A DNA stretch of 64,000 nucleotides from positions 124,001-188,000 of the forward strand of contig BDIU01000039.1 of NCBI GenBank assembly GCA_002118135.1, in the 5' to 3' direction. The notes below the pieces were generated by a model that worked only from the letters and a program-made list of their open reading frames with translations, did not search any database and was not told the DNA's origin. This document shows, piece after piece, positions 1 through 64,000 of this stretch (position 1 is the first letter of the stretch; each line of letters starts with the position of its first letter). A program made the position numbers and the translations under genes. Source of the stretch: Trebouxia sp. TZW2008. Its lineage: Eukaryota > Chlorophyta > Trebouxiophyceae > Trebouxiales > Trebouxiaceae.

Positions 1-572
1 TCCAGAACAGGAAGGGATGTCAGACAGGATGTCTTACTGTCTGTGCGTGCAGACCAGAGGCAACGGATTCTGTGGTCCCTCCTTGCCATAGTCTCTGAAA
101 TGAAGGCAGCACTTGGCAGCAATGGACAGCAGTCATTGCTGCAGATGCTCCTGCTTTGTAACTTCCCACCAGCAGCAGCTGTCATACATGTCAAGACACA
201 AGCGTGTCAAGCTTGAGCTATTTGAGTTGTGTAGGTGACAAAGAGGACATGTGGGCAGAAGGACTGTTTCATCTGCTTCATGCATGCTTTTCTGATGCAC
301 AAGATAAGTCACTGATATTCAAATGTATCAGTTTGAAAGAAAATGCTCTTGAAAAGCATCGATATCAATTCAAAACAGTTGAGCAAGTTGACAACTTATG
401 TGATTGCGGGTGAAAAGGTGGACAGATAGGCAGAAGGACTGGTCCAGCAGCTGCATGTACACTGGTCACAATTCAGGCATAGCTGACTCTCTTTGAAATT
501 GGGATAAAGTATGTGTGCACAGATGTTTTTGCTCTGTTTTCCACAGCATCATTTGCTAGTGATCTGATGCAG
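1..572 (+). other. Upstream intron/unplaced sequence of the POLH gene
   Basis: Most of this stretch appears to be intron in front of the first recognisable POLH exon. An open frame runs from base 1 to a stop at 211-213. I cannot match its product to any part of polymerase eta, so I leave it unassigned. Bases 234-300 and about 410-465 hold two degenerate copies of the exon start at 573 (see the repeat entry). Confidence 0.4.
234..465 (+). repeat. Two decayed upstream echoes of the POLH exon start
   Basis: Starts at 234 and about 410 align with the exon start at 573, sharing GTGA.AA..GTGGAC.. followed by the GGCAGAAGGACTG core. The first copy keeps an acceptor AG. In the second the AG has become GG and the frame has a stop. 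Spacings are about 176 and 163 bp. They read as tandem duplications of an exon edge that have since decayed. Confidence 0.7.
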
Positions 573-1977
573 GTGAAGAAGTGGACAATTGGGCAGAAGG
601 ACTGGTCCATCTGCTCCATGTTCCTAGCGGTCTCCAACTTTGCAGCAGCCCCCACCGGCTCCTCCCTCATCACCAAATTCTTCAAACAGCCCCCAGCCCC
701 AGTGCCCACAGCCCCAGTGCAAGTGCCTCAGTCACATCAGCCCTCAACCGCAGCGCAATGGCCCCAGTCACAACAGCCCTCAGCACCATTGCAAGAGGTG
801 CAGTTACAGCAGGTGTCATCAGTGTCAGTAGAACATGCACAGCCTGGTGCACAGTCCTCATCCTCAATGCAACCACTGCAGTCACAACAGGGCCAGCCAG
901 TGTCAGCAGAGCATGCACAGCATAGGCAACAGTCATTGGTGTCAGTGCAAGCACCCCAATCACAGCAGATGCTGTCACTCTCAGGAGAACATGCACGGCA
1001 TGAGCAACAGTCCTTAGCCTCAGTGCAAGAACTGCAGTCACAGGTGCTGCCAGTATCAGATCAGCATGCACAACTTGCGCAACAGTCGTTGGCCACAGTA
1101 CAAGCATCAGAACAGCGCTCAGACCCAGGTGGACAGTTGACCCCTGGAAAACAGTCAAACCTGGTTCAGGTGGCTTTGCACAGTACAGGACACCAGTCAG
1201 CCAGTGAAGAGGCACAGCACCGAAATGCAGATGCTGGGGAGCAGCCAGTGGCAAGCGCAGGGCCAGTGCAAAGTCCAGATGAGTTGCAGCAACAGCCGCT
1301 GGGCATACATGAAGGCTTTGCAGCAGATGTTCAGCAAGATGATGCTGCTGTGCAGCAAGTTTCAGCTGCTGCTGTGGGCTTAGGCTCAAGGGTTGTTGAG
1401 GGGCAGCATAAATTGCCCCATGCTGCCGGCAAACGCCCTTTGGATCAGGATGTTAGCAAAGAACGTGACCACAGAAAGCGGCCAAACAGGTAATAGCCTG
1501 TCCCATGCAGCATTGCGGCTGAAAGTCTGCGTGCTGCCTGATTTGTGTAGGATGTGGATGGGCAATTGGCTTCGCTGCTCAGGCATAATTCGGTGAGCAT
1601 GCAGCTGTGTCTGCAAGTGACGCATTTCCACCTTGGGCAGCATATGCACAGCAGTTTCCAAGGTCCAAAGCTGTTTTTGATCTGTGCCCTGTAGAGATCC
1701 TGCAGTTGTCCATGTTCATGGATGCAGACAGTTTTGACTCACTGCGCTCAATTTGTTGTGCAGGACGCTGAGCACGGGAGTGGATGCGCCTCTGTATGGA
1801 GACTACTCAAATGATACTATAGATCAGAATGTCTTGAATGAGTTGCCAGCTAGCATGCAAAGAGAAATTCGAATTAGTATGATGGCACAACGGTCTGCTC
1901 GCAGCAGACATTTGACCAAAAGCGCTCAGCCTGCTGGCAGAGCAGGCATGCACAAATTTTTCAAACCACGAACTTGA
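573..1977 (+). CDS. POLH: DNA polymerase eta (Y-family), C-terminal part, 5' truncated by window
   Basis: Translesion DNA polymerase of the nucleus that bypasses UV photoproducts. Two exons are visible, 573-1489 and 1764-1977, joined in phase 2 by a GT-AG intron; they give 376 residues. The first about 35 residues match the end of the little-finger domain of eta polymerases: a W-S pair, then the core M-F-L, then S-S-L-I-T-K-F-F. The middle is Gln-rich and holds about four repeats of 25 residues (bases 812-1110) built around EHAQ..QQSL. The second exon carries a ubiquitin-binding motif (DQNVLNELPASMQREI, with the key LP pair) and ends in a PIP-like box (MHKFF), the C-terminal layout of plant polymerase eta. 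The catalytic palm and fingers lie upstream of the window. REV1 also has UBMs, but the terminal PIP-like box and the little-finger match favour POLH. Confidence 0.78.
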
Positions 1978-2592
1978 TGTATGTTTTAGGCTCTCGGGCT
2001 GCCTCTTGAGACAGAGGCTCCCGTCATGACGCCTAAACGTGTAGACTTTTCTTTTAGGCTCCCGTTTTGACGCCTAACGGGGTAGACTCTATTCCCCCCC
2101 TTGTAGGCTTCTGGTTGACTTGGATGGCATTTGTTTGCTCTTTATGCATCTGATCATGCCATGATGGGCGCAAATGCCTGTAGATGTATCAGACTTGACG
2201 TTGTTTCATCAGCTGAGCAATGCAGCAGGTGTCAATGCTGTCATCTATGCACAAACACCTTTGTAACACTATCATGGTCATCTAGTTACTTTAGCGCACG
2301 TCAGGACATGTTGCGTCTCAGCTTGCAGATCAGAGTCATGTCATATTGTTGACAAGCAGTGTATTGCTATTGTTCATGAAAGCGAAATATACTGCCAGTG
2401 TTTAGTGGAAATCAGATTGTCAGGCAAAAGCAGATTGAACCTGATGATGGTGCGCAGAGTTGCAGCTAGACACATCCAGTCTATCAAACTGCGTGAGACA
2501 CATCTTCATTACAGGTTATGTCATGGCAGAACCCATTTGATGAATGCGTTGCCATCCTGACAAAGACAGCGATTGCACCAAACCATGTCCAA
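1978..2592. other. Convergent intergenic region POLH / Tudor-like gene
   Basis: Holds the 3' flanks of two convergent genes. A TGTAA word, the usual green-algal poly(A) signal, sits at 2262-2266 about 285 bases past the POLH stop. Two copies of a 44-bp dispersed repeat follow the stop closely. I see no further gene. Confidence 0.5.
2010..2089 (+). repeat. Two tandem copies of a 44-bp dispersed repeat
   Basis: Copy one spans 2010-2053 and copy two 2055-2089. Both share the core AGGCTCCCGT..TGACGCCTAA followed by GTAGACT. A third copy lies on the other strand at 13927-13970. The origin is unknown; no terminal structure identifies a transposon. Confidence 0.75.
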
Positions 2593-5500
2593 TCAGATCT
2601 CAATGTCCTGTGACATGTTCCAAAGCTGCCCTGCTGTGTCATGACTCAAATTGGAGCTGTGAAGGTCTGAGTCGAGCTGAGGGATCTCAAATGCATCACA
2701 GTCATCCATATTGCTGTGGCGGGAAACACTGTGACTCAGCTCCCACTCATCAAGATCCTCAACCTCAAAAGCATGAGTCAGTGCGAAGCCCTCTGTGAAG
2801 GCAGCCACAGAGTTCAGGAAACTAGGGGCGTCATTGGACACATGACACAGGCTGACTACACCATTAGGCAGCTGCACTGAGGCTGCGCAACTGCCTGAGA
2901 AGTCACTACTGTTACTGCTGTCAGCTGTCACTGCAGCTGCGTAAGAGGTTGTCTGTCTAGGCATCATGCTGCTGCTACTGTTTGGCATGCCAGTGGTGAT
3001 AGTGCACTGGTGATTAGCCATAGAGGGGCCAGATGGATTGACTGTAGCCTGAGGAAACAGACTTCTCACATTGCCTGGCAAGGGCAGGGGCTGCTGGGGA
3101 AACCCCTGAGGCAGGGGCTGCTGGGGAAAGCCCTTAGTCAGGGGCTGCTTGGGAAAGCCGTGAGGCAAGGGCTGCTGGGCAAAGCCCTGACTGAAGGGCA
3201 AAGCAGAAGGGGCTGCTGGCTTGGCCACTGGCGACTCAAACCCCAAGGGCAGATGAGCAGTCTGACTGGCTGTCAAGGGCTTCATAGGGATGCTTCTGAT
3301 TTTCTTGGTCTGCCCTTCAGGTGCAGCCTCCTTGGCAAGCTGTGTGAAGGTGCCCCGGGGCTGCACGAAGCGGCCCTGGCCTGAGGGCTGCTGCTGGGAC
3401 TGGCTGCTGTTAATCATCGTTGGGGATGCAAAGGGGTTGCTGAGGGCAGGTGCGGCAGCAGCCCAAAACCCTAGAGCAGTTGTAGCACCAGCCCCAGACG
3501 CTAGGGGCGACATGAAACCTAGGCGGGAGGGCTTGGGGCCCTTGCTGACAGAGGCAACAGCCCTGCCAGGGGGCGACAGAAATCCTAAGCCGCCAGGGCT
3601 GGCCTGCTTTAAGGCGCCTGGGGATGCCCTGCCCTGGGGTCCTGCCTTCAGGCAGCTCATGGGACCATAGGGTTTGAGGTCAGCCCTAGCTGTGGGGGTG
3701 GGCCTGTGAGCAGTGGCTAGCAACTGATCTGCCCAGTCAGCTGTGGCAGCATCCATTGGGGTGTGGGGTTGAACCAAGGGGGCAGGAAGAAGAGCACTGG
3801 GGGTGGGCATGATGGACTGTGGGGCTGAGGGGGGACGGAAGGGGGGTGATGACAGCAAATCCAGGGGGCAAATCTCCAGCTTTGGTTTCTTGGTAGGGGG
3901 CTCCAAAATGTCCAAATCCTCCTGTATCAGACATCAAGGTTCACAACTTCAAGACGTGGTGCATGTTTCATGTTGCACAAATGAACCAGGATTTCAGCAG
4001 CAAGCCATGGTGCATTTTGTGCATTATTTGAGTGATTGCAAGTCTGTACAATGCTGAGCATGCAGCCTCAGCAGATGCAATACAGCAGTAGCAGAAAAAG
4101 GCGTTGTTGCTTGATGTCAATGGCGCCTTTCCAACAGTCGGTGACAATTTGATCATGTCACCATGGCAAGGTCAGTAGTGGTAGTTGCATGCATGGCACA
4201 CTGGAGCAATCTTGATGTCTAGCCTACAACTGCTTGAACGCATTTTCCATCTGTTTAGTCAATCAATACGTACTACAGCGCAATAATTGCCAACAAAAAT
4301 GGAAAGAGTGATGATGATAGACACCAATCCTTGCATTCTGACCGCAGTGGTACCCCTGAGTATGGACAATTGGGGATAAAGAAATTTTCTTGTCAATGAA
4401 TGCATTTGTTATGAAAAGGTCATAATGTACCTTGAGGTCAGGGACAGCTTGCTGGCAGACCTCTTCATAGGACAGCAGGCTCTGCAGCTCCTCATCAGGC
4501 TCCTGACTGCTGGCCAAGTACCTCGCCTCTGCAGTTGCGCTGCCTGCAAAAGCAACAACAAAGTCTGTTCACTTCCTTCTGCAGGTCAATGGATGGGCAG
4601 AAGATGTAAATCAATACATGCAGGCTCTGCAGCTCCTCGTCAGGCTGTTGGCTGATGGCCAAATACCTGTCCTCTGCTGTTGCACTTCCTACAGAACAGC
4701 ATCCAAAATCATTCAAGGTTGGGTACAAATTGTATATATGCAATTTTCATATGCTGCACAGAATGTGTCAAGGTCTTGATCAGGCTCCTGGCCAAGTACC
4801 TTACCTCTGTTGCGTTGCTTTCCGCACATGCAGTGCAGTTGTTTTGTTACACGTTGCAGAGAAAGTGGCTGGTGTACAAGAGTTCTTACAGACTCAGGAT
4901 GCGGCCACATGTAGACAAATCGCCTGTTGCATCCTGCGTGGTTCCAAAGATATTGTGAGCATGATGCTACATGTCACGCTTACAGACTCAGCAAACACCA
5001 ACAGCCATTTATGAGAAGATTGCGGACAATAAACAGCAGTGACACTCTGCATTGACATGCACCAGCAGGCATGCTAGATGCTTTTGAGGCATCTTGAGCA
5101 ACATTTGGTGACTCACCAGCTGCAAATGCAACTTCTGATGATGAGCAAGAGGGGTCATCAGGCTGGAACCATCCCAGACTCAGCAAGCATACAAAATGAC
5201 TTGGCATTTTCGAGGCAATCTTGTTGACTCACCAGCCGCAGCCAATTCCATGCCAATTGTGATGATGGATTCCACGGGTAGTCAGGCTGAGCCCATCCAA
5301 GACTTAGCAGGTATACATACCGACTTGACATTTCCAGGCAATTCTGATGACTCACCAGCTGCAGATGCAACTTCTGATGATGGGCATGAGGGGTAATCAG
5401 GCTGGACCCATCCAAGACTCAGCAGGCTGTCCCTCAGCACCTCACTTGTTGTCAGCTCCTCTGTGTCTCCATTCTCGTACAGCACATTTATATGGATTGC

Positions 5501-8420
5501 ATCCACCTGCAACTCACCAACAAAAGTTTTTCAAGATTTTTGGAGACGTAAGAATAAGTCTGTCGGCAATTTTGCAAGCTGACAATGAAAGTCTTCTCAT
5601 CATCCTGTCGTATAGCACATTCACATGGGTTGCGTCAACCTGCAAATCAACAGTCAATGTCCTTTCGAAATCTTCTCGTACAGCACATTCACATGACTTG
5701 CGTCAACCTGCAAGCATCATGCAGATGAATTCAAGATGTCAAGTGACAACAGATGCCTTGCAGTGCAGCACATTTTCAGGTGCACATCTTAAGGCAAACT
5801 GCAGGATGCTCTGTCTCAGACCATGTTGTGTCTCAATATCATTTCAGCTTTGCGCTGCATGCATGACATGCAAGATTGTGTTGGCAAATGCTGACATGCA
5901 ATGGCCTTTTTTGAGGATGAGAGTGTCCTTTCCTTTTGCTGATGGGGTACTGCATGCTTTGTGGCATGCATTTGCAATGCTGCTCATCTTTACATGTCAA
6001 CATCGAGCCAAATAAAGAAACGGCCACCTATGCCCCACACCAAACTGCGTTTTGGCCAAAAAAAAAGGGTAAAACAGCCTGACCTCAATGATTTCTGCAG
6101 GCCACCACTGCCCGTCATCCTGCCACAGCATTTCCACCTCCAGGCCCTTCATGGCGTGCCTGTGTTTCAGGTCACTCTTCTTCATCACCATGCGCTCTAA
6201 ACCCTGCTGGTAGGTGGGGACCCCAAAAAGGCTGCAGTCCCTGAAACCTGGCTCTGATGTTCTCGTGAGCTCTGATGCCCTTGTGAGATACGTCCTCTTC
6301 TCACATGGCAGCTCATCAGCAAAGAGGTTGGTGACCCTAGCACCTGTGAGCACTGCCTGTAGCATACACCACATTTCTTGTCATGACGACTGCTTTGGTC
6401 ATCAAGACAACTGTCCTTGTGTCAAAGTGTCTTTACTCAGAGGGCCCAGTGCAGTCAGAGTGAATTGATTGAATCCCAACTGCCTTGTCCTTGCATCAAG
6501 AATGTCCTTGTAATGGGTGTTCTTATAAAGGGAGTTACTGTACAATGGGCGATGATTAACCTCAATGCAGCTCCAGCAAGAAATTGCACCAACCTGGCAA
6601 TGCCTGAAACTGTGGGGCGGTGTGCTCTGACCAGCATGACAGCAATACAGACTGTAAAAAAGGCTCATTGTGTCGTAGCATACAGCAGGCAAGCTTCAAC
6701 AGCAGCACTGGCAGGGGGGCTTCACAACGCAATACCTTTGGTGCAGCAGGACGTGCTGGCGTGAGGGAGCCTGAAGTTGTAGAGCTAGCGTTTGCCCTTG
6801 TGCTGCGACTTGTTCTGTCATTGCCAGCAGTCCTCTCACTTGAAGCCCGCAACTCTCTCTCGGCCTGCCTCTCTGCTTGGATGGCAGAGGCTTCTGCCTG
6901 CAGAACAATTGGCAGTGTTGAGATGCAGGAACCAAAACGATTGCAGGCTGTGGAGCACTGTGAGGCGACAAGCATATCTGCGCGACCTCAAGCTTGACAG
7001 GCTACAACAACCCTTGCGAGCAGTGATCACTGACAACTGATCGAGCACTTAAGCAGTCTCTGCCACACCGCATGGGGTCCGTCTGTGCATACGTTTAGGT
7101 AGAGCCCACCTTGCTGACACCCTTGACACGCCCGGTGGTCCAGATAGCAGCAGCTGCGTCCCGGGCACGGATTTGGACCGCTCGGCCTCGGCCACCCTCA
7201 GCAGGCTCAGCAAGCTTGCGTCGCAGCCAGGCTCCATTGTTGGAAGCCGTGTGATGGCCAAACACGTCCAAGAAGATTGCCCGCAGGCGGGGAACGCCAA
7301 GGGTAGAGAGCCACCTGCAAAGATGTGCAGCTTGACAGAACACAAAGCTGAAGCTATTTGACCAAAGCAACACATGCCATAATCATGCGCAAGGTTGCCT
7401 GCAATGGTGATGCATGTCAAACTGAATACAAGAATGAGCACACATGATGTCAGACAGCTTGAAGATGCTTACTTGATGTCAAGGCCTCCTCCACCAACCC
7501 ATGTCACAGGTCTTCCATTCTGCTTCCTTTGCTCATCATCAAGCAATGTTGATCCAGACGCTTCACTGCTACCACTCCTCTGCACATTGCACAGCCTGTC
7601 AGTTGTCTGCAGGCAACACTGTCGAGTATGCACAAGAAAAACTCTACTGCAAGACACATCCATGAAAGACCCACTTGTCACTTGGCATCTCCAGTACAGC
7701 ATTGCAATGGCAATGTGAAGATGGTGGCAAGCAATGCAGCGATTGAGCATAGAAACTGCTTACAGTGAAGGACTCTGACAATCTGGGTGGTGAGCGCTGC
7801 CGCCTTTTGCTACCAGCATTGCTAGGCACCCTGCAGCACAGAGAAACAACTGACTTGGTCGTATGCATTTCTGCTGTTGAGCTACGCGTTGTTCACCATA
7901 AAGCAATATGAGAACACAATATCAATAGAGTGACGCTGTGAAGTACCATCAGACTGCAGAAGTTTTTGTATGAGCTCAAAACAGGCACCGACACAGCTTT
8001 GCCAGGTAGACAAGAGTGGTACAAAGGCTGTTCTCACAACTGACCAAAAGCAGATGGTTTATCGTTGCAGACAAATTTACCTGCTTTCTGGGCTTGATCG
8101 ATCGCTGTCGCTGCAAGTACGAATTGTCTTGACCAGACTCTGCAGAAACACGGCATGTTAACGAGACGGACCGAAGTTGACCGCCATCGCAAGACCAGCA
8201 ATGTCAAATCAGCAACAGTACACGTGCAGTGACCAAACAACGACTCTGGCGGGTTGAATGCACGAAGCGAACGCATATGAACGTTGGTCTGTTCAACTTG
8301 CTTGTCAATCGCAACTGACTCTGAGGTGCTAGCCAACATGCAGTGCACAGCAGAAGCTTCAAAGCTCACCGAGGTCCTCGCAGACTTGTCCTTGCCGAAC
8401 TGGCCGCTAGAGGAATACAT
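2593..8420 (-). CDS. Tudor-like domain chromatin protein, function unknown
   Basis: Ten exons give 847 residues with every phase agreeing: 8370-8420, 8081-8139, 7764-7830, 7473-7606, 7110-7314, 6736-6897, 6084-6356, 5356-5506, 4431-4543, 2593-3921. The N-terminus is Ser-rich with a basic KRRQRSPP stretch that could be a nuclear signal. A conserved block in exon 5 (LGVPRLRAIFLDVFG, then SNN.AWLRRKL) resembles a motif of plant/algal nuclear proteins that I cannot name. Exons 7-8 form a Tudor-like fold around residues 295-340: GLEVEMLWQDDGQWWPAEI, then VLYENGDTEEL. Such domains bind methylated histone tails. The last exon is 442 codons of low-complexity sequence with a KKPK motif and GFPQQPLP repeats. 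Echoes flank exons 8 and 9. Exon structure is secure; the function is inferred from the domain alone. Confidence 0.75.
4326..4396 (+). mobile_element. pogo/Tigger-like MITE, copy A (fragment)
   Basis: Shares the central block GCATTCTGAC.GCAGTGG..CCTCTGAGTA..GACA with copies B-D, but both ends are lost. It lies in intron 9 of the Tudor-like gene. Confidence 0.6.
4600..4823 (-). repeat. Two upstream echoes of Tudor-gene exon 9
   Basis: The exon 9 start is at 4543. Copies start at 4688 (acceptor intact; reading runs through a PDEELQSL match and then diverges) and near 4823 (acceptor destroyed, PDQDLD remnant). Periods are 145 and about 135 bp. Confidence 0.75.
5112..5310 (-). repeat. Two downstream echoes of Tudor-gene exon 8 donor end
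   Basis: The exon 8 3' end and its GTGAGT donor (5350-5356) recur at about 5228 and 5112, spaced 123 and 116 bp. Both copies keep a GTGAGT donor and the encoded core LSLGW.QPD with small indels. Confidence 0.75.
5608..5715 (-). repeat. Two upstream echoes of Tudor-gene exon 8 acceptor end
   Basis: The acceptor plus the first about 30 bases of exon 8 (start 5506; encodes VDAIHINVLYEN) recur with starts at 5639 and 5707. These encode near matches such as VDATHVNVLY. Both keep the CAG acceptor. Confidence 0.7.
6359..6543 (-). mobile_element. pogo/Tigger-like MITE, copy B
   Basis: Read on the minus strand it starts TA-CAGTAACTCCCTTTAT and carries the AAGAACAC..ATT..AAGGACA and GCA.TCTGACTGCA blocks of the family. 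Its far end runs up to the exon 7 acceptor of the Tudor-like gene (6357-6362), so the insertion may supply part of that splice site. Confidence 0.65.
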
Positions 8421-9442
8421 CTATGACTGAGCTTGGCAAAACAGGTCCACAAAGCAGTTACTGTTCAAAGCTGTTGAGACCAGCAGCACAGCAAGCACAC
8501 TGATCACCGCTGCCTGCGGACGGAAAGGCAATGGCTGCGTGCTGCAAAGATGCAGCGAGCTTGACTCGTCAGACTCGCGGGAAACAATGCTGCTGAGCTG
8601 CTTTCAAGCGAACTGTAGCAAAAATTTGGAGATCAGCAACGTTTGAATGGATTTGTCATCACTGACGATTCGCGTCACAGTGGCACGACCTCCAGTCATG
8701 CAGACAGATAATCTCTCTCTCTCAGAGGCCGCAATCTCATGACGATATTAAGGCAGATCAGCGCGGCTCGCAGACCTGCGTCATACGGTACGCAGCAGCC
8801 GCAGCCTTGAAGCTGCAAGGGAGTGATCAAAGGTGGGCACGCTTGAGCAGCGCAGTCATCACTCGCAGGCTTGCCGGCATGATGTTGATGGCAGTGGCAC
8901 TTCATACTTGTATGTATGTTGTGCTGTGCGAGCAACATGATGAACAGTGATGCCCTTGCCAAGTTCTGAGGGACTTTGCACAGATACCCTTGGCTGAGCA
9001 GCAAGCCAGTCATCAAGCAGACACCATCACTACCCATGCTACTGTATTTCACAAGCTGAAGTGTGGTATGCCACTTGAGTTCCAGTGCTGCAGTACAATT
9101 CCTTTTCCAATATTGCAAGCCTCCATCCTGACTATGTGGCCAAATGTCTTAGCCATTTTGCAGACAGTCACCCTGCAGACAGTCACCCTGTCTCCAGCTT
9201 TCAATGTTAGTTTCTGCTATATCACAGCATGCACCAGCTCTTGCAGTGAACTGTTTACTCTCTTGAGAGTGAATTGCATTCCGGTGCAATGCTGACGTCA
9301 GTTTATGAGGCAAGGCATTGTTGGACATGCTGCCTGTACACAGACGCTTGTAGCCAAAAGAAGGTTCCGACATGTTGCCTCTCAACAATAGCTCTTTCAT
9401 TTTCCAATACATGTACAATGATGTATTTTACAACCTTAGAAA

Positions 9443-9623
9443 GTACAATTACCTCTTTCTGTCAGGACACTCAATGTAAGGACAACCTCGATGTGAGGAC
9501 AGTGAAATTGACGATCAACCACTGCATTCTGACTGCAGTGGTCCCTCTGAGTAAGCACAATTCGGTGTGCGGACAAGTTTCTTGGCTACCAAAGCAGTCA
9601 ATACAAAGAGAGCTTACTGTACA
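9443..9623 (+). mobile_element. pogo/Tigger-like MITE, copy C (most complete)
   Basis: About 181 bp flanked by TA on each side. The terminal inverted repeats CAATTACCTCTTTCTGT and, on the opposite strand, CAGTAAGCTCTCTTTGT agree at most positions. CAGT ends with TA flanks are typical of the pogo/Tigger branch of Tc1-mariner elements. No transposase is present, so it is non-autonomous. Confidence 0.7.
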
Positions 9624-9692
9624 ACTCTTTGTCAATTGCAATATGCTCAAACTATCTCTACTGAGTCAGGTGCCTTCTGCACTTGCTCAGAT

Positions 9693-9764
9693 GCCCACTT
9701 TGGTGCATGAAGTCGAGAAGTGATCCGGTCCAATGACTTTCCGCTTCCATGCACCAAAGTGGGC
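9693..9764. repeat. 20-bp inverted repeat (hairpin) with 31-nt loop
   Basis: The left arm 9693-9712 (GCCCACTTTGGTGCATGAAG) pairs with 9744-9764, with one bulged base. It could fold as a stable stem-loop in RNA or as a cruciform. It lies about 70 bp past MITE copy C and is not part of it. Confidence 0.8.
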
Positions 9765-10116
9765 ACCAAACGGCAGAGACACAAAAGCAGTAGCAACATT
9801 CATACGAACGTCACATCACAAAGTCAGAACAAACAAGTCCGAAGCAGCAGAGTCTACAGCGTTTCAGCAAGCAAGACTGCCTGCTTCAGTCAGCACAGAC
9901 TACATCAGAAATACAAGCTGAACAGCAGTCTTACCGACAATACCTGTACAGTTCTGTCCAAATATGGATGCACAACATTTGCAAAATCTGACACTGTAGC
10001 AGAAAATTCTACACAGAACAAGGCTTGAGACTTGCCAGACCAGTCTTACACTGCTATGCAGCATACTCAGTTGGTACAACTTGCCATCATACTGTATTCC
10101 TCACACCAGCGGGATG

Positions 10117-13100
10117 CTATTTATGCTCGTATCCAATGCTCTCAAAGACACAGCTGTGATACTTTGAGAACATACGCTCTCGCCACTCAAACACAGCATC
10201 CTCACTGTTCAACAGCTTGACAGGAGATACAGCTCTAGCCCACTGCAAGCACCAGCAACAGTTCTTGAATGTGCTGTGTGCTTTATCTGCTGATACAGAC
10301 AGATAGGGGATGCTGTTGAGCACGAGGGCATTGACCCACGGCTTCCTTTCATTTTGCTGCAGACTCGCTGCGGGTTTCATGAGCTGAGTGACGAAACTGG
10401 CAAGGATATGTGCAACAGGCAAAGCATCTGTCTTTGTGGTCTTGATACAATGGACATGGGATTGTCATTTGTTTAGAGCAGCAGTCGCTGTCATTGTAAT
10501 ATGCATGCCTGAAATTCACTGTGATCAGCAATATACGTCCTGCTAGAACGGCACATACTACTTTTCTTCCTACAGCACTGGTATCCTGTGGACTTTCACA
10601 ACCTGACGATGCAATAATGACAATGTTGACGGCACATGTGCATTGGTTCTTGTTGGGCAAGGCTGGGGCTTACCGCAAAAACCCCTGCCGCGCAGAAGTC
10701 TGCAAGATTAGGGTTGGGGCCTCCCAGAAAAGGTTGTTGAGAAAGCACCTTCCTCATTGGCGTCAGAGACTGCTGAAATTTTTTGATAGCTTCTGGTGTT
10801 GGCTCTTTTGTAGCCTGCAATGCATGCAAGTAAGTCACTTCATGAGCTTATGCACACACGTCTAGAAGCACTAGATAGCTTAGAGAATTCCCTTGTCGCG
10901 TTCAAAATTGCTTATAACTGTCATGAACTCGTCTCTAGGCAGCAACTGCTGCAACACACTGTTTCACTTTGAAGCAGAAACACAATGGTCATGCATGCGG
11001 TCAGTGGCAATCTTTTGCAAATGTGCCATGTTCAGCAAACATGCACAAGCTGCGTAAAGACCATGGTTATGCATGCAACAGCAGGCGTTCATCTGCATAA
11101 GCACTACAATCAACAGGCATGCACAAGCTGCACCATGGTCACGCACGCATCAGCTGGCTTTCAACTGCACAAACAACATGATCAGCAGGCGTACACAAGC
11201 TGCACTCACACCACGATCATGCATGTAATGGCTGGCTTTGGCTTGCTCAATCACTGTAACTAGCAGGCGTGCACAGACCGCACAAATGGCATGATCATCA
11301 TACATGCAAACAGCTGGCATTCAGTTGCAGAAGCATCGTTGATCAGCAGGCGTGCAGAAGCTGCACTTACACCATGATCATGCATGCAATGACTGGCTTT
11401 TGTTTGCAGGCACACCATATTCAGCAGGCGGACACAGGCTGCACAAATGTCATTGGCGTGCATGCTACAATTGTCTTTGATCTGCTTGATCAGTCACAAG
11501 CGCCAGAGACACATGCGTGAGTAGGGCAGCAAATTCCAAACAACTTGCCTCTGAGAACTTGCACCCAAGCAGCTTCTCCATTTTCTCAATGAAATATGCC
11601 TTGTCTTTCTCAGCTGACACGTCCAGCGCTCCTTGAAGGACTAAAAAGTATGATGCATGCAACCACTGGCTTTCATCAGCTTGATCAATTGCCTGCTTCA
11701 AAACTGCATGCATGAGTAGGGCAACAGAGACTTGCCTCTTGGAATTTGCACTGAAGCAGCTTCTCCATTTTCTCAGTGAAATACTGCTTGTCTTTCTCAG
11801 CAGACACGTCCAAAGCTCCTTGAAGGATCAAAGGTATCAATGCGGAAAATACACTTGCTAACAGCCACTCATAGATGAACTTGACGCCTGCTTGCTCTGC
11901 ATGACAAAACAAGAACACATGATCATCAGGATGACTGATAAGGGCAATACGGAGCATGGCCCCAGGATTGAATGTCAAAGGAGGGAGACAAAATCCGTGA
12001 GGCAGCCACGCATAGATGAAATTGACACCAGCTTGCCCTGCATAAGGTGGCAAGAACAAGTGATCATGACTGAGAAGGGCTGTACATAGCATGGCCCCAG
12101 GGCTGGTTGTCAAAACCCCTGAGGAGGAACAAACCCTAAGGCAGCCACTCATAGATGAACTTGACACCAGCTTGCCCTGCATAAGGTAGCAAGAACAAAC
12201 GCTCATGACTGAGAAGGGCTGTACATAGCATGGCCCCAGGGCTAGTTTTCCAAACCCCCTGAGGAGGAACAAAACCTAAGGCAGCCACTCATAGCTGAAC
12301 TTGACGCTTGCTTACTCTGCACAAGGAGATAAGAACACATGATCATCAGAATGACTGCTGAGGGCAGCAAAGAGCACAGCTCCAGGGCTGGTTGTCAAGC
12401 CCCCTGAGGAAGCAAAGCTTCTAAGCTAGCATCGCGCAAACAGACTATGGGTGCAAAATGGCTTCTGACAGAGAATCCTATTGTGATACCCAGTGTGCAC
12501 AGGCATTTCTTTTTCCTGCTTTGTCGTGCTGAAACAAGCATCGCAAGCCAGAAGCACACAGTACGATGATTCCTGCATGCTGACTTTGCATTTTCTCACA
12601 TGAGACATAATGACAGGAAAGTCTTTGGTTGTTCATGCAAATCAGCAAGGCACAGAGAGATGATCAAGGGTTCTGTGCATTGCTGAGATAAGACGCTTGG
12701 TCAGAAGATGTTAGCCTTCTCAATTGTGCAACAAAGGCATCAAAGTCATGAAGAAACTTTGTGCTGAACGCATTCTGTAACAAGATGAGATAGCATGGCC
12801 AGAAGGTTGCCGATACGCTAACAACAAAAAACCATGCAAAACTACTCAGTTCAAAGATATCGTGAGAAATGCTTAATTGTTTCAATTTATGGAGCGCACC
12901 TTGTATGCTTTCTGTCAAGGAAGGTGTGTCAGGGTAAGTCTTGTCCAGGTACTCCGCAATCTTCCAGGAGTCATGCACCACTGTTTCGCCATCTACCAGA
13001 ACTGGGACCTGCACTGGGCGGGGTTTTGTCGAGTCCGACGCTAGTCGACGCTTGAACGCCTTGAGCGCTCTTGACGCAGAGAGCGAAGTGAGTGCCTGCA

Positions 13101-13309
13101 TTTCTATAATTCTGTGAACGAGAAAGACTCACCAAGCCTTGTCCAGAGAAAGCGATGGTCTCCTTCTCGACACGCCTCCAAGCGATGTCTTCGTAGTCAA
13201 GACCTTTATGGGCCAGAGCAAAGCGGATCGTCCAGCAGGGTGGGCTTGTTCGACGCTCATCCTCCTTGCCAGAGAGCTCATACAGCTTACGCTTTTTCTC
13301 TTGGCTCAT
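10117..13309 (-). CDS. Glutathione S-transferase, LigE (beta-etherase)/Ure2-like family
   Basis: Five exons give 237 residues: 13133-13309, 12900-13008, 11736-11896, 10674-10814, 10117-10242, all phases agreeing. The N-terminal thioredoxin fold has the LigE-type opening LYELSGKEDERRTSPPCW, with a candidate catalytic Ser/Cys at residues 22-25, then AFSGQG, VPVLVDGETVVHDSW and IAEYLDKTYPD. The helical C-terminal domain includes FLGGPNPNLADF and ends WARAVSPVKLL...WRERM. It probably conjugates or removes glutathione in the cytosol; the substrate is unknown. The intron after exon 3 uses a GC donor (AG|GCAAGT). Exon 3 is surrounded by a tandem array of its own halves. Family assignment is firm; subfamily is moderate. 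Confidence 0.88.
10985..11475 (+). repeat. 78-bp minisatellite, about six copies
   Basis: Unit starts at 10985, 11063, 11135, 11213, 11291, 11374 and 11452. Each unit has a GATCATGCATGC-like head, a GCTGGCTTT middle and AGCAGGCGTGCACAAGCTGCAC. It lies in the GST intron between exons 3 and 4. It does not resemble the flanking exons, so it is not an exon echo. Confidence 0.85.
11549..11640 (-). repeat. Downstream copy of GST exon 3 second half; possible mutually exclusive exon
   Basis: This copy repeats the last 30 codons of exon 3, keeps an acceptor (TTTTTAG) and the same AG|GCAAGT donor, and has an open frame (LQGALDVSAEKDKAYFIEKM). Its entry phase (1) and exit phase (0) equal those of exon 3. 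It could therefore replace exon 3 in frame, but it cannot follow it in frame. Confidence 0.75.
11863..12425 (-). repeat. 140-bp tandem array carrying the GST exon 3 start, four units
   Basis: Units run 11863-12003, 12004-12142, 12143-12282 and 12283 to about 12425. Each includes the 5' half of exon 3, its acceptor and about 95 bp of intron. The unit nearest the downstream exons is the one used in my model. Units two and three keep good acceptors and encode close variants of QAGV.FIY.WL. Confidence 0.85.
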
Positions 13310-14091
13310 TTCGGGTCCTCTGTGATCACACTCAGTCGATCTGGCTTGCATGCGATCAGTGTATGTGTTGCGGAAGCTGCTCCGAGACCACAACTCTGCT
13401 GCATGTTCGATTTGCTCCTTCATACCAACATGCATGAATCAGGCAACTTTAGGTTGAATGCTTGTGCAGTGTGGGCCTCAGACATTTGAACCACATTAGT
13501 TGTTCAGGCATGCCCGCCTTGGACATTGTCTTTGGCATTAATGAGGTCACAATTATAAGCCATTGCAAGCTCAACATCAACTGTTGCTCCAAGCAAACGC
13601 TGCATTGCATTGCTTGCAGTACATCAAAAGCATTCTACTAAGGACATGTATAAGCCGCATTGTGTCTCACGCCAAAACGGCTGTCTCCATCACATCCTGC
13701 TCTCTAACAACATGATATTGTGTGAAGCACGGTTGCTCAAGTGGTGGTAAACAAGGGTCCTATTTAGCGTTTGGCAGATTTCTCAGACTAGTTTTCACGA
13801 AGTCAAAATGGTCACCACTGACTTCAGCGCTTAGAATGCAGCAATCAGCAGCACTTTGGTGCTGCAAATCAGCGCATCTGCAAGCCTGCTTAAGCAATCA
13901 AGAAATTTGTGTTGTATGACAAGAAAAGAAAAGTCTACGCCAACAGGCGTCATAACGGGAGCCTCTGTCTTGTGTTGTATGACAATGTGCGTCGTAACAG
14001 TACTGCACTACCACTGGCAACATGCCTGACTTGACTGTCCTTTGACACCTTGCACATCCATGCATGCGTCATTAGCAGCATGTGCTTCTTC
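13310..14091. other. Intergenic region GST / SDR pseudogene
   Basis: Contains the third copy of the 44-bp dispersed repeat (minus strand, 13927-13970). I see no gene or RNA here. Confidence 0.5.
13927..13970 (-). repeat. 44-bp dispersed repeat, third copy
   Basis: The reverse complement matches 2010-2053 at roughly four of five positions, including GAGGCTCCCGT.ATGACGCCT and GTAGACTTTTCT. Confidence 0.75.
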
Positions 14092-16036
14092 TTAAGCTTG
14101 CTGTACATGTGAGTCACGAAATTGTGGGCAAGCTAGACCAAGCTGGAAGGCTGTCATGGCTCCATCAATAATTGTCTCTTCAATTGGACGCACATGCAAT
14201 CCCAGCTCCCTTTGCGCCTGCCAAAAAGCAAATCAATTGAGTTCTGGGGTTGCATCAGACAAAAGGATTTCTCATTCTTATCAAGTCTTTTACTGCTGCA
14301 CAGAATGCTGTCTGGCTTTGTGTTTGCTCAACAAAAGTAGACTGCTTGTTCTAAAAGTGCAGCAGTTCTGTCACATTGAAAGACAGTGTGGACTTGGTGG
14401 AAACGTCACAGCATGCGCTGATTATGCTACTTGCACCGCTAGTTGCAGCATGTCATTGCGTCTGCTCAGGAGGTGCATGCATGAGCTTGTTGTCTCAAAA
14501 CAGTTCCCTCTACGGCATTGTACGTAAGCATGGACCAGGAGACAGTACTGCGCGTTGGTATAATGCATACATGGAACTGGCATCTCAGGCAGTGGTTGCA
14601 AACACATGTCAGGGGAGCTGCATGAACGCACCTTTTCAGTGCTGACAACTCGGTATGGGGCTTTTTGGTCTGCGTCACTGCCAAAGTCCAGCTGTGGAAA
14701 CCTGGCTTTCAAAATGTCAATGACAGCTTGATGAGACACGCTGTGCTCTAAGCTGATCAAATGTCTGCCCTGCAAAACCATGGCAACAAAACAGGTCTCA
14801 ATGATCTCAGTCAGACAGTGAATTTCAATGGCTTCACTTTTTTGCATGGTTAAACACGGTTAGCAAGTACACACAGTTTCAAGCAGAAACCAAAGGTCAG
14901 CGCGGCACTTGCAAAATGCCTTCACAGAATCCAGAGGGTTCCAGTGAATCAGGCAATCAAATGGCCGTTGTACATTGGCGTCTAGTGAACTCCACACGCA
15001 GCTCACAGACACCAGCAGCGGCAATGACGCAATAAACTTCAAGTGTAGACACACGATCTTACAGAATCAGACGCAAGCTTGTGCATGCAATCAACACACA
15101 TGCCAAACAAATGCATCTCAACAGCGTCAAATTTCCATGTCGCATGGCTTTAGGTGCACCCAATAGCAGCAATTGACAGCTTGCAGCAGCAACTGCATGC
15201 TATTGACCGAGCATAGCAGCTTGCTTGCTGTTTGCATTTTCTCACGGATGCTGCGCGCCAGACCAATACATCTGTTCTGCCATGCTAAACCTCCACCTGT
15301 TCCAATGATGTATTTCTCTGCATGCTCAGATATAATCAGAAAGCTAGGGCAAGTGTGAGTCTGAGGTCCTTGCGTGCTCAGATGCGGTCAGAAATGAACG
15401 TAGGGCAAGTGTTGACCTGAAGTCCCTTGCATGCTCAAATCCATTGAAGACAAAAGCAGGGCAAGTGTATGCCTGAGTTTGTTTCATGCTCAGACACAGC
15501 GAAAACCAAAATAGCGCAAGTGTAGGCATGACTGTTCTGCGTGCTCAGGTACAGCGAGAAAAGAAACTAGGGCAATTGTATTACATGCATGCTCAGATGC
15601 AATTGGAAACAAAGCTAGAGCAAGTGTAGGGAATGCATTCAGCTAGGTGTACACTTGTCTGCAGAGCTCCATTGCATGCTGCTCACACATATGTCGCTCC
15701 GTTGACTGCTTCGTCTAAGCTGTCTGCTTTGCTAAGCTCGGCCGCGTAAAATATCAACGTGCCAGGCTGAGACTGCGCCAAAGTGGACAGATGCGCAGTC
15801 TCTCCGTGTTTCACGGGTTCCGGACGGTCCCACAAACATGATGACCTTGCTCGAGCAGTTGCTTCATCAGCCCACTTGCAACACACCCTGAGGCGCCTGC
15901 GCATTCAAGATCGAATTGAACAGATGACGATTGCGAGCGTGTCGAAGTGCTACGCCTTGCGTGCTTCTATACATCCTGTCACGACGCTGATCGGGCAAAG
16001 CTCGGATGTCGAAACTTTTTCATCAGTCGGCGACAT
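14092..16036 (-). pseudogene. Broken SDR of the cinnamoyl-CoA reductase / dihydroflavonol reductase type
   Basis: N-terminal exon 15976-16036 reads to ISVVTG, and exon 15687-15896 continues ASGCVASGLMKQLLEQGHHV, the Rossmann start of an extended SDR. C-terminal exons 14632-14769 (ISLEHSVSHQAVIDIL) and 14092-14217 (AQRELGLHVRPIEETI) match the family end. Three lesions are visible. The first exon ends CAG|GATGTA, with no GT donor. Exon 2 has a one-base frameshift in the AACCC run at about 15813, between TVRNP and VKHGETAHL. I also find no exon with the catalytic Ser and Tyr-x3-Lys; a 55-bp minisatellite occupies that interval. Sequencing error could explain the frameshift but not the rest, so I call it a pseudogene. 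Confidence 0.65.
15324..15640. repeat. 55-bp minisatellite, about six copies
   Basis: Units begin GCTCAGAT at 15324, 15376, 15433, 15488, 15543 and 15591, each followed by an AGGGCAAGTGT core. It lies where the catalytic exons of the broken SDR would be expected. Confidence 0.8.
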
Positions 16037-16648
16037 TATTCTGCCTGGTACTAGTCTGCCGTCAGACAAGGAAGCCACAGCGCCGTTCGTAAGGTCGCAT
16101 CCTGCTTTTGCGACTTTTGCAGGTCAATCGAGATCGCAGCATTGTTATGTAATGCAGCACATGGAAGGGAAGCTCCCTGAGAACTGCAGCATTGAACCAA
16201 TAGCTTTGCGGATGCATGACTGCACGAGCCGGCCTCGATTAGGCTTGGCAAACGCTTTGCAGGTACTGAAGCTTGGCAAGTGATTGGTTCCAGTGGAGGG
16301 CCAGGCAGTGCTAGATGCATGCATGAGGCCCAAAAGCCGAAAGCACTTCGGCAAGCGGGCATCAGCTTTTGATTCAGCAGATCCTGTTACAATTCAAATG
16401 CTGAATCAGACTCAAAAAAACATTTCGAGTGAGACAGATATAGGTTCTATCGTTTCTCTAAATGAAGACAGTATACTATGAACACATTCATGGTAAGCCA
16501 TACTATCAAGTTGCAACTTAGCGCCAGTTGGCGCGAGTTTGTCTCTCAATTGGGTTCAAGCAGGCTGCGGGGTTAAGGAGTAACATGTGAGTCAGGCTAG
16601 ATGAGCCCAAGATCACAACGCTAGTGGCTATAGCGTTAAACACCATGC
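16037..16648. other. Intergenic region
   Basis: Lies between the 5' end of the SDR pseudogene and the 3' end of the plastid-type protein gene. Open frames here have no recognisable product. It is richer in CG dinucleotides near 15950-16150, as expected of a 5' region. Confidence 0.4.
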
Positions 16649-19033
16649 TCACAGTGGCCAGAAACAAAATGCTGCTAGCAGTCCTGTGGCGATGACGCTG
16701 TCCCTGATGTACATGCTCAGCACCTTCTTCTGGATGCGCTCTGCAACATCCTTGTTTGGCATGTACTCAAGGCCTGTGTCATCCACATCCCATGCACCAG
16801 CCTGCAAGCCGGCAATGCCGCTTGACTCAGTTCAGCAACACCGGCAGCAGCAGCAACAGCAGCAGCAGCAGCACAGCAGCAGCAACAGCAGCATCACCAG
16901 CACAGCAGCAGCAGCAGCGGCAGCAATCACGACAGCATCAATGGCAACAAAGACAGCAACACCATCAGCAGCAAGGGCAACAATAGCCGCATCAGCAGCA
17001 GCAGCATTTGCAACACCAGCACCACCACCAGCACCAGCAGCAGCAGCAGCTACAACATTTGCTGCAACAGCAGCAGCAACAGCATTCAATGACAACAGCA
17101 ATGACACAATTGCCAGCAGCAGCAGCAGCGTTGGCAGCAACAGCAACAGCATCAGCAACTTCAACAGTAATAGCAACAGCACCACTACCATTACCAAAAG
17201 CAACACCAGCAGCCAAAAAAGAAACGGCAGCACCAGCAACACTAGCAGCAGCAGCAAATGCTCACCCATGACTCAGTGCACAGGCCCTGGATGCTGGAGT
17301 CAATGAACCCTAAACTGAACACTAGGGAGGGTGCAACCCATGCCCTTTCCAATGGAGAAGCGCCTTTGGAAACGAGCCATGCACCCAACGCCACAGTCAC
17401 AACCTGTAGCAACAACACAGCCGTACATCAATCAAGCACCCAATGCCACTATAACTGATTCTACTGTTTAGCAGCAATCATTGCATTGCAACCTGTTTGA
17501 CACTTGAGTTATATGAGAAGCACATCATGCCAAGAATGTATGCAAGTGCTTGTGGAGCATCTGTTTGCTCTGCATACATGTGAATCCTCATAGTTGACAT
17601 GAAATTTACACGTGTTTGCCGTCATGCATCACAGCAGGAGTTGCTGTGCCAGGACAAGGTCTCAGACTTGCATGAGCTACAATGCACAAAATTGCAGGGC
17701 AATCAATAGCTGCCAACCTGTTTGCCGTTTGAGGCATGCCTTATGAGATGGACACATCAATTGCAAATCAACCATCTGATGCCAGCCAAACAGATCTATG
17801 GCAAATGTAGCATGGTATTTTCCCAGAAGCAACATAAATAAAAATGGTAACAATAAACAACATAGCATGATGAATTTTCAAAACCCAAAAAAACGCATGA
17901 AACAATGTATGCAAGTCACAAGACAAAAAGAAAACGGTTCTCTCACCCCCAAGGCAATGCCCACAATCCTCCTTCTTTCCCTCTCAGGATACGCAATCAC
18001 CTCAAGACGTTCTGCAAACTGCTTCCTGAACGCAAAACAGATGCACAAGAATCTGAGAACAATGGCATAAAGCTGCAAAACACAGGAAACGCATCTGCAG
18101 CATGCGCTGATCCCATTGATGATGGGCTATTTACATATATGCAGTGTGATGCACATTCGAGTCACATAAAAGAAGAAGATTGCTTTTACAACTGTTCAGT
18201 AACTACCATAAGATGCCGCACTGTTCCATCCTGCACATATATGTGGAAAGAGTTTGACAAATGTCAGGAGCATGCACCTGAGCTGCTGCCTATCCTTCTC
18301 AGTGGCTTTGCGGTATTGCGCCCAAGTCTGCTCCTTGCCATTCTGCAAATACGGCGACCAAAGTGACTGAATGTTGATGGTGTGACTCAGTGTGAGTGTG
18401 ACTGAGTGTACGTGTGAGACTGAATGTGACTGAGAGTGACTGTGACTTTCAGGTAGACTGTGGTGCTTGAGACACAACAAAAGTCTTTTTGTGAAGGCTC
18501 ACAACAGCATGCCCAAAAGCTGCACATTGCTTTTATGCCATGCTCAAATAGACCTGCGCTGCTGTAAAAGTGAGGCAGAGATGCACAACACAGCAGCCGA
18601 CAGCGATGGTAGCAGTACCTTTCTCAAAACTGATCAAGAGCACAGCAGCACTAGAATTTGATGTTGAGAGTGGCTGAATGAGTCTGTTGCTGTGCGTCGT
18701 TTGCTGCAGCATCTGCAACTTACCTTGCCAGGTGGTGGGACGACCTTGCTCTTCAGCAGTCCCCATCGAATGGTTGTGTCAGAACCGACGCCTGTTCAAC
18801 AATCAGGGTTTGCTTAAGGTGTCATTGTTGACGGGACTGGGCAAGCACGCAGGTGTGATTCGCAGATGTGGTGCACCGTAGGTTGTGCGGATGCCCTCGC
18901 CAAGGACGTTGTTGCCAGCATCAGCGGCAGATGACGAAGCTGCAGCTGTAATTTTCATCGTTGTCCGTGAAAACTTTGCGGTTGGGACCAGACTCCGCAC
19001 TCCGGCTGACAGCTGCTGAACGACAGACTGCAT
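16649..19033 (-). CDS. Small plastid-targeted protein with C-terminal membrane segment, unknown
   Basis: Five exons give 173 residues in consistent phase: 18877-19033, 18724-18791, 18278-18342, 17947-18025, 16649-16801. The first about 40 residues are rich in Ser, Ala, Val and Arg with few acids, as in a plastid transit peptide. A soluble, charged middle follows (EKDRQQLRKQFAERLEVIAYPERERRRIVG). The C-terminus is hydrophobic and ends SVIATGLLAAFCFWPL, a likely tail anchor. I do not recognise the family. Intron 4 (16802-17946) holds a long CAG/CTG tract. The exon chain is convincing; the role is unknown. Confidence 0.7.
16838..17265 (+). repeat. CAG-rich tract (interrupted trinucleotide repeat)
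   Basis: About 430 bp built from CAG, CAA and related triplets. It lies wholly in intron 4 of the plastid-type protein gene, where the transcript reads CUG/UGC. Apparent poly-Gln, poly-Ala and poly-Leu frames here are artefacts of the repeat. Confidence 0.9.
18363..18450. repeat. GTGACTGA-type simple repeat
   Basis: Degenerate GTGACTGA/GTGTGACT units in intron 2 of the plastid-type protein gene. Confidence 0.7.
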
Positions 19034-20033
19034 GCATGCCGCAAGTATGTTGGACAGCTCAAACGGGCAGCACAGCATCGTCATGCTGATCCCGTGCGGA
19101 AACGGTTGATGCTGCTCACCTTGGTCTGAAACATCACTGAAGACTTGAAGGGCTACACAAATTGCTTGTCGGGGTGTCAAAACAAGGTCTTAACCAGCAG
19201 GCCTGCAGGTCTTGGTACGTGAGATCAGCGGTTGGTCACAGCAGAGCTCAGTGTAATGCGCAACTACGTGCAAAGTGCTGTCTATGCAAATCGCTTAAGC
19301 GACCACACGGTGTCGGAGCCAAGCTCACAGGCGATGCAAGCTCACAGCTCTTCTGGACCAGGGAATTGTGAACACGTGCACAAGCCACAAGCACAGTGCA
19401 CATGCACTGCTTTGAGCAAACATGTCTCATGACCAGGCGCATGAAGAATGAGCTCGAGCAACGACATGAATGCAGCGTTCTGATCTTGTTTGTTCTATCA
19501 AGGGGCGGATGCGCTGCGCGAATGCCTTTGTACACCACGGTACAACACAGTAGTCATTTTGAGCCAGTAAGACCTAATTTGGTCAGAGTAAGGTAGAGAC
19601 CGTTGAAGCTATTTGACAAACAGCTGACACGCCAACCCTTGAAGTCTGTGGTGCCAATACCAAACACAATCAGTATCACGCTCACGATGTCGATGATGGT
19701 TTGCTTCTGCTTTATCCTTGTTTATCACTGCATATATGCCTAATGACCAATCAACACCTTGAGCAAAGCTGGATTTCTGTACAGCTAGATCAGCTTGAAA
19801 CATGCGAACACAACACACAGGGGACGCAACATATGCATATCTTAGAGGGCTGCAATTTGACTGATGCTGCAAGCCAAACGATTTGGTCATCAAGGGCAGG
19901 TACAGCAATGACTGACTGCGCACAACCTATCACAAATCAGTACATACAGGCAACAAGACTCTAGCATTCACTGACAACAGAGAATTCTGTGAAGTGACTG
20001 TACAACATTCCAGTACTTGATTCGCTTCTCTGC
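19034..20033. other. Intergenic region
   Basis: Lies upstream of the plastid-type protein gene and downstream of the type II NAD(P)H dehydrogenase. I see no gene, RNA or clear promoter element. Confidence 0.4.
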
Positions 20034-23000
20034 TCACACCCTGCTAATGTCTCTGCCAAAAAGTTTGGTCCTGACCCAGTCAACAGCCACCAGACTCTGA
20101 TTCCTGAAGCTGATCTGACTGTATGTCTCAAACCCCCTCCACAGCAGCCCTGCAAAAATCCGTGTTTCCTGAATGTGACAACTGCACCTGTTCCCAATCA
20201 ACCTTGCACTTGCATTGCACTGTCTTGTCTCACAGAATTACACTGCAGTCTAGAACTCTAAAATTACACTGCAGCAGGACAGACCTGCAGTCCAGCCTGT
20301 GATGGGACCCACTTGGGGGTTTTCATGACAGCCTTGTCAGCACCCACCTTTGATACCTGTACATGCAAGCTCCCTTGCTGATGCCTAATGCTGTATATGC
20401 ATGTGTTTCACTTGTATGTTTCAGGGCAGGCTCACATCTGAGCCATTGATAGCACACATTTCTGGGGCGACTATGATGGCCTTGTCATCAACCACATTGT
20501 GATCTCAAACAAGACAGCTCTGGCATGTGATCTCAAACACGTGATCTCTCTGTGACCTGTGCCATGTGCCTTCTGTGATGTCATCTCTGTGATCTCCCAT
20601 ACAAAAGCAGAGCGAGAAAAAGAGGATACACGCTTTGGCCAAGCAACAAGTCTGAGCAATCATTGAGAAAACCAAGGCAATCTTACTAAGCCAGTATGAA
20701 GGCTGACCTGCAGTCCAGCCTGTGATTGGACCCATTTTGGGGATGTCCATGACGGCCTTGTCAGCACCAACATATGCCAGACTGCCTAAGTGGGTATACT
20801 TGAAGGGCTTTTGTGGCACTGGCAGGGCTGACTCATCCTGTGCCTGGGCAGGCGGCTGATGCTTTTTCAGCATGTGCGCCAAATACGCCCCCTCCTGCCT
20901 TGCTACCTGCATGCAGCTTTGCGTCACAACTGCTGCCATGACATGTGCAACACTTGGGCAGGGCTGATTCATCCTGTGCATGGGCTGGCGGGTGGTGCTT
21001 CTTCAGCATGTGCGCCAGGTATGCCCCTTCCTGCCTTGCTACCTACACATAGAGGTTAATGAATCCCGCGCAAGCTCAGGTTTGCTGTATAGGCTTGGAT
21101 CCACAGCTGGGTGCAGGCTCAGGAGGGCCTGGACATGGCACTGACGCACAACTTTGGGAAGTAATAAGGGAGTTTAGGTGTGGCAGCCCAGATGCAGATG
21201 TCTCGTGAGGTTTGTGATGTCAGCTTGAGCGTCCATTCATGCCTCATGGCCAGATGAGCTCAGTCAGGTGTGCATTGTGAACGCTGGCTTGCATTCATGA
21301 TTGACTGAGTATTGCTGAGTTCATTTTGAGAATGACTTATTGTTGAGATGAATAGAAGCATTTCAAAATCGGTTGATTGTAGGATGGCTTGACGGGTAGA
21401 TTGACTCACTGCTTGATTGATTGATTGATCACTCAAAACAAGGGGTGAGGCGTTCCTGGCAGAGCTCGCACATCCTTACTCTTCTTTGACAATTAGTGAC
21501 TCCTCAAGCAGTCTGGGCAAGACATTACAACAAAGACTCTAAATCAAAATAGTTTGATGGGTCCAAACCTGAGCAGTTGCCGGCAGTGCTCGCAGACCCT
21601 TGTCAATCTTCTTCAGCAGATCCTCAAACTTTTCACGGGTGATGGTGGTGTCATCACTTAGCTCATTCAGGGGGCCAGCTGCCTCACCACTGATCTCTGT
21701 TCTCACCAGCCCGCCAAAACGCTTGGCGCCATACCTCCTGCAGTACAACACTTCAGATTCACGCCATGAGCGACCTTCAGCAAAGTATCTCAGTGGCTGC
21801 CAAGAAGGCTGAGTGTGGCAATGTCTATCTCGTTGGGAAGCTCATCCAGCGGCCCAACTGCCGCACCACTGATCTCTGTCCTTATCAGTCCGCCACAACG
21901 CTTGGCACCCTACTTCCTGCAGTACAACACTTCAAATTCATGCAATCAGCAACCTTCCACAAAGAATCTCAATGGCTGCCAATAAGGGTGACTGTGGCAA
22001 TGCCTGTGTTGATGGGATGCTCATTCAGGAGACCGGCTGCCTTACCACTGATCTCTGTCCTGACCAGCCCGCCAAAACGCTTGGCGCCATACCTCCTGCA
22101 GTACAATACTACAGATTCACGCAATGAGCAACCTTCAGCAAAGTATCTCAGTGGCTGCCAAGAAGGCTGACTGTGGCAATGTCTATGTCAAGCCTAGCAA
22201 GAGCTTGGCACACTGTTTGCTGCAGCAGAACCAAATACGACAGACAGCTGGCTGATGAACTATTTTTGCAAAACAGGTCGACAGCAGCATCCCTGATGTT
22301 TGCGCAACACGCCTGAACATTCCCCAGACATTTCGCAGACAGTTTTGCTGACGGTGTCTGCAGTTGGCAGCTTGGTGACAGGCTGAGAGCTGTACGCTCT
22401 AAAGCGTACAATACCCTTACACACATGGCATGCAGGCACAGAACGCATTATTACCTGCCAAAAAAGGCTTGCATGCTGCAGCACGCTCATGACTGCATGC
22501 AAGGCACAGGCTGGGGCATGTTGTAGCAACTGTTGCTGCAAGCCCACAAGCCTCTGCTTATCTAGACAACACCGGCTGTGATAGAGTTGAGACCTGCCAA
22601 AGCAGCCCACACTGGCCTGTGCAACTCTCCAAATTTATGACAAGGGTGCTTAACCGTCAAGGAAGCGTGCGTGCTCCTCCAGATGGCTGTACTGCTTGCT
22701 GGCTTGATCCAAAAATTGCCGCTGACGTCGTTCTCCGCGAACACATCTGACAACATGGACATTTGCGTTCAGTTCTCATGAAATACAAGTCAGCATACAT
22801 CATGTATGTTCAAGATGTGACAAACGTAATTGAGATGGGGCTTACGCGTCAAGGAAGCGTGCATGCTCCTCCAGATGGCTGTACTGCTTGCTGGCTTGGT
22901 TCATCAACTGCCGCAGTTCTGCCAGGGTTAGCTTACCGTCCCTATCAGTGTCACCAGTATCAAACAGCTCCGATGAATGATCCAGCGCCTTGGGCTGCAC

Positions 23001-26000
23001 AGTCATATGAACTCAATTCAGCATGCAACAGCACATCCACATCAATACCCTTAAGCATGCACTCATGAGACAAACATCATGAAACAGCAAATTTGTATAA
23101 ACACGCACCTGATTGTGCAACCATGTGACCAATGCTCATAGTACAAAGCCATCACTGCATGAGCATCCACTGTCATGCAACAGCATTGTGTGATTGTGCA
23201 TTCATCTGAGTGACTTGTGCTTTGTGCTGACAAGCAGGCAATTGCGTTATGCCAGTCCTGGAAACTGGTTTAAGGCCTCAGGCTGCATGACATTGTGACA
23301 AGTTTTCAAGGCAAAACTCTCGTCACACAAGCATCTATTGACAGGCCAAAGCATCCAGTCATTATATCTTCATGTACGCTTGCTCCTGGTACATGAGTGG
23401 GATCACCATACACCAGAAGCTGGCAAAGTTTGCTGCTGCAATTGACCCACAATCAGCTTGCCAAGAATGACTGGCACTCAGCTATAACAGCTATCATGGG
23501 CAAAAGTTTCTGAATGTCTCAAAAGACATGATGGCTATACATTCTTGATTTCAACACTAAGCAATGCCAAGATGTGCGTCGCACCTGTTCAATGGTGGCT
23601 GCATCGCCAATGGCGTAGATGCATGTCACGTCTGTACAACAGTCATTGCACTGCAACACCAAAATGGATGTCACATCTGTTCAGTGTGGCTGTATTGCAT
23701 TGCCAAGTTACTCGACCCCTGTTCAATGGTGGCTGCATCACCAGTGATGTAGATGCATGTCACGCCTTAAGAACAGTGATTGCACTGTAACACCAAAATG
23801 CATGTCACATCTGCTCAGTGTGGCTGCGTTGCAGTGCCAAGTTATTTGTCACACCTGTTCAATGGTGGCTGCGTCACCAATGGCGTAGATGCTGCCTCCA
23901 GAGCCCTTCACTCGCAGGTGGTCATCAGTGATGATTGACCGGAAGTGCGTCTGACTGTCCTTGAGCCTGTCTTGCAGCTGCAGGCAGCAGCTCCAGATTC
24001 AACATGCCTCAAGTACATGTGCTACCAGACAAGTACAGTAGATGCGCAACTGTATTGTTGCAACATGACAAGCGTTTGACAGCTTCCAGGCATGCAGTAT
24101 TGAGATTGTGTTTAGGAAGCTCCTGCAGCTCAAATGTGCTTGCAGCCTATTTGCTCAGAATGATACTTGGTATGATATGACAAAGGTCTGAATACATAGC
24201 ATGGCTCAACGCACTGTTGGTAACACTCTGCTGATTGTGTCAACAACACAGGCAGACAGGTGCATGCTTATCCCAATGCAGGCTTGATTTTTCACACACC
24301 CACGTGTCCATAGATCTTGTTACACATGCTGCCTTGAGACAGTGCTGTGCAAGATTCACACATGGCTCCCGGCTAAGCAATATAGCATGTTAACAACAGT
24401 TTGTGTACTGTGCTATACACATGGGTGCATACAGTCATCCCTGGGAACCCGCTTGAGGCACAAGCCTTCTTAATGAGTTTGTGCACCACCACCACATTTG
24501 CTATCCTATGACACGTTCCAGTCACCTTTCTGGCTCAAGATGCTATGTGCATTGCGATGAGCATTACTCATGACTGAGCACAGTCAGTTGCTGATTTCAG
24601 CGTGAAGTGTCTACCTGTTTGATGACAAGGTGCATGGCCACACCAGTTGCTATGACTATCACTAGCACTATAGTCACAACACTGTCATGTCTTGATTCCG
24701 GCCTAAAGCGCCCACCTTTTCGATGACAGGGTGCATGGCCACGTTAGTTGCTATGACTGTGACCATGACTACGATCATGACTATCGACATAGTCCTGATA
24801 CCGTCATGTTCTGATCCCTGCCTAGAGTGCCCCGCTGGTTGATGACAGGATGCATGGCTACACCCAATGGCGTGACAGCGAGTTAACAGCTTACTAAGTG
24901 ATTGCAACATGAGTAATGCCATGGTATGTCAACACGACTATCACTTAAGATGCATGTTGACAGCAGTCAGCCTGTAGCACTTGCCTGTTTGATGACAGGA
25001 TGCATGGCGACACCAGTTGCCCACACACAAGCACCAAAGGGGATGTCCCTCTCTCCAGAGGCATCAGACACAGTCACAGACTGCCGCTGCACTGCCTTCA
25101 CTTTGGTGTTCAGAATCAGGTCAATGCGGTTCCTGCATACATGGCACACACAGTGAGTGACTGCCGCTGCTTTGACTTGAGGTTGGTGTCCAAAATCAGG
25201 TTTCCGCAGGCATAGCATGGTGCATGTAGGCGGCTTGACAAGCCAAATCCAACCTGTCGCTGAGAACTCTGGACTTTTTAGGTAGGTGTCATCCTGTTGT
25301 AGATGCAGCTTGCTGACTGCTTATAATGTCCATCGGCAGAGCGCAAGCAGTTGTTGACAAGTCAGTATGCAAACTCTTTTGCGGCAAGTCAAATCTCAGG
25401 AAGCACAAGATGTGCTAATCTGCACAGTCAGAAGCGCTAATGAGTATGGCAGCCCATGCAGCATTGGCAACAGTCAAGCTATGGAATAGACAATGACAGC
25501 AATCTTAGCTTGTCAGTGAAAAGAGCAGCACAGCAGGGCTTGAGACATTTTCACAGGCAAAAAGCAATCAAGACGTGACAGCTCATCTCAACACCTGCCA
25601 GTTGCAGACTTGACCAACATCTGTAGCAACAGCATGATTTCAAACAGAACTGGTCATGCAATCGTGGCAGCAGCGCTTGTGGTACTTCTCAAAGCACACA
25701 CCTTGTAAAAATTTCACGGGTGTACTCTGATATCCGCCTATCATAAGTGCTCAGCACATGGTCTTGCAATTCAATGACGGCAATGCGCACATCCTTGACA
25801 ATATCTGGATAGACCTTGACCAGGTCAGATTCCACCATATCTTGCAGTTCAGCTGCCACCTCTACACCTGTTGGCCCACCGCCGACCACCACAAAGGATA
25901 GCAGCTTCTTCCTCTCCTGCACATTCAAAACAAGGGTTACAGCTTCCAGTCATGTTGATTGACTGACAAAAGCAGCTCCTGTTTCTGTCCTGCAAAGTAA

Positions 26001-29000
26001 ATGACAGAGATTGAAGCTTTGCATGTTCCCTGTGACTGGGTGCACTTTGACCAATTGAATTCCACCATGTCTTGCAGCTCAGCGGCCACCTCTACAACTG
26101 TTGGCCCACCGCCCACCACCACAAAAGATGGCAGCCTCTTCGTTTCCTTCACAGTCAAAGCAACATTTTGAAGAAGTCAGCATGATGAAACCTGTAGACC
26201 TTTTGACTCACTGCCAATGACCACCAAGGGCAGCACCTGCTTGCTTTCCTGCACAGTCAAAGCAGTATCTGCAGATTCCATTCATGTTGATCTACACATG
26301 ATAGCAACTTCTTTGTGTCCTGCAAGATCTGGTTTTGAGGGTGAAGCTCTAATTGTTCAATGTATCTTGGTACACTTTGACCAGGTCAGTCCACCATGTC
26401 TTGCAGTTCAGCGGCCACCTCTACACCTGTTTGCTCACCGCCCACCACCACAAAGGACAGCAGTTTCTTCCTTTCACAGTCAAAAAAGATTCTGGTCATA
26501 CTCATCAACAGATGAATAACAGACAACAGTCACCCCTACCCAGACTCCACAAACTGTTCCGACACATTGGCAAGCTTGTTATCCTGCTGTGAAAGCATAT
26601 CTGACTTGATCTGACAGGTTGACAAGCGCTACTCTACGCTGCCATAGCAGCAAATATGCCCTAATCTGCTGTTTGGGGAGGGCTGCCCTCTTGAAGCAGT
26701 CAGAAAGATTGGCAAGATCTGACGCGTTGGCCACAGTGCTACCCTGCCATGAAAGCATCACTGAATTGTTCCAAAATGTTGAGGAGGGCTGCTCAAACAT
26801 AGTGGCAGAACAACTATGCTGTTGTGAGAGCAGATGGGGCCTAATCTGACATGCTTACAGGATTTTTCTTCTTCTTATGCTGAAATGAAAGCATATTCAA
26901 CCTGACCTAAGGTGTTGGGCAGGGCTGTTCTCTCGAGGCACTCAGAACCAGCTGCCCAAGCTTTTGAGCAGGCTTGTGTTGACGTTATCAAAGCATGACT
27001 GAACTGAGATTACCTGTTGGCAATACTTTTCTACTGCTGTGAAAACGTATCTGACCTGATCTGATGTGTTGCGCAGGGCCATCCATTCAAGTGACACATT
27101 GGCAGGACACCTACATTGAGTGAAAGCAGAGACAGCCTGATGTAAAGTGACGGAAGGACTACAAAGCTGCTGTTAAAGCAGGTTTGAGCTCAGGTAACAT
27201 GGGCACATGAAGAAGAAAGCACCACTGACCTGGTCTGATGTGTTGGGCAGGGCTGCCCTCTCAAAGCACTCAGACACCTGCCGCCTGAGCTTGTTTGCAT
27301 CTGTGATGGACTTGAAGAAGAAGGTGTGCTCCTGAACGCCCTTGATGCCAAAGGTGTTGTTGACGCTGCCAACCCCTGCGTCACATCATCAGGATCATCA
27401 TAGTCATTTGAGACATCACAATATGCAATCCTGTCAGGTAACGTGTGTTCTCCCGAAATCCGTTGATGCTGAAGGTGTTGGTTTCGCTGCCAACACCTGC
27501 AGAGCAACTTGTTGTGAGCACCATTGACATCGTCATTGCAAAACTTCCAGGAAATCTAAGCTTCTGTATACAGCAAAGCATGAAAAGCAATTTGCAAATA
27601 GCTGTGTAGAACGCCTTCAACCATCCAGGCAGAAACTTGTGCATTCTTTAACCGTTCTGACCTACAAATTTGCATGTTGGGAATGTCACAATCACAAGTT
27701 GTTTGCATGTGATGCACAGCATTGCTTGTAAGCAGGAAGAGCACCTGTCCTTGCTGCATGTTCCAAATGCATGGCATATCACCAAATCACGCAAGGTCAC
27801 TAGGTCTTTTGCCTGTATACATGTAGAGAGTATACCTAGGATGAGGATGTCATACTCCAGCTTGAAGCAGCATTCATCCATGCCAGCATCAGCTGGAAAG
27901 CAGGCAACCACAGTCTTCTTCTCTGGATCAATGTCCCCAGCCTCTGCCTCAAAGTATCTGCCCTGCAAACGCAGGTATGGTGGTCATAGTCTGAGCGTAG
28001 ACCTGAAGAAGTACCCTGTTTTGTATGTTGGGTAGGTAAGATGCGCGCGGACAACCAACAGCTCCTGTGCTCTGCTGACTTCTGCTCCAACCTCTTGGCG
28101 TTTCAGATGGAGCAGCTTGCCTGTGGTCCTCTTGCTTGCCTCCTTTTTCAAGGATATTGCTGCTCTGAGCAACTGGCCTGTGACTTTGCTCCCACAGAAT
28201 GGCATTCTGGTACAGCAAATTCACATTGTAAGAACACTCAGTGTTAGGACAATGCAAATTGTCACCAATCACTGCATTCTGACTGCAGTGGCACCTCTGA
28301 GTAAGGACATTTTAATATAAAGACACATTTCTTGGGAATCAAAGCAGCAGAGACAAAGAGAAGTCACTGTGGTTGATGACAGCGCACAGGGCGCAGGCTT
28401 TGCCTGCTTTGGCCTCAAGCTGCTGGGTCTTTGCAGCAACACGTGTACAGACTCTTGCTATATGCTGCGTGCTCCAGGCATACCTGCTGGTAGGTGCAGG
28501 TATGTATGCATAAGTTCTGGATATGCGAGGGTCAGAAAGAAGCCCTGTAGACTGCTGTGTGTTTAGTTTGTGCTCAACATCCATTGCGAAGCTGTGTATA
28601 TGCTATCTGGTGCTGTGAAAATCCGCAAGAACAACAAGCAGAGTCAGCAGACTTTGAGGAAAATGAGAGCCAGGCAGATTGCAACACATACTGCATGCAA
28701 CTTTGCAATGTTTTGCACCACATGCGCCTAACTTCAGCAACACTCCCCTTGCTTGCGTCAGTCGTATGATGACTCTTGCACTCTTCTGAACGAGTGCATG
28801 ATGCAAAGCAGAGCTCCTCGTGGTGACTAATCAGCAGTCAACCGCAAGATAGAGACACGTGTTGTGACTTATCACAGATTTGCAAAGAGCTCAGAAGTGA
28901 AGCACCTTGCCAGCCATAATTCTGCGGATAGGCTCAACAATGGATCTCTCCTCCACAGTGCCAGTGCATACTGCTGGTAGCAGTGGCGTGTACAGGAAGT

Positions 29001-29671
29001 AGTTGCGTGGCGACACCAAGGTGATATCATACTTCTGACTGCACAGGCAGACACATTGGGCTATCTGATGGGAGTAGTATCATGCAAGAGTTGCACAAGC
29101 AGATTTGAATAGCAAGAGTGCAGTTACAAAATAATCAACAAGGCTGATCAAGCACAAACAAAGGTTGGCATGCTGAGCACGCTTCGCATGTCAGGACTCA
29201 GCTTTGCCTCAACAGCAAGCACACAATGGCTGCAGCTGCACAGCAATGAAAACACCACATTACTTTGGGCGCAACTGACAAACAAGAGTTGAAATAAGTG
29301 CTGCTGCAGGAGAGATGGCAAAATGAGGACAGCCTCAGCAACGCACCTGTCTTTCTTTGACAAGCCTTTGATGAAGCTCATGGCGCCCCATCCAGAGCCA
29401 AGAATGAGAATGCGTGGCTTCTGTGAGCTTTGAGGAGCCATGGAGGAGATACTCTTTGAGATGCCAGTTGCAGGCACGACATTGCTAGCTGAAGTTGGAT
29501 TCTTGCTTCCCTGGCAAGAAAGCGAGCAGCATGCGCATGAATACACAATAGCAACTGTATTGGACAGATCTTGATCAACATCTGGCATTGACATACCTTC
29601 AATGAGGGCTCTTTGGTGGCGTTCGCAGATGAGTGTACACGGAACTGATGCCGTCCCTTGGACGAAGCCAT
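20034..29671 (-). CDS. Type II NAD(P)H dehydrogenase with EF-hand (NDB-like), rotenone-insensitive
   Basis: Single-subunit flavoenzyme that passes electrons from NAD(P)H to quinone without pumping protons. Twelve exons give 587 residues, all phases closing: 29597-29671, 29347-29510, 28906-29038, 27836-27962, 27230-27375, 25702-25916, 24985-25132, 23855-23977, 22846-22994, 21569-21737, 20708-20906, 20034-20149. The FAD-binding GSGWG is at about residues 63-67 and the NAD(P)H site [11 protein letters not shown] at about 224-234. IYAIGDAAT follows. A perfect EF-hand loop [12 protein letters not shown] (about 392-403) sits in the insertion seen in plant NDB proteins, so Ca2+ control is likely. 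The C-terminus has [13 protein letters not shown] and an amphipathic tail. The N-terminus lacks a strong transit peptide, so location (outer face of mitochondria, or plastid) is open. Exon 7 uses a GC donor. At least ten exon edges have echoes. Confidence 0.92.
20278..20346 (-). repeat. Echo of NDH2 exon 11 donor end
   Basis: Matches the last about 65 bases of exon 11 (20708-20775) and lies downstream of it, about 430 bp away. Confidence 0.75.
20952..21048 (-). repeat. Echo of NDH2 exon 11 acceptor end
   Basis: Repeats the first about 95 bases of exon 11 ([15 protein letters not shown], then QDESALP) upstream of the functional copy, about 140 bp away. The acceptor reads TGTGTAG and looks usable. 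Confidence 0.8.
21738..22170 (-). repeat. 179-bp tandem array carrying the NDH2 exon 10 start
   Basis: The functional exon start is at 21737; copies start at 21916 and 22095, exactly 179 bp apart each time. Each copy carries the acceptor, about 90 bp of exon ([14 protein letters not shown] in frame) and flanking intron. The outer copy is the closer match to the functional exon. Confidence 0.88.
22655..22725 (-). repeat. Echo of NDH2 exon 9 (EF-hand exon) donor end
   Basis: Repeats the exon 9 end that encodes [17 protein letters not shown], in decayed form, about 190 bp downstream. The donor is now GTTAAG. Confidence 0.75.
23581..23770 (-). repeat. Two echoes of NDH2 exon 8 donor end
   Basis: The CTGTTCAATGGTGGCTGC..C block of the exon 8 end (23855) recurs at 23718 and 23585, periods 137 and 133 bp. 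The nearer copy has lost its GT; the farther keeps GTGCGA. A weaker partial copy lies near 23680. Confidence 0.8.
24600..24870 (-). repeat. Three echoes of NDH2 exon 7 donor end
   Basis: Copies of the exon end encoding VAMHPVIKQ sit at 24835, 24716 and 24615, downstream of the functional end at 24985. Spacings are 150, 119 and 101 bp. The functional exon uses a GC donor, whereas the copies at 24716 and 24615 have canonical GT donors. Confidence 0.82.
25146..25212 (-). repeat. Echo of NDH2 exon 7 acceptor end
   Basis: Repeats the first about 60 bases of exon 7 with indels (CTGATT.TG.ACACCAA...CAGCGGCAGTC), about 75 bp upstream of the functional copy. Confidence 0.65.
26036..26480 (-). repeat. 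Three echoes of NDH2 exon 6 acceptor end
   Basis: Copies with starts near 26150, 26250 and 26480 repeat the NAD(P)H-binding exon (functional start 25916). The first encodes [20 protein letters not shown] and the last [18 protein letters not shown]. The middle copy is short. All have indels or stops after the conserved part. Confidence 0.82.
26590..27100 (-). repeat. Four or more echoes of NDH2 exon 5 donor end
   Basis: The exon 5 end (CTGACCTGGTCTGATGTGTT, then GGCAGGGCTGCCCTCT) recurs in decayed form near 26600, 26660-26720, 26895-26955 and 27050-27095, all downstream of exon 5. Confidence 0.7.
27425..27500 (-). repeat. Echo of NDH2 exon 5 acceptor end
   Basis: An acceptor at 27498 is followed by [17 protein letters not shown], a near match to the exon 5 start [17 protein letters not shown], about 125 bp upstream of the functional exon and in the same phase. 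Confidence 0.78.
28211..28371 (+). mobile_element. pogo/Tigger-like MITE, copy D
   Basis: Begins TA-CAGCAAATTCACATTGTAAGAACAC and ends ACAAAGAGAAGTCACTG. It shares the central GCATTCTGACTGCAGTGG and CCTCTGAGTAAGGACA blocks with copy C and lies in NDH2 intron 3. Confidence 0.7.
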
Positions 29672-30684
29672 CCTGCCAACGCGCGAACCGATGCATCTCC
29701 ATCTATCCACGTGACAAGTGTGCCGCACTGGCTGCACTGGCCGACCCCCAAGCTGCCCGACCTGTGTCTGCATCAGCTCTGCACGGATTGACGCAGCTCT
29801 GACCTAACAAGCGGCGGACTGCGGGCTGGTTGAAGTGCTGTCGAAGCGACTCAACCGAGGAGTGCAACGCGTTCTGACGTGCGTAAGTCAATTTCGTCTT
29901 TTGCCCGTAGCAGTCGCGATCTGTTTGACTTGAACCGCAGTGCCACTGCGAAAGTGCCTTTCATGGCAGGAAACAAAAGCAAGCAACGGTTCTTGTTCGG
30001 CTTCAGAATCTTCAAAGTTCACACATGCATGACAGACTTGCGAGGATGTCATCTTGGTGGGACTTGACATTACAGTGATCATTTGCCATCAGACTTGGAC
30101 GTAGCTCCACGATCTGCTAGTTGCAACTCCCATGCCTGCTCTTGCATATGATTATGCGCAGTTCAGCATATTGAACTCATGATTGTTTTCATAATTGGAA
30201 AAATATCCTGCTCTTTTCCTTTGAGAGAGGTTGCTTCTGCAGCAGCTTTTTAGAAAGCAGCTGTGCACCAACTTGTGTTGCAAGGACATGATTTCTTGTT
30301 TGTCAAGTAGCTTCAACTCTATCTGAAGAAACAGTCAATGCATAAGATCAAGATGACGGCATACCAGGGGCTGTTGTGACACTTGATTTGTCAGTATCTG
30401 AAAGCAGGTCCACAACATGACTCGATATGCAAGTCGACCACCTCTGTGTATATGCTGCTGCATTGACTTTGCCTGCAGATGTGCAGCAGGGTGCAAGCTG
30501 CTTTGTGTGAAGCTCAAAGCACCCTAGAGAAAAGGGCAGTTGCCCTTGGTGTATCTGCTGCAGATATGCAGATTGTCTGTACAGCTGGGACAGCGAGCTG
30601 GACGGGGTCCTTCTCTTATAATGCCGGTATTGACGTCAATGCTGGTGCTGGTGCTGATGCTGTTGTTTTTTTTGTTCCAAGCAG
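29672..30684. other. Intergenic region
   Basis: Lies between the NDH2 start and the cupin gene end. The part from 29672 to about 29960 is CG-richer and probably the NDH2 promoter. I see no gene in the rest. Confidence 0.4.
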
Positions 30685-31303
30685 CTATAGCTCATCTGAT
30701 CCTGCATCATGACCCCAATCAGATGCAGAACCAGCTTTTGGATCTTCAAAGTGAATGTCATCTGGACTCCGTCGAGGAGTGTCAAATGACAAGAACACAA
30801 TGGGTTCCTCTATTAGCTTGGGCAGCGAGTGGACAGTTGTCTTTTTGAAGTAAAGCAGATCCCCTGGGCCAAAGTCAGCTTCAGATTTTGGATCTTCCAT
30901 CCAAAATGTGCCGCGTCCAGACAGGACGTACAAGTACTCGTCGCATTGATTGTGATGGTGCGGCTTCATAGGCTGAAACACCCGAAAGACCCGAGAACTT
31001 GCAGCTTCTGTGTCTACCAAGTATTTGTCAACAAGGAGCTTGTCAGAGGTGTTGGGCAACGTGGCGCCAACTTCTTGAGGTTTGAACCGACGGGGACGAC
31101 CATCTAATTCATCCCGAGCTTTGACTAACGTCCACAGCAGTACTGCAACGCAGCATGCAGATGTTGGGCATTAGCTAAGGCATCGATGGTTTCCAGCCGG
31201 AAGGAGGTCATGCCAGCCTTAACCAACCGCCAGAAAGGCATTTGATTACACACTTACCCATTGCCGATAGCCACACAGTGCTTTTGAACGTGCAGAGCGT
31301 CAT
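30685..31303 (-). CDS. Cupin-domain protein, substrate unknown
   Basis: Two exons, 31258-31303 and 30685-31124, give 161 residues in phase. The metal-binding cupin motif 1 reads HHHNQCDEYLYVLSGRG, with the His, Glu and Gly in the expected spacing. Motif 2 is FGPGDLLYF...VHSL. A single cupin barrel of this size is often an isomerase, epimerase or dioxygenase, or a binding protein; nothing here decides which. The exon 1 start is supported by a clean GTAAGT donor and matching phase, but it encodes only 15 residues and is the least certain part. The C-terminal four residues are SDEL, like an ER-retention tail, but I see no signal peptide. Confidence 0.8.
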
Positions 31304-31926
31304 GATGGTACAGGAACAGGCAACGCCTGCTCGTGGGTCAGCGGATCAGAGCGCTCATGCGCCACCGGAAATAGCTGCTGGGCAGAAAGCACCTGCTTGT
31401 TCGGTGCAGTTGACAGCAAAAACCCGCAACGAACTGCAGCGCTGATGGCAAGACAGAGTCAACGATGCCATGCATGCAGTGAACATGGAGTAAGGCATCG
31501 GAGCCCTAATTGCGGCAACCTGCACCGTCACAGGTGTCAATACCGGCTTCGCCCAAAAACTGTGCCAAAATTAGGACATTCAACTTCAATCCCTGCTGTT
31601 CATCAGCGCGACGCTGCGTGGCCGCCGTTGTTGAGAGGCTGACCAGCTGCTCAGGCGTCTGCTTTGCGCCTACATCGCGAAACACATACCAGAAACGCTG
31701 CAGCTGGGGTTTACGTGCGATTAAGGAGATCAGTCGTACAGCACGGACACTGCCGCTCAGACGGAGCCGGCCTCGTACAGTCCTGCATATGTGTCGGCAA
31801 CGTGCTATGCGCATATGCTGTTGACCATCGGGCGCGGCTGCGCTTCGCTCAACCTCATTGCCTGAAGAAAGGCAGATAGGTTTGGGGAATCCCAGAACGT
31901 GAACAAGCGCTAAGCCAGCAGCAGCA
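31304..31926. promoter_or_regulatory. Shared 5' region of the divergent cupin and MFS genes
   Basis: 623 bp between two divergent start codons. It is richer in CG dinucleotides than the flanking introns. I cannot identify a TATA box or specific elements. Confidence 0.4.
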
Positions 31927-34900
31927 ATGGAGACGATATATATGGCTGTGTTCTTTGTATCGGCAGTTGCTGCGGCAGCTTTAGAGGGGACCCGCAAGTC
32001 AGAAACGGGTTCTGCCGTCGGGAACCGCGATTTTTTGAAGTTCAGAAACAACTATGTCCTGGTGTACGCCCTCATGATGGGTAAGGCGATCTGTGCCTAC
32101 CTTCAGCACACATGCAGCTTGCACAGCAATCTCTTGCCTTGAACAAGTCGCGCACGAAGTTCAACCTACCTGGCATGCAGCTGGAGACTGGCTTCAAGGG
32201 CCCTTTGTATATGCCTTGTACCAACACTACAATTTTGACCGGGCAGCAATTGGCCAGTTATTCATTGCTGGCTTTGGTTCCTCCATGATCATTGGAACTC
32301 TAGTTGGTAGCTTAGCAGATCGCAAGTAAGTAGACAACCGAGTTGCATGCACCATAATGAGCTGACAAAGTCCATACTTTTACACATGCGACAACTGTGA
32401 GCTCTTGCGTCAGCAGCGCGCCTCGTGAGTTTGAAGGTGCTTTGTTGTGCAGTGGAAGGAAAAAGGCAGCTCTGACGTACGTAGCAACCTATGTGTTTGG
32501 GTGTCTGACCAAGCACTGGAACCACTTTCAGATTCTGCTCATCGGGAGAGTGTTTTGTGGTGTTGCAACATCTTTGCTGTATTCAGCATTCGAGTCCTGG
32601 CTGGTGGCTGAGCATTTCAAGGTGACATACTTGTTCTGTCTGCCGCATCTGCATATCAGTGGCTAATGCAGGGAATTACAAGGCCATGCGTCGTGCCTGT
32701 GGCTGTGTTGTCATGTCCATGCTGTGACGCATCAGGAACACATGATGAACTTGGCAGATTGGAAGTACAACTGGCTTATGGTAGAGAGCGCTTGGACAGA
32801 CAGTCACAATGTGGCAGCGTCCTTGCATTATCTGCATAGCTGTGATGTAGGCTCCAGCTGCACTGTTATGCAGGTTTTGCTTGCAAATCCTGCCAAGGTC
32901 TTTTGGGATCATAAGTCCATGCTTTGCAAGCGACCTTCATCAATCAACACATACAGCCCAACTTTTGGATTGCTTGGAACAAGCAGACATATACAAATCC
33001 CTGATTTGCTCACTTACCGTAAGGTCTGCTTGCAGAGGGGCTATGAAGCTAACTGGCTAGGAGGCACTTTCTCAAAAGCCGTCTTTCTGGGCAATGGCCT
33101 TGTTGCCATTGTGGCAGGGTTGTTGGGACATGCCCTGGTGGAAATCTTCCACCTGGGTCCTGTCTCTCCATTTGATGCAGCCTCCATAGTGCTGCTGATT
33201 GGCGGAGCCTACATAGCTGCAACCTGGACTGAGAACTATGGAGACACAGCTGATAAGGCGCCCTTCCATGTCAGCCTGGTCAATGCTGGCAAGACTATCT
33301 GGGAAGGTACAACCATTGCTGATCAGAAGCCTTGTTACAAGTTCTGCTGTAAGCTGCCAGTGAATGTCTGATTGCTGGCAACACCATCTGGGAACTACAG
33401 CCGTTGCTCATAAGAAGTGACGTCACAAACACTGCTTTGAGCTGGAAGTATTGTCTGCTTGGATATCATGATCTGCTTCCTTGTCAAACACTTGTGTGCT
33501 CAGCAATGCATGCCAGCCCATGTGTCAAAGAAGGTGATCACGCAGTGTAAAAGCATTTGCAGCCAATTGCTTGTGATGTGCAGACCATTTTTGCACAGCA
33601 CAGCTTGGTGATGAGTCATGCACTCCTCCTAGCTTGCTTGCTGTTCTTGACTTCAGCTTGTATGCTGCAGATCCCAGAGTGGGTTTGCTTGGAGCAATGC
33701 AGTCGCTGTTTGAGGGCAGCATGTACACCTTTGTGTTTCTGTGGACCCCAGCACTCAGCCCAGATGGAGAGCATCTGCCGCATGGCATGATCTTTGCCTG
33801 CTTCATGGTGTCTTCAATGGCTGGCAGTGCATTGGCTGGCCGCCTGCTGTCACAGGGCTCAGGGTAAGATGCTGCACATGATCCCAACTTACAGTCATTG
33901 TTTGAGAGCAGCGTGTACACCTTTTTGTGTCTGTGGACACCAACCCTCAGCCCAGATGGAGAGCACCTGCCGCATGGCATGATCTGTGCCTGCTTCATGG
34001 CGCCCTCAATGGCTGGCAGCGCGTTGGCTGGCCGTTCGTTATCACAGGGCTCAGGGTCACATGCTGCCAGCACATGTTCATAATTTCAATGAGTTCAGAT
34101 TGAATTGAGTCATGCTAGGAATATATGCTCCCTGTAGATCATGTCTTTAGTGCTTGACCATGATTTAGGACCATGTGCCGTACAGAATGTTGCACATTGT
34201 CATAAGGCAGTTGTTGTTCTGAGCTGATTGACCATCTTACTGCACAATATCCCTTCACTGAACTTGAAAGCTGTTTAGCAAGTCTCTTTGCTGCATTACC
34301 ATTTGGTCATCAGGAAAGCTGGCTCACAGCATGGCAATCAGCTGTTTTGTTTGTTGCAGATACAACCCAGAGCGGCATATGCAGTCAGTTTTTGCAGTGT
34401 CTGTCTTCACCTTATGTGTACTGGTGGCATCATCATCTACACCAAAGCAGAAAGAGCAGCTCTCTTGATTCCAGGGTTTTGTTGGTTGCAGGTACAAGCC
34501 TGAGCGATACATGCAGACGGTGTTTGCAGTGTCTGCCTTCACCCTGTGTGTGCCAGTGGCGTACCATCTGCACCGCAGCAGTGAGAGCAGCTCTCTTGAC
34601 CCAAACGCCCCAGGTATGCACAGCATTCCCCTTTGTGTCATGATGCCTTCAAAGCAAACACAGCTGGAGACTAATGCCTCAAATGCCCAGTAGGTCAGCA
34701 CGTGCCCAGATGAAAGACGTTGCAGCAGGCTTGACTATTGTTGCTGTTGCACGGTGTGTCCATGTTTGGTCTCTGAGAACGCTGATGTTGTCTGCGCTGC
34801 AGGCATCAATCTGGCAGGCAAGGTGCAGCTGTTGGCCTTCTGTGTCTTTCATGCCTGTGTTGGGCTGTTCTGGCCCAGCATGATCATCATGCATAGACAA

Positions 34901-35687
34901 TGTTTGGGGTGATGAGATTTGACATACTGGGTGCTGCTGCAGGCATCAACCTGGCAGGCAAGGTGCAGCTGCTGGCCTTCTGTGTGTTTGAGGCCTGTGT
35001 CGGGCTGTTCTGGCCGAGCATGATGAAGATGCGAAGCCAATACGTGCCAGAGGAGAGCAGATCCACCATCATCAACTTCTTCAGGATACCACTCAACATG
35101 TTTGTGTGCATTATGCTATACAATGTAAGGCTTCACACTCTCTGTCTCTATGCTGAGCACCTGCATGCGCTTGCCTTTTACAATGAGGTGTTCTTCTCTG
35201 AGATCCACAGTGTTTAGAGCACTACGGCAAGACATAAGCAATGCTACAAGACACTCAGGGTCCATCGCAGCTGGTCCTGATGCGTCCCATCACATTTAGC
35301 AATGCTGCATGCAAGGATGTTGTCTTCTTCATCAATTTTTTTGACATGCCACAGTTCACCATGCCTCGTTGTTTGCACTGTGTGTCTGCCTTGTGTTGCT
35401 GACTCCGCACTGTACTTGTGCAACTGCTGTACAAAGCGGCTGCTTTGTCTCTGGGTTGTGACTGCATGATGTCAACGTGCAATTTGGTCACAGTGCTTTG
35501 CTGTCTGCAGACAAGCGCACTTCCTCTTGCGGCTATGTTCGGCATGTGTGCCGTCTTCTTGGTGGCCTGTGCAGCATGCCAGAGGCGCCTGGCAATGATT
35601 GTGGAAGTCGAAGACAAGCAGAATCAGCTCAGCGGCGCTGATGTGAATCTTCTGAGCACAGCCAAGAAATCTGCTCTTGATGTTTGA
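31927..35687 (+). CDS. MFS transporter, MFSD5 / molybdate transporter MOT2-like
   Basis: Membrane transporter of the MOT2/MFSD5 family, some members of which carry molybdate. Eight exons give 470 residues, close to the family length: 31927-32080, 32181-32325, 32453-32621, 33036-33306, 33671-33863, 34492-34613, 34943-35124, 35511-35687. Family landmarks include DWLQGPFVYALYQHY, GQLFIAGFGSSM, the loop motif GSLADRNGRKKA, SAFESWLVAEHF, ANWLGGTFSKAVFLGNGLVA and SPDGEHLPHGMIF. The first about 30 residues are hydrophobic, as in the family. Exons 4, 5, 6 and 7 each have a tandem echo in the next or previous intron. The fold is certain; molybdate as substrate is inferred. Confidence 0.92.
33362..33415 (+). 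repeat. Echo of MFS exon 4 donor end
   Basis: ATTGCTGGCAA.AC.ATCTGGGAA and the following ACAGCCGTTGCT..AAGAAG repeat the end of exon 4 and the start of its intron, about 85 bp downstream. Confidence 0.7.
33876..34066 (+). repeat. Near-complete echo of MFS exon 5
   Basis: Repeats about 170 bp of exon 5 at a 192-bp period, with an acceptor (TTACAG) before 33893 and a GTCACA donor after. The frame is open over about 60 codons (SPDGEHLPHGMI retained). Its phase does not fit: it can neither replace nor follow exon 5 in frame. Confidence 0.85.
34346..34478 (+). repeat. Echo of MFS exon 6
   Basis: A copy with acceptor and start at 34360, 132 bp before the functional exon at 34492. It encodes YNPERHMQSVFAVSVFTLCV against YKPERYMQTVFAVSAFTLCV, then shifts frame and stops. 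Confidence 0.85.
34790..34905 (+). repeat. Echo of MFS exon 7 acceptor end
   Basis: Starts at 34802, 141 bp before exon 7 (34943). It keeps a CTGCAG acceptor and encodes GINLAGKVQLLAFCVF before decaying. A faint echo of the exon 7 3' half is visible at about 35315-35362. Confidence 0.85.
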
Positions 35688-36320
35688 TCTGCCTTTCTTT
35701 TTATCAAACACTCGGGCATTGATATTGGCAGAAGATGTTGCAGAACTTTCGAAAACAGTTTCTGAGATGTGTCAACCTATTGACTGGGTAGCTAGGTAGA
35801 TGGCAGCAAACTTTATCTTTTGACTTGAAGTCCGTGTCTTTCTTTCCTTATCTGTTCCGAGTTTCGAGCCTTTGAGGGTTGTGTGTTCCCCAGGTGCCAC
35901 GGATTCTGCCAATCTGGTGCCCAAGTGAAAGTGAACCTCTGCTAGAATAAAGGTCAAGACAGCTCAGCAGAAGGTGCTGCTATGCACTGCAAGGTCAAGA
36001 AAATCGGTATCGTCTTTCAGCAGCATCACGGTGTCATGTCAGCTGAAGTTATATGAAGGCCTTGCAAAAGAGAATTCAAAAGCCTACATGCCATCTCCAA
36101 TTTGCATAAATTTGAATACAAAATTTAACTGTTCCGGATCTACTGCAGATTCGCTGCACTGTAGCAATGCAACAACTTATTCTGAGGCGATACTTGGCCT
36201 TCAATTGCGCAGTGGTGCTATATTTTGCACGCTAAACAATCAGTATGCAATTGCACCAACAGCGTACATGCACCACTCGTCAGCATGCAAGTACACTTGT
36301 TTCTGAACGACTTTTTGTGC
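35688..36320. other. Convergent intergenic region MFS / SCS-alpha
   Basis: 3' flanks of two convergent genes. I see no gene here. Confidence 0.45.
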
Positions 36321-39300
36321 CTACGCTAGGCCTCGCTCTTTCATAACTTTCTTCATGATGGCGCCCATCTGTGCTGGAGATCTGCTGATTGTGACACCTG
36401 CTGATTCCAAGGCCTTGATCTTATCTGTTGCTGTACCTTTGCCACCAGCGATGATGGCTCCTGCATGACCCATTCGCCTTCCTGGTGGCGCTGTCAATCC
36501 TGCATTGCATTACACAGCTCATGTCTAGCATTAAATCAAATGCACTCGTCCACTGCACAATGTGCAATGCCTATAGACACATAACGGAGCATACTGTCCT
36601 TAATACAATGCATAGCGCAGATCAAAGTACAGATAGTAAGCTGCGACGTCATCAAGGCTTGAGGCAAATTGCGTTCTGCATGTCAAGCAGTGCTAGATAC
36701 TAGCATATGGGCTGACATGTTGAGCAGCAAAGTGAGGAGAGCGCATGTTAATGATCAATGCCGTATTGAATGATCGACCTGGAATAGTGTTGTGAGGCAA
36801 ACATTGCTGAAAACATGATTGGCAACGCAGACATACCTGCAATGAATGAGACAACTGGCTTGTCTGTCCCTGACTGCTTGATGAAGTCAGCAGCTTCTTC
36901 TTCTGCTGTGCCTCCAATCTCACCAATCATGATGATGCCCTCTGTCTGCAACACCACTGCGTTGGTGGGAACTCAGCAAGGCCATGACATTGTTAACATC
37001 AAGACGAAGGAGAAGAAGAAGATTTCTACATGCTTTAGCCAATCATCTGCTGCCATCCCTCTGAACACAGCTTTGGGCAGTCATGCTCATCACCAGACAC
37101 AACACAGCCAAAGCGATGTTTCACATAATGGCCCTTGGACAGAATTGTTTGGAAGCGGATTTTTGCTTCTGTACGCACCTAGCTGGATCATAGAAGCTCA
37201 CTAACGCATGTTAGTGATGATAGTGATGATGATGATGATGATCCATGCCACCCTAAGCAGCTCACAGCCGGCAACTACAGGATTGCTGGAGTGTATCAAA
37301 GAGTGACTTCCTGGCTGACTGAGCAAGGGAGCAGAATTCACTGCCTCACTGTGCACCTGATGCATGCAAGCCGTTGCCATCAAGTACCCTTTAGTCAAAG
37401 AGAAGTCACACCTCTGGCCATAATGAACTTTGCACGGACGGAGGCATGAAGTTCTCTTGAACTGCAGGGGTTTTGTTGGCATACCCTAGGCAGCTTACGT
37501 GCAGCAACTGCATTGCTGAGGTCCTTTAAACAGTGACTTCATGGCTGAGTGAGCGAACTCACTACCTTACTGTGCACCTGATGCATGCAAGCCGTTGCCA
37601 TCAACGCCCCTTCAGTCAATGGAAAGTCTACAACTCTGGCCAAGGAATGAGCTGTCCTTGGACTGAGGAGTGCACGCTCCTTTGACTGAAAGCAACGGAA
37701 TGGCATGGGCTTGCATGCGAAATCAGAAAGTGCAGCCCAGGCTTCTGTCTGTCCTCAAAGGCCAGATGTCATGCTGTGCCGTGCTGCGCCGTGCTTCGCT
37801 GTGCTATGCTGTGCTATGCTGTGCTGTGCCATGCCGTTTAGTGTCGTGGCATGCTGTGCTGGGTAGTCCCTTTACAGTGCAGAGCAGCGGAGCGCAGTGC
37901 ATTGCACCACTATCATTGGTGCCAAAAGAACTGAGCTTGTGACATCCTGGAGACGTCATGCAAGCAGTGCAGCACCATCAATAGTGCGGAAAGACACCAG
38001 TGCCACAAACAGGAATTAACATCAGGAAAGAATGATGCAGGCCCCATTTACCTGAGGGTCCTTGACAAAGCGCTGCAAGCAGTCCACAAAGTTGGTGCCG
38101 TTGAAGGGGTCCCCGCCAATTCCCACCACGGTACTCTGCCCTAGCCCCTCCTCAGTGGTCTGATACACTGCCTGCGCACACATGGCCTGGCATTGTCTTT
38201 TCATGTCCTGCCGGCACAGGTCGTTTGTCCAGTTGGATCAGTATACCAATCGACCAGTCAGTTGGCCATTCAACATGTGCTGTCGCAGGGACACAGGGAC
38301 CCAACAGGGGGATCAGGAAGACAATGTCAGAGTGAATGGGTTGTGTACATGCATGTGCTGTTCAGCCAGATGCCTACCTCGTATGTCAAGGTGCCTGATC
38401 TGGATACTACGCCAATCTTGCCTGGAGTGTGAATGTACCCCTGCAATCAACAAGTTGTCTGATTACAAGAGCAGACGTATTGGGCCTGATTCTATGTACA
38501 AGACACAGTTGTTGAGTTTTGTCAGCTTGCATACTTATCAGACATCATGCAGACCAAGTGCAAGCCACCAATTTTAATGAATGATTCAATGCACATATGT
38601 CAAGGTGCATGCTGAGAACGGTGTGTGATTTGGCAAAATTTGGAGCCAGCATGTCTGTAGAGACAATGGTGTTGAAAGCATGTGCTGGTGCAACAATGCG
38701 TAATTGGAGCATGACTGAGAATGTTGCTGATCAAAGAATAAGCAGAGACAGCAATCGCAACTGCATATGTGGAGCAAAACTTACAGGCATGATTCCAATT
38801 TTGCTCTCTCCAGGTTTTATGATGCCTGGACAGTTAGGCCCTATCAAGCGACTGTCAGTCTGCTCTTTTAGGCGCCGCTTGATCTTGACCATGTCATGTT
38901 GTGGAATTCCTTCACAAAGGAGGAATTGAATCATTCACAAAGCTGCTCAAACTCAGTTGAAACAATAGTTGGATTTTCACAAAGAGGGACTGCCAAGCAA
39001 GCAGACAGTAGCCCATGACATGCTTTAGCCAGCCTGAGAACTTTCAACAATATACCTATGCCATGTACGCACAATCTGCCATGATTGGGTGTCGGCAAAG
39101 AAAGTCGAGAAAGGAAATCGAACTTGAAGCCTAGGGAGATTGATGCCTTGTACTGATCGCTTTCTGTCTGAAAGTGACCACTTACCTTCTGTGATACAGA
39201 CAATCAGCTTCATCTCAGCATCCAAAGCCTCTTCTACAGCTTTCGCCGCAGCTGAAGGTGGAACATAAATGGCAGTTGCTGTACATCCAGTCTCTTGCTT

Positions 39301-40202
39301 TGCCTCCTTGACCGAGCCAAATATGGGCAAATTCAAATGTGTGCTTCCCGCCTTTTTGGGGTTGATGCCTCCAACCATCTTGGTGCCGTATTTGATAGCC
39401 TGTGAATGATTCAAGATGTTGCTCGCATGGAGGTTGCATACATGGTGTGAGACATGGCCTTGCTACCTCAAACATTCTGTGCTTCCAAACAACGTGTCAG
39501 TGTGTGCGAACACATCTTACATGCATGCATTGCAACAGCATAAGCTCTGTCTGTGGGATGTGATCAAGGTGCTGAGTGTGTGCCGCTGCTGCATGGGCAC
39601 ATGGCAAAGTGTGCTGAAGAGTATGTATGCATGAATGGAGTGATGTTGTGGCGAAATGCATGCGTCGACAACCACCCACAACTGATGATATATGTGATGC
39701 GCAATGTATGACCTGTTCTGTGTGGAAAGTGCCATTCTTTCCGGTCATGCCTTGACAGATGACCTTGGTGTTGCCATCTAGAAAGACCGCTGGCTCAGCC
39801 TGCAAGCACACAGCCAGCTTTGCATGCTGCACGCATCATCATGTGCTTCAGTCTGCCATCAATACCATCAGTTGTTGGTACGTCTGCAGCATTTATAGTG
39901 CCAGGAGGACCCCAGTGAACACAGAGCTTCCTGTGGCGTGAGTGCATATGTGGACGCTCGCGTTCAGGTCAAAATTGCTGGGACTGTCAGCACAAGGGTG
40001 CTGTGATGCTTATAGATGCACATGCAGATTACCTGCGCTGCAAAGCTCCTGCTTTGTTGCGTCAAACCCGATGCTGCAGATCGCTCGGCGTTTCGCAATG
40101 TCCTGCATTTCGAAATTGCAAATCAGTTATTCGGCATCGTGCGCAGTCGCTAAGCAGATGTGCCCCAGTGCATCACCTGGCCAATAACGCCAGCCTGTTC
40201 AT
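36321..40202 (-). CDS. Succinyl-CoA ligase alpha subunit, mitochondrial
   Basis: TCA-cycle enzyme subunit that makes ATP or GTP from succinyl-CoA, working with a beta subunit not in this window. Nine exons give 330 residues: 40177-40202, 40033-40102, 39713-39799, 39186-39399, 38785-38909, 38378-38440, 38052-38171, 36837-36945, 36321-36499. The first 32 residues ([20 protein letters not shown], then QQSRSFAAQ) form a clear mitochondrial transit peptide. The CoA-binding part has [19 protein letters not shown] and [12 protein letters not shown]. Later come [25 protein letters not shown] and [12 protein letters not shown]. The phosphorylated His lies in [10 protein letters not shown] (about residue 283). 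Length and motifs are complete. Divergent from the thioredoxin y gene. Intron 7 is long and contains its own tandem duplication. Confidence 0.96.
37285..37690. repeat. Tandem duplication inside SCS-alpha intron 7
   Basis: Two units about 230 bp apart share GTGACTTC.TGGCTGA, then CACTGTGCACCTGATGCATG and CCGTTGCCATCAA. No exon sequence is included, so intron-only segments can also duplicate. Confidence 0.8.
37770..37862. repeat. GTGCT/ATGCT pentamer microsatellite
   Basis: Degenerate pentamer run TGTGCTATGCTGTGCTATGC with interruptions, in SCS-alpha intron 7. Confidence 0.85.
38590..38615 (-). repeat. Short echo of SCS-alpha exon 6 donor end
   Basis: GCACCTTGACATATG on the minus strand repeats the exon 6 end (GCACCTTGACATACGAG), upstream of the functional exon. 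Confidence 0.5.
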
Positions 40203-40662
40203 GCTGGGCCCTGCCCGGGAAAAGCGCGATCACCTCAATGCGGCTGATGAACGTTCGGCAATATTCTTGTCGAGATCGTCGGGATCGCGCTCCGAGGTTT
40301 TTGTCAGCATTCAGTTGACAAACATGCCAAGCTTGATTTGGCAAGTGCATTTGAGCTGCTGCCATCTTTCCGGTCAACCTGCTCCGGTTCATGCACACTT
40401 CGCTCATTGCGCCTGCTTATCTGACGCGGGAACTTGTCATTCTGAGCTTCCTGCTTTGCCCGTGGAAGTTTTGAGACGCAACCTACCGAGCTCAAGCGCA
40501 GCACTCAGACAGACCCGGTACCACACGGTCTCCTTGTCCGAAGCTAACGCCGGCTTCATTTCGAGCTGTCTGCCTGCGCACCGCCTCGTGTGACGGATCG
40601 AAATGCTGAGCCAACTTGGAGGCTCGAAAAGCTCTGCACTCACTATGATCCCAGCGCAGCGG
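40203..40662. promoter_or_regulatory. Shared 5' region of SCS-alpha and thioredoxin y
   Basis: 460 bp between divergent ATGs, clearly richer in CG dinucleotides than the introns around it. It probably holds both promoters. I cannot define individual elements. Confidence 0.45.
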
Positions 40663-41708
40663 ATGCAGTCGAGCGCACATCTGCAGCACAGCTGCAGACG
40701 CACGATGCGTCACAGACTGCAGCAAAATGGTTCGCAAAGGTAGTTGCATGGCACAGCAAACACGTACATCGATGGTGCATGCCAGCATTCTTTCCTCCCA
40801 TACAGCAAACTGATCTCTGCAGCAAGGACACACCAACCTCTGGGTCTAACAGTTGTGTTTTGCTTCAGGGCCGCGTGGGCTGCACTAGGCTGCACGCTTC
40901 CCTGCAAAGGCTTGCGCTTGAACACAGTCATCAGACACGCCCAGAAGCAACAGTTTGCCAGCTTTGATGATATGGTGCAAAACAGCGAATTGCCTGTTCT
41001 AGTGGACTTTCATGCCACATGGTGTGGCCCCTGTCAAATAATGTCTAACATTTTGTCGGTAAGCAAAATGCAGATGATTTGAATTCTTGTGTGGCTTTGA
41101 TGTTCGTGCTGTGAAGAACGGCTGCATCACTCAGTCAATGTGATTGCGCCACTTTGATCTGCTAAAACATGTTGATGTCGGGGTTTCAACAATAACCAAG
41201 CAACACAGCTGAGACTAGTGCTTGGTTGCAAGTACAACAAAGGTGCCATGTGACTAAAGGGCTGGATTGTGACTGCAGAACTTGTCAAAACAGATGGGAG
41301 ACAAAATCAAGATAGTGAAGATTGACACAGACAAGTATCCCAAAATTGCCACCCGGTACAGCATACAGGTAGCACCTCGCGTCTGTGAGCTGTGCTAGCA
41401 TACAACACCATATCAAAATATGCAGTGCACTGGAACAATTGCATGCAGCGTACAGGTAGCACCATACATTGTACATGCTGTGCTAGCATGCACTACCATA
41501 TCAAAACATGCATTGCATGGGCGCCACTCTACATCAAAGGATGATTGCATATGTTTCTGTGCTGCAGGCGCTTCCAACACTGCTGGTCTTCAAAGATGGC
41601 AAGCAGGCAGACCGGATTGAGGGCAATGACGCTGGCAGAATGTTGATGAATGGTCAACTATTGACCGATAGACTACAATACTTGCTGTTCTCAAAAGCTA
41701 CCCCCTGA
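40663..41708 (+). CDS. Thioredoxin y, plastid
   Basis: Small dithiol reductase of the plastid, in plants a donor to peroxiredoxin Q and methionine sulfoxide reductase. Four exons give 165 residues: 40663-40739, 40869-41058, 41279-41368, 41568-41708. The N-terminal about 45 residues are basic and hydroxylated, as in a transit peptide ([17 protein letters not shown]). [20 protein letters not shown] leads to the active site WCGPC at about 77-81. [17 protein letters not shown] and [12 protein letters not shown] follow, with the cis-Pro in place. Start chosen as the first ATG in frame with a phase-2 donor. y-type rather than x-type is judged from the [16 protein letters not shown] context. Confidence 0.9.
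41440..41520 (+). repeat. Echo of Trx y exon 3 donor end and intron start
   Basis: GCGTACAGGTAGCACC at 41450 repeats GCATACAGGTAGCACC at 41361, followed by matching intron (GCTGTGCTAGCAT, CATATCAAAA). Period about 90 bp. The copied donor GTAGCA is intact. Confidence 0.8.
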
Positions 41709-42111
41709 TGCTCACTATAATGTAGCTTGTTCAGCTTGTTTTCGTAGTATGGTGTTTGCAGTCTCAAACATCGGTCCATAGAACTGTGGTTGCTGCATGA
41801 TGGGCATCAAACGCCATGCTTGAACAGCCCGCAAGCAGATCAGCAGCAAATACTGTTGCACCAGCTTGCAGATGTATGTGCAGACACGCCATTGTAGCGC
41901 ACATCAAACATGTTTGAGATGAGACGTAATGCCAGACAACTATTGTGTCCGCTATCTATTTCATATTGCATAAGGCTAAGGCGTTTTCTGTTTGTAAACA
42001 TGCAAGGCAGATTGTCAGGCTGATATCAGTGCATGAGCAAGTATCCAAATCGAGTCAAGAGACGTCACAAGCATGCACCATCCAATGAAAGAGGCAAAAA
42101 GTCAAGCAATG
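41709..42111. other. Convergent intergenic region Trx y / bromodomain gene
   Basis: 3' flanks of two convergent genes. A TGTAA word lies near 41994. I see no gene. Confidence 0.45.
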
Positions 42112-45100
42112 TCAACCAGTGGTGTTGCGCCGCATCAGCTTTCTAGTGTCCTTTCTGTTGCTGTCTTGGCGTGTAATGGTGCCACTTGCACCCCTGGGGG
42201 GCCGACCAGAGAGCCCCCCTGGGGTCGAACCCCTGGGAGTGCTGCTGTTACGCCCATTTCTGGTTGCACTCTTGCCATATGAAGGCTTAGCGCCTTCAGC
42301 ATTTGCTGGCCTCGGAGATAGTGTCAGTCCCAGCTGTGGCAATGCAGTAGTGCCCTTTGCAAGTTCTGCATCTGCAGTTACATCACTAGCAGCAGCAGCA
42401 GCAGTGGTTGCTGCCTGCCCATTTGACATGAGCCGTTCATGCAGTGCTCCATCCTGTTGCAGTTGGGTTGCATCAAACATCTGACCATCTGTGGCTTGCG
42501 GCTGCTGCTCTTGCACCTGCTGGGCAGCTGCTGGTGAGACTACAGCAGCCTGCTGGGTGGCAGCTGGCGCAGCTGCTGATGAGTCAGTCCTGACAGCTAG
42601 TACTGCAGCTGGGTCCATTGCAACAGAAGGGAATGGGGGCGGCGGAATTACTGCAGCTGCCACATTTATGTTCTTGATGCCTGGAGGCGGCATGCTGTCC
42701 AATCTGACTGGAGGCTTTGGGGGCTTGGGTTTGCTGCCTGAAGCATTACGAGCTGCCCTCTGTGCGCCTCCCCCTACACAGCAAGCAGAGAGTCAACAAT
42801 GCAAGCGGCTGGGGAAAGTATTGGAGGCACCAGTCTGTTGCTGCACGCTCCTAGCAGGGGTGCAGAAACTAGCAATTGCAGTCCTGTCCCGTTCTGAATC
42901 CTTAACCAAACCTGATGGGCTGGATTTCTTTCCTGTCTAGGCAAGTGACTTGCAATAACAAGAGCAATTACACGGCTACAACTCCTCTGACTATTATCAG
43001 CTGGATAGATGGTGCACAGACATAACCGATGAGCCGCTGAGCACAAACAGAGCTTTGGGCCAAACTGCACTGGCAGTAGCATCATGGTACAAAACTCGTG
43101 ATAGCAAACATCAAGGAGTAAAAGTGTAAAAGTCACTCACCAGCAAAGCTATTGAACCTCTGCTGCTCTTCAGCTTCCAGCGCCACATGCCGCGCTGCAA
43201 AAGCTTCATCAGAGGTGTCCTCATCGCTGCTGCTTTCTAGCATACCATCAGCAGAAGCTGCACTGCCAGGCGTAGCTCGCACCAAATCCTTCAGGTCTGC
43301 ATCAGTCTCTGAGATGCCTGTGCACACCAAAACACACACTGAGATGCACAATATGACATATTGTGACTGTTGTGTGTTGTTATTGACTCACGATGATATG
43401 GGACAGTAGGAAGAAGGTGTACATGAAATTGCATGCAGATGTCAAAGTTGACATACGACTGTTTGCATTGTCCTGCTGCTAGGCCTGGCAAATCAAGGGG
43501 CAATTGAGACTGACAGCAGGGCAGAGGTAACACAAGCATGGACTTTGCTAAGCCATGTATAGGACTGACTCTGCTCAAGAATCAAGTCCAACAGGCTGGG
43601 CTTTGCAAATGGCTCAATAGCCCTTTGCCTCACTTCTGTGCAGCTGAGGTGCAAGCCAGTTGCAAGCTACATCAACACGCAAAGCGTGACAAGGTGCTTA
43701 CTTGTGCCTGAGCGGATGAGTTCCACAGCACGCAGCCTCCTGGTGAGCTCTTCTTCAGACAGCTGCCGCACCCCTGGCACCGTAATGCACACCTTCTGCA
43801 CATCATCAATCAATAATTCAGCATACAGTTTTGACAACCTTAATGCTTTTCCAGACAGCTGCTGCACTCCTGGGAGTGAGATGCACACTTCCTGCATGCC
43901 ATGCATCAGCACTTCAGTACGCAGTCTTCACAACTGTGCTCCAATCAAGCACAAACACACAAGGTTGGCTCATTGTGGCAGGTCAACTTATGCAAAATGA
44001 GTAAGGCTTGAATGACGCACTGAGATTTTGTCATGCAACGTCAACTGCTGTGCATACTGAGGCTGCAGTGCTGCACCTATGGCATCTCCAGATTTGACTT
44101 GAATGTTGCACAAGTGTGAACGGCTCAGTTCGCCCTCTGTGCTTTCATTGCTCAGACCCATGTAGAAGTCAAGTCAAAAGCGCAGAAACTGTCAACAGCA
44201 AACAGACTGCTGAGAACTGTTTAGACGTAGGAGAGCGAGCCAGCACACAAGTTGAAGCAGGGCTTTCATCTTTGATAGCCACAGCTTTGGTAGAAGAGAA
44301 GAGCTAGTACAAAAGGAAAGCACACCCAGGGAAATGTTGATTGCACAGGTACTTGTGAGATGATAATTGAAGCCGAATGAAACCCAGACTTGCAAATCCC
44401 AATGCTTTCACTGCTTCCGAGTCTGTAGGCTAATGCAACATGCAGCCATGGCAGATTCAAGTTCACTGACACTGTCTTGACTGAATGCATGATTGGCATT
44501 TCCCTGCCAAGCACAGAGGCAGGCGCGTCTGACTGACAGCTGGCAGGTTTGTCATCAACATGTATGTAATCTTTCTTAAAGAACACACGCAACCCATTTT
44601 GATCAAGGGAGAGCTGGCAGGTTGGTCACAGACAGTGATCAGCACTGCCACACAAACAGGGAGCAAAACCTGATTTCAGGAAAGCTAGCAGTCTTGACAT
44701 GAATAATGGTCAAAGCTGGCGACCAGAGTAAGAGCAGTTTCATCCAAATTGAAGGAAAGCTGGCAGCTTTCTCATTGAAATCTGTTTGTCGTTGAGCAAG
44801 TATCACAGCTGTTATGCAGAACGCAAGCAGATGCATCTGATCATGGCTGACAAATGTGTGCAACTCACTGCAGGCCTCTGTACCTGGAGCTGCCACCGCT
44901 TTGGCATGGCATGTGTCACCACAAGATGCCATGCATTGCTGCAAAGCAGCAGGCCAGACCATGTTGTGGTGACAGAGGGCACGCCAAAGATGCAGCATCC
45001 CCACATGACTGGCCTCCAGTATTGCAAACAAAGCCTTCAGTCATGGTGGATGCAATTGCACCGACAATGCCTTGACTGAACTCGTGATTGGCAATTCCTG

Positions 45101-48100
45101 CCAAGGACAGGGGCAAATGTACTCGACTCAGGGAAAGCTGGCAAGTCTGTCATGAGCGTGTATTACAGCTGTCATGCAGGGTGGGAACAGCCACATGCAG
45201 CTGAGAAAGCTGGCAGCTTTGTCATTGACATCTGATTGTCGTTGACAGGGAGCAGCACTGTCATGCAGAATGTGAGCAGATACATTTGACTGGGGAAAAG
45301 CGGGCAATTTTGCGCATCCGCTGAAAGCCTACACAAGGCTGCCACAGCCTTGGCGAGCCATCTGCCATCATAGAATGGCATGCATTGCTGCTAAGCAGCA
45401 GGCCAGTCCATTTCATGATGGCAGAGGGCTTGCCAACGATGCAGCAGCCTAATGCTACAAGCCTTTAGCGAATGCAGAAATTTGCAAGCCTGACGTTGCA
45501 GCCGTGCCACGTTTGCAGTGTCAATGCAGCTGTGACATGTCTGCAATGCTGCAAGGAAGGAGGCCAGGCCATTTGTGGTGACAGAGGGCATGCCAACAAT
45601 GCAGTAGCCAGATATGTCAAGCCAATGGACAATTTGTTGTTGACAAGTGCTTGGCATTGACAATGAACAGGGTTGTCATGCGGTCATACAGAATGTGCGC
45701 AGACACATCTGACTGTGGGAAAGCTGGCAGCATCTGCTGAAAGCCTACATGAACCTGTCACAGCCTTGATATGCCGAATTGAAGCAAAAGATGGCATGCA
45801 TTACTGCTGAGAAGCAGGCCAGGTCATCTTGTGGTGAAATCCAGCATGCCAATAGTGCAGCAGCCCCATCTGATTGGCTTTTGGTGGATGTGAAAACTTG
45901 TCAGCATGACATTGCAGCCATTGTGTGCTGCCATAGCTGCACAATATCTGGCTTTTGTGACTGCGGAGCCTTTTACAGAATAGACAAGTTCATGAGTGAA
46001 TTTGCCTTCAGCCTGCGAGGAGACAGTTGCGGCTCGTCTGCTGGCTTGGGTTGCTGAAGCAGTATGCAGCAGCATAAACCGACCTTCCAACTGGATTTTG
46101 GTCTGACACTCATTGTCATTCAGCACCGATAGAGCAGTTGACAATCTGAATTGGCTGAGCGCATTGCAATGGACCAAGAACATGCCTAGCTGCTTGACTA
46201 TCAAAGCGCGCTCTAGTCATGGCAACTCCACCAAGCATACACAAGATCACCTCATGTTTGCAAGCTCAGCAACAAATCGGCTCAGCCTGCTGAAGTGTGG
46301 CAACCAGATTCAGGTTCTGATGAGTAGATTTGCAAAGATTTGGGCTAGGACTTCAGCAATAGCCGCATCGGGTGCGCCCCCCAGAGCACATGCAACAGGC
46401 ATCGGGATACAATTTGATCTGAGTTTAGGCCTGAACCCCAAGGGCTGCGTTTGGCAAGATCTTAACTAACTAGACTAACTGGCTGAGTGTCTGCAGAAGC
46501 ATGATGCAGCTGTGCCTGAGTGCAACAGAAGGCCAGGACAGGACCCCATAGCTAGGAAAGTAGAAATGCTGGGACTGCTTTTCAAGCTACAAACACTACC
46601 TTGGCCTTTTGCAGCACCTCTCAAAAGCTGCACCAAGCCTCTGCCAAGGCCTGATCGCAATATGTAGACCCAAACTGTCACCCAATGCACATCAGCCTCA
46701 CATTCCTGAAGAGTGCAGCCTTATCGCCGAGCAGCACTTGCATGCTTCTCTGTTGTTCTGTTGAGTGTATAATAAAACACCTCTTACAGCAAAAAGGGCG
46801 GGGTAAAGAGACCACCTCTATTGCAGTATTGTCGAGCACTTGCAAGCTTGTGTGTATTTCCTGGATTGACATGATCATTCGACCATGTACAAGGACCTCT
46901 CCACCCTTCATGTCCAATATAATCGCTTTAGGTTAGTGCATGACGCTGGTTGAAGACAGTCAATTGCTTCTGTACGTACCTAGTTGGGCCTGCTGAGCCT
47001 GCCTAGCACACATTTCTTATGAATGAATGGAATGAACATGTTCAATGCAGCGCACTTACCGGCAGTTGAGCCAAGGCCTTGGCACCAGGCAGCGGAGGCA
47101 TCACTACATCCCCAAAGTCGTAGTCCACAGTGCGTCGCCTTTTGCCTCGGCTGTCGCTGCGGTCAATGACCTGCTTGGCTGGAGGCGCAAAGAGTCCCCG
47201 GGCCCTGCCTGGTTTGGCCTTGCCCCTGCGCGCTACTGCTACCCCTCCACGGGCCTGCACAACAACCCAGGGGGATCAGTTCAGGATGCAAGCTTTCACT
47301 CATCAATATGCTTGGCAGGAGGGATGAAAAGGCCCTGGGCCCTGCCTGGTTTGGCCTTGCCCCTGCGCGCCACTGGTACCCCGCTACGGGCCTGCACAAA
47401 ACCCCAGATGGGTCAACTCGCATTGCCAGTACAACCCCAGGGGGTCAACCCAGCATCCCAAGGGGAGTACAATCAGAACATGAGTATGCTGAAATGCTTT
47501 GGCATGCAGGGCACCAGTACAGACATGTTTGCACAACTTCAGACGCTGTAAGCCATCGCGCTTCATGTGGAGGCAAAGTATACCTCAACTTGTGCTGGGG
47601 CTACACCAGATCCTATAGAGTGTTGTTGCAGTTTGCATGAGAGGACTTGAATCTCAATGCCTTTCAGTGCAAGAGCCCTGCAACGCTTTGCTGTGATGGG
47701 TATTACAGCAGCACAGGCCAAAGAAGGCCATAGGGCTTACCACTTTCTTGGGGGGCGCCCTGCCGGGTGGGGGCTTGGGGGTGAGCTGATCCTTCATGCT
47801 GCCCAGGTGCCGCTCCAGCAGGTCCAGCGTGGCATGCACCCTAGCAGGGTAGTTGTCATCCCTCCCTTCCTCTGCGCCATCCAGCAATCACTCAGAAACG
47901 ACTGTCAAAGACTTGACTTGCAGCATCAGTACAGCGTACTAGGCATAAACAACAGCTACAGCAGGTCCAGCATGGCATGCACCCTAGTAGGGTAGTTGTC
48001 ATCCCTGCCGACCTCTGCGTCAACCAAATAACACTTAGAAATGGCTGTTACATACCCAACATTTGTAGCATCACTATCAGGTACTAGGCAAGACCAAGAG

Positions 48101-51100
48101 CTACAGCAGGTTGAGCGTGACATACCCCTCGGCTGCTGCTATGGACTACAACAAATAGCATCTCAAGAGCTGATACTGCATGCAGAATGACTGTCTGTGG
48201 TGGCTGCTCAAGACATAGTCCCTGAGCCCATGGACCATCCCTTTGGAATCGTGATTGAGGAGGACTCCATTTGACCGCAACAGCAGACACAGGAAAGTAT
48301 ATTTGCCCTAATGCAGCTCCAAATCCATTGCAACAGCAAACAACAAGGCTGAGAAGCCGCCGCTGAAGCTATCCCATGCAGACAGCTGCAGACTCCAGTA
48401 GCCTGACAGTCCTGTCTTCTGTCATAGCGCTACGCTTGCAGCTTGGACAGGCACAGTTGCAAACTATTGCCATGGCCAATTGTTGCGATTAGCAAACTAC
48501 ACTCATGCCAGCAGCAGCCAACCGCTGCTGTTTTGTCTGCTACAGAGAAGAATGGGCATGAAATTTGCCTGCTATGCCCTGCTTGCAAGGCTATGAGCTG
48601 CCAAAGCACATGCATGCAATGCCACAGGCTAGGCTTGAGCCGACTGTATGGGCCTCAAGTTGATAATGATAACAATGAGTCCTGACATCACATAACTTGG
48701 CTCAGATGCTAGGTTGTGTGGCTCAAGTCAACACAGGCGTGGCAGAGTTTTGGTAGGCTGATACACCTCAAACTCTTGCAGAGAAGACAGCCTTGTCTTA
48801 CGATGGTGTATGCACTGCAGCTGTCCATGCATCCTCTGAATTTGAACGGTGAATGGTCTGCTTGAGCTTATGCACATTGGGCACAACTAACGCATCTCCA
48901 CGGTAGTACAGCCCTCTATGGAAGCCCAGCCATGCTGTATTGCTGCCTTTTGCAAAGCACGGGTCTGTTGTATAAACGTGAATGGTTTGACTGAGCAGAT
49001 GCTGATCTGCTTCAGCAGCTGCAGCATTTTCAGCCTCAATGGCAGCCTCATGCTCAGCTGCATCCAGGGTCTCATGCAACCTACCATGCTCAGCTTCATG
49101 TAGGGTTCCATAGAAGCTATTGTGCTCAGCTTCATGTAGGGTTTCATAGAAGCTACACAATGTACAACTAATGTACTGGTGGCCAGAAATGCCCGTGGAC
49201 ATCAAGGAGCATGTCAAAGGCTGCAAGACATGCCAGCAGAAAAAGGCTCTGACACAGGCGCAAGGGCAACCCATGCAGTTTCCAGACCATGTCTACAAAT
49301 AGTCTAGCCATGTCTGTAGCAGTGGATTCACTTTTGCATAGCAGCAAAGTGAGTCATTTTGGTGAGCTTGTCAACCAGTACAGCTGTGTGACCTTTCTTT
49401 GTCTTTGGCAGGCTGACTATGCAGCAATAATGCCTATCAAGAAAGCACTGGCAACGCGCCTTTCTACCTGAGGTTTGGCAGGCATTCAAGATTGCCCACA
49501 GACTGCAATTTGGCCAGAAAGCCTAGCAAAGATTCTTCTGCTACTGACAACATTGGCAACATACAGAAAATCATAAACAAAGCAAAGAAGTGTCTGCAAG
49601 CTGCGCAACAGCGCCAAAAGCGGTATGCTGACAAGCATAGCACTGAACTTCTTCCCTGCAATCCTGTCCAGTATGCCAAGCTGATTAGCACAACGAACAG
49701 GATTGCAGGACTAAGAAGAAGATCTTGAAGGCTGGCATACAGTGTCACCCAATGTAAGAGCATGGCCCTTGCTAATAGCTTGCAATGCCCGACATTTGAC
49801 ACATTGTGTACCAACCCCTTTCTTACGACAGGGCAGACAAGAACAGCTGCAGAGGCACTGCTGCATGATATGTGTAGACCAGCCTTGTTTCGCATAATCA
49901 AAACAGGAAACTGGAGTGCCGATGCCAAACTCAGACTTGCCCCACATAACATGCTGCATTGAAGACTCACATGTCACAGCTTATGCAGGTTGTGTTGTCA
50001 TAAAAAACATTTGCACGCTTTGCACCTGAATGGAAATGTGCACGCTTTGCACACCAATGGAGGAAATGGCGCCTACCCTGAGGAGTAGACGCAGGTTTGC
50101 TGCCAGGGTCGGCTGAGCTGAGGGGGCCGAAGAAAGGGTGGCGAGCTAGCTCTGGCATGGACAAGCCAGGCATCTGCTGCCTCTCTCGCCGCCGCTTCAG
50201 TCTAGGAACAGCTGATGCCTGGTGCTGCTCCTGCTGCTGCTGAGACCTATCCGGTCCAGCAGCTGATGGCCTCTGTGATGCGGCATAGGCAGTGGCTGCT
50301 GCGCCTGTTGTGGGAAGCTGAGAGGGCAGCTGCTGTGCAGGCTGTGAGGGCAGCTGTGTCACGAGCTGGGCAGGATGCTGCTGCGGTACTGATGCCTGTA
50401 CTGTGTCATACTGTGCCGAGATGTGTGTTGGGTTGCTAGCAGCATTGTGTGGCACACCCACTTGGGCAACAGCTGACTGTGATGCATGTTGAGCTGACGC
50501 TGTATTGCTCTGAGGCACAGAATGTAGCACAGACCCAGCTGGGGTTGGAAGATGGGTGTCTGGAGGGTGGGAGGGCGCAGCGTCCTGATGTGTTTGCGTC
50601 TGAAGCTGCTGCAACCTGAGTGCATAGCGCTGCTGCTGCTGCTTGAGAGCATGTATTCGCAGCTCCAGCCAATGCGTCTGCCATTGTGTGCTGGATGCTG
50701 GCTGTGATTGCTTGCCATCAAGGGGTAACAATGTGCTGGCTGATGGGTGCGAGGCTATACCCCAGGACTCTGAAACCACGGGCGGATGCGAGGAACTGAG
50801 CTTGGGAGCGCTGCCGACCTCTGTGTCTGAATCTTCCAGATCTGTGTCTGCAATATGCAAACTTAGCTTGAGCACAGGTTCATGCACAGCAACCTGATTC
50901 AATGATTCAAAAGTTTGCAACTGCTCTGCCAATACGCCAAGATTCACAACAAATTTGGATGCAGTGTGGTGAAACGGCACAAGAGACAGGCACGTGGCAT
51001 ACTACTCCAGCTGGCAACATAGGATGTAATGCAGTGTAGGTGGTGAAGACAGCATGTATCTAAATGATGCTACACTCTGAATGTTGCATCAGCATACTGA

Positions 51101-52544
51101 ATCAGCAATGAGGGGAATAATGCAGCATGACAGAAGGAAAGAAAGCTGACCAATGAGACATGCTTTTACTTGCAGTGCTGTAGTATTTTCACACCCAATG
51201 CCACAGTGCTTTCCCTTGCTTCGTACAGCCAGATTCTGTAAACAGATATGCAATTACAAGCAAAATATCACCTGAAAAGGAGCTGTATGCAGGGTCCTCA
51301 TCACTGAAGTAATCAGCTTGCAGGTCTTGCAGCGCCATGGGCATAGACATGTCAAGGCCTGACACCCCACGCTGCAATGACCTGGACGAGTCACGTGGCA
51401 TGCTGAGTGAGGGTAGCAGCTGCTTGAGGTTGGAAGTTGAAGGGGCAAGCATGATAGGGTTGGCTGCTCTATTGACAGCTGCTTCTTCTTCTGCTGCTGC
51501 CACTGGTCCTTCTGGATGTAGCATGTGGATGGCTTTGGTTGCTTCCAGCTGAACGGTGTTGAGGTGCTTCTTGCCATGTCTGAGGAGGTTTACAGCAGAT
51601 CTGTGTACCCTGCTGCGCTTCTGGTTATAGCGCATGGCGTTGTTGCCAACAAGCTCAAAGTCCTCAACGAAAGCAGCAAAAGTTCTGTATTCCAAGGCTC
51701 GCAGCTTCTGACGCATACGCTGAAAAGACATTGGAAGCTTGATGACGCTGAAGTAGTTTGGTGCCACTGCCTCAGTGACAGGAGCGCCAAAGAATCCTTC
51801 AGGATCTTGCTTTTCAAAGAAGCTAATTGCCTGCTCCAGGGTCTGGAAGTGTTGCTCCTGAGCTGCTGAAGTGTCTGGCTGAGGCATTGTTGCCTGAACT
51901 GCATGGTCACCTGAGACTGCCTCTGGCATGCCATTGGTCTGGACAACAGGACTGCTTGAAGCTTCAGGCAATGTGCCAAACGCTGACGTCCCCTGCTGAG
52001 CTGAATCTGCCGTTATGACTGATGCAACAGGGGAGCTTGAGACTTTCTTGGATGCTTCTGCTTGCTGGGGCGGACTGGACCGGCATTCCTTGGAGACGAC
52101 TGAGTGATCCTGCTTGGCTGTATCCAGTTGAGGTCTTGCGGCGGAGAGAAAACGCCAGAACAGGCGAGTTGACGCAAGACCTTGCGCCCGGTCAGAATCT
52201 GGAGGCAACTGGAACGTGTCGTTTTGACCAAGCCTTTTCTGACATTGACCGGCTAGATCAGGCGTGATCAGCCCGGTCCAACCAGCATACGGGAGTCGCT
52301 GCGATCTGAGCGGCACAATCCTGACAGCCGAAAAGCTAGGGCGCTGTCCAGTCAGCCTTGACTAACGTCCACAAATCTGGCCGCCTAAGGGAAGGACGCC
52401 GCGACCGCCGAGCTTGCACGATCAGCTGGGTCCTTACGACACGTTTGAGATGCTGCGACCGCTGTGTAGCGCTGTCAGCATGCAGCTAGATCGCTTCGCG
52501 GAGTTGTTAGCTCTGGCTGCAGCCGCTTCATGAATTTGCATCAT
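42112..52544 (-). CDS. Bromodomain protein, BRD7/BRD9-like
   Basis: Acetyl-lysine reader, probably in a SWI/SNF-type chromatin remodelling complex. Eight exons give 1061 residues in phase: 52438-52544, 51272-52320, 50077-50847, 47741-47871, 47060-47254, 43702-43795, 43141-43317, 42112-42773. The bromodomain spans about residues 197-292: DPEGFFGAPVTEAVAPNYFS, IKLPMSFQRMR, and NNAMRYN, whose Asn contacts acetyl-lysine. This wording is closest to BRD7/BRD9. The rest is Gln-, Ser- and Pro-rich with basic nuclear-type stretches (LKRRRERQQ, SRGKRRRTVDYDFGDVV), an acidic SSSDEDTSDEA and a basic tail. Exon 1 and the 3.3-kb intron 5 are the weakest parts; an unseen in-frame exon could exist there. Echoes flank exons 4, 5 and 6, and a retrotransposon relic lies in intron 3. 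Confidence 0.8.
43836..43895 (-). repeat. Echo of bromodomain-gene exon 6 acceptor end
   Basis: Acceptor and start at 43891, 96 bp before exon 6 (43795). It encodes EVCISLPGVQQLSGKAL against KVCITVPGVRQLSEEEL. Confidence 0.85.
44450..46000. repeat. Degenerate tandem repeats in bromodomain-gene intron 5
   Basis: A block GGCCA...TGGTGACAGAGGGC.TGCCAA.GATGCAGCA recurs near 44950, 45400, 45550 and 45810. An AAAGCTGGCAG.TTTGTCATTGA block recurs near 44520, 44600, 44760, 45130, 45200 and 45720. They share no similarity with the flanking exons that I can see. Confidence 0.7.
47305..47400 (-). repeat. Echo of bromodomain-gene exon 5 acceptor end
   Basis: Repeats the first about 75 bases of exon 5, with acceptor, 137 bp upstream (start 47391). 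The shared core in the minus sense includes GCAAGGCCAAACCAGGCAGG. Confidence 0.85.
47940..48130 (-). repeat. Two echoes of bromodomain-gene exon 4 acceptor end
   Basis: The nearer copy starts at 48014, 143 bp before exon 4 (47871), and keeps GGGATGACAACTACCCT in the minus sense plus an acceptor. The farther copy near 48100-48130 is heavily decayed. Confidence 0.78.
48830..49730. mobile_element. Ty3/gypsy retrotransposon integrase relic with internal inversion
   Basis: On the minus strand, 48840-49000 encodes the linker before integrase (GFHRGLYYRGDALVVPNVHK). On the plus strand, 49174-49280 encodes the zinc-binding end YWWPEMPVDIKEHVKGCKTC followed by QQKK. 49440-49700 encodes the integrase end (TGNAPFYLRFGRHSRLP, then KCLQAAQQRQKRYADKHSTE). 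These pieces are consecutive in an intact element, so about 300 bp were inverted. Much of the integrase core is deleted. It lies in bromodomain-gene intron 3. Dead relic. Confidence 0.78.
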
Positions 52545-52749
52545 CTCTCGAGTCGTCCCCGCAGTGCATAATGTACGTGACTTCTGTCCCCTGGGTTTTG
52601 ATTCGGCTGTCCTGTGAGCTTGCCCATCCCTTTTTGTTGATTGGGGATTTATGCAAGGTTTAGCCAATCAACAGGCCCTTTCGACACAGGCCAGTGTATC
52701 CAGCTGCAGCTGGCTGACCCCTTGTGATTGTTCAGACATATTCTGTGCG

Positions 52750-55700
52750 TTAGCTGGTTTTGCCAACATCAATTGCAAGTTTATCAGAATGCTGTTGCTG
52801 CTGCAAAGTTTGCAACACAAAGCTGAGGGCGCGTTGCTGCACCTCTGGTTTATCAAACAGCTGCAAGGAGGTTCTGTACCTTTTCAGCAGATTCACCTGG
52901 GCCTTGTCCAAGCGACCACTGTCGCCGCAGTTACCTGCAGTTCCAATCAGTCATTTTGAAGAAAACATTTGGATGTGTCATTCCTGTGCTTGTGTTGTCC
53001 CAACTGCACGTAACTGCTGGAAGATAAGTCAAAATTGGTGCTGTGCCATGCTACATAAACCACAAATGACAAATGAACACGCTTTTTGCAAAGGCTTTCA
53101 GGTGTTGGACAATCCCTGCATAGCATTCAACTCAAGTGGAGATGGTGTACAAACCCTTTGTGTGACAGGTTCAATAATGAGCTGAAACCAGCCTGAACAA
53201 GCTCTTCCAGAACGCAATCTCTTAGCATGTCATCCAGAAGAGAAAGAAGAGCTATTCGGCCTAGGATGCCGGCGCAAAATTGCATAGTTTGAACCAATGT
53301 GCAACGATGTGGGGAGGTGCAATAGTGAACTTTACCTTCATGTGGGGGTTGCAGCAGTGAGCTGGAAATGGTCTCGACAAGCTCTTCTTTTGGCTTTGTA
53401 GCATCCAACCACAGATACATGGGATCATCCCGGAACCAAGTCATCTGGCGCTTGTTCAACTGACGTGAGGCCTGCTGAATGTCCTTTACCATCTGCACCT
53501 ACAATCAGCAAGTGTATCTTCACGATCAGGACAAACACAAAAGAGTTTATGACGTCAGCTTTCGCAATGGGTGTTCCTGTTCCCCTGGACAATGATGCAT
53601 TCTCACTTCGCTTAAACCTGTTTGATACATGCTGCTGCCACAGCGCTGCCAAGGCTTTGGTACATGCTGCTGCCACAGCGCAGCCAAGGTGTTTGATGTA
53701 TGCTGCTGCCACAGCGCTTTGAATGTGTTTAATATATGCTGCTACCACAGCGCAGCCAAGGTGTTTGATGTATGCTGCTGCCACAGCGCTTTGAATGTGT
53801 TTAATATATGCTGCTACCACAGCGCTGCCAAGGTGTTTGATATATGCTGCTGCCACAGCGCTGCCAAATTTTTATCATGCAGGAAGTCACTGATGACACT
53901 GGCTTTGTGTGCTTGGCAGGTAGAAGCGCTGCAAGAAATGATTAAGAGCTATGCAAACAGAAGGCGTGCAAGCTGTGAGTTCTTATGTGCTTGCCACCTC
54001 ATAGGTACCGTCAAAAGCGGTGTAGTCAACACCAGAGTGGCTAACAGCACTTTCAAGGGGTTCAGGGTGATGCTGACGGCATCATCTGGCAATGCATCAC
54101 AGTCATCACTGGCCATATCTTCATGGCTCAAGCCCTCGTCAGTCAGGCTATGGTGATGTTGACAATTGCCAAGCACATGCGAACTGCTTAAAATTTTGTT
54201 TGGGGTGATCTGGGGGTCTTGCCTAGCAAATTAGGCAAGTTGTGTTGTCAGTGAGTGGAGTACTTACCACTTGGGTTGGGTTGATGTCCTGAGGATGTGT
54301 GTGCCAGTGCTGCAAAGCCGCCAGGGCTTGGCGATACCCTATTGCCCTGCTAGCGCAGTTGCTGTCTGGCTTGATGCCTTGGTCTAGCAACCACTGCGCC
54401 TCCTACACAGCACAACAGAGGTCATGTCATCCTACTAACATGTATGACATTGGCTGCTTAGCACAGTTGCCGTCTTGAGGGTGTGCGTGCCACTGCCTGA
54501 GAGCTGTCAGGGCTTGGCGGTACCCTATCGCCCTACTAGCGCAGTTGCTGTCTGGCTTAATACCCTGGTCTGGCAACCACTGCGCTTCCTGCACAAAATG
54601 GAAAGTATCAGCACTTAGTTGTTTGACTTGGTGCTTGAACATGTGTAGCTGGTTTTGCTTGGTGCAGTGGCTTCCTGCCTTGATACCCTGGTCCAGTAAC
54701 CACTGCGCCCCCTATACAGCAAGCCAGCCTTCAGCATCAGGTCAGTAACTACAAACTGCCAGTAGCCGGGCACAGCTGCTGAAAGGGTTGCTATCTGGCG
54801 TGATGGACTGGTTTAATAAAACCTGCGCCCCGTATAAAGCAGTAAACACTTTGCAGGTGAAATCACTTTTTGAAGACAAGAAGGTGGTGATAGTTTGAAT
54901 GCAGGCGCTGCTTAGCTTGGTGCCATGGTCCTGTGACCAATGCGTTTCTTACACAGCAGGTACAGTTGGACAGTGCGAATCATCTGTGTAAGATTTGACT
55001 TTGTTACATTAGCCTGCACAACTACACAACTGCTTTCCACATTGTCAATGTCACTTTCATCTCTGTTGCTTGTGCTCGCCCACCTCCACAACTGCTTTGC
55101 ACATTGTGAATGTCACTGTCATCTTTTTCTTGCTTGTGCTCACGCACCTACACATCTGCCTTCAACACTGTCAGTATCGTTGGCATTGTCTGTTTCAGGG
55201 TCATCACACACACTCAGCTGGGCTGACCTGGCTGTTAGCACAAACAGCCTTTTGATGTCCCAAGACATGAACAGCCGTCAATCACATGCCTCAGCAAACA
55301 GCAGTGCATCTACACCTCAACCCAGCTGAGAGCATCCTGGGCTGCGGTGTGCTGTTGGCTGTGCTGCACACACGCACCTTCCAAATCATCATTATGCAGG
55401 TAAGACTTCACGTATTCACCATGACCGCAAGCAAATATTCAACCTATTTGTTAGATACTGGACATTGTTACACAGTCAGAGAACATGCGTGCTGCATCCT
55501 GACGTAGCTGACTTGGAGGACACTGCTTCTGCTCACATCTGCAAGCCAGCAATGCTGCTGCTGGTCACCAGCACTAATGCACAAGCAGTGGCTTCCAGGC
55601 AGAATGTCATATCATACCAGAATCAGATGATGTTGTTTGTCTCACCTGAAGCAAGCCCTTGTCAACCATCTGCTCCACTCTCAGGTCTATACGCTCAAAG

Positions 55701-57595
55701 AGCTCAAGCCTGGACCTTTGCAAGAAGAAACACCTACACATAAGGTTCAAACATCAGCCCTTTTTGTCACAGCACGTCTATCTTGCTGCAGGGAATTGCA
55801 TACCTGCTGAATTGGGAGCAGTTGACATGTATGCAAATGCGCACAGAGCTTCCAAAGCACTTGCAGCAAAGCTCAAAGCCGTTTACATGTTTGCAGAGAC
55901 AAACACTGGCAGCACACATTGTGCTGTATTACTGAGGCTGATTTTGAGCTTGCAATGATGCGCCTATGCTTAATGAGTACAACTCAGCACACCTGAAGTC
56001 ATAATCAAGGGGTGCATCTGACTTGGCATCCAGCTGCTTGAGGGTTTGGCCTGTGTGCAGCACAATCTCCAAAACCCTCATCAGTCTGTAGTAATTGTTC
56101 ACTTCGCCGGAAACACGATCAGCAGCTTCAGGGTCGCCTGACTTGGCAATGAGAGCACAGCCCAGATCCCACTTCTCCTCTGCTGTTAGCTCTTGCCCTT
56201 TGAGCGTCTGAGCTTCAGACCACGCCTGCACATGGGAGAAAACGGATTGTTTAGTGCCTTTTCAACTGTACAGACTGTGCCCTGCTTGCATGACTATATC
56301 ATGTTCAGTTCATATGCATGTTGACATGAACACAAGGGATGCGAAGCGCAATGGAAACCAACATTGATGGCAGTGAAGGCTGCTACACTTTGAGTCCAAC
56401 AACAATCTGCAGCCATCTGTACCTGACAAGATGGAGGATATCTGTGCAAGCACCTGCTTGACTTTGACAGGCATTGCACAGTCAGACTGAGGGATTGGCA
56501 TGCTTTACCCTGCTCTTCTTGAAGGCTGGACTCAACTTGTCAGACATGGCATGTGGTTGACTGTATGCAGCAGTGAGGGAGGTATAGAGTACCTGGTCTA
56601 GTGCCTCCTGGGCTTTGGCAGCCATCACAGGGTCAGATTGGGGTGTTTGGGGGCGGCCATGCACTAGCCAGCGCAAGTACAGCCCAGTGCCGCCAACCAC
56701 TATAGGCACTTTGCCTCTCTGTAACACACCACAAAGTTGTGTCAGCTGACTATTTGTTTATGTGTTTTGGCATATGGTCAAGTACAAGTTGAGCGCGACA
56801 AGAGTCTGTCAACCACATTGGGCACTTTGCCTCTCTACAGTACATGATACAGCATGTCAGCTAATGCAGCACACCACACAACATGATGATGGTGATTGAG
56901 TATGCAGTTGACTATGTTGAGCATGGTGAATTGGGCTCCTTGCTGCACAAAGTGAACAAGTGTACAGCGACATTGGCCAGCAAAGACAGATGTGACAGCC
57001 AAGCAGCTTAAGCCTGTTAATCATGCCTGAGAATCAGAGCAGCAGGCTAGCATGGCTGATCAATTGTGCCGCAAGGAGATGTTTTGGTAGGTAGCAGTCA
57101 GCAGATGGCACACACCTTCGCTATGTTCTGTATGGCAGTCCTGGCAAGGTCGTAGAAGTGGCCGGCTGAGAACTCAGCATCAGCAGGCAGGACGTCCAGA
57201 AGGTGATGAGGCACACCGAGCCGCTCCGGCACGCTCAGCTGCACCAGTCGGTCACTCTTAGTTGCCAGCAGTCGCAGCAGACTCGACTTGTAAACGCACG
57301 CGGTTACCTTGTCCGAGCCGGTATCGAGGCCTTTGTAGACCTGCACCGAGTCTGCGCTGATGATCTCTCCATTCAGCTGCTGTGCGAGCGCCAGTGAAAG
57401 CTGTGTTTTGCCAACTGCTGTAGGACCAGTCAAAACCAGCACTTGAGGCAACTGGGCTGAAGCATTGCAACACATGCCTACGCCGCTGCGCAAAGAGTGC
57501 CGGGGCCTCAGATAGCGGTGGTAAGTTCTCGGCGTACTGTGCTGGAGAAAGATGTTGCAGACAGGTTTGTGCAAGCGCCAGTTGGCGAGGCGCAT
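52750..57595 (-). CDS. tRNA dimethylallyltransferase (isopentenyltransferase, MiaA/IPT9 type)
   Basis: Adds a dimethylallyl group to A37 of UNN-reading tRNAs; in plants the modified tRNA is a source of cis-zeatin. Eight exons give 446 residues: 57308-57595, 57116-57238, 56593-56718, 55993-56225, 55646-55733, 54268-54402, 53336-53498, 52750-52934. The P-loop GPTAVGKT is at 57-64, followed by ISADSVQVYKGLDTGS, GVPHHLLDVL, IVVGGTGLYLRWL, NNYYRLMRVLEI, RAIGYRQAL and LNKRQMTWFRDD. The first about 45 residues look like an organelle transit peptide. The C-terminal extension (LLKRYRTSLQLF) resembles IPT9. Intron 1 is only 69 bp, a multiple of three and stop-free. Exon 6 heads a five-copy exon array. 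Confidence 0.93.
53140..53235 (-). repeat. Echo of IPT exon 7 donor end
   Basis: Encodes EELVQAGFSSLL against EELVETISSSLL and continues through the donor region into matching intron, about 160 bp downstream of exon 7. Confidence 0.78.
53625..53872. repeat. 37-bp minisatellite with 74-bp higher-order unit
   Basis: About seven copies of ATGCTGCTGCCACAGCGC followed by alternating TGCCAAGGTGTTTGAT or TTTGAATGTGTTTAAT, in IPT intron 6. The alternation gives a 74-bp superunit. Confidence 0.9.
54403..54952 (-). repeat. IPT exon 6 tandem array: four upstream copies
   Basis: Exon 6 starts at 54402. Copies start at 54588 (period 186), 54711 (123), about 54831 (120) and about 54948 (117). The first copy has an acceptor and about 40 open codons (EAQWLPDQGIKPDSNCAS and on). 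The second has an acceptor but is shorter. The outer two have lost their acceptor AG. Decay increases with distance. Confidence 0.88.
55010..55195. repeat. About 75-bp repeat, three copies
   Basis: ACAACTGCTTT.CACATTGT.AATGTCACT and the TTGCTTGTGCTC part recur three times in IPT intron 5. Confidence 0.75.
56440..56835 (-). repeat. Echoes on both sides of IPT exon 3
   Basis: About 56440-56500 repeats the exon 3 end (CTTTG.CAG.CAT..CA..GTCAGA). About 56800-56835 repeats the exon 3 start with its acceptor (GGGCACTTTGCCTCTCTACAG on the plus strand). Confidence 0.65.
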
Positions 57596-58299
57596 GGTGC
57601 GATTGGTATGCGGCTGTGCATTGCTAGCTCATAAGCATTGCTTGCTGCCCAAATCAGTTGACGGGCAGCATCAGCTTTGCGGCTCAACGTTCTCAGCTTT
57701 TGCAGACAGACTGTGGGTCCACTTGACGGAGTGGTGTCACGGAGTTCTGTACGCGCTCCGCCCAAACGGACGGAAATGCAAGCGTTGAATTTGTGATTGC
57801 ATTTCCTCATGCAAGGAATGGCCTCTCAACATGATGAGTTGCTTGCTACAGCATGCATCCTATCACAGCAGAGACTCGCCATATCAAGTCGTTGCACATT
57901 TCTGATCATTTCATTTGTTCGGCACAACAACACAGGCAATGGGAACTACATGTGATGGTGACAGAAGCGGCATATGCACGAGACAAGCGTTCAATCCAAA
58001 TCAGCTTTCGACTGCTTGCTGCATTGCTCTAGCTTGTGTGCACGCTGTTGAGGAAGTCGCAATGAGCTCGGCATCCAAGCATTACCAATATTATCGTCAT
58101 AGCAAAACTGCAACTGCCCAGATTCAACACGGCTTCGGTGACAGCTGACACATTCTGCACCGGAACGAGTTGACCTAACGAGCGTGTCAGGTACAGTCGA
58201 TCGCCAAGACCTGCAAACACATACTGCAAGTTCTAGACGACCAATCGCATTTACATCGATCTTGACGCATCTTTGTTGCACTCGCACACATACCAAGAC
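57596..58299. promoter_or_regulatory. Shared 5' region of IPT and the 64-residue protein gene
   Basis: 704 bp between divergent ATGs. Short frames here have no recognisable product. It should contain the strong promoter implied by the codon bias of the right-hand gene, but I cannot point to elements. Confidence 0.4.
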
Positions 58300-58734
58300 A
58301 TGGAGAGCATCAAGAACAAGGTTCAGAACTTCAAGGACCCTCAAGGGTAGGCATGTATGCGAGTTGCACGTTTCGACGTCTGTGCGGCTTCCTTGCGCTG
58401 CAGCGCTTGTACTCACCTGATGCGCATTCGCTATGCACGATCGGATAACAGCATCCTACTATGTCATCGGATTGTGACTGTTCGATCTGTGTCTGCAGCG
58501 ACAAGGGCGCTAAGGGCGTCGAGTCTGAGGGCAAGCAGGCGTTCCAGAACTACAAGAAGGACGAGGCTGGCCCTCAGGCCAACCACGCACAGTTCGGCAA
58601 GGACGAAATGGCTGCCTTCAAGGGGGTGAGTCTGTGCATGCATGTTGTCCTGCGTGCAGCTGTCGTGCTTGACGAGTCTGCACGGACTTCAACATATGTT
58701 TGCTGTTGTGCAGTCCAGCGACCGCCCCCAGTGA
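58300..58734 (+). CDS. 64-residue Lys-rich hydrophilic (LEA/hydrophilin-like) protein
   Basis: Three exons, 58300-58346, 58499-58625 and 58714-58734, join in phases 2 and 0 to give 64 residues, from MESIKNKVQNFKDPQ to SSDRPQ. The protein is rich in Lys, Gly, Gln, Asp and Glu, with no Cys or Trp and no hydrophobic stretch, so it is probably disordered. Codons in exon 2 end almost always in C or G (AAG, GGC, GTC, GAG, CAG, TTC, AAC), unlike neighbouring genes, which suggests very high expression. I do not recognise a family; stress protection is a guess from composition. No exon echoes are seen in its introns. Confidence 0.78.
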
Positions 58735-59585
58735 AGCCCTAAGAGCACTAAGATGATGCAGCAGGCTTGCTCCGTGCAGTTTTCTGTTGGGGTCCTTACT
58801 GCTTGTATGGTCATCAGCCCAGCATAGGTCATACCACAAGTCACTGTAGTCAAGGCTGTTGCGCATTGCTCAATACATAGCACAAAGCAAATGGTTTTTG
58901 ATCTTTTGTGGTTGGTATTGGTGTTTAAGCTATGCACTATCATGCAGTTTAGCATTTGGCTTCTGCCAGTTTTGCAGGGATGAGCTAGCTTTGAATCAGC
59001 AGATACTGACTGTGCAAACTTTGCAATTGCCCATTTTTCTCTTTGCTCCTGAGCACTGCATGCACTTACAGCCTCTGCATGCATTGTGTGAACTAGGAGA
59101 TAATACCCCCTGAATGCCATTCTTGGAAACACTTGATGCAAACAGGCTGCGTAAGTGCACGCCTGCAGCCATTGCAGGCTGAGGCCAGACGTCAGAATCA
59201 CACACCGTCTGTAGGTGCTGTTCCGAAGTGGATGCAGTGCCTTGAGAGCTGATTGTACAACGTCCGTGTTGTCAACGCTGCACTGCATATGCAGTACAAG
59301 AGTGGATCTCTGCACATCTTTTAAGGTGCAAGACAACAACAGATGCAGACGCTACTTTTCTTGTCCAAGCATTCAACCATGCGATTGCATGCAGTTCTCG
59401 TTTCGAGACATGCTGATGACCATGTGAACATGGCAATGCAGCTGTCCACGAAGTTGGTGAGTTCACCTCAATCGCTGACATCAAATGCGCTGAGCCAGCC
59501 AAGAATAGTTGGAGAGCACAGTTACACTTGAAACCAGGAGCAGCCCTGCGTTCTGCTGTCTGCGCCGTTCACGCAAAACTTGAGT
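58735..59585. other. Intergenic region
   Basis: Lies between two plus-strand genes. 59150-59585 is CG-richer and probably the promoter of the atypical SDR gene. I see no gene. Confidence 0.4.
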
Positions 59586-62500
59586 ATGCAAAGCTTGTCG
59601 TCAACCCGCATCTCCTCGACGCATGCCTTTTCTGTGCGCCCAGTGAAGCATTCGGCGAACATCACGAGGCCACGTCCGCAGTCTTGTTGCAATTTTCGAA
59701 CGCTACGGGCATCTTGCACTCAACAGTCCGAGCGCGTGGTGCCACAAGAACAGGTGAGATGGCGCTGCGCCATCAGCACCTGATGGCCTCGACCATCTGA
59801 CCCACCCTCATTGCAGGCACTACAACCGGGAAAGCGAGCTTTGCTAGCCAGTTTGGCTGCCATTGCAGTCTTGCCAATCCAAGCCAGTGAAGTCTTGGCA
59901 GCAAGCAAAACAGTGAGCACAAAGCCGTTGATCTGTGCTATCAGCTTCTCACTGCAAGAGTAGTTTGGCGACGCTCTTGCAGTGTTACAGCTGCCAAGAT
60001 CATATTGACAATGCATTGCAGGTGTTTGTGGCCGGAGCGACTGGTAACACTGGCAAGCGCGTAGTTCAGCAGTTGTCTGGCAAAGGCTTTAAAGTCTTGG
60101 CTGGCACACGGGTAAATCTGCTGAACCAGAATAATCATCAACAAGGACACAAACTCAGTGCAAGCTTTTGCATCATGAAAAGTCAGGCTGCACTATGTCA
60201 ACATGATGTCAGACAACTTGCAGCCCTCAAGCCTGCTTGCTGTCACAATAGAACTATCAAAGCAAATCCAAGCCTTGTTGGTGACCTGATGAAATGCCAC
60301 AAGTAGGGTCCAACTGCTCAACTTGCACAAAGCGTATGTCAAAGAGAAGCATTGACTGATTACCTAGCCATGCCTGTTTGCAGGACCCCAAGAAGGCAGA
60401 GGGGTTGGGCTGGGGTGGGGGTGTGAAGCTGGTTAGCGCAGATGTCACATCAAGTCCCACGTGAGTGGTCTCATTGTCTCATGCTGGTGCTGTGAGCAAC
60501 ATGCCATGCAATCTACAAAAAGCCAGGGGCTATTTCTGAGAAATTGAGCTGCAAATAGCAGTTTTGTTCAAACATCGACAGCTGTTATGCTCACGCATGG
60601 TGTCATTTGGCATGACATGCATTGCAACATGCAAACAACCTCAAAGTCATGGCACAGATCAAAGCCCATCACATGGGGTGACAGAATGTCCTTTGAGGTT
60701 TGCTCTCTGTTGTTCTTCTGCACCACCTCTTTGACTATGATCACCGTGTCATCTGACATATCACTGCCTTCACGCAGAGAGCTGGCAGCAGCAATGAAAG
60801 GGGCTGCTGCCGTCATCTGCACCATTGGCATCCAGTGTCTATGTCTTGCCCAAAATCATTTTCTTCTCCACCACTGTTTCTTGTTGTGACAAGCTATATC
60901 ACCATCCAATGTGTTACGGTGTTGAATTGCATTCCTGCATCGCAGGGAGCTGGCAGCAGCAATGAAGGGGGCTGATGCAGTCATCTGTGCCATTGGGTCC
61001 AGCGGCTTCAACCCCAAGGGCCCTCAAACAGTTGACTATGAGGTCAGGCCCTTCTGTTTTTGCTGCAGTTGCCCTTGCTCAGGCGTATTGCCACTGACAC
61101 TTGCAACGTCTGCAATAGTTGCAGTCAACTTTGCCATCATTTCATGTGGATTCAACTGCAAGGGCCACCAAACATTGATGATGATGTTGGGCCTCGTTGT
61201 CCTCCTTAAGTTTATTGCTTTAGGCTCAGAATGGCCATCAAAGGTATTTGCATCAGTTGCACAAGGTGCTGCAATGTGTTGATATGTCAATTTGGCAGGC
61301 CAGTACACATTTGTACAGCAGCAATAGCTACAGCGTTTGCAGCTTCCGCATTGTCATGCTGGAGCCTATATGTAAGCAAAAGTTGCGCTCAGTGACAAAA
61401 GCTCACAGCATCATCATGTTACATTTGATGGATGTTGCTGAAAAGGCAGTGAAGAAGTCTGCAGTGATGATGAGCTTGTCGTCAAATGACAACACAATGC
61501 ACCAATGCTGGTTGTCTCAGGCTGTACTCTAACCAAGGCTCACTTACATCTAGTCGTCCTTACATCATGCAGGGTACACTGCATTTGGTAGATGCTGCTA
61601 AGAAGGCAGGCGTGAAGAAGTTTGTGCTGATGTCCAGCTTGTTGACCAATGGTAGGGAGGCAGGACAGGGCACCAACCCCAATTTTATTGTGCTGAACCT
61701 GTTTGGGGGAGTACTTGACCAGAAACTCAAGGTTTGCTGCACTATTGCATTGCATGTATTCGCACTGTTGTGTTGCATGTAACCGGATGCAATTGTCTCC
61801 TTGAGTCCTTGACACCAAGTCAAGGTACGTTCTGTTGCTGAGTGAAGTTCAACAGGGACAATTGATCTGATTCTCATGCAATCAACCTTGGCAATGGTCT
61901 GGAAGCACCCAGTCTGTCGCAACAGATTCTATTGCAGCTGCAGGCATTGCCACATGTGCTGCACGATTGTAGCAGAATGCAGTCTGCTTTTGTATTCAAG
62001 CGCTCACAGAAGGTGTTCAAAAATCAGTCAGCTTGAAACCTATGACTTCTGCAAATTGATGTGTTGTGCAAGTTGTTTGCGTCAGCTGATTGCTCAGCCA
62101 TATCCTGCATGGTCAACGCTGCTTCTGCTGGCATGCTGTGCATCACACCTGGGCGCCTGTTGTTGATTTGACGGCTGTGCTCGCTATTTTTGAGCATATG
62201 TGTTTCATGATGAATGGGCAGCAATTGCGCACCAGCAGTCAGAGGGATGACATTCGGCCAGGAGTGATAGGATGAACATGTGGACTGATTTTGGCCATTT
62301 CAGTGATTGATCACAAGCAACAAGGGGGATGAGAAGCAGCAGAGAGTAGCTGCACGTACATACTGACTATGTCTAGTCAGCACAGCAATGGTATGCAAGC
62401 AACGAAAACATGACAAACAGCAGCCGACGATATGACTCATTGGTGACTGCCTTTGGTCAGTTCATCAGAACACAGTCAACAGGAGAACGGCCAGACAGCA

Positions 62501-63420
62501 ATAGTTGATGTTACACATGTGCTGGCTGCCTTTGATCAGTACCACAGCAACTGCAAAGAAGCAAAGAAGCAAAGAAGGCAAGACAATCAGCAAACAATTG
62601 CCACATGTCAACGTGTGGCTCTGTGCATGCAGGCAGAGAAATATTTGAGGAGCTCAGGCTTGGACTGGACCATTGTCAGGTGAGACACTGATGCAATTGT
62701 CAAGTCAATTCTGTGCACTTCTGCATCCAATAGTGTTGCCACTGTGGTTTCTTTTCTGGCAAATCCTGCCAAAGTACCAGATGTGGTTTCCCCAGCAGAT
62801 ATGCGTACTGAGCAGGGCAGTAGCCTGATGTTGCACTCAGACGATGACAAGTACAATTTGTGTTTTCATCTGTAGGCCTGGCGGACTCAGCAATGCAACA
62901 CCAGCGGAAGTTGGCAATCTGTACTTGAGCAAGGAAGACACCCTGTTTGCTGGCAAGGAGAGCCCTGGCAGATCTGTGTCTAGGGATTCGGTGAGTCCAT
63001 CACGTCCCCCTGACAGTCATTTCTCTCAGGTTGCAAATGCAGCTATGGTTGCGTACACACATTGCAGTGTTGCGAGCCTAGGTTAAACTGTGAGGCATTG
63101 TAACCCTTTGCCAGCCGATGCATGCACCGCTGAGCCCAATCATGGCATCAATTAGCCTGCCCACGACGCTGCAAGATTTTCAACATAATGCCATATGACT
63201 GCTGATGCATGCCATCAAGCAGCGCGTTAGTCTGATCACCTCTTGTGCCCGCTCAGCTGCAGTATGTGCACAAATGCTAAGGGCCTGATGTCTGGTGCAG
63301 GTGGCACAGGTTCTTGTAGAGTCAGTGCTACAGTCAGGTGCAAGTAACAAAGTGGTTGAAATAGTCGCAGGCAAACAAGTGGAACAGCTCTCGCCAGACA
63401 AATGGTTTGCCAACCTGTAG
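59586..63420 (+). CDS. Plastid atypical SDR (NAD(P)-binding, NmrA/At5g02240-like)
   Basis: Nine exons give 322 residues: 59586-59753, 59817-59912, 60022-60111, 60384-60460, 60946-61042, 61573-61731, 62633-62679, 62876-62990, 63301-63420. Exon 1 is a Ser/Arg-rich plastid transit peptide. Exon 2 adds a hydrophobic ALLASLAAIAVLPIQASEVL stretch, which could be a thylakoid signal or anchor. The dinucleotide site is VFVAGATGNTGKRVV (about 89-103), followed by AAAMKGADAVICAIGSSGFN, KKFVLMSSLLTN and LDWTIVRPGGL. The classical Tyr-x3-Lys pair is missing, as in atypical SDRs such as At5g02240 and the Tic62 N-terminus. Substrate unknown. Exons 5 and 6 have echoes. Confidence 0.9.
60778..60835 (+). repeat. 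Echo of SDR exon 5 acceptor end
   Basis: Start at 60778, 168 bp before exon 5 (60946), with acceptor CACGCAG. It encodes ELAAAMKGAAAVICTIG against ELAAAMKGADAVICAIG. Confidence 0.88.
61125..61180 (+). repeat. Echo of SDR exon 5 donor end
   Basis: GGATTCAACTGCAAGGGCC and the following CAAACA.TGA..ATGA.GTTGGGCC repeat the exon 5 end in decayed form, about 140 bp downstream. Confidence 0.7.
61415..61480 (+). repeat. Echo of SDR exon 6 acceptor end
   Basis: Encodes LHLMDVAEKAVKKSAVMMSL against LHLVDAAKKAGVKKFVLMSS, about 155 bp upstream of exon 6. The acceptor is lost. Confidence 0.82.
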
Positions 63421-64000
63421 GCATAGTGTCTTGCGCGTTGATATGGCTCTGATTTCCGAGACAATTCACAGAAACTGTTCAGACTGTCTGTTACTAAGCT
63501 GTAAGTTACAGCTGCTGAGTTCATGTAGCTCAAGGTTCAATTTTCTGAGGGGATCTGCATGCATCTAGCCTTGCTCACAGTGAGAGTACGAGAAGATGTC
63601 TGTACTTCTGATTTACCAGCATATGCCAAAACGAGTTTATGTCGATTTTATCACAAGAATCTTTGCATGCTCAAGCACATGTCTCTACGGCTGCATATGC
63701 AGCAGATTCATACCTCAGGTCATTTTGCTGTCGACACATTGACACCTTTTAAAATTTGCACAATCGCTTGCATGATCTGCAACCACACTGCATTGTAGCT
63801 GCTGTGAGCAAAAGTGATACAGCAATTAGGGTAACAGGGTGTTACAAAACTGGACCAGCAGGGGGCGCGTCGGCTCAACAGTGGACTGCTGACAAGCATG
63901 CACCAGAACTGCATTGTTTCTGTGAAACAGCTATGACTTAGCAGCGCACATTAACTAAAATGCAATCAAATCAGTAAACAAACGATTCATAGACTTGTTA
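63421..64000. other. 3' flank of the SDR gene
   Basis: A TGTAA poly(A)-type word lies near 63502, about 80 bases past the stop. I see no further gene before the window ends. Confidence 0.45.

Follow-up and report, generated by a model that had tools for sequence, protein, structure and literature searches.

Partial exon copies in introns of a Trebouxia genome as probable relics of short tandem DNA duplications

INTRODUCTION

Introns in a window of 64,000 nucleotides (the whole stretch of DNA that was analyzed) from the lichen-type green alga Trebouxia sp. TZW2008 contain sequences that resemble the ends of neighboring exons. A sequence-only reading had counted about 40 such copies, assigned them to nine named genes, and attributed them to an ongoing process aimed at exon-intron borders. 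Are the copies real, how did they arise, and are exons their target?

We analyzed the window together with 11 further pieces of the same genome (assembly of 68.5 Mb in 527 contigs), 248 kb in total, by self-BLAST. Repeats were called near or far according to a boundary of 1.5 kb between copies, and first-order Markov random sequence of matching composition served as the null. Six genes with 48 exons were curated. A search of the window found neither an Rfam family at gathering score nor a tRNA.

RESULTS

Intronic exon copies are real and local. Self-BLAST of the 248 kb yielded 263 direct repeats at most 1.5 kb apart and 15 farther apart, and 4 near and 12 far inverted repeats; random sequence gave no direct repeats, near or far, and no near inverted ones. 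The clusters number 111 and cover 13% of the bases. In the window, partial exon copies in introns are confirmed: 25 exons have one, and 48 alignments merge into 40 intervals, in agreement with the earlier count. Curated exons (14 of the 48) matched introns of their own gene 29 times, all on the plus strand. The same 48 exons gave no match to introns of the other five genes, nor to 132 kb of non-exon sequence from other contigs. The comparison of own with unrelated introns that the sequence-only reading had suggested as a check thus gave 29 against 0 in the six curated genes. All four regions tested occur at a single place in the genome, in a search that scored best candidates only.

In the gene for type II NADH dehydrogenase (NDH2), pieces of an orthologous protein (82% identical) aligned by tblastn to a complete exon chain and to extra intronic copies. 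The single exon chain covers the orthologue with no need of the extra copies, and two of the extra hits contain stops. The NDH2 features are as follows.

20708..20906, minus strand: real exon, by its match to the orthologous protein
20957..21047, minus strand: upstream of exon 20708-20906, a copy of its 5′ end with the acceptor, 88% identical
20282..20347, minus strand: downstream of exon 20708-20906, a copy of its 3′ end, 88%
20441..20497, minus strand: another copy from the 3′ part of exon 20708-20906, decayed further (74%)
21569..21736, minus strand: real exon, by orthologue match
21839..22189, minus strand: two tandem copies, unit 179 bp, 83-93%, of intron and the 5′ end of exon 21569-21736; the nearer copy contains stops
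22645..22722, minus strand: downstream of exon 22845-22994, a copy of its 3′ end, 88%
23561..23756, minus strand: two tandem copies, unit ~134 bp, of intron and the 3′ end of exon 23855-23977
24614..24864, minus strand: the 3′ end of exon 24985-25132 copied three times, at 24614-24650, 24715-24751, and 24835-24864
26036..26485, minus strand: copies that combine the 5′ half of exon 25702-25916 with upstream intron, two with indels
26657..27079, minus strand: the 3′ end of exon 27230-27375 copied three times, at 26657-26704, 26900-26963, and 27051-27079
27445..27500, minus strand: upstream of exon 27230-27375, a copy of its 5′ end, 80%

Protein pieces of the MFS gene (MFS_5 / molybdate-anion transporter type) likewise aligned by tblastn to an exon chain and to extra intronic copies. 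Features of this and other genes in the window are listed below.

33671..33863, plus strand: MFS, real exon
33892..34067, plus strand: copy of the 3′ end of MFS exon 33671-33863, downstream, 87%
34344..34468, plus strand: nearly whole copy of MFS exon 34492-34613, upstream, 81%
34796..34901, plus strand: copy of the 5′ end of MFS exon 34943-35124, upstream, 88%
11459..11651, minus strand: copy of the 3′ end of GST exon 11736-11896 plus intron, downstream, 77%
12003..12410, minus strand: three tandem copies of the 5′ end of GST exon 11736-11896 plus intron, unit ~140 bp, upstream
54280..54708, minus strand: IPT, duplicates of the region of exon 54440-54588 (54280-54409, 54664-54708)
60773..60828, plus strand: copy of the 5′ end of atypical SDR exon 60946-61042, upstream, 89%
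61120..61193, plus strand: copy of the 3′ end of atypical SDR exon 60946-61042, downstream, 73%
230..458, plus strand: two copies of the 5′ end of predicted exon 573-1128 of the gene labeled POLH (230-282, 405-458)
4620..4696, minus strand: 5′-end copy of predicted exon 4431-4543 in the gene labeled Tudor-like
5105..5713, minus strand: array that surrounds predicted exon 5325-5506 and holds copies of its two ends
47309..47415, minus strand: bromodomain gene, 5′-end copy of predicted exon 47060-47254
47955..48123, minus strand: bromodomain gene, 5′-end copy of predicted exon 47715-47871
37250..37668, minus strand: succinyl-CoA synthetase alpha gene (36321-40202), tandem duplication that lies in an intron and involves no exon
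41359..41517, plus strand: Trx gene, intron-only duplication (41359-41429 / 41446-41517)

Eight of the nine genes named by the earlier reader carry exon copies; Trx drops out because the only duplication found there is intronic. In POLH and Tudor-like the copies are of predicted exons only, and the names, behind which a Pfam search found no hit, remain the earlier reader's. None of the nine exons of the succinyl-CoA synthetase alpha gene has a copy, the gene containing one intron-intron pair only.

The copies have the anatomy of tandem duplications. Copies of 5′ exon ends lie upstream of the exon and copies of 3′ ends downstream in 119 of 129 edge-crossing cases (P = 8e-25). The 10 violations leave 77 of 84 exon ends free of any exception, and in the curated genes the rule was kept in 29 of 30 cases. 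By the same rule, the downstream copy in IPT may be the real exon. The intron flank was mostly copied along, as the earlier reading had noted for splice site and adjoining intron: 87 of the 129 copies have a flank similarity above the 95th percentile for unrelated flanks, and 42 do not. Flank homology was detectable in 15 of 30 curated copies (our own count from listed percentiles), and in 14 of the 15 others the exon part is 80 to 93% identical. Because the direction rule holds in most cases and intron flank mostly accompanies the exon piece, the anatomy is that of tandem duplication at the DNA level. The smallest offset is below 180 bp in 99 of the 111 clusters and at most 180 in 55 of 64 single-pair clusters; as far as detectable, the duplicated stretches mostly measure ~60 to 180 bp. 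Junctions overlap by at least 4 bp in 5 of 12 near-complete pairs, compared with 7.6% in simulations (P = 0.001), an estimate of microhomology based on 12 of the 64 single-pair clusters.

We consider it very probable that ordinary tandem duplications of short DNA stretches, head to tail and in many parts of the genome, left these copies behind as relics. Short units, mostly of 60 to 180 bp, would be duplicated head to tail at many sites. Where a unit crosses an exon-intron border, one copy would stay joined to the exon and keep working; the other would be left behind in the intron, where this redundant piece of exon, its own splice site included, would decay as non-coding DNA. Selection would hold the working copy, leaving exon-crossing pairs recognizable for longer than intron-intron pairs, and the process may look aimed at exons because of this prolonged recognizability. 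Formation probably involves microhomology-mediated repair or template switching.

Exon borders need not be preferred. A mutational process favoring duplication across exon-intron borders, for instance through transcription- or splicing-linked breaks or R-loops at exon edges, would also place copies in introns, and we judge it unlikely. In its favor, clusters touch an exon more often than under random placement (94 of 111 versus 71.7 expected), as do pairs with exactly one exon copy (137 of 241 versus 89.7) and the six curated genes (33 of 50 versus 19.1). For these labels, the shorter partner of each pair was removed and curated genes overrode predictions. A first classification had been inflated because the gene finder took relics for exons and was replaced; under that annotation, the share of sequence in duplications was 6.4% between genes and 13.4% in introns, which also speaks for a preference. 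Against it, intron-only and exon-internal duplications are common: 54 of the 263 pairs touch no predicted exon and 42 lie wholly within one exon; both introns and intergenic DNA contain duplications of their own. Short head-to-tail duplications were recovered in 9 of the 11 pieces outside the window, but their supposed aim at exon-intron borders was not supported. Furthermore, the excess is weaker at identities of at least 85% (25 of 51 versus ~18.6 expected) than at 80 to 85% (43 of 62 versus 23.9), although it is again 1.3-fold at 60 to 75% (30 of 64 versus 23.0).

We simulated random duplication with the real exon copy changing slowly and the spare copy freely. Uniform ages yielded an exon share of 0.45 to 0.49, too low for the observed 0.64. 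Ages skewed toward old events gave 0.49 to 0.80 depending on indel settings, reproducing the observed share with no preference at all; the age and indel settings that reached it were chosen after the uniform-age result, and no single setting fitted identity spread, aligned fraction, and exon share at once. Random placement combined with slower loss of exon-derived matches can thus suffice in the model for the exon excess, given old-skewed ages. The detectability argument is hence our conditional explanation of the excess, and exon targeting was dropped as a necessity under that age distribution only. A modest true border preference, of about 1.4-fold, may exist.

The spare copies decay like non-coding DNA, on average. 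Pair identities range from 65 to 100%, in keeping with the widely differing stages of decay described earlier. The claim that the process is ongoing fared less well: only 7 of the 263 pairs are at least 93% identical, and 11% of 160 reach 90%, where a steady duplication rate predicts 29 to 62% in simulations. If the copies were working alternative exon ends or cassette exons under selection (tandem alternative splice sites), coding constraint should be visible, and some observations look that way. Among the copies, 60 of 69 acceptors and 38 of 45 donors retain the splice dinucleotide, a little more than the hand-estimated expectation of ~76%; this count used 118 of the 129 edge-crossing copies, leaving out direction-rule violators and duplicates. 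A few copies are coding-like, such as 20957-21047 in NDH2, with 1/0/9 differences at codon positions 1/2/3. In the curated genes, third positions hold a share of 0.537 of the differences, above neutral (29 alignments, leaving out exons 29347-29510 and 27230-27375 and the succinyl-CoA synthetase gene), and we counted 16 offsets divisible by three among 30. In the set of 95 exons, however, the third-position share is 0.465 (95% interval, 0.432 to 0.497), near the hand-estimated neutral expectation of ~0.44 to 0.45. The offset of the best pair is divisible by three in just 30 of the 95, which therefore argues against frame selection. On the values of this larger set, constrained coding copies were dropped as a general explanation. 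The curated copies moreover hold 13 indel columns, and the stops in NDH2 copies and the sufficiency of its single exon chain also weigh against this reading, which we regard as very unlikely.

Introners are dispersed families across genes. The copies here are local, the 48 curated exons matching no other gene or locus and all four tested regions being single-place. The likeness to introners or introner-like elements (cf. PMC9860276) is that sequence is repeated within introns of an alga. RNA-mediated or transposon-like copying of exon pieces in the manner of such elements could account for alignments that often stop within a few bases of the splice site, where identity drops. It is highly improbable and was rejected on direction and flank evidence, the copies being nearly always direct, local, on the side predicted by tandem duplication (a rule that largely refutes this origin), and often flanked by intron.

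An assembly or haplotype artifact, to which the 527 contigs might point, is scarcely credible because 256 of the 263 pairs are less than 93% identical, whereas assembly errors are expected to be near-identical; some copies also carry stops or indels, and the pattern recurs on 9 of 11 other sampled contigs.

DISCUSSION

Tandem duplication across an intron-exon border has already been described for a potato RdRp gene, according to the accessible part of that report (PMC4974935). As there, the duplications in Trebouxia occur within genes, in units that cross one intron-exon border and include the parental splice site. Unlike there, as far as that text goes, the duplicate is usually a decaying relic within an existing intron, with no new intron demonstrated, and the events are dense (111 clusters in 248 kb) and small (units mostly <180 bp). 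The Exonize catalogue likewise includes exon pieces, some degenerate, within introns of their own gene; the accessible sections report partial, inter-boundary, and intronic events in significantly more genes than full exon duplications, and generally fewer events in lower eukaryotes (PMC12343006). The literature searched, largely openly accessible, contained no description of such a pattern in green algae or Trebouxia.

Each step of the proposed tandem duplication is familiar in kind. What stands out is the density, which may help introns to grow. If it holds genome-wide, introns would be a fossil record of tandem duplication, in which exon-crossing events could be dated against a conserved template and oriented by the direction rule. 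From the relics one could then estimate the rate and size limit of duplication, follow indel decay, and learn what becomes of decoy splice sites. They are also a warning for gene predictors, which may take decayed copies for exons: the predictor placed the two copies in two different exons for 78 of the 263 pairs, and some copies predicted as exons are clearly relics, judging from NDH2.

More doubtful is a distinctive mutational engine of this lineage, with a sharp cap near 180 bp, short microhomology, a pace sufficient for a leading part in intron growth, and perhaps a moderate preference for borders. Such an engine would seed introns with ready-made partial exons and splice sites. At ~180 bp, the size limit would correspond to about one nucleosome repeat or one Okazaki fragment, a possible reason for it.

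Short-range direct repeats are frequent in the window and on most contigs sampled

Self-comparison of the window at a strict cut-off yielded 52 direct repeats separated by less than 1 kb, none at 1 to 5 kb and 3 beyond, with 3 inverted repeats overall. At a looser cut-off, we analyzed 248 kb, made up of the window and 11 pieces from 11 further contigs of the assembly (68.5 Mb, 527 contigs), which were chosen by contig number, i.e., not at random. This sample contained 263 direct repeats at 1.5 kb or less and 15 farther apart, and 4 near and 12 far inverted repeats. First-order Markov random sequence gave no repeats in each of three counts taken. Such repeats were found in 9 of the 11 other pieces, the two without them measuring 10 kb and 3.9 kb. 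The pattern is real and present on most contigs sampled. Among the more similar arrays of the window is a 36/72-bp tandem array at 53619-53867, with approximately 7 units that are ~92% identical at a 71-bp offset, the offset being the distance between copies.

Exons were called with a self-training hidden Markov gene finder, complemented by hand curation of six window genes; exons outside these six are predictions of the gene finder. The exons of NDH2 and MFS were located by tblastn with close orthologues, their ends following the predictor wherever it agreed, and those of GST with a bacterial homologue and the predictor. For the succinyl-CoA synthetase alpha gene, support comes from strongly similar proteins of solved structure. 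The SDR and IPT exons are predictor based, with weaker structural homologues and tblastn queries that were the window's own translations, and for IPT it is uncertain which copy is the real exon. Because the best relatives of NDH2 (Trebouxia sp. C0010, 82% identity) and of MFS (one unnamed protein and Trebouxia sp. C0009, 81%, with a patched query sequence) point that way, the DNA probably comes from Trebouxia or a near relative, a lichen alga. Three NDH2-like proteins from two Trebouxia strains and Pleodorina (P0001, P0087 and P0062) bear the database name "tubulin alpha 1," which looks like a naming error. The self-trained splice model, built by the predictor from the window and the 11 pieces, has 19% GC donors (GC-AG introns) and a strong TGCAG|G acceptor.

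Introns carry copies of their own gene's exons

The 48 curated exons gave 29 matches, all on the plus strand and involving 14 exons, to introns of their own gene, versus none to introns of the other five genes and none to 132 kb of non-exon sequence from other contigs. This bears out the sequence-only reading, which had described intronic copies of neighboring exon ends. Over the whole window, 25 exons have intronic copies, in 40 intervals. Of the nine genes for which such copies had been reported, eight do contain them; the duplication in the remaining one, the Trx gene, lies within an intron. NDH2 has copies of 7 of its 11 exons, and succinyl-CoA synthetase alpha (36321-40202) of none of its 9. 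Compared with a homologue of solved structure, the predicted protein of the latter lacks ~13 residues, which may be encoded by a micro-exon that the predictor missed.

A tandem duplication over an exon 3' end and the next intron would necessarily leave the spare copy downstream, and one over an exon 5' end would leave it upstream. Among copies crossing exactly one exon edge, 119 of 129 (72 + 47) lie on the expected side and 10 do not (P = 8e-25, a value that treats non-independent copies of one exon as separate). Counted by exon end, 77 of 84 are free of violations. In the curated genes the proportion is 29/30, the sole exception being IPT, where the real exon, going by this direction rule, would be the downstream copy. 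Two of the 10 violations come from a predicted exon in a long degenerate CAG/CAA tract (16833-17181) and are probably due to low complexity. Besides these, 18 copies span an entire exon and 13 lie inside one.

In 87 of 129 cases (15 of 30 in curated genes), the intron sequence beyond the splice site aligns between copy and original with a score above the 95th percentile for unrelated flanks. At least there, the material copied was thus DNA rather than spliced RNA. Ungapped identity over 118 copies is mostly 0.7 to 0.9 in the exon. It is 0.79 to 0.96 across five bases of the acceptor and 0.89 and 0.66 at the two bases of the donor, and drops to ~0.4 to 0.7 in the intron outside the splice site. 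As the splice dinucleotides are intact in 60/69 acceptors and 38/45 donors of the copies, there is no sign in these sites that decoys have been purged.

The copies are best explained by short tandem duplication followed by decay of the redundant copy. That an assembly artefact produced them is unlikely, since they are too divergent. Duplications of this kind are already known: PMC4974935 describes one spanning an intron-exon border in potato, citing Gao and Lynch 2009 and Rogers 1989, and PMC3443670 presents tandem genomic duplication as a mechanism of intron gain that may be prevalent. For the lichen alga Asterochloris, PMC6652019 reports 9 introns per gene, and the available main text uses neither "tandem" nor "exon"; our literature search found no description of the exon-end pattern in green algae. 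Of interest here, in one genome, are the density of the copies, their apparent size limit and their use as a record of intron growth.

Exon excess may not require targeting

By predicted exons, 89 of the 263 pairs have one copy in an exon, 42 lie inside one exon, 54 touch none and 78 have their copies in two different exons, some of which are relics called as exons. Once such relics are excluded from the exons, 94 of 111 clusters of pairs touch an exon, against 71.7 expected from random placement. Among 241 pairs of at least 40 bp, exactly one copy is exonic in 137 (89.7 expected), both in 35 (63.7) and neither in 69 (87.6); for 50 pairs in curated genes the one/two/no counts are 33/0/17 versus 19.1/6.2/24.8.

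A modest preference of the duplications for exons is possible. Besides the cluster excess, it is favored by simulations of random duplications with the exon copy under constraint (four indel settings by five age distributions), in which uniform ages give an exon share, E1/(E1+none), of 0.45 to 0.49, below the observed 0.64. Against it, old-skewed ages, tried after uniform ages failed, give 0.52 to 0.58 with ages weighted by t, 0.58 to 0.67 by t squared, 0.49 to 0.62 with ages above 0.08 and 0.53 to 0.80 above 0.12, the second and the last of these ranges including the observed value. These settings also bring the young-pair and aligned fractions nearer the data, and no setting matched all features. 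On our reading of the simulations, targeting of exons would be unnecessary to explain the exon share.

Unit size, junctions and age

The smallest offset per cluster has a median of 126 bp and is below 180 bp in 99 of 111 clusters in the 248 kb, units below ~60 bp being hidden from detection; offsets in single-pair clusters are at most 180 bp in 55 of 64. The steep drop above ~180 bp is unlikely to be explained by detection, which should favor longer units. This size is near the nucleosome repeat length. Of 12 near-complete pairs, 7 have an alignment extending past the unit by at least 2 bp, 5 by at least 4 bp and 3 by at least 6 bp, exceeding simulations without microhomology (18.5%, 7.6% and 3.2%). 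In this small sample, the excess suggests that microhomology-mediated repair or template switching was involved. Median intron length is 560 with a duplication (n = 95) and 278 without (n = 291), although long introns are also bigger targets.

The duplication process had been called ongoing, a description that the pair identities do not establish: 216 of 263 pairs are 70 to 90% identical, 7 reach at least 93%, and 11% of 160 reach at least 90%, against 29 to 62% expected under a steady process, depending on indel setting. The data are equally compatible with a fall in duplication rate, rapid deletion of young copies or their collapse in the assembly.

Across 95 exons, differences between copy and exon occur at rates of 0.146, 0.120 and 0.231 at codon positions 1, 2 and 3. 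The third-position share is 0.465 (bootstrap, 0.432 to 0.497), with ~0.44 to 0.45 expected, by hand estimate, for an unconstrained copy against a constrained exon. The best-pair offset is divisible by three in 30 of 95 exons. Counter to unconstrained decay, curated genes alone give a higher share, 0.537, and some individual copies look coding, for example 20957-21047 (1/0/9 differences at positions 1/2/3).
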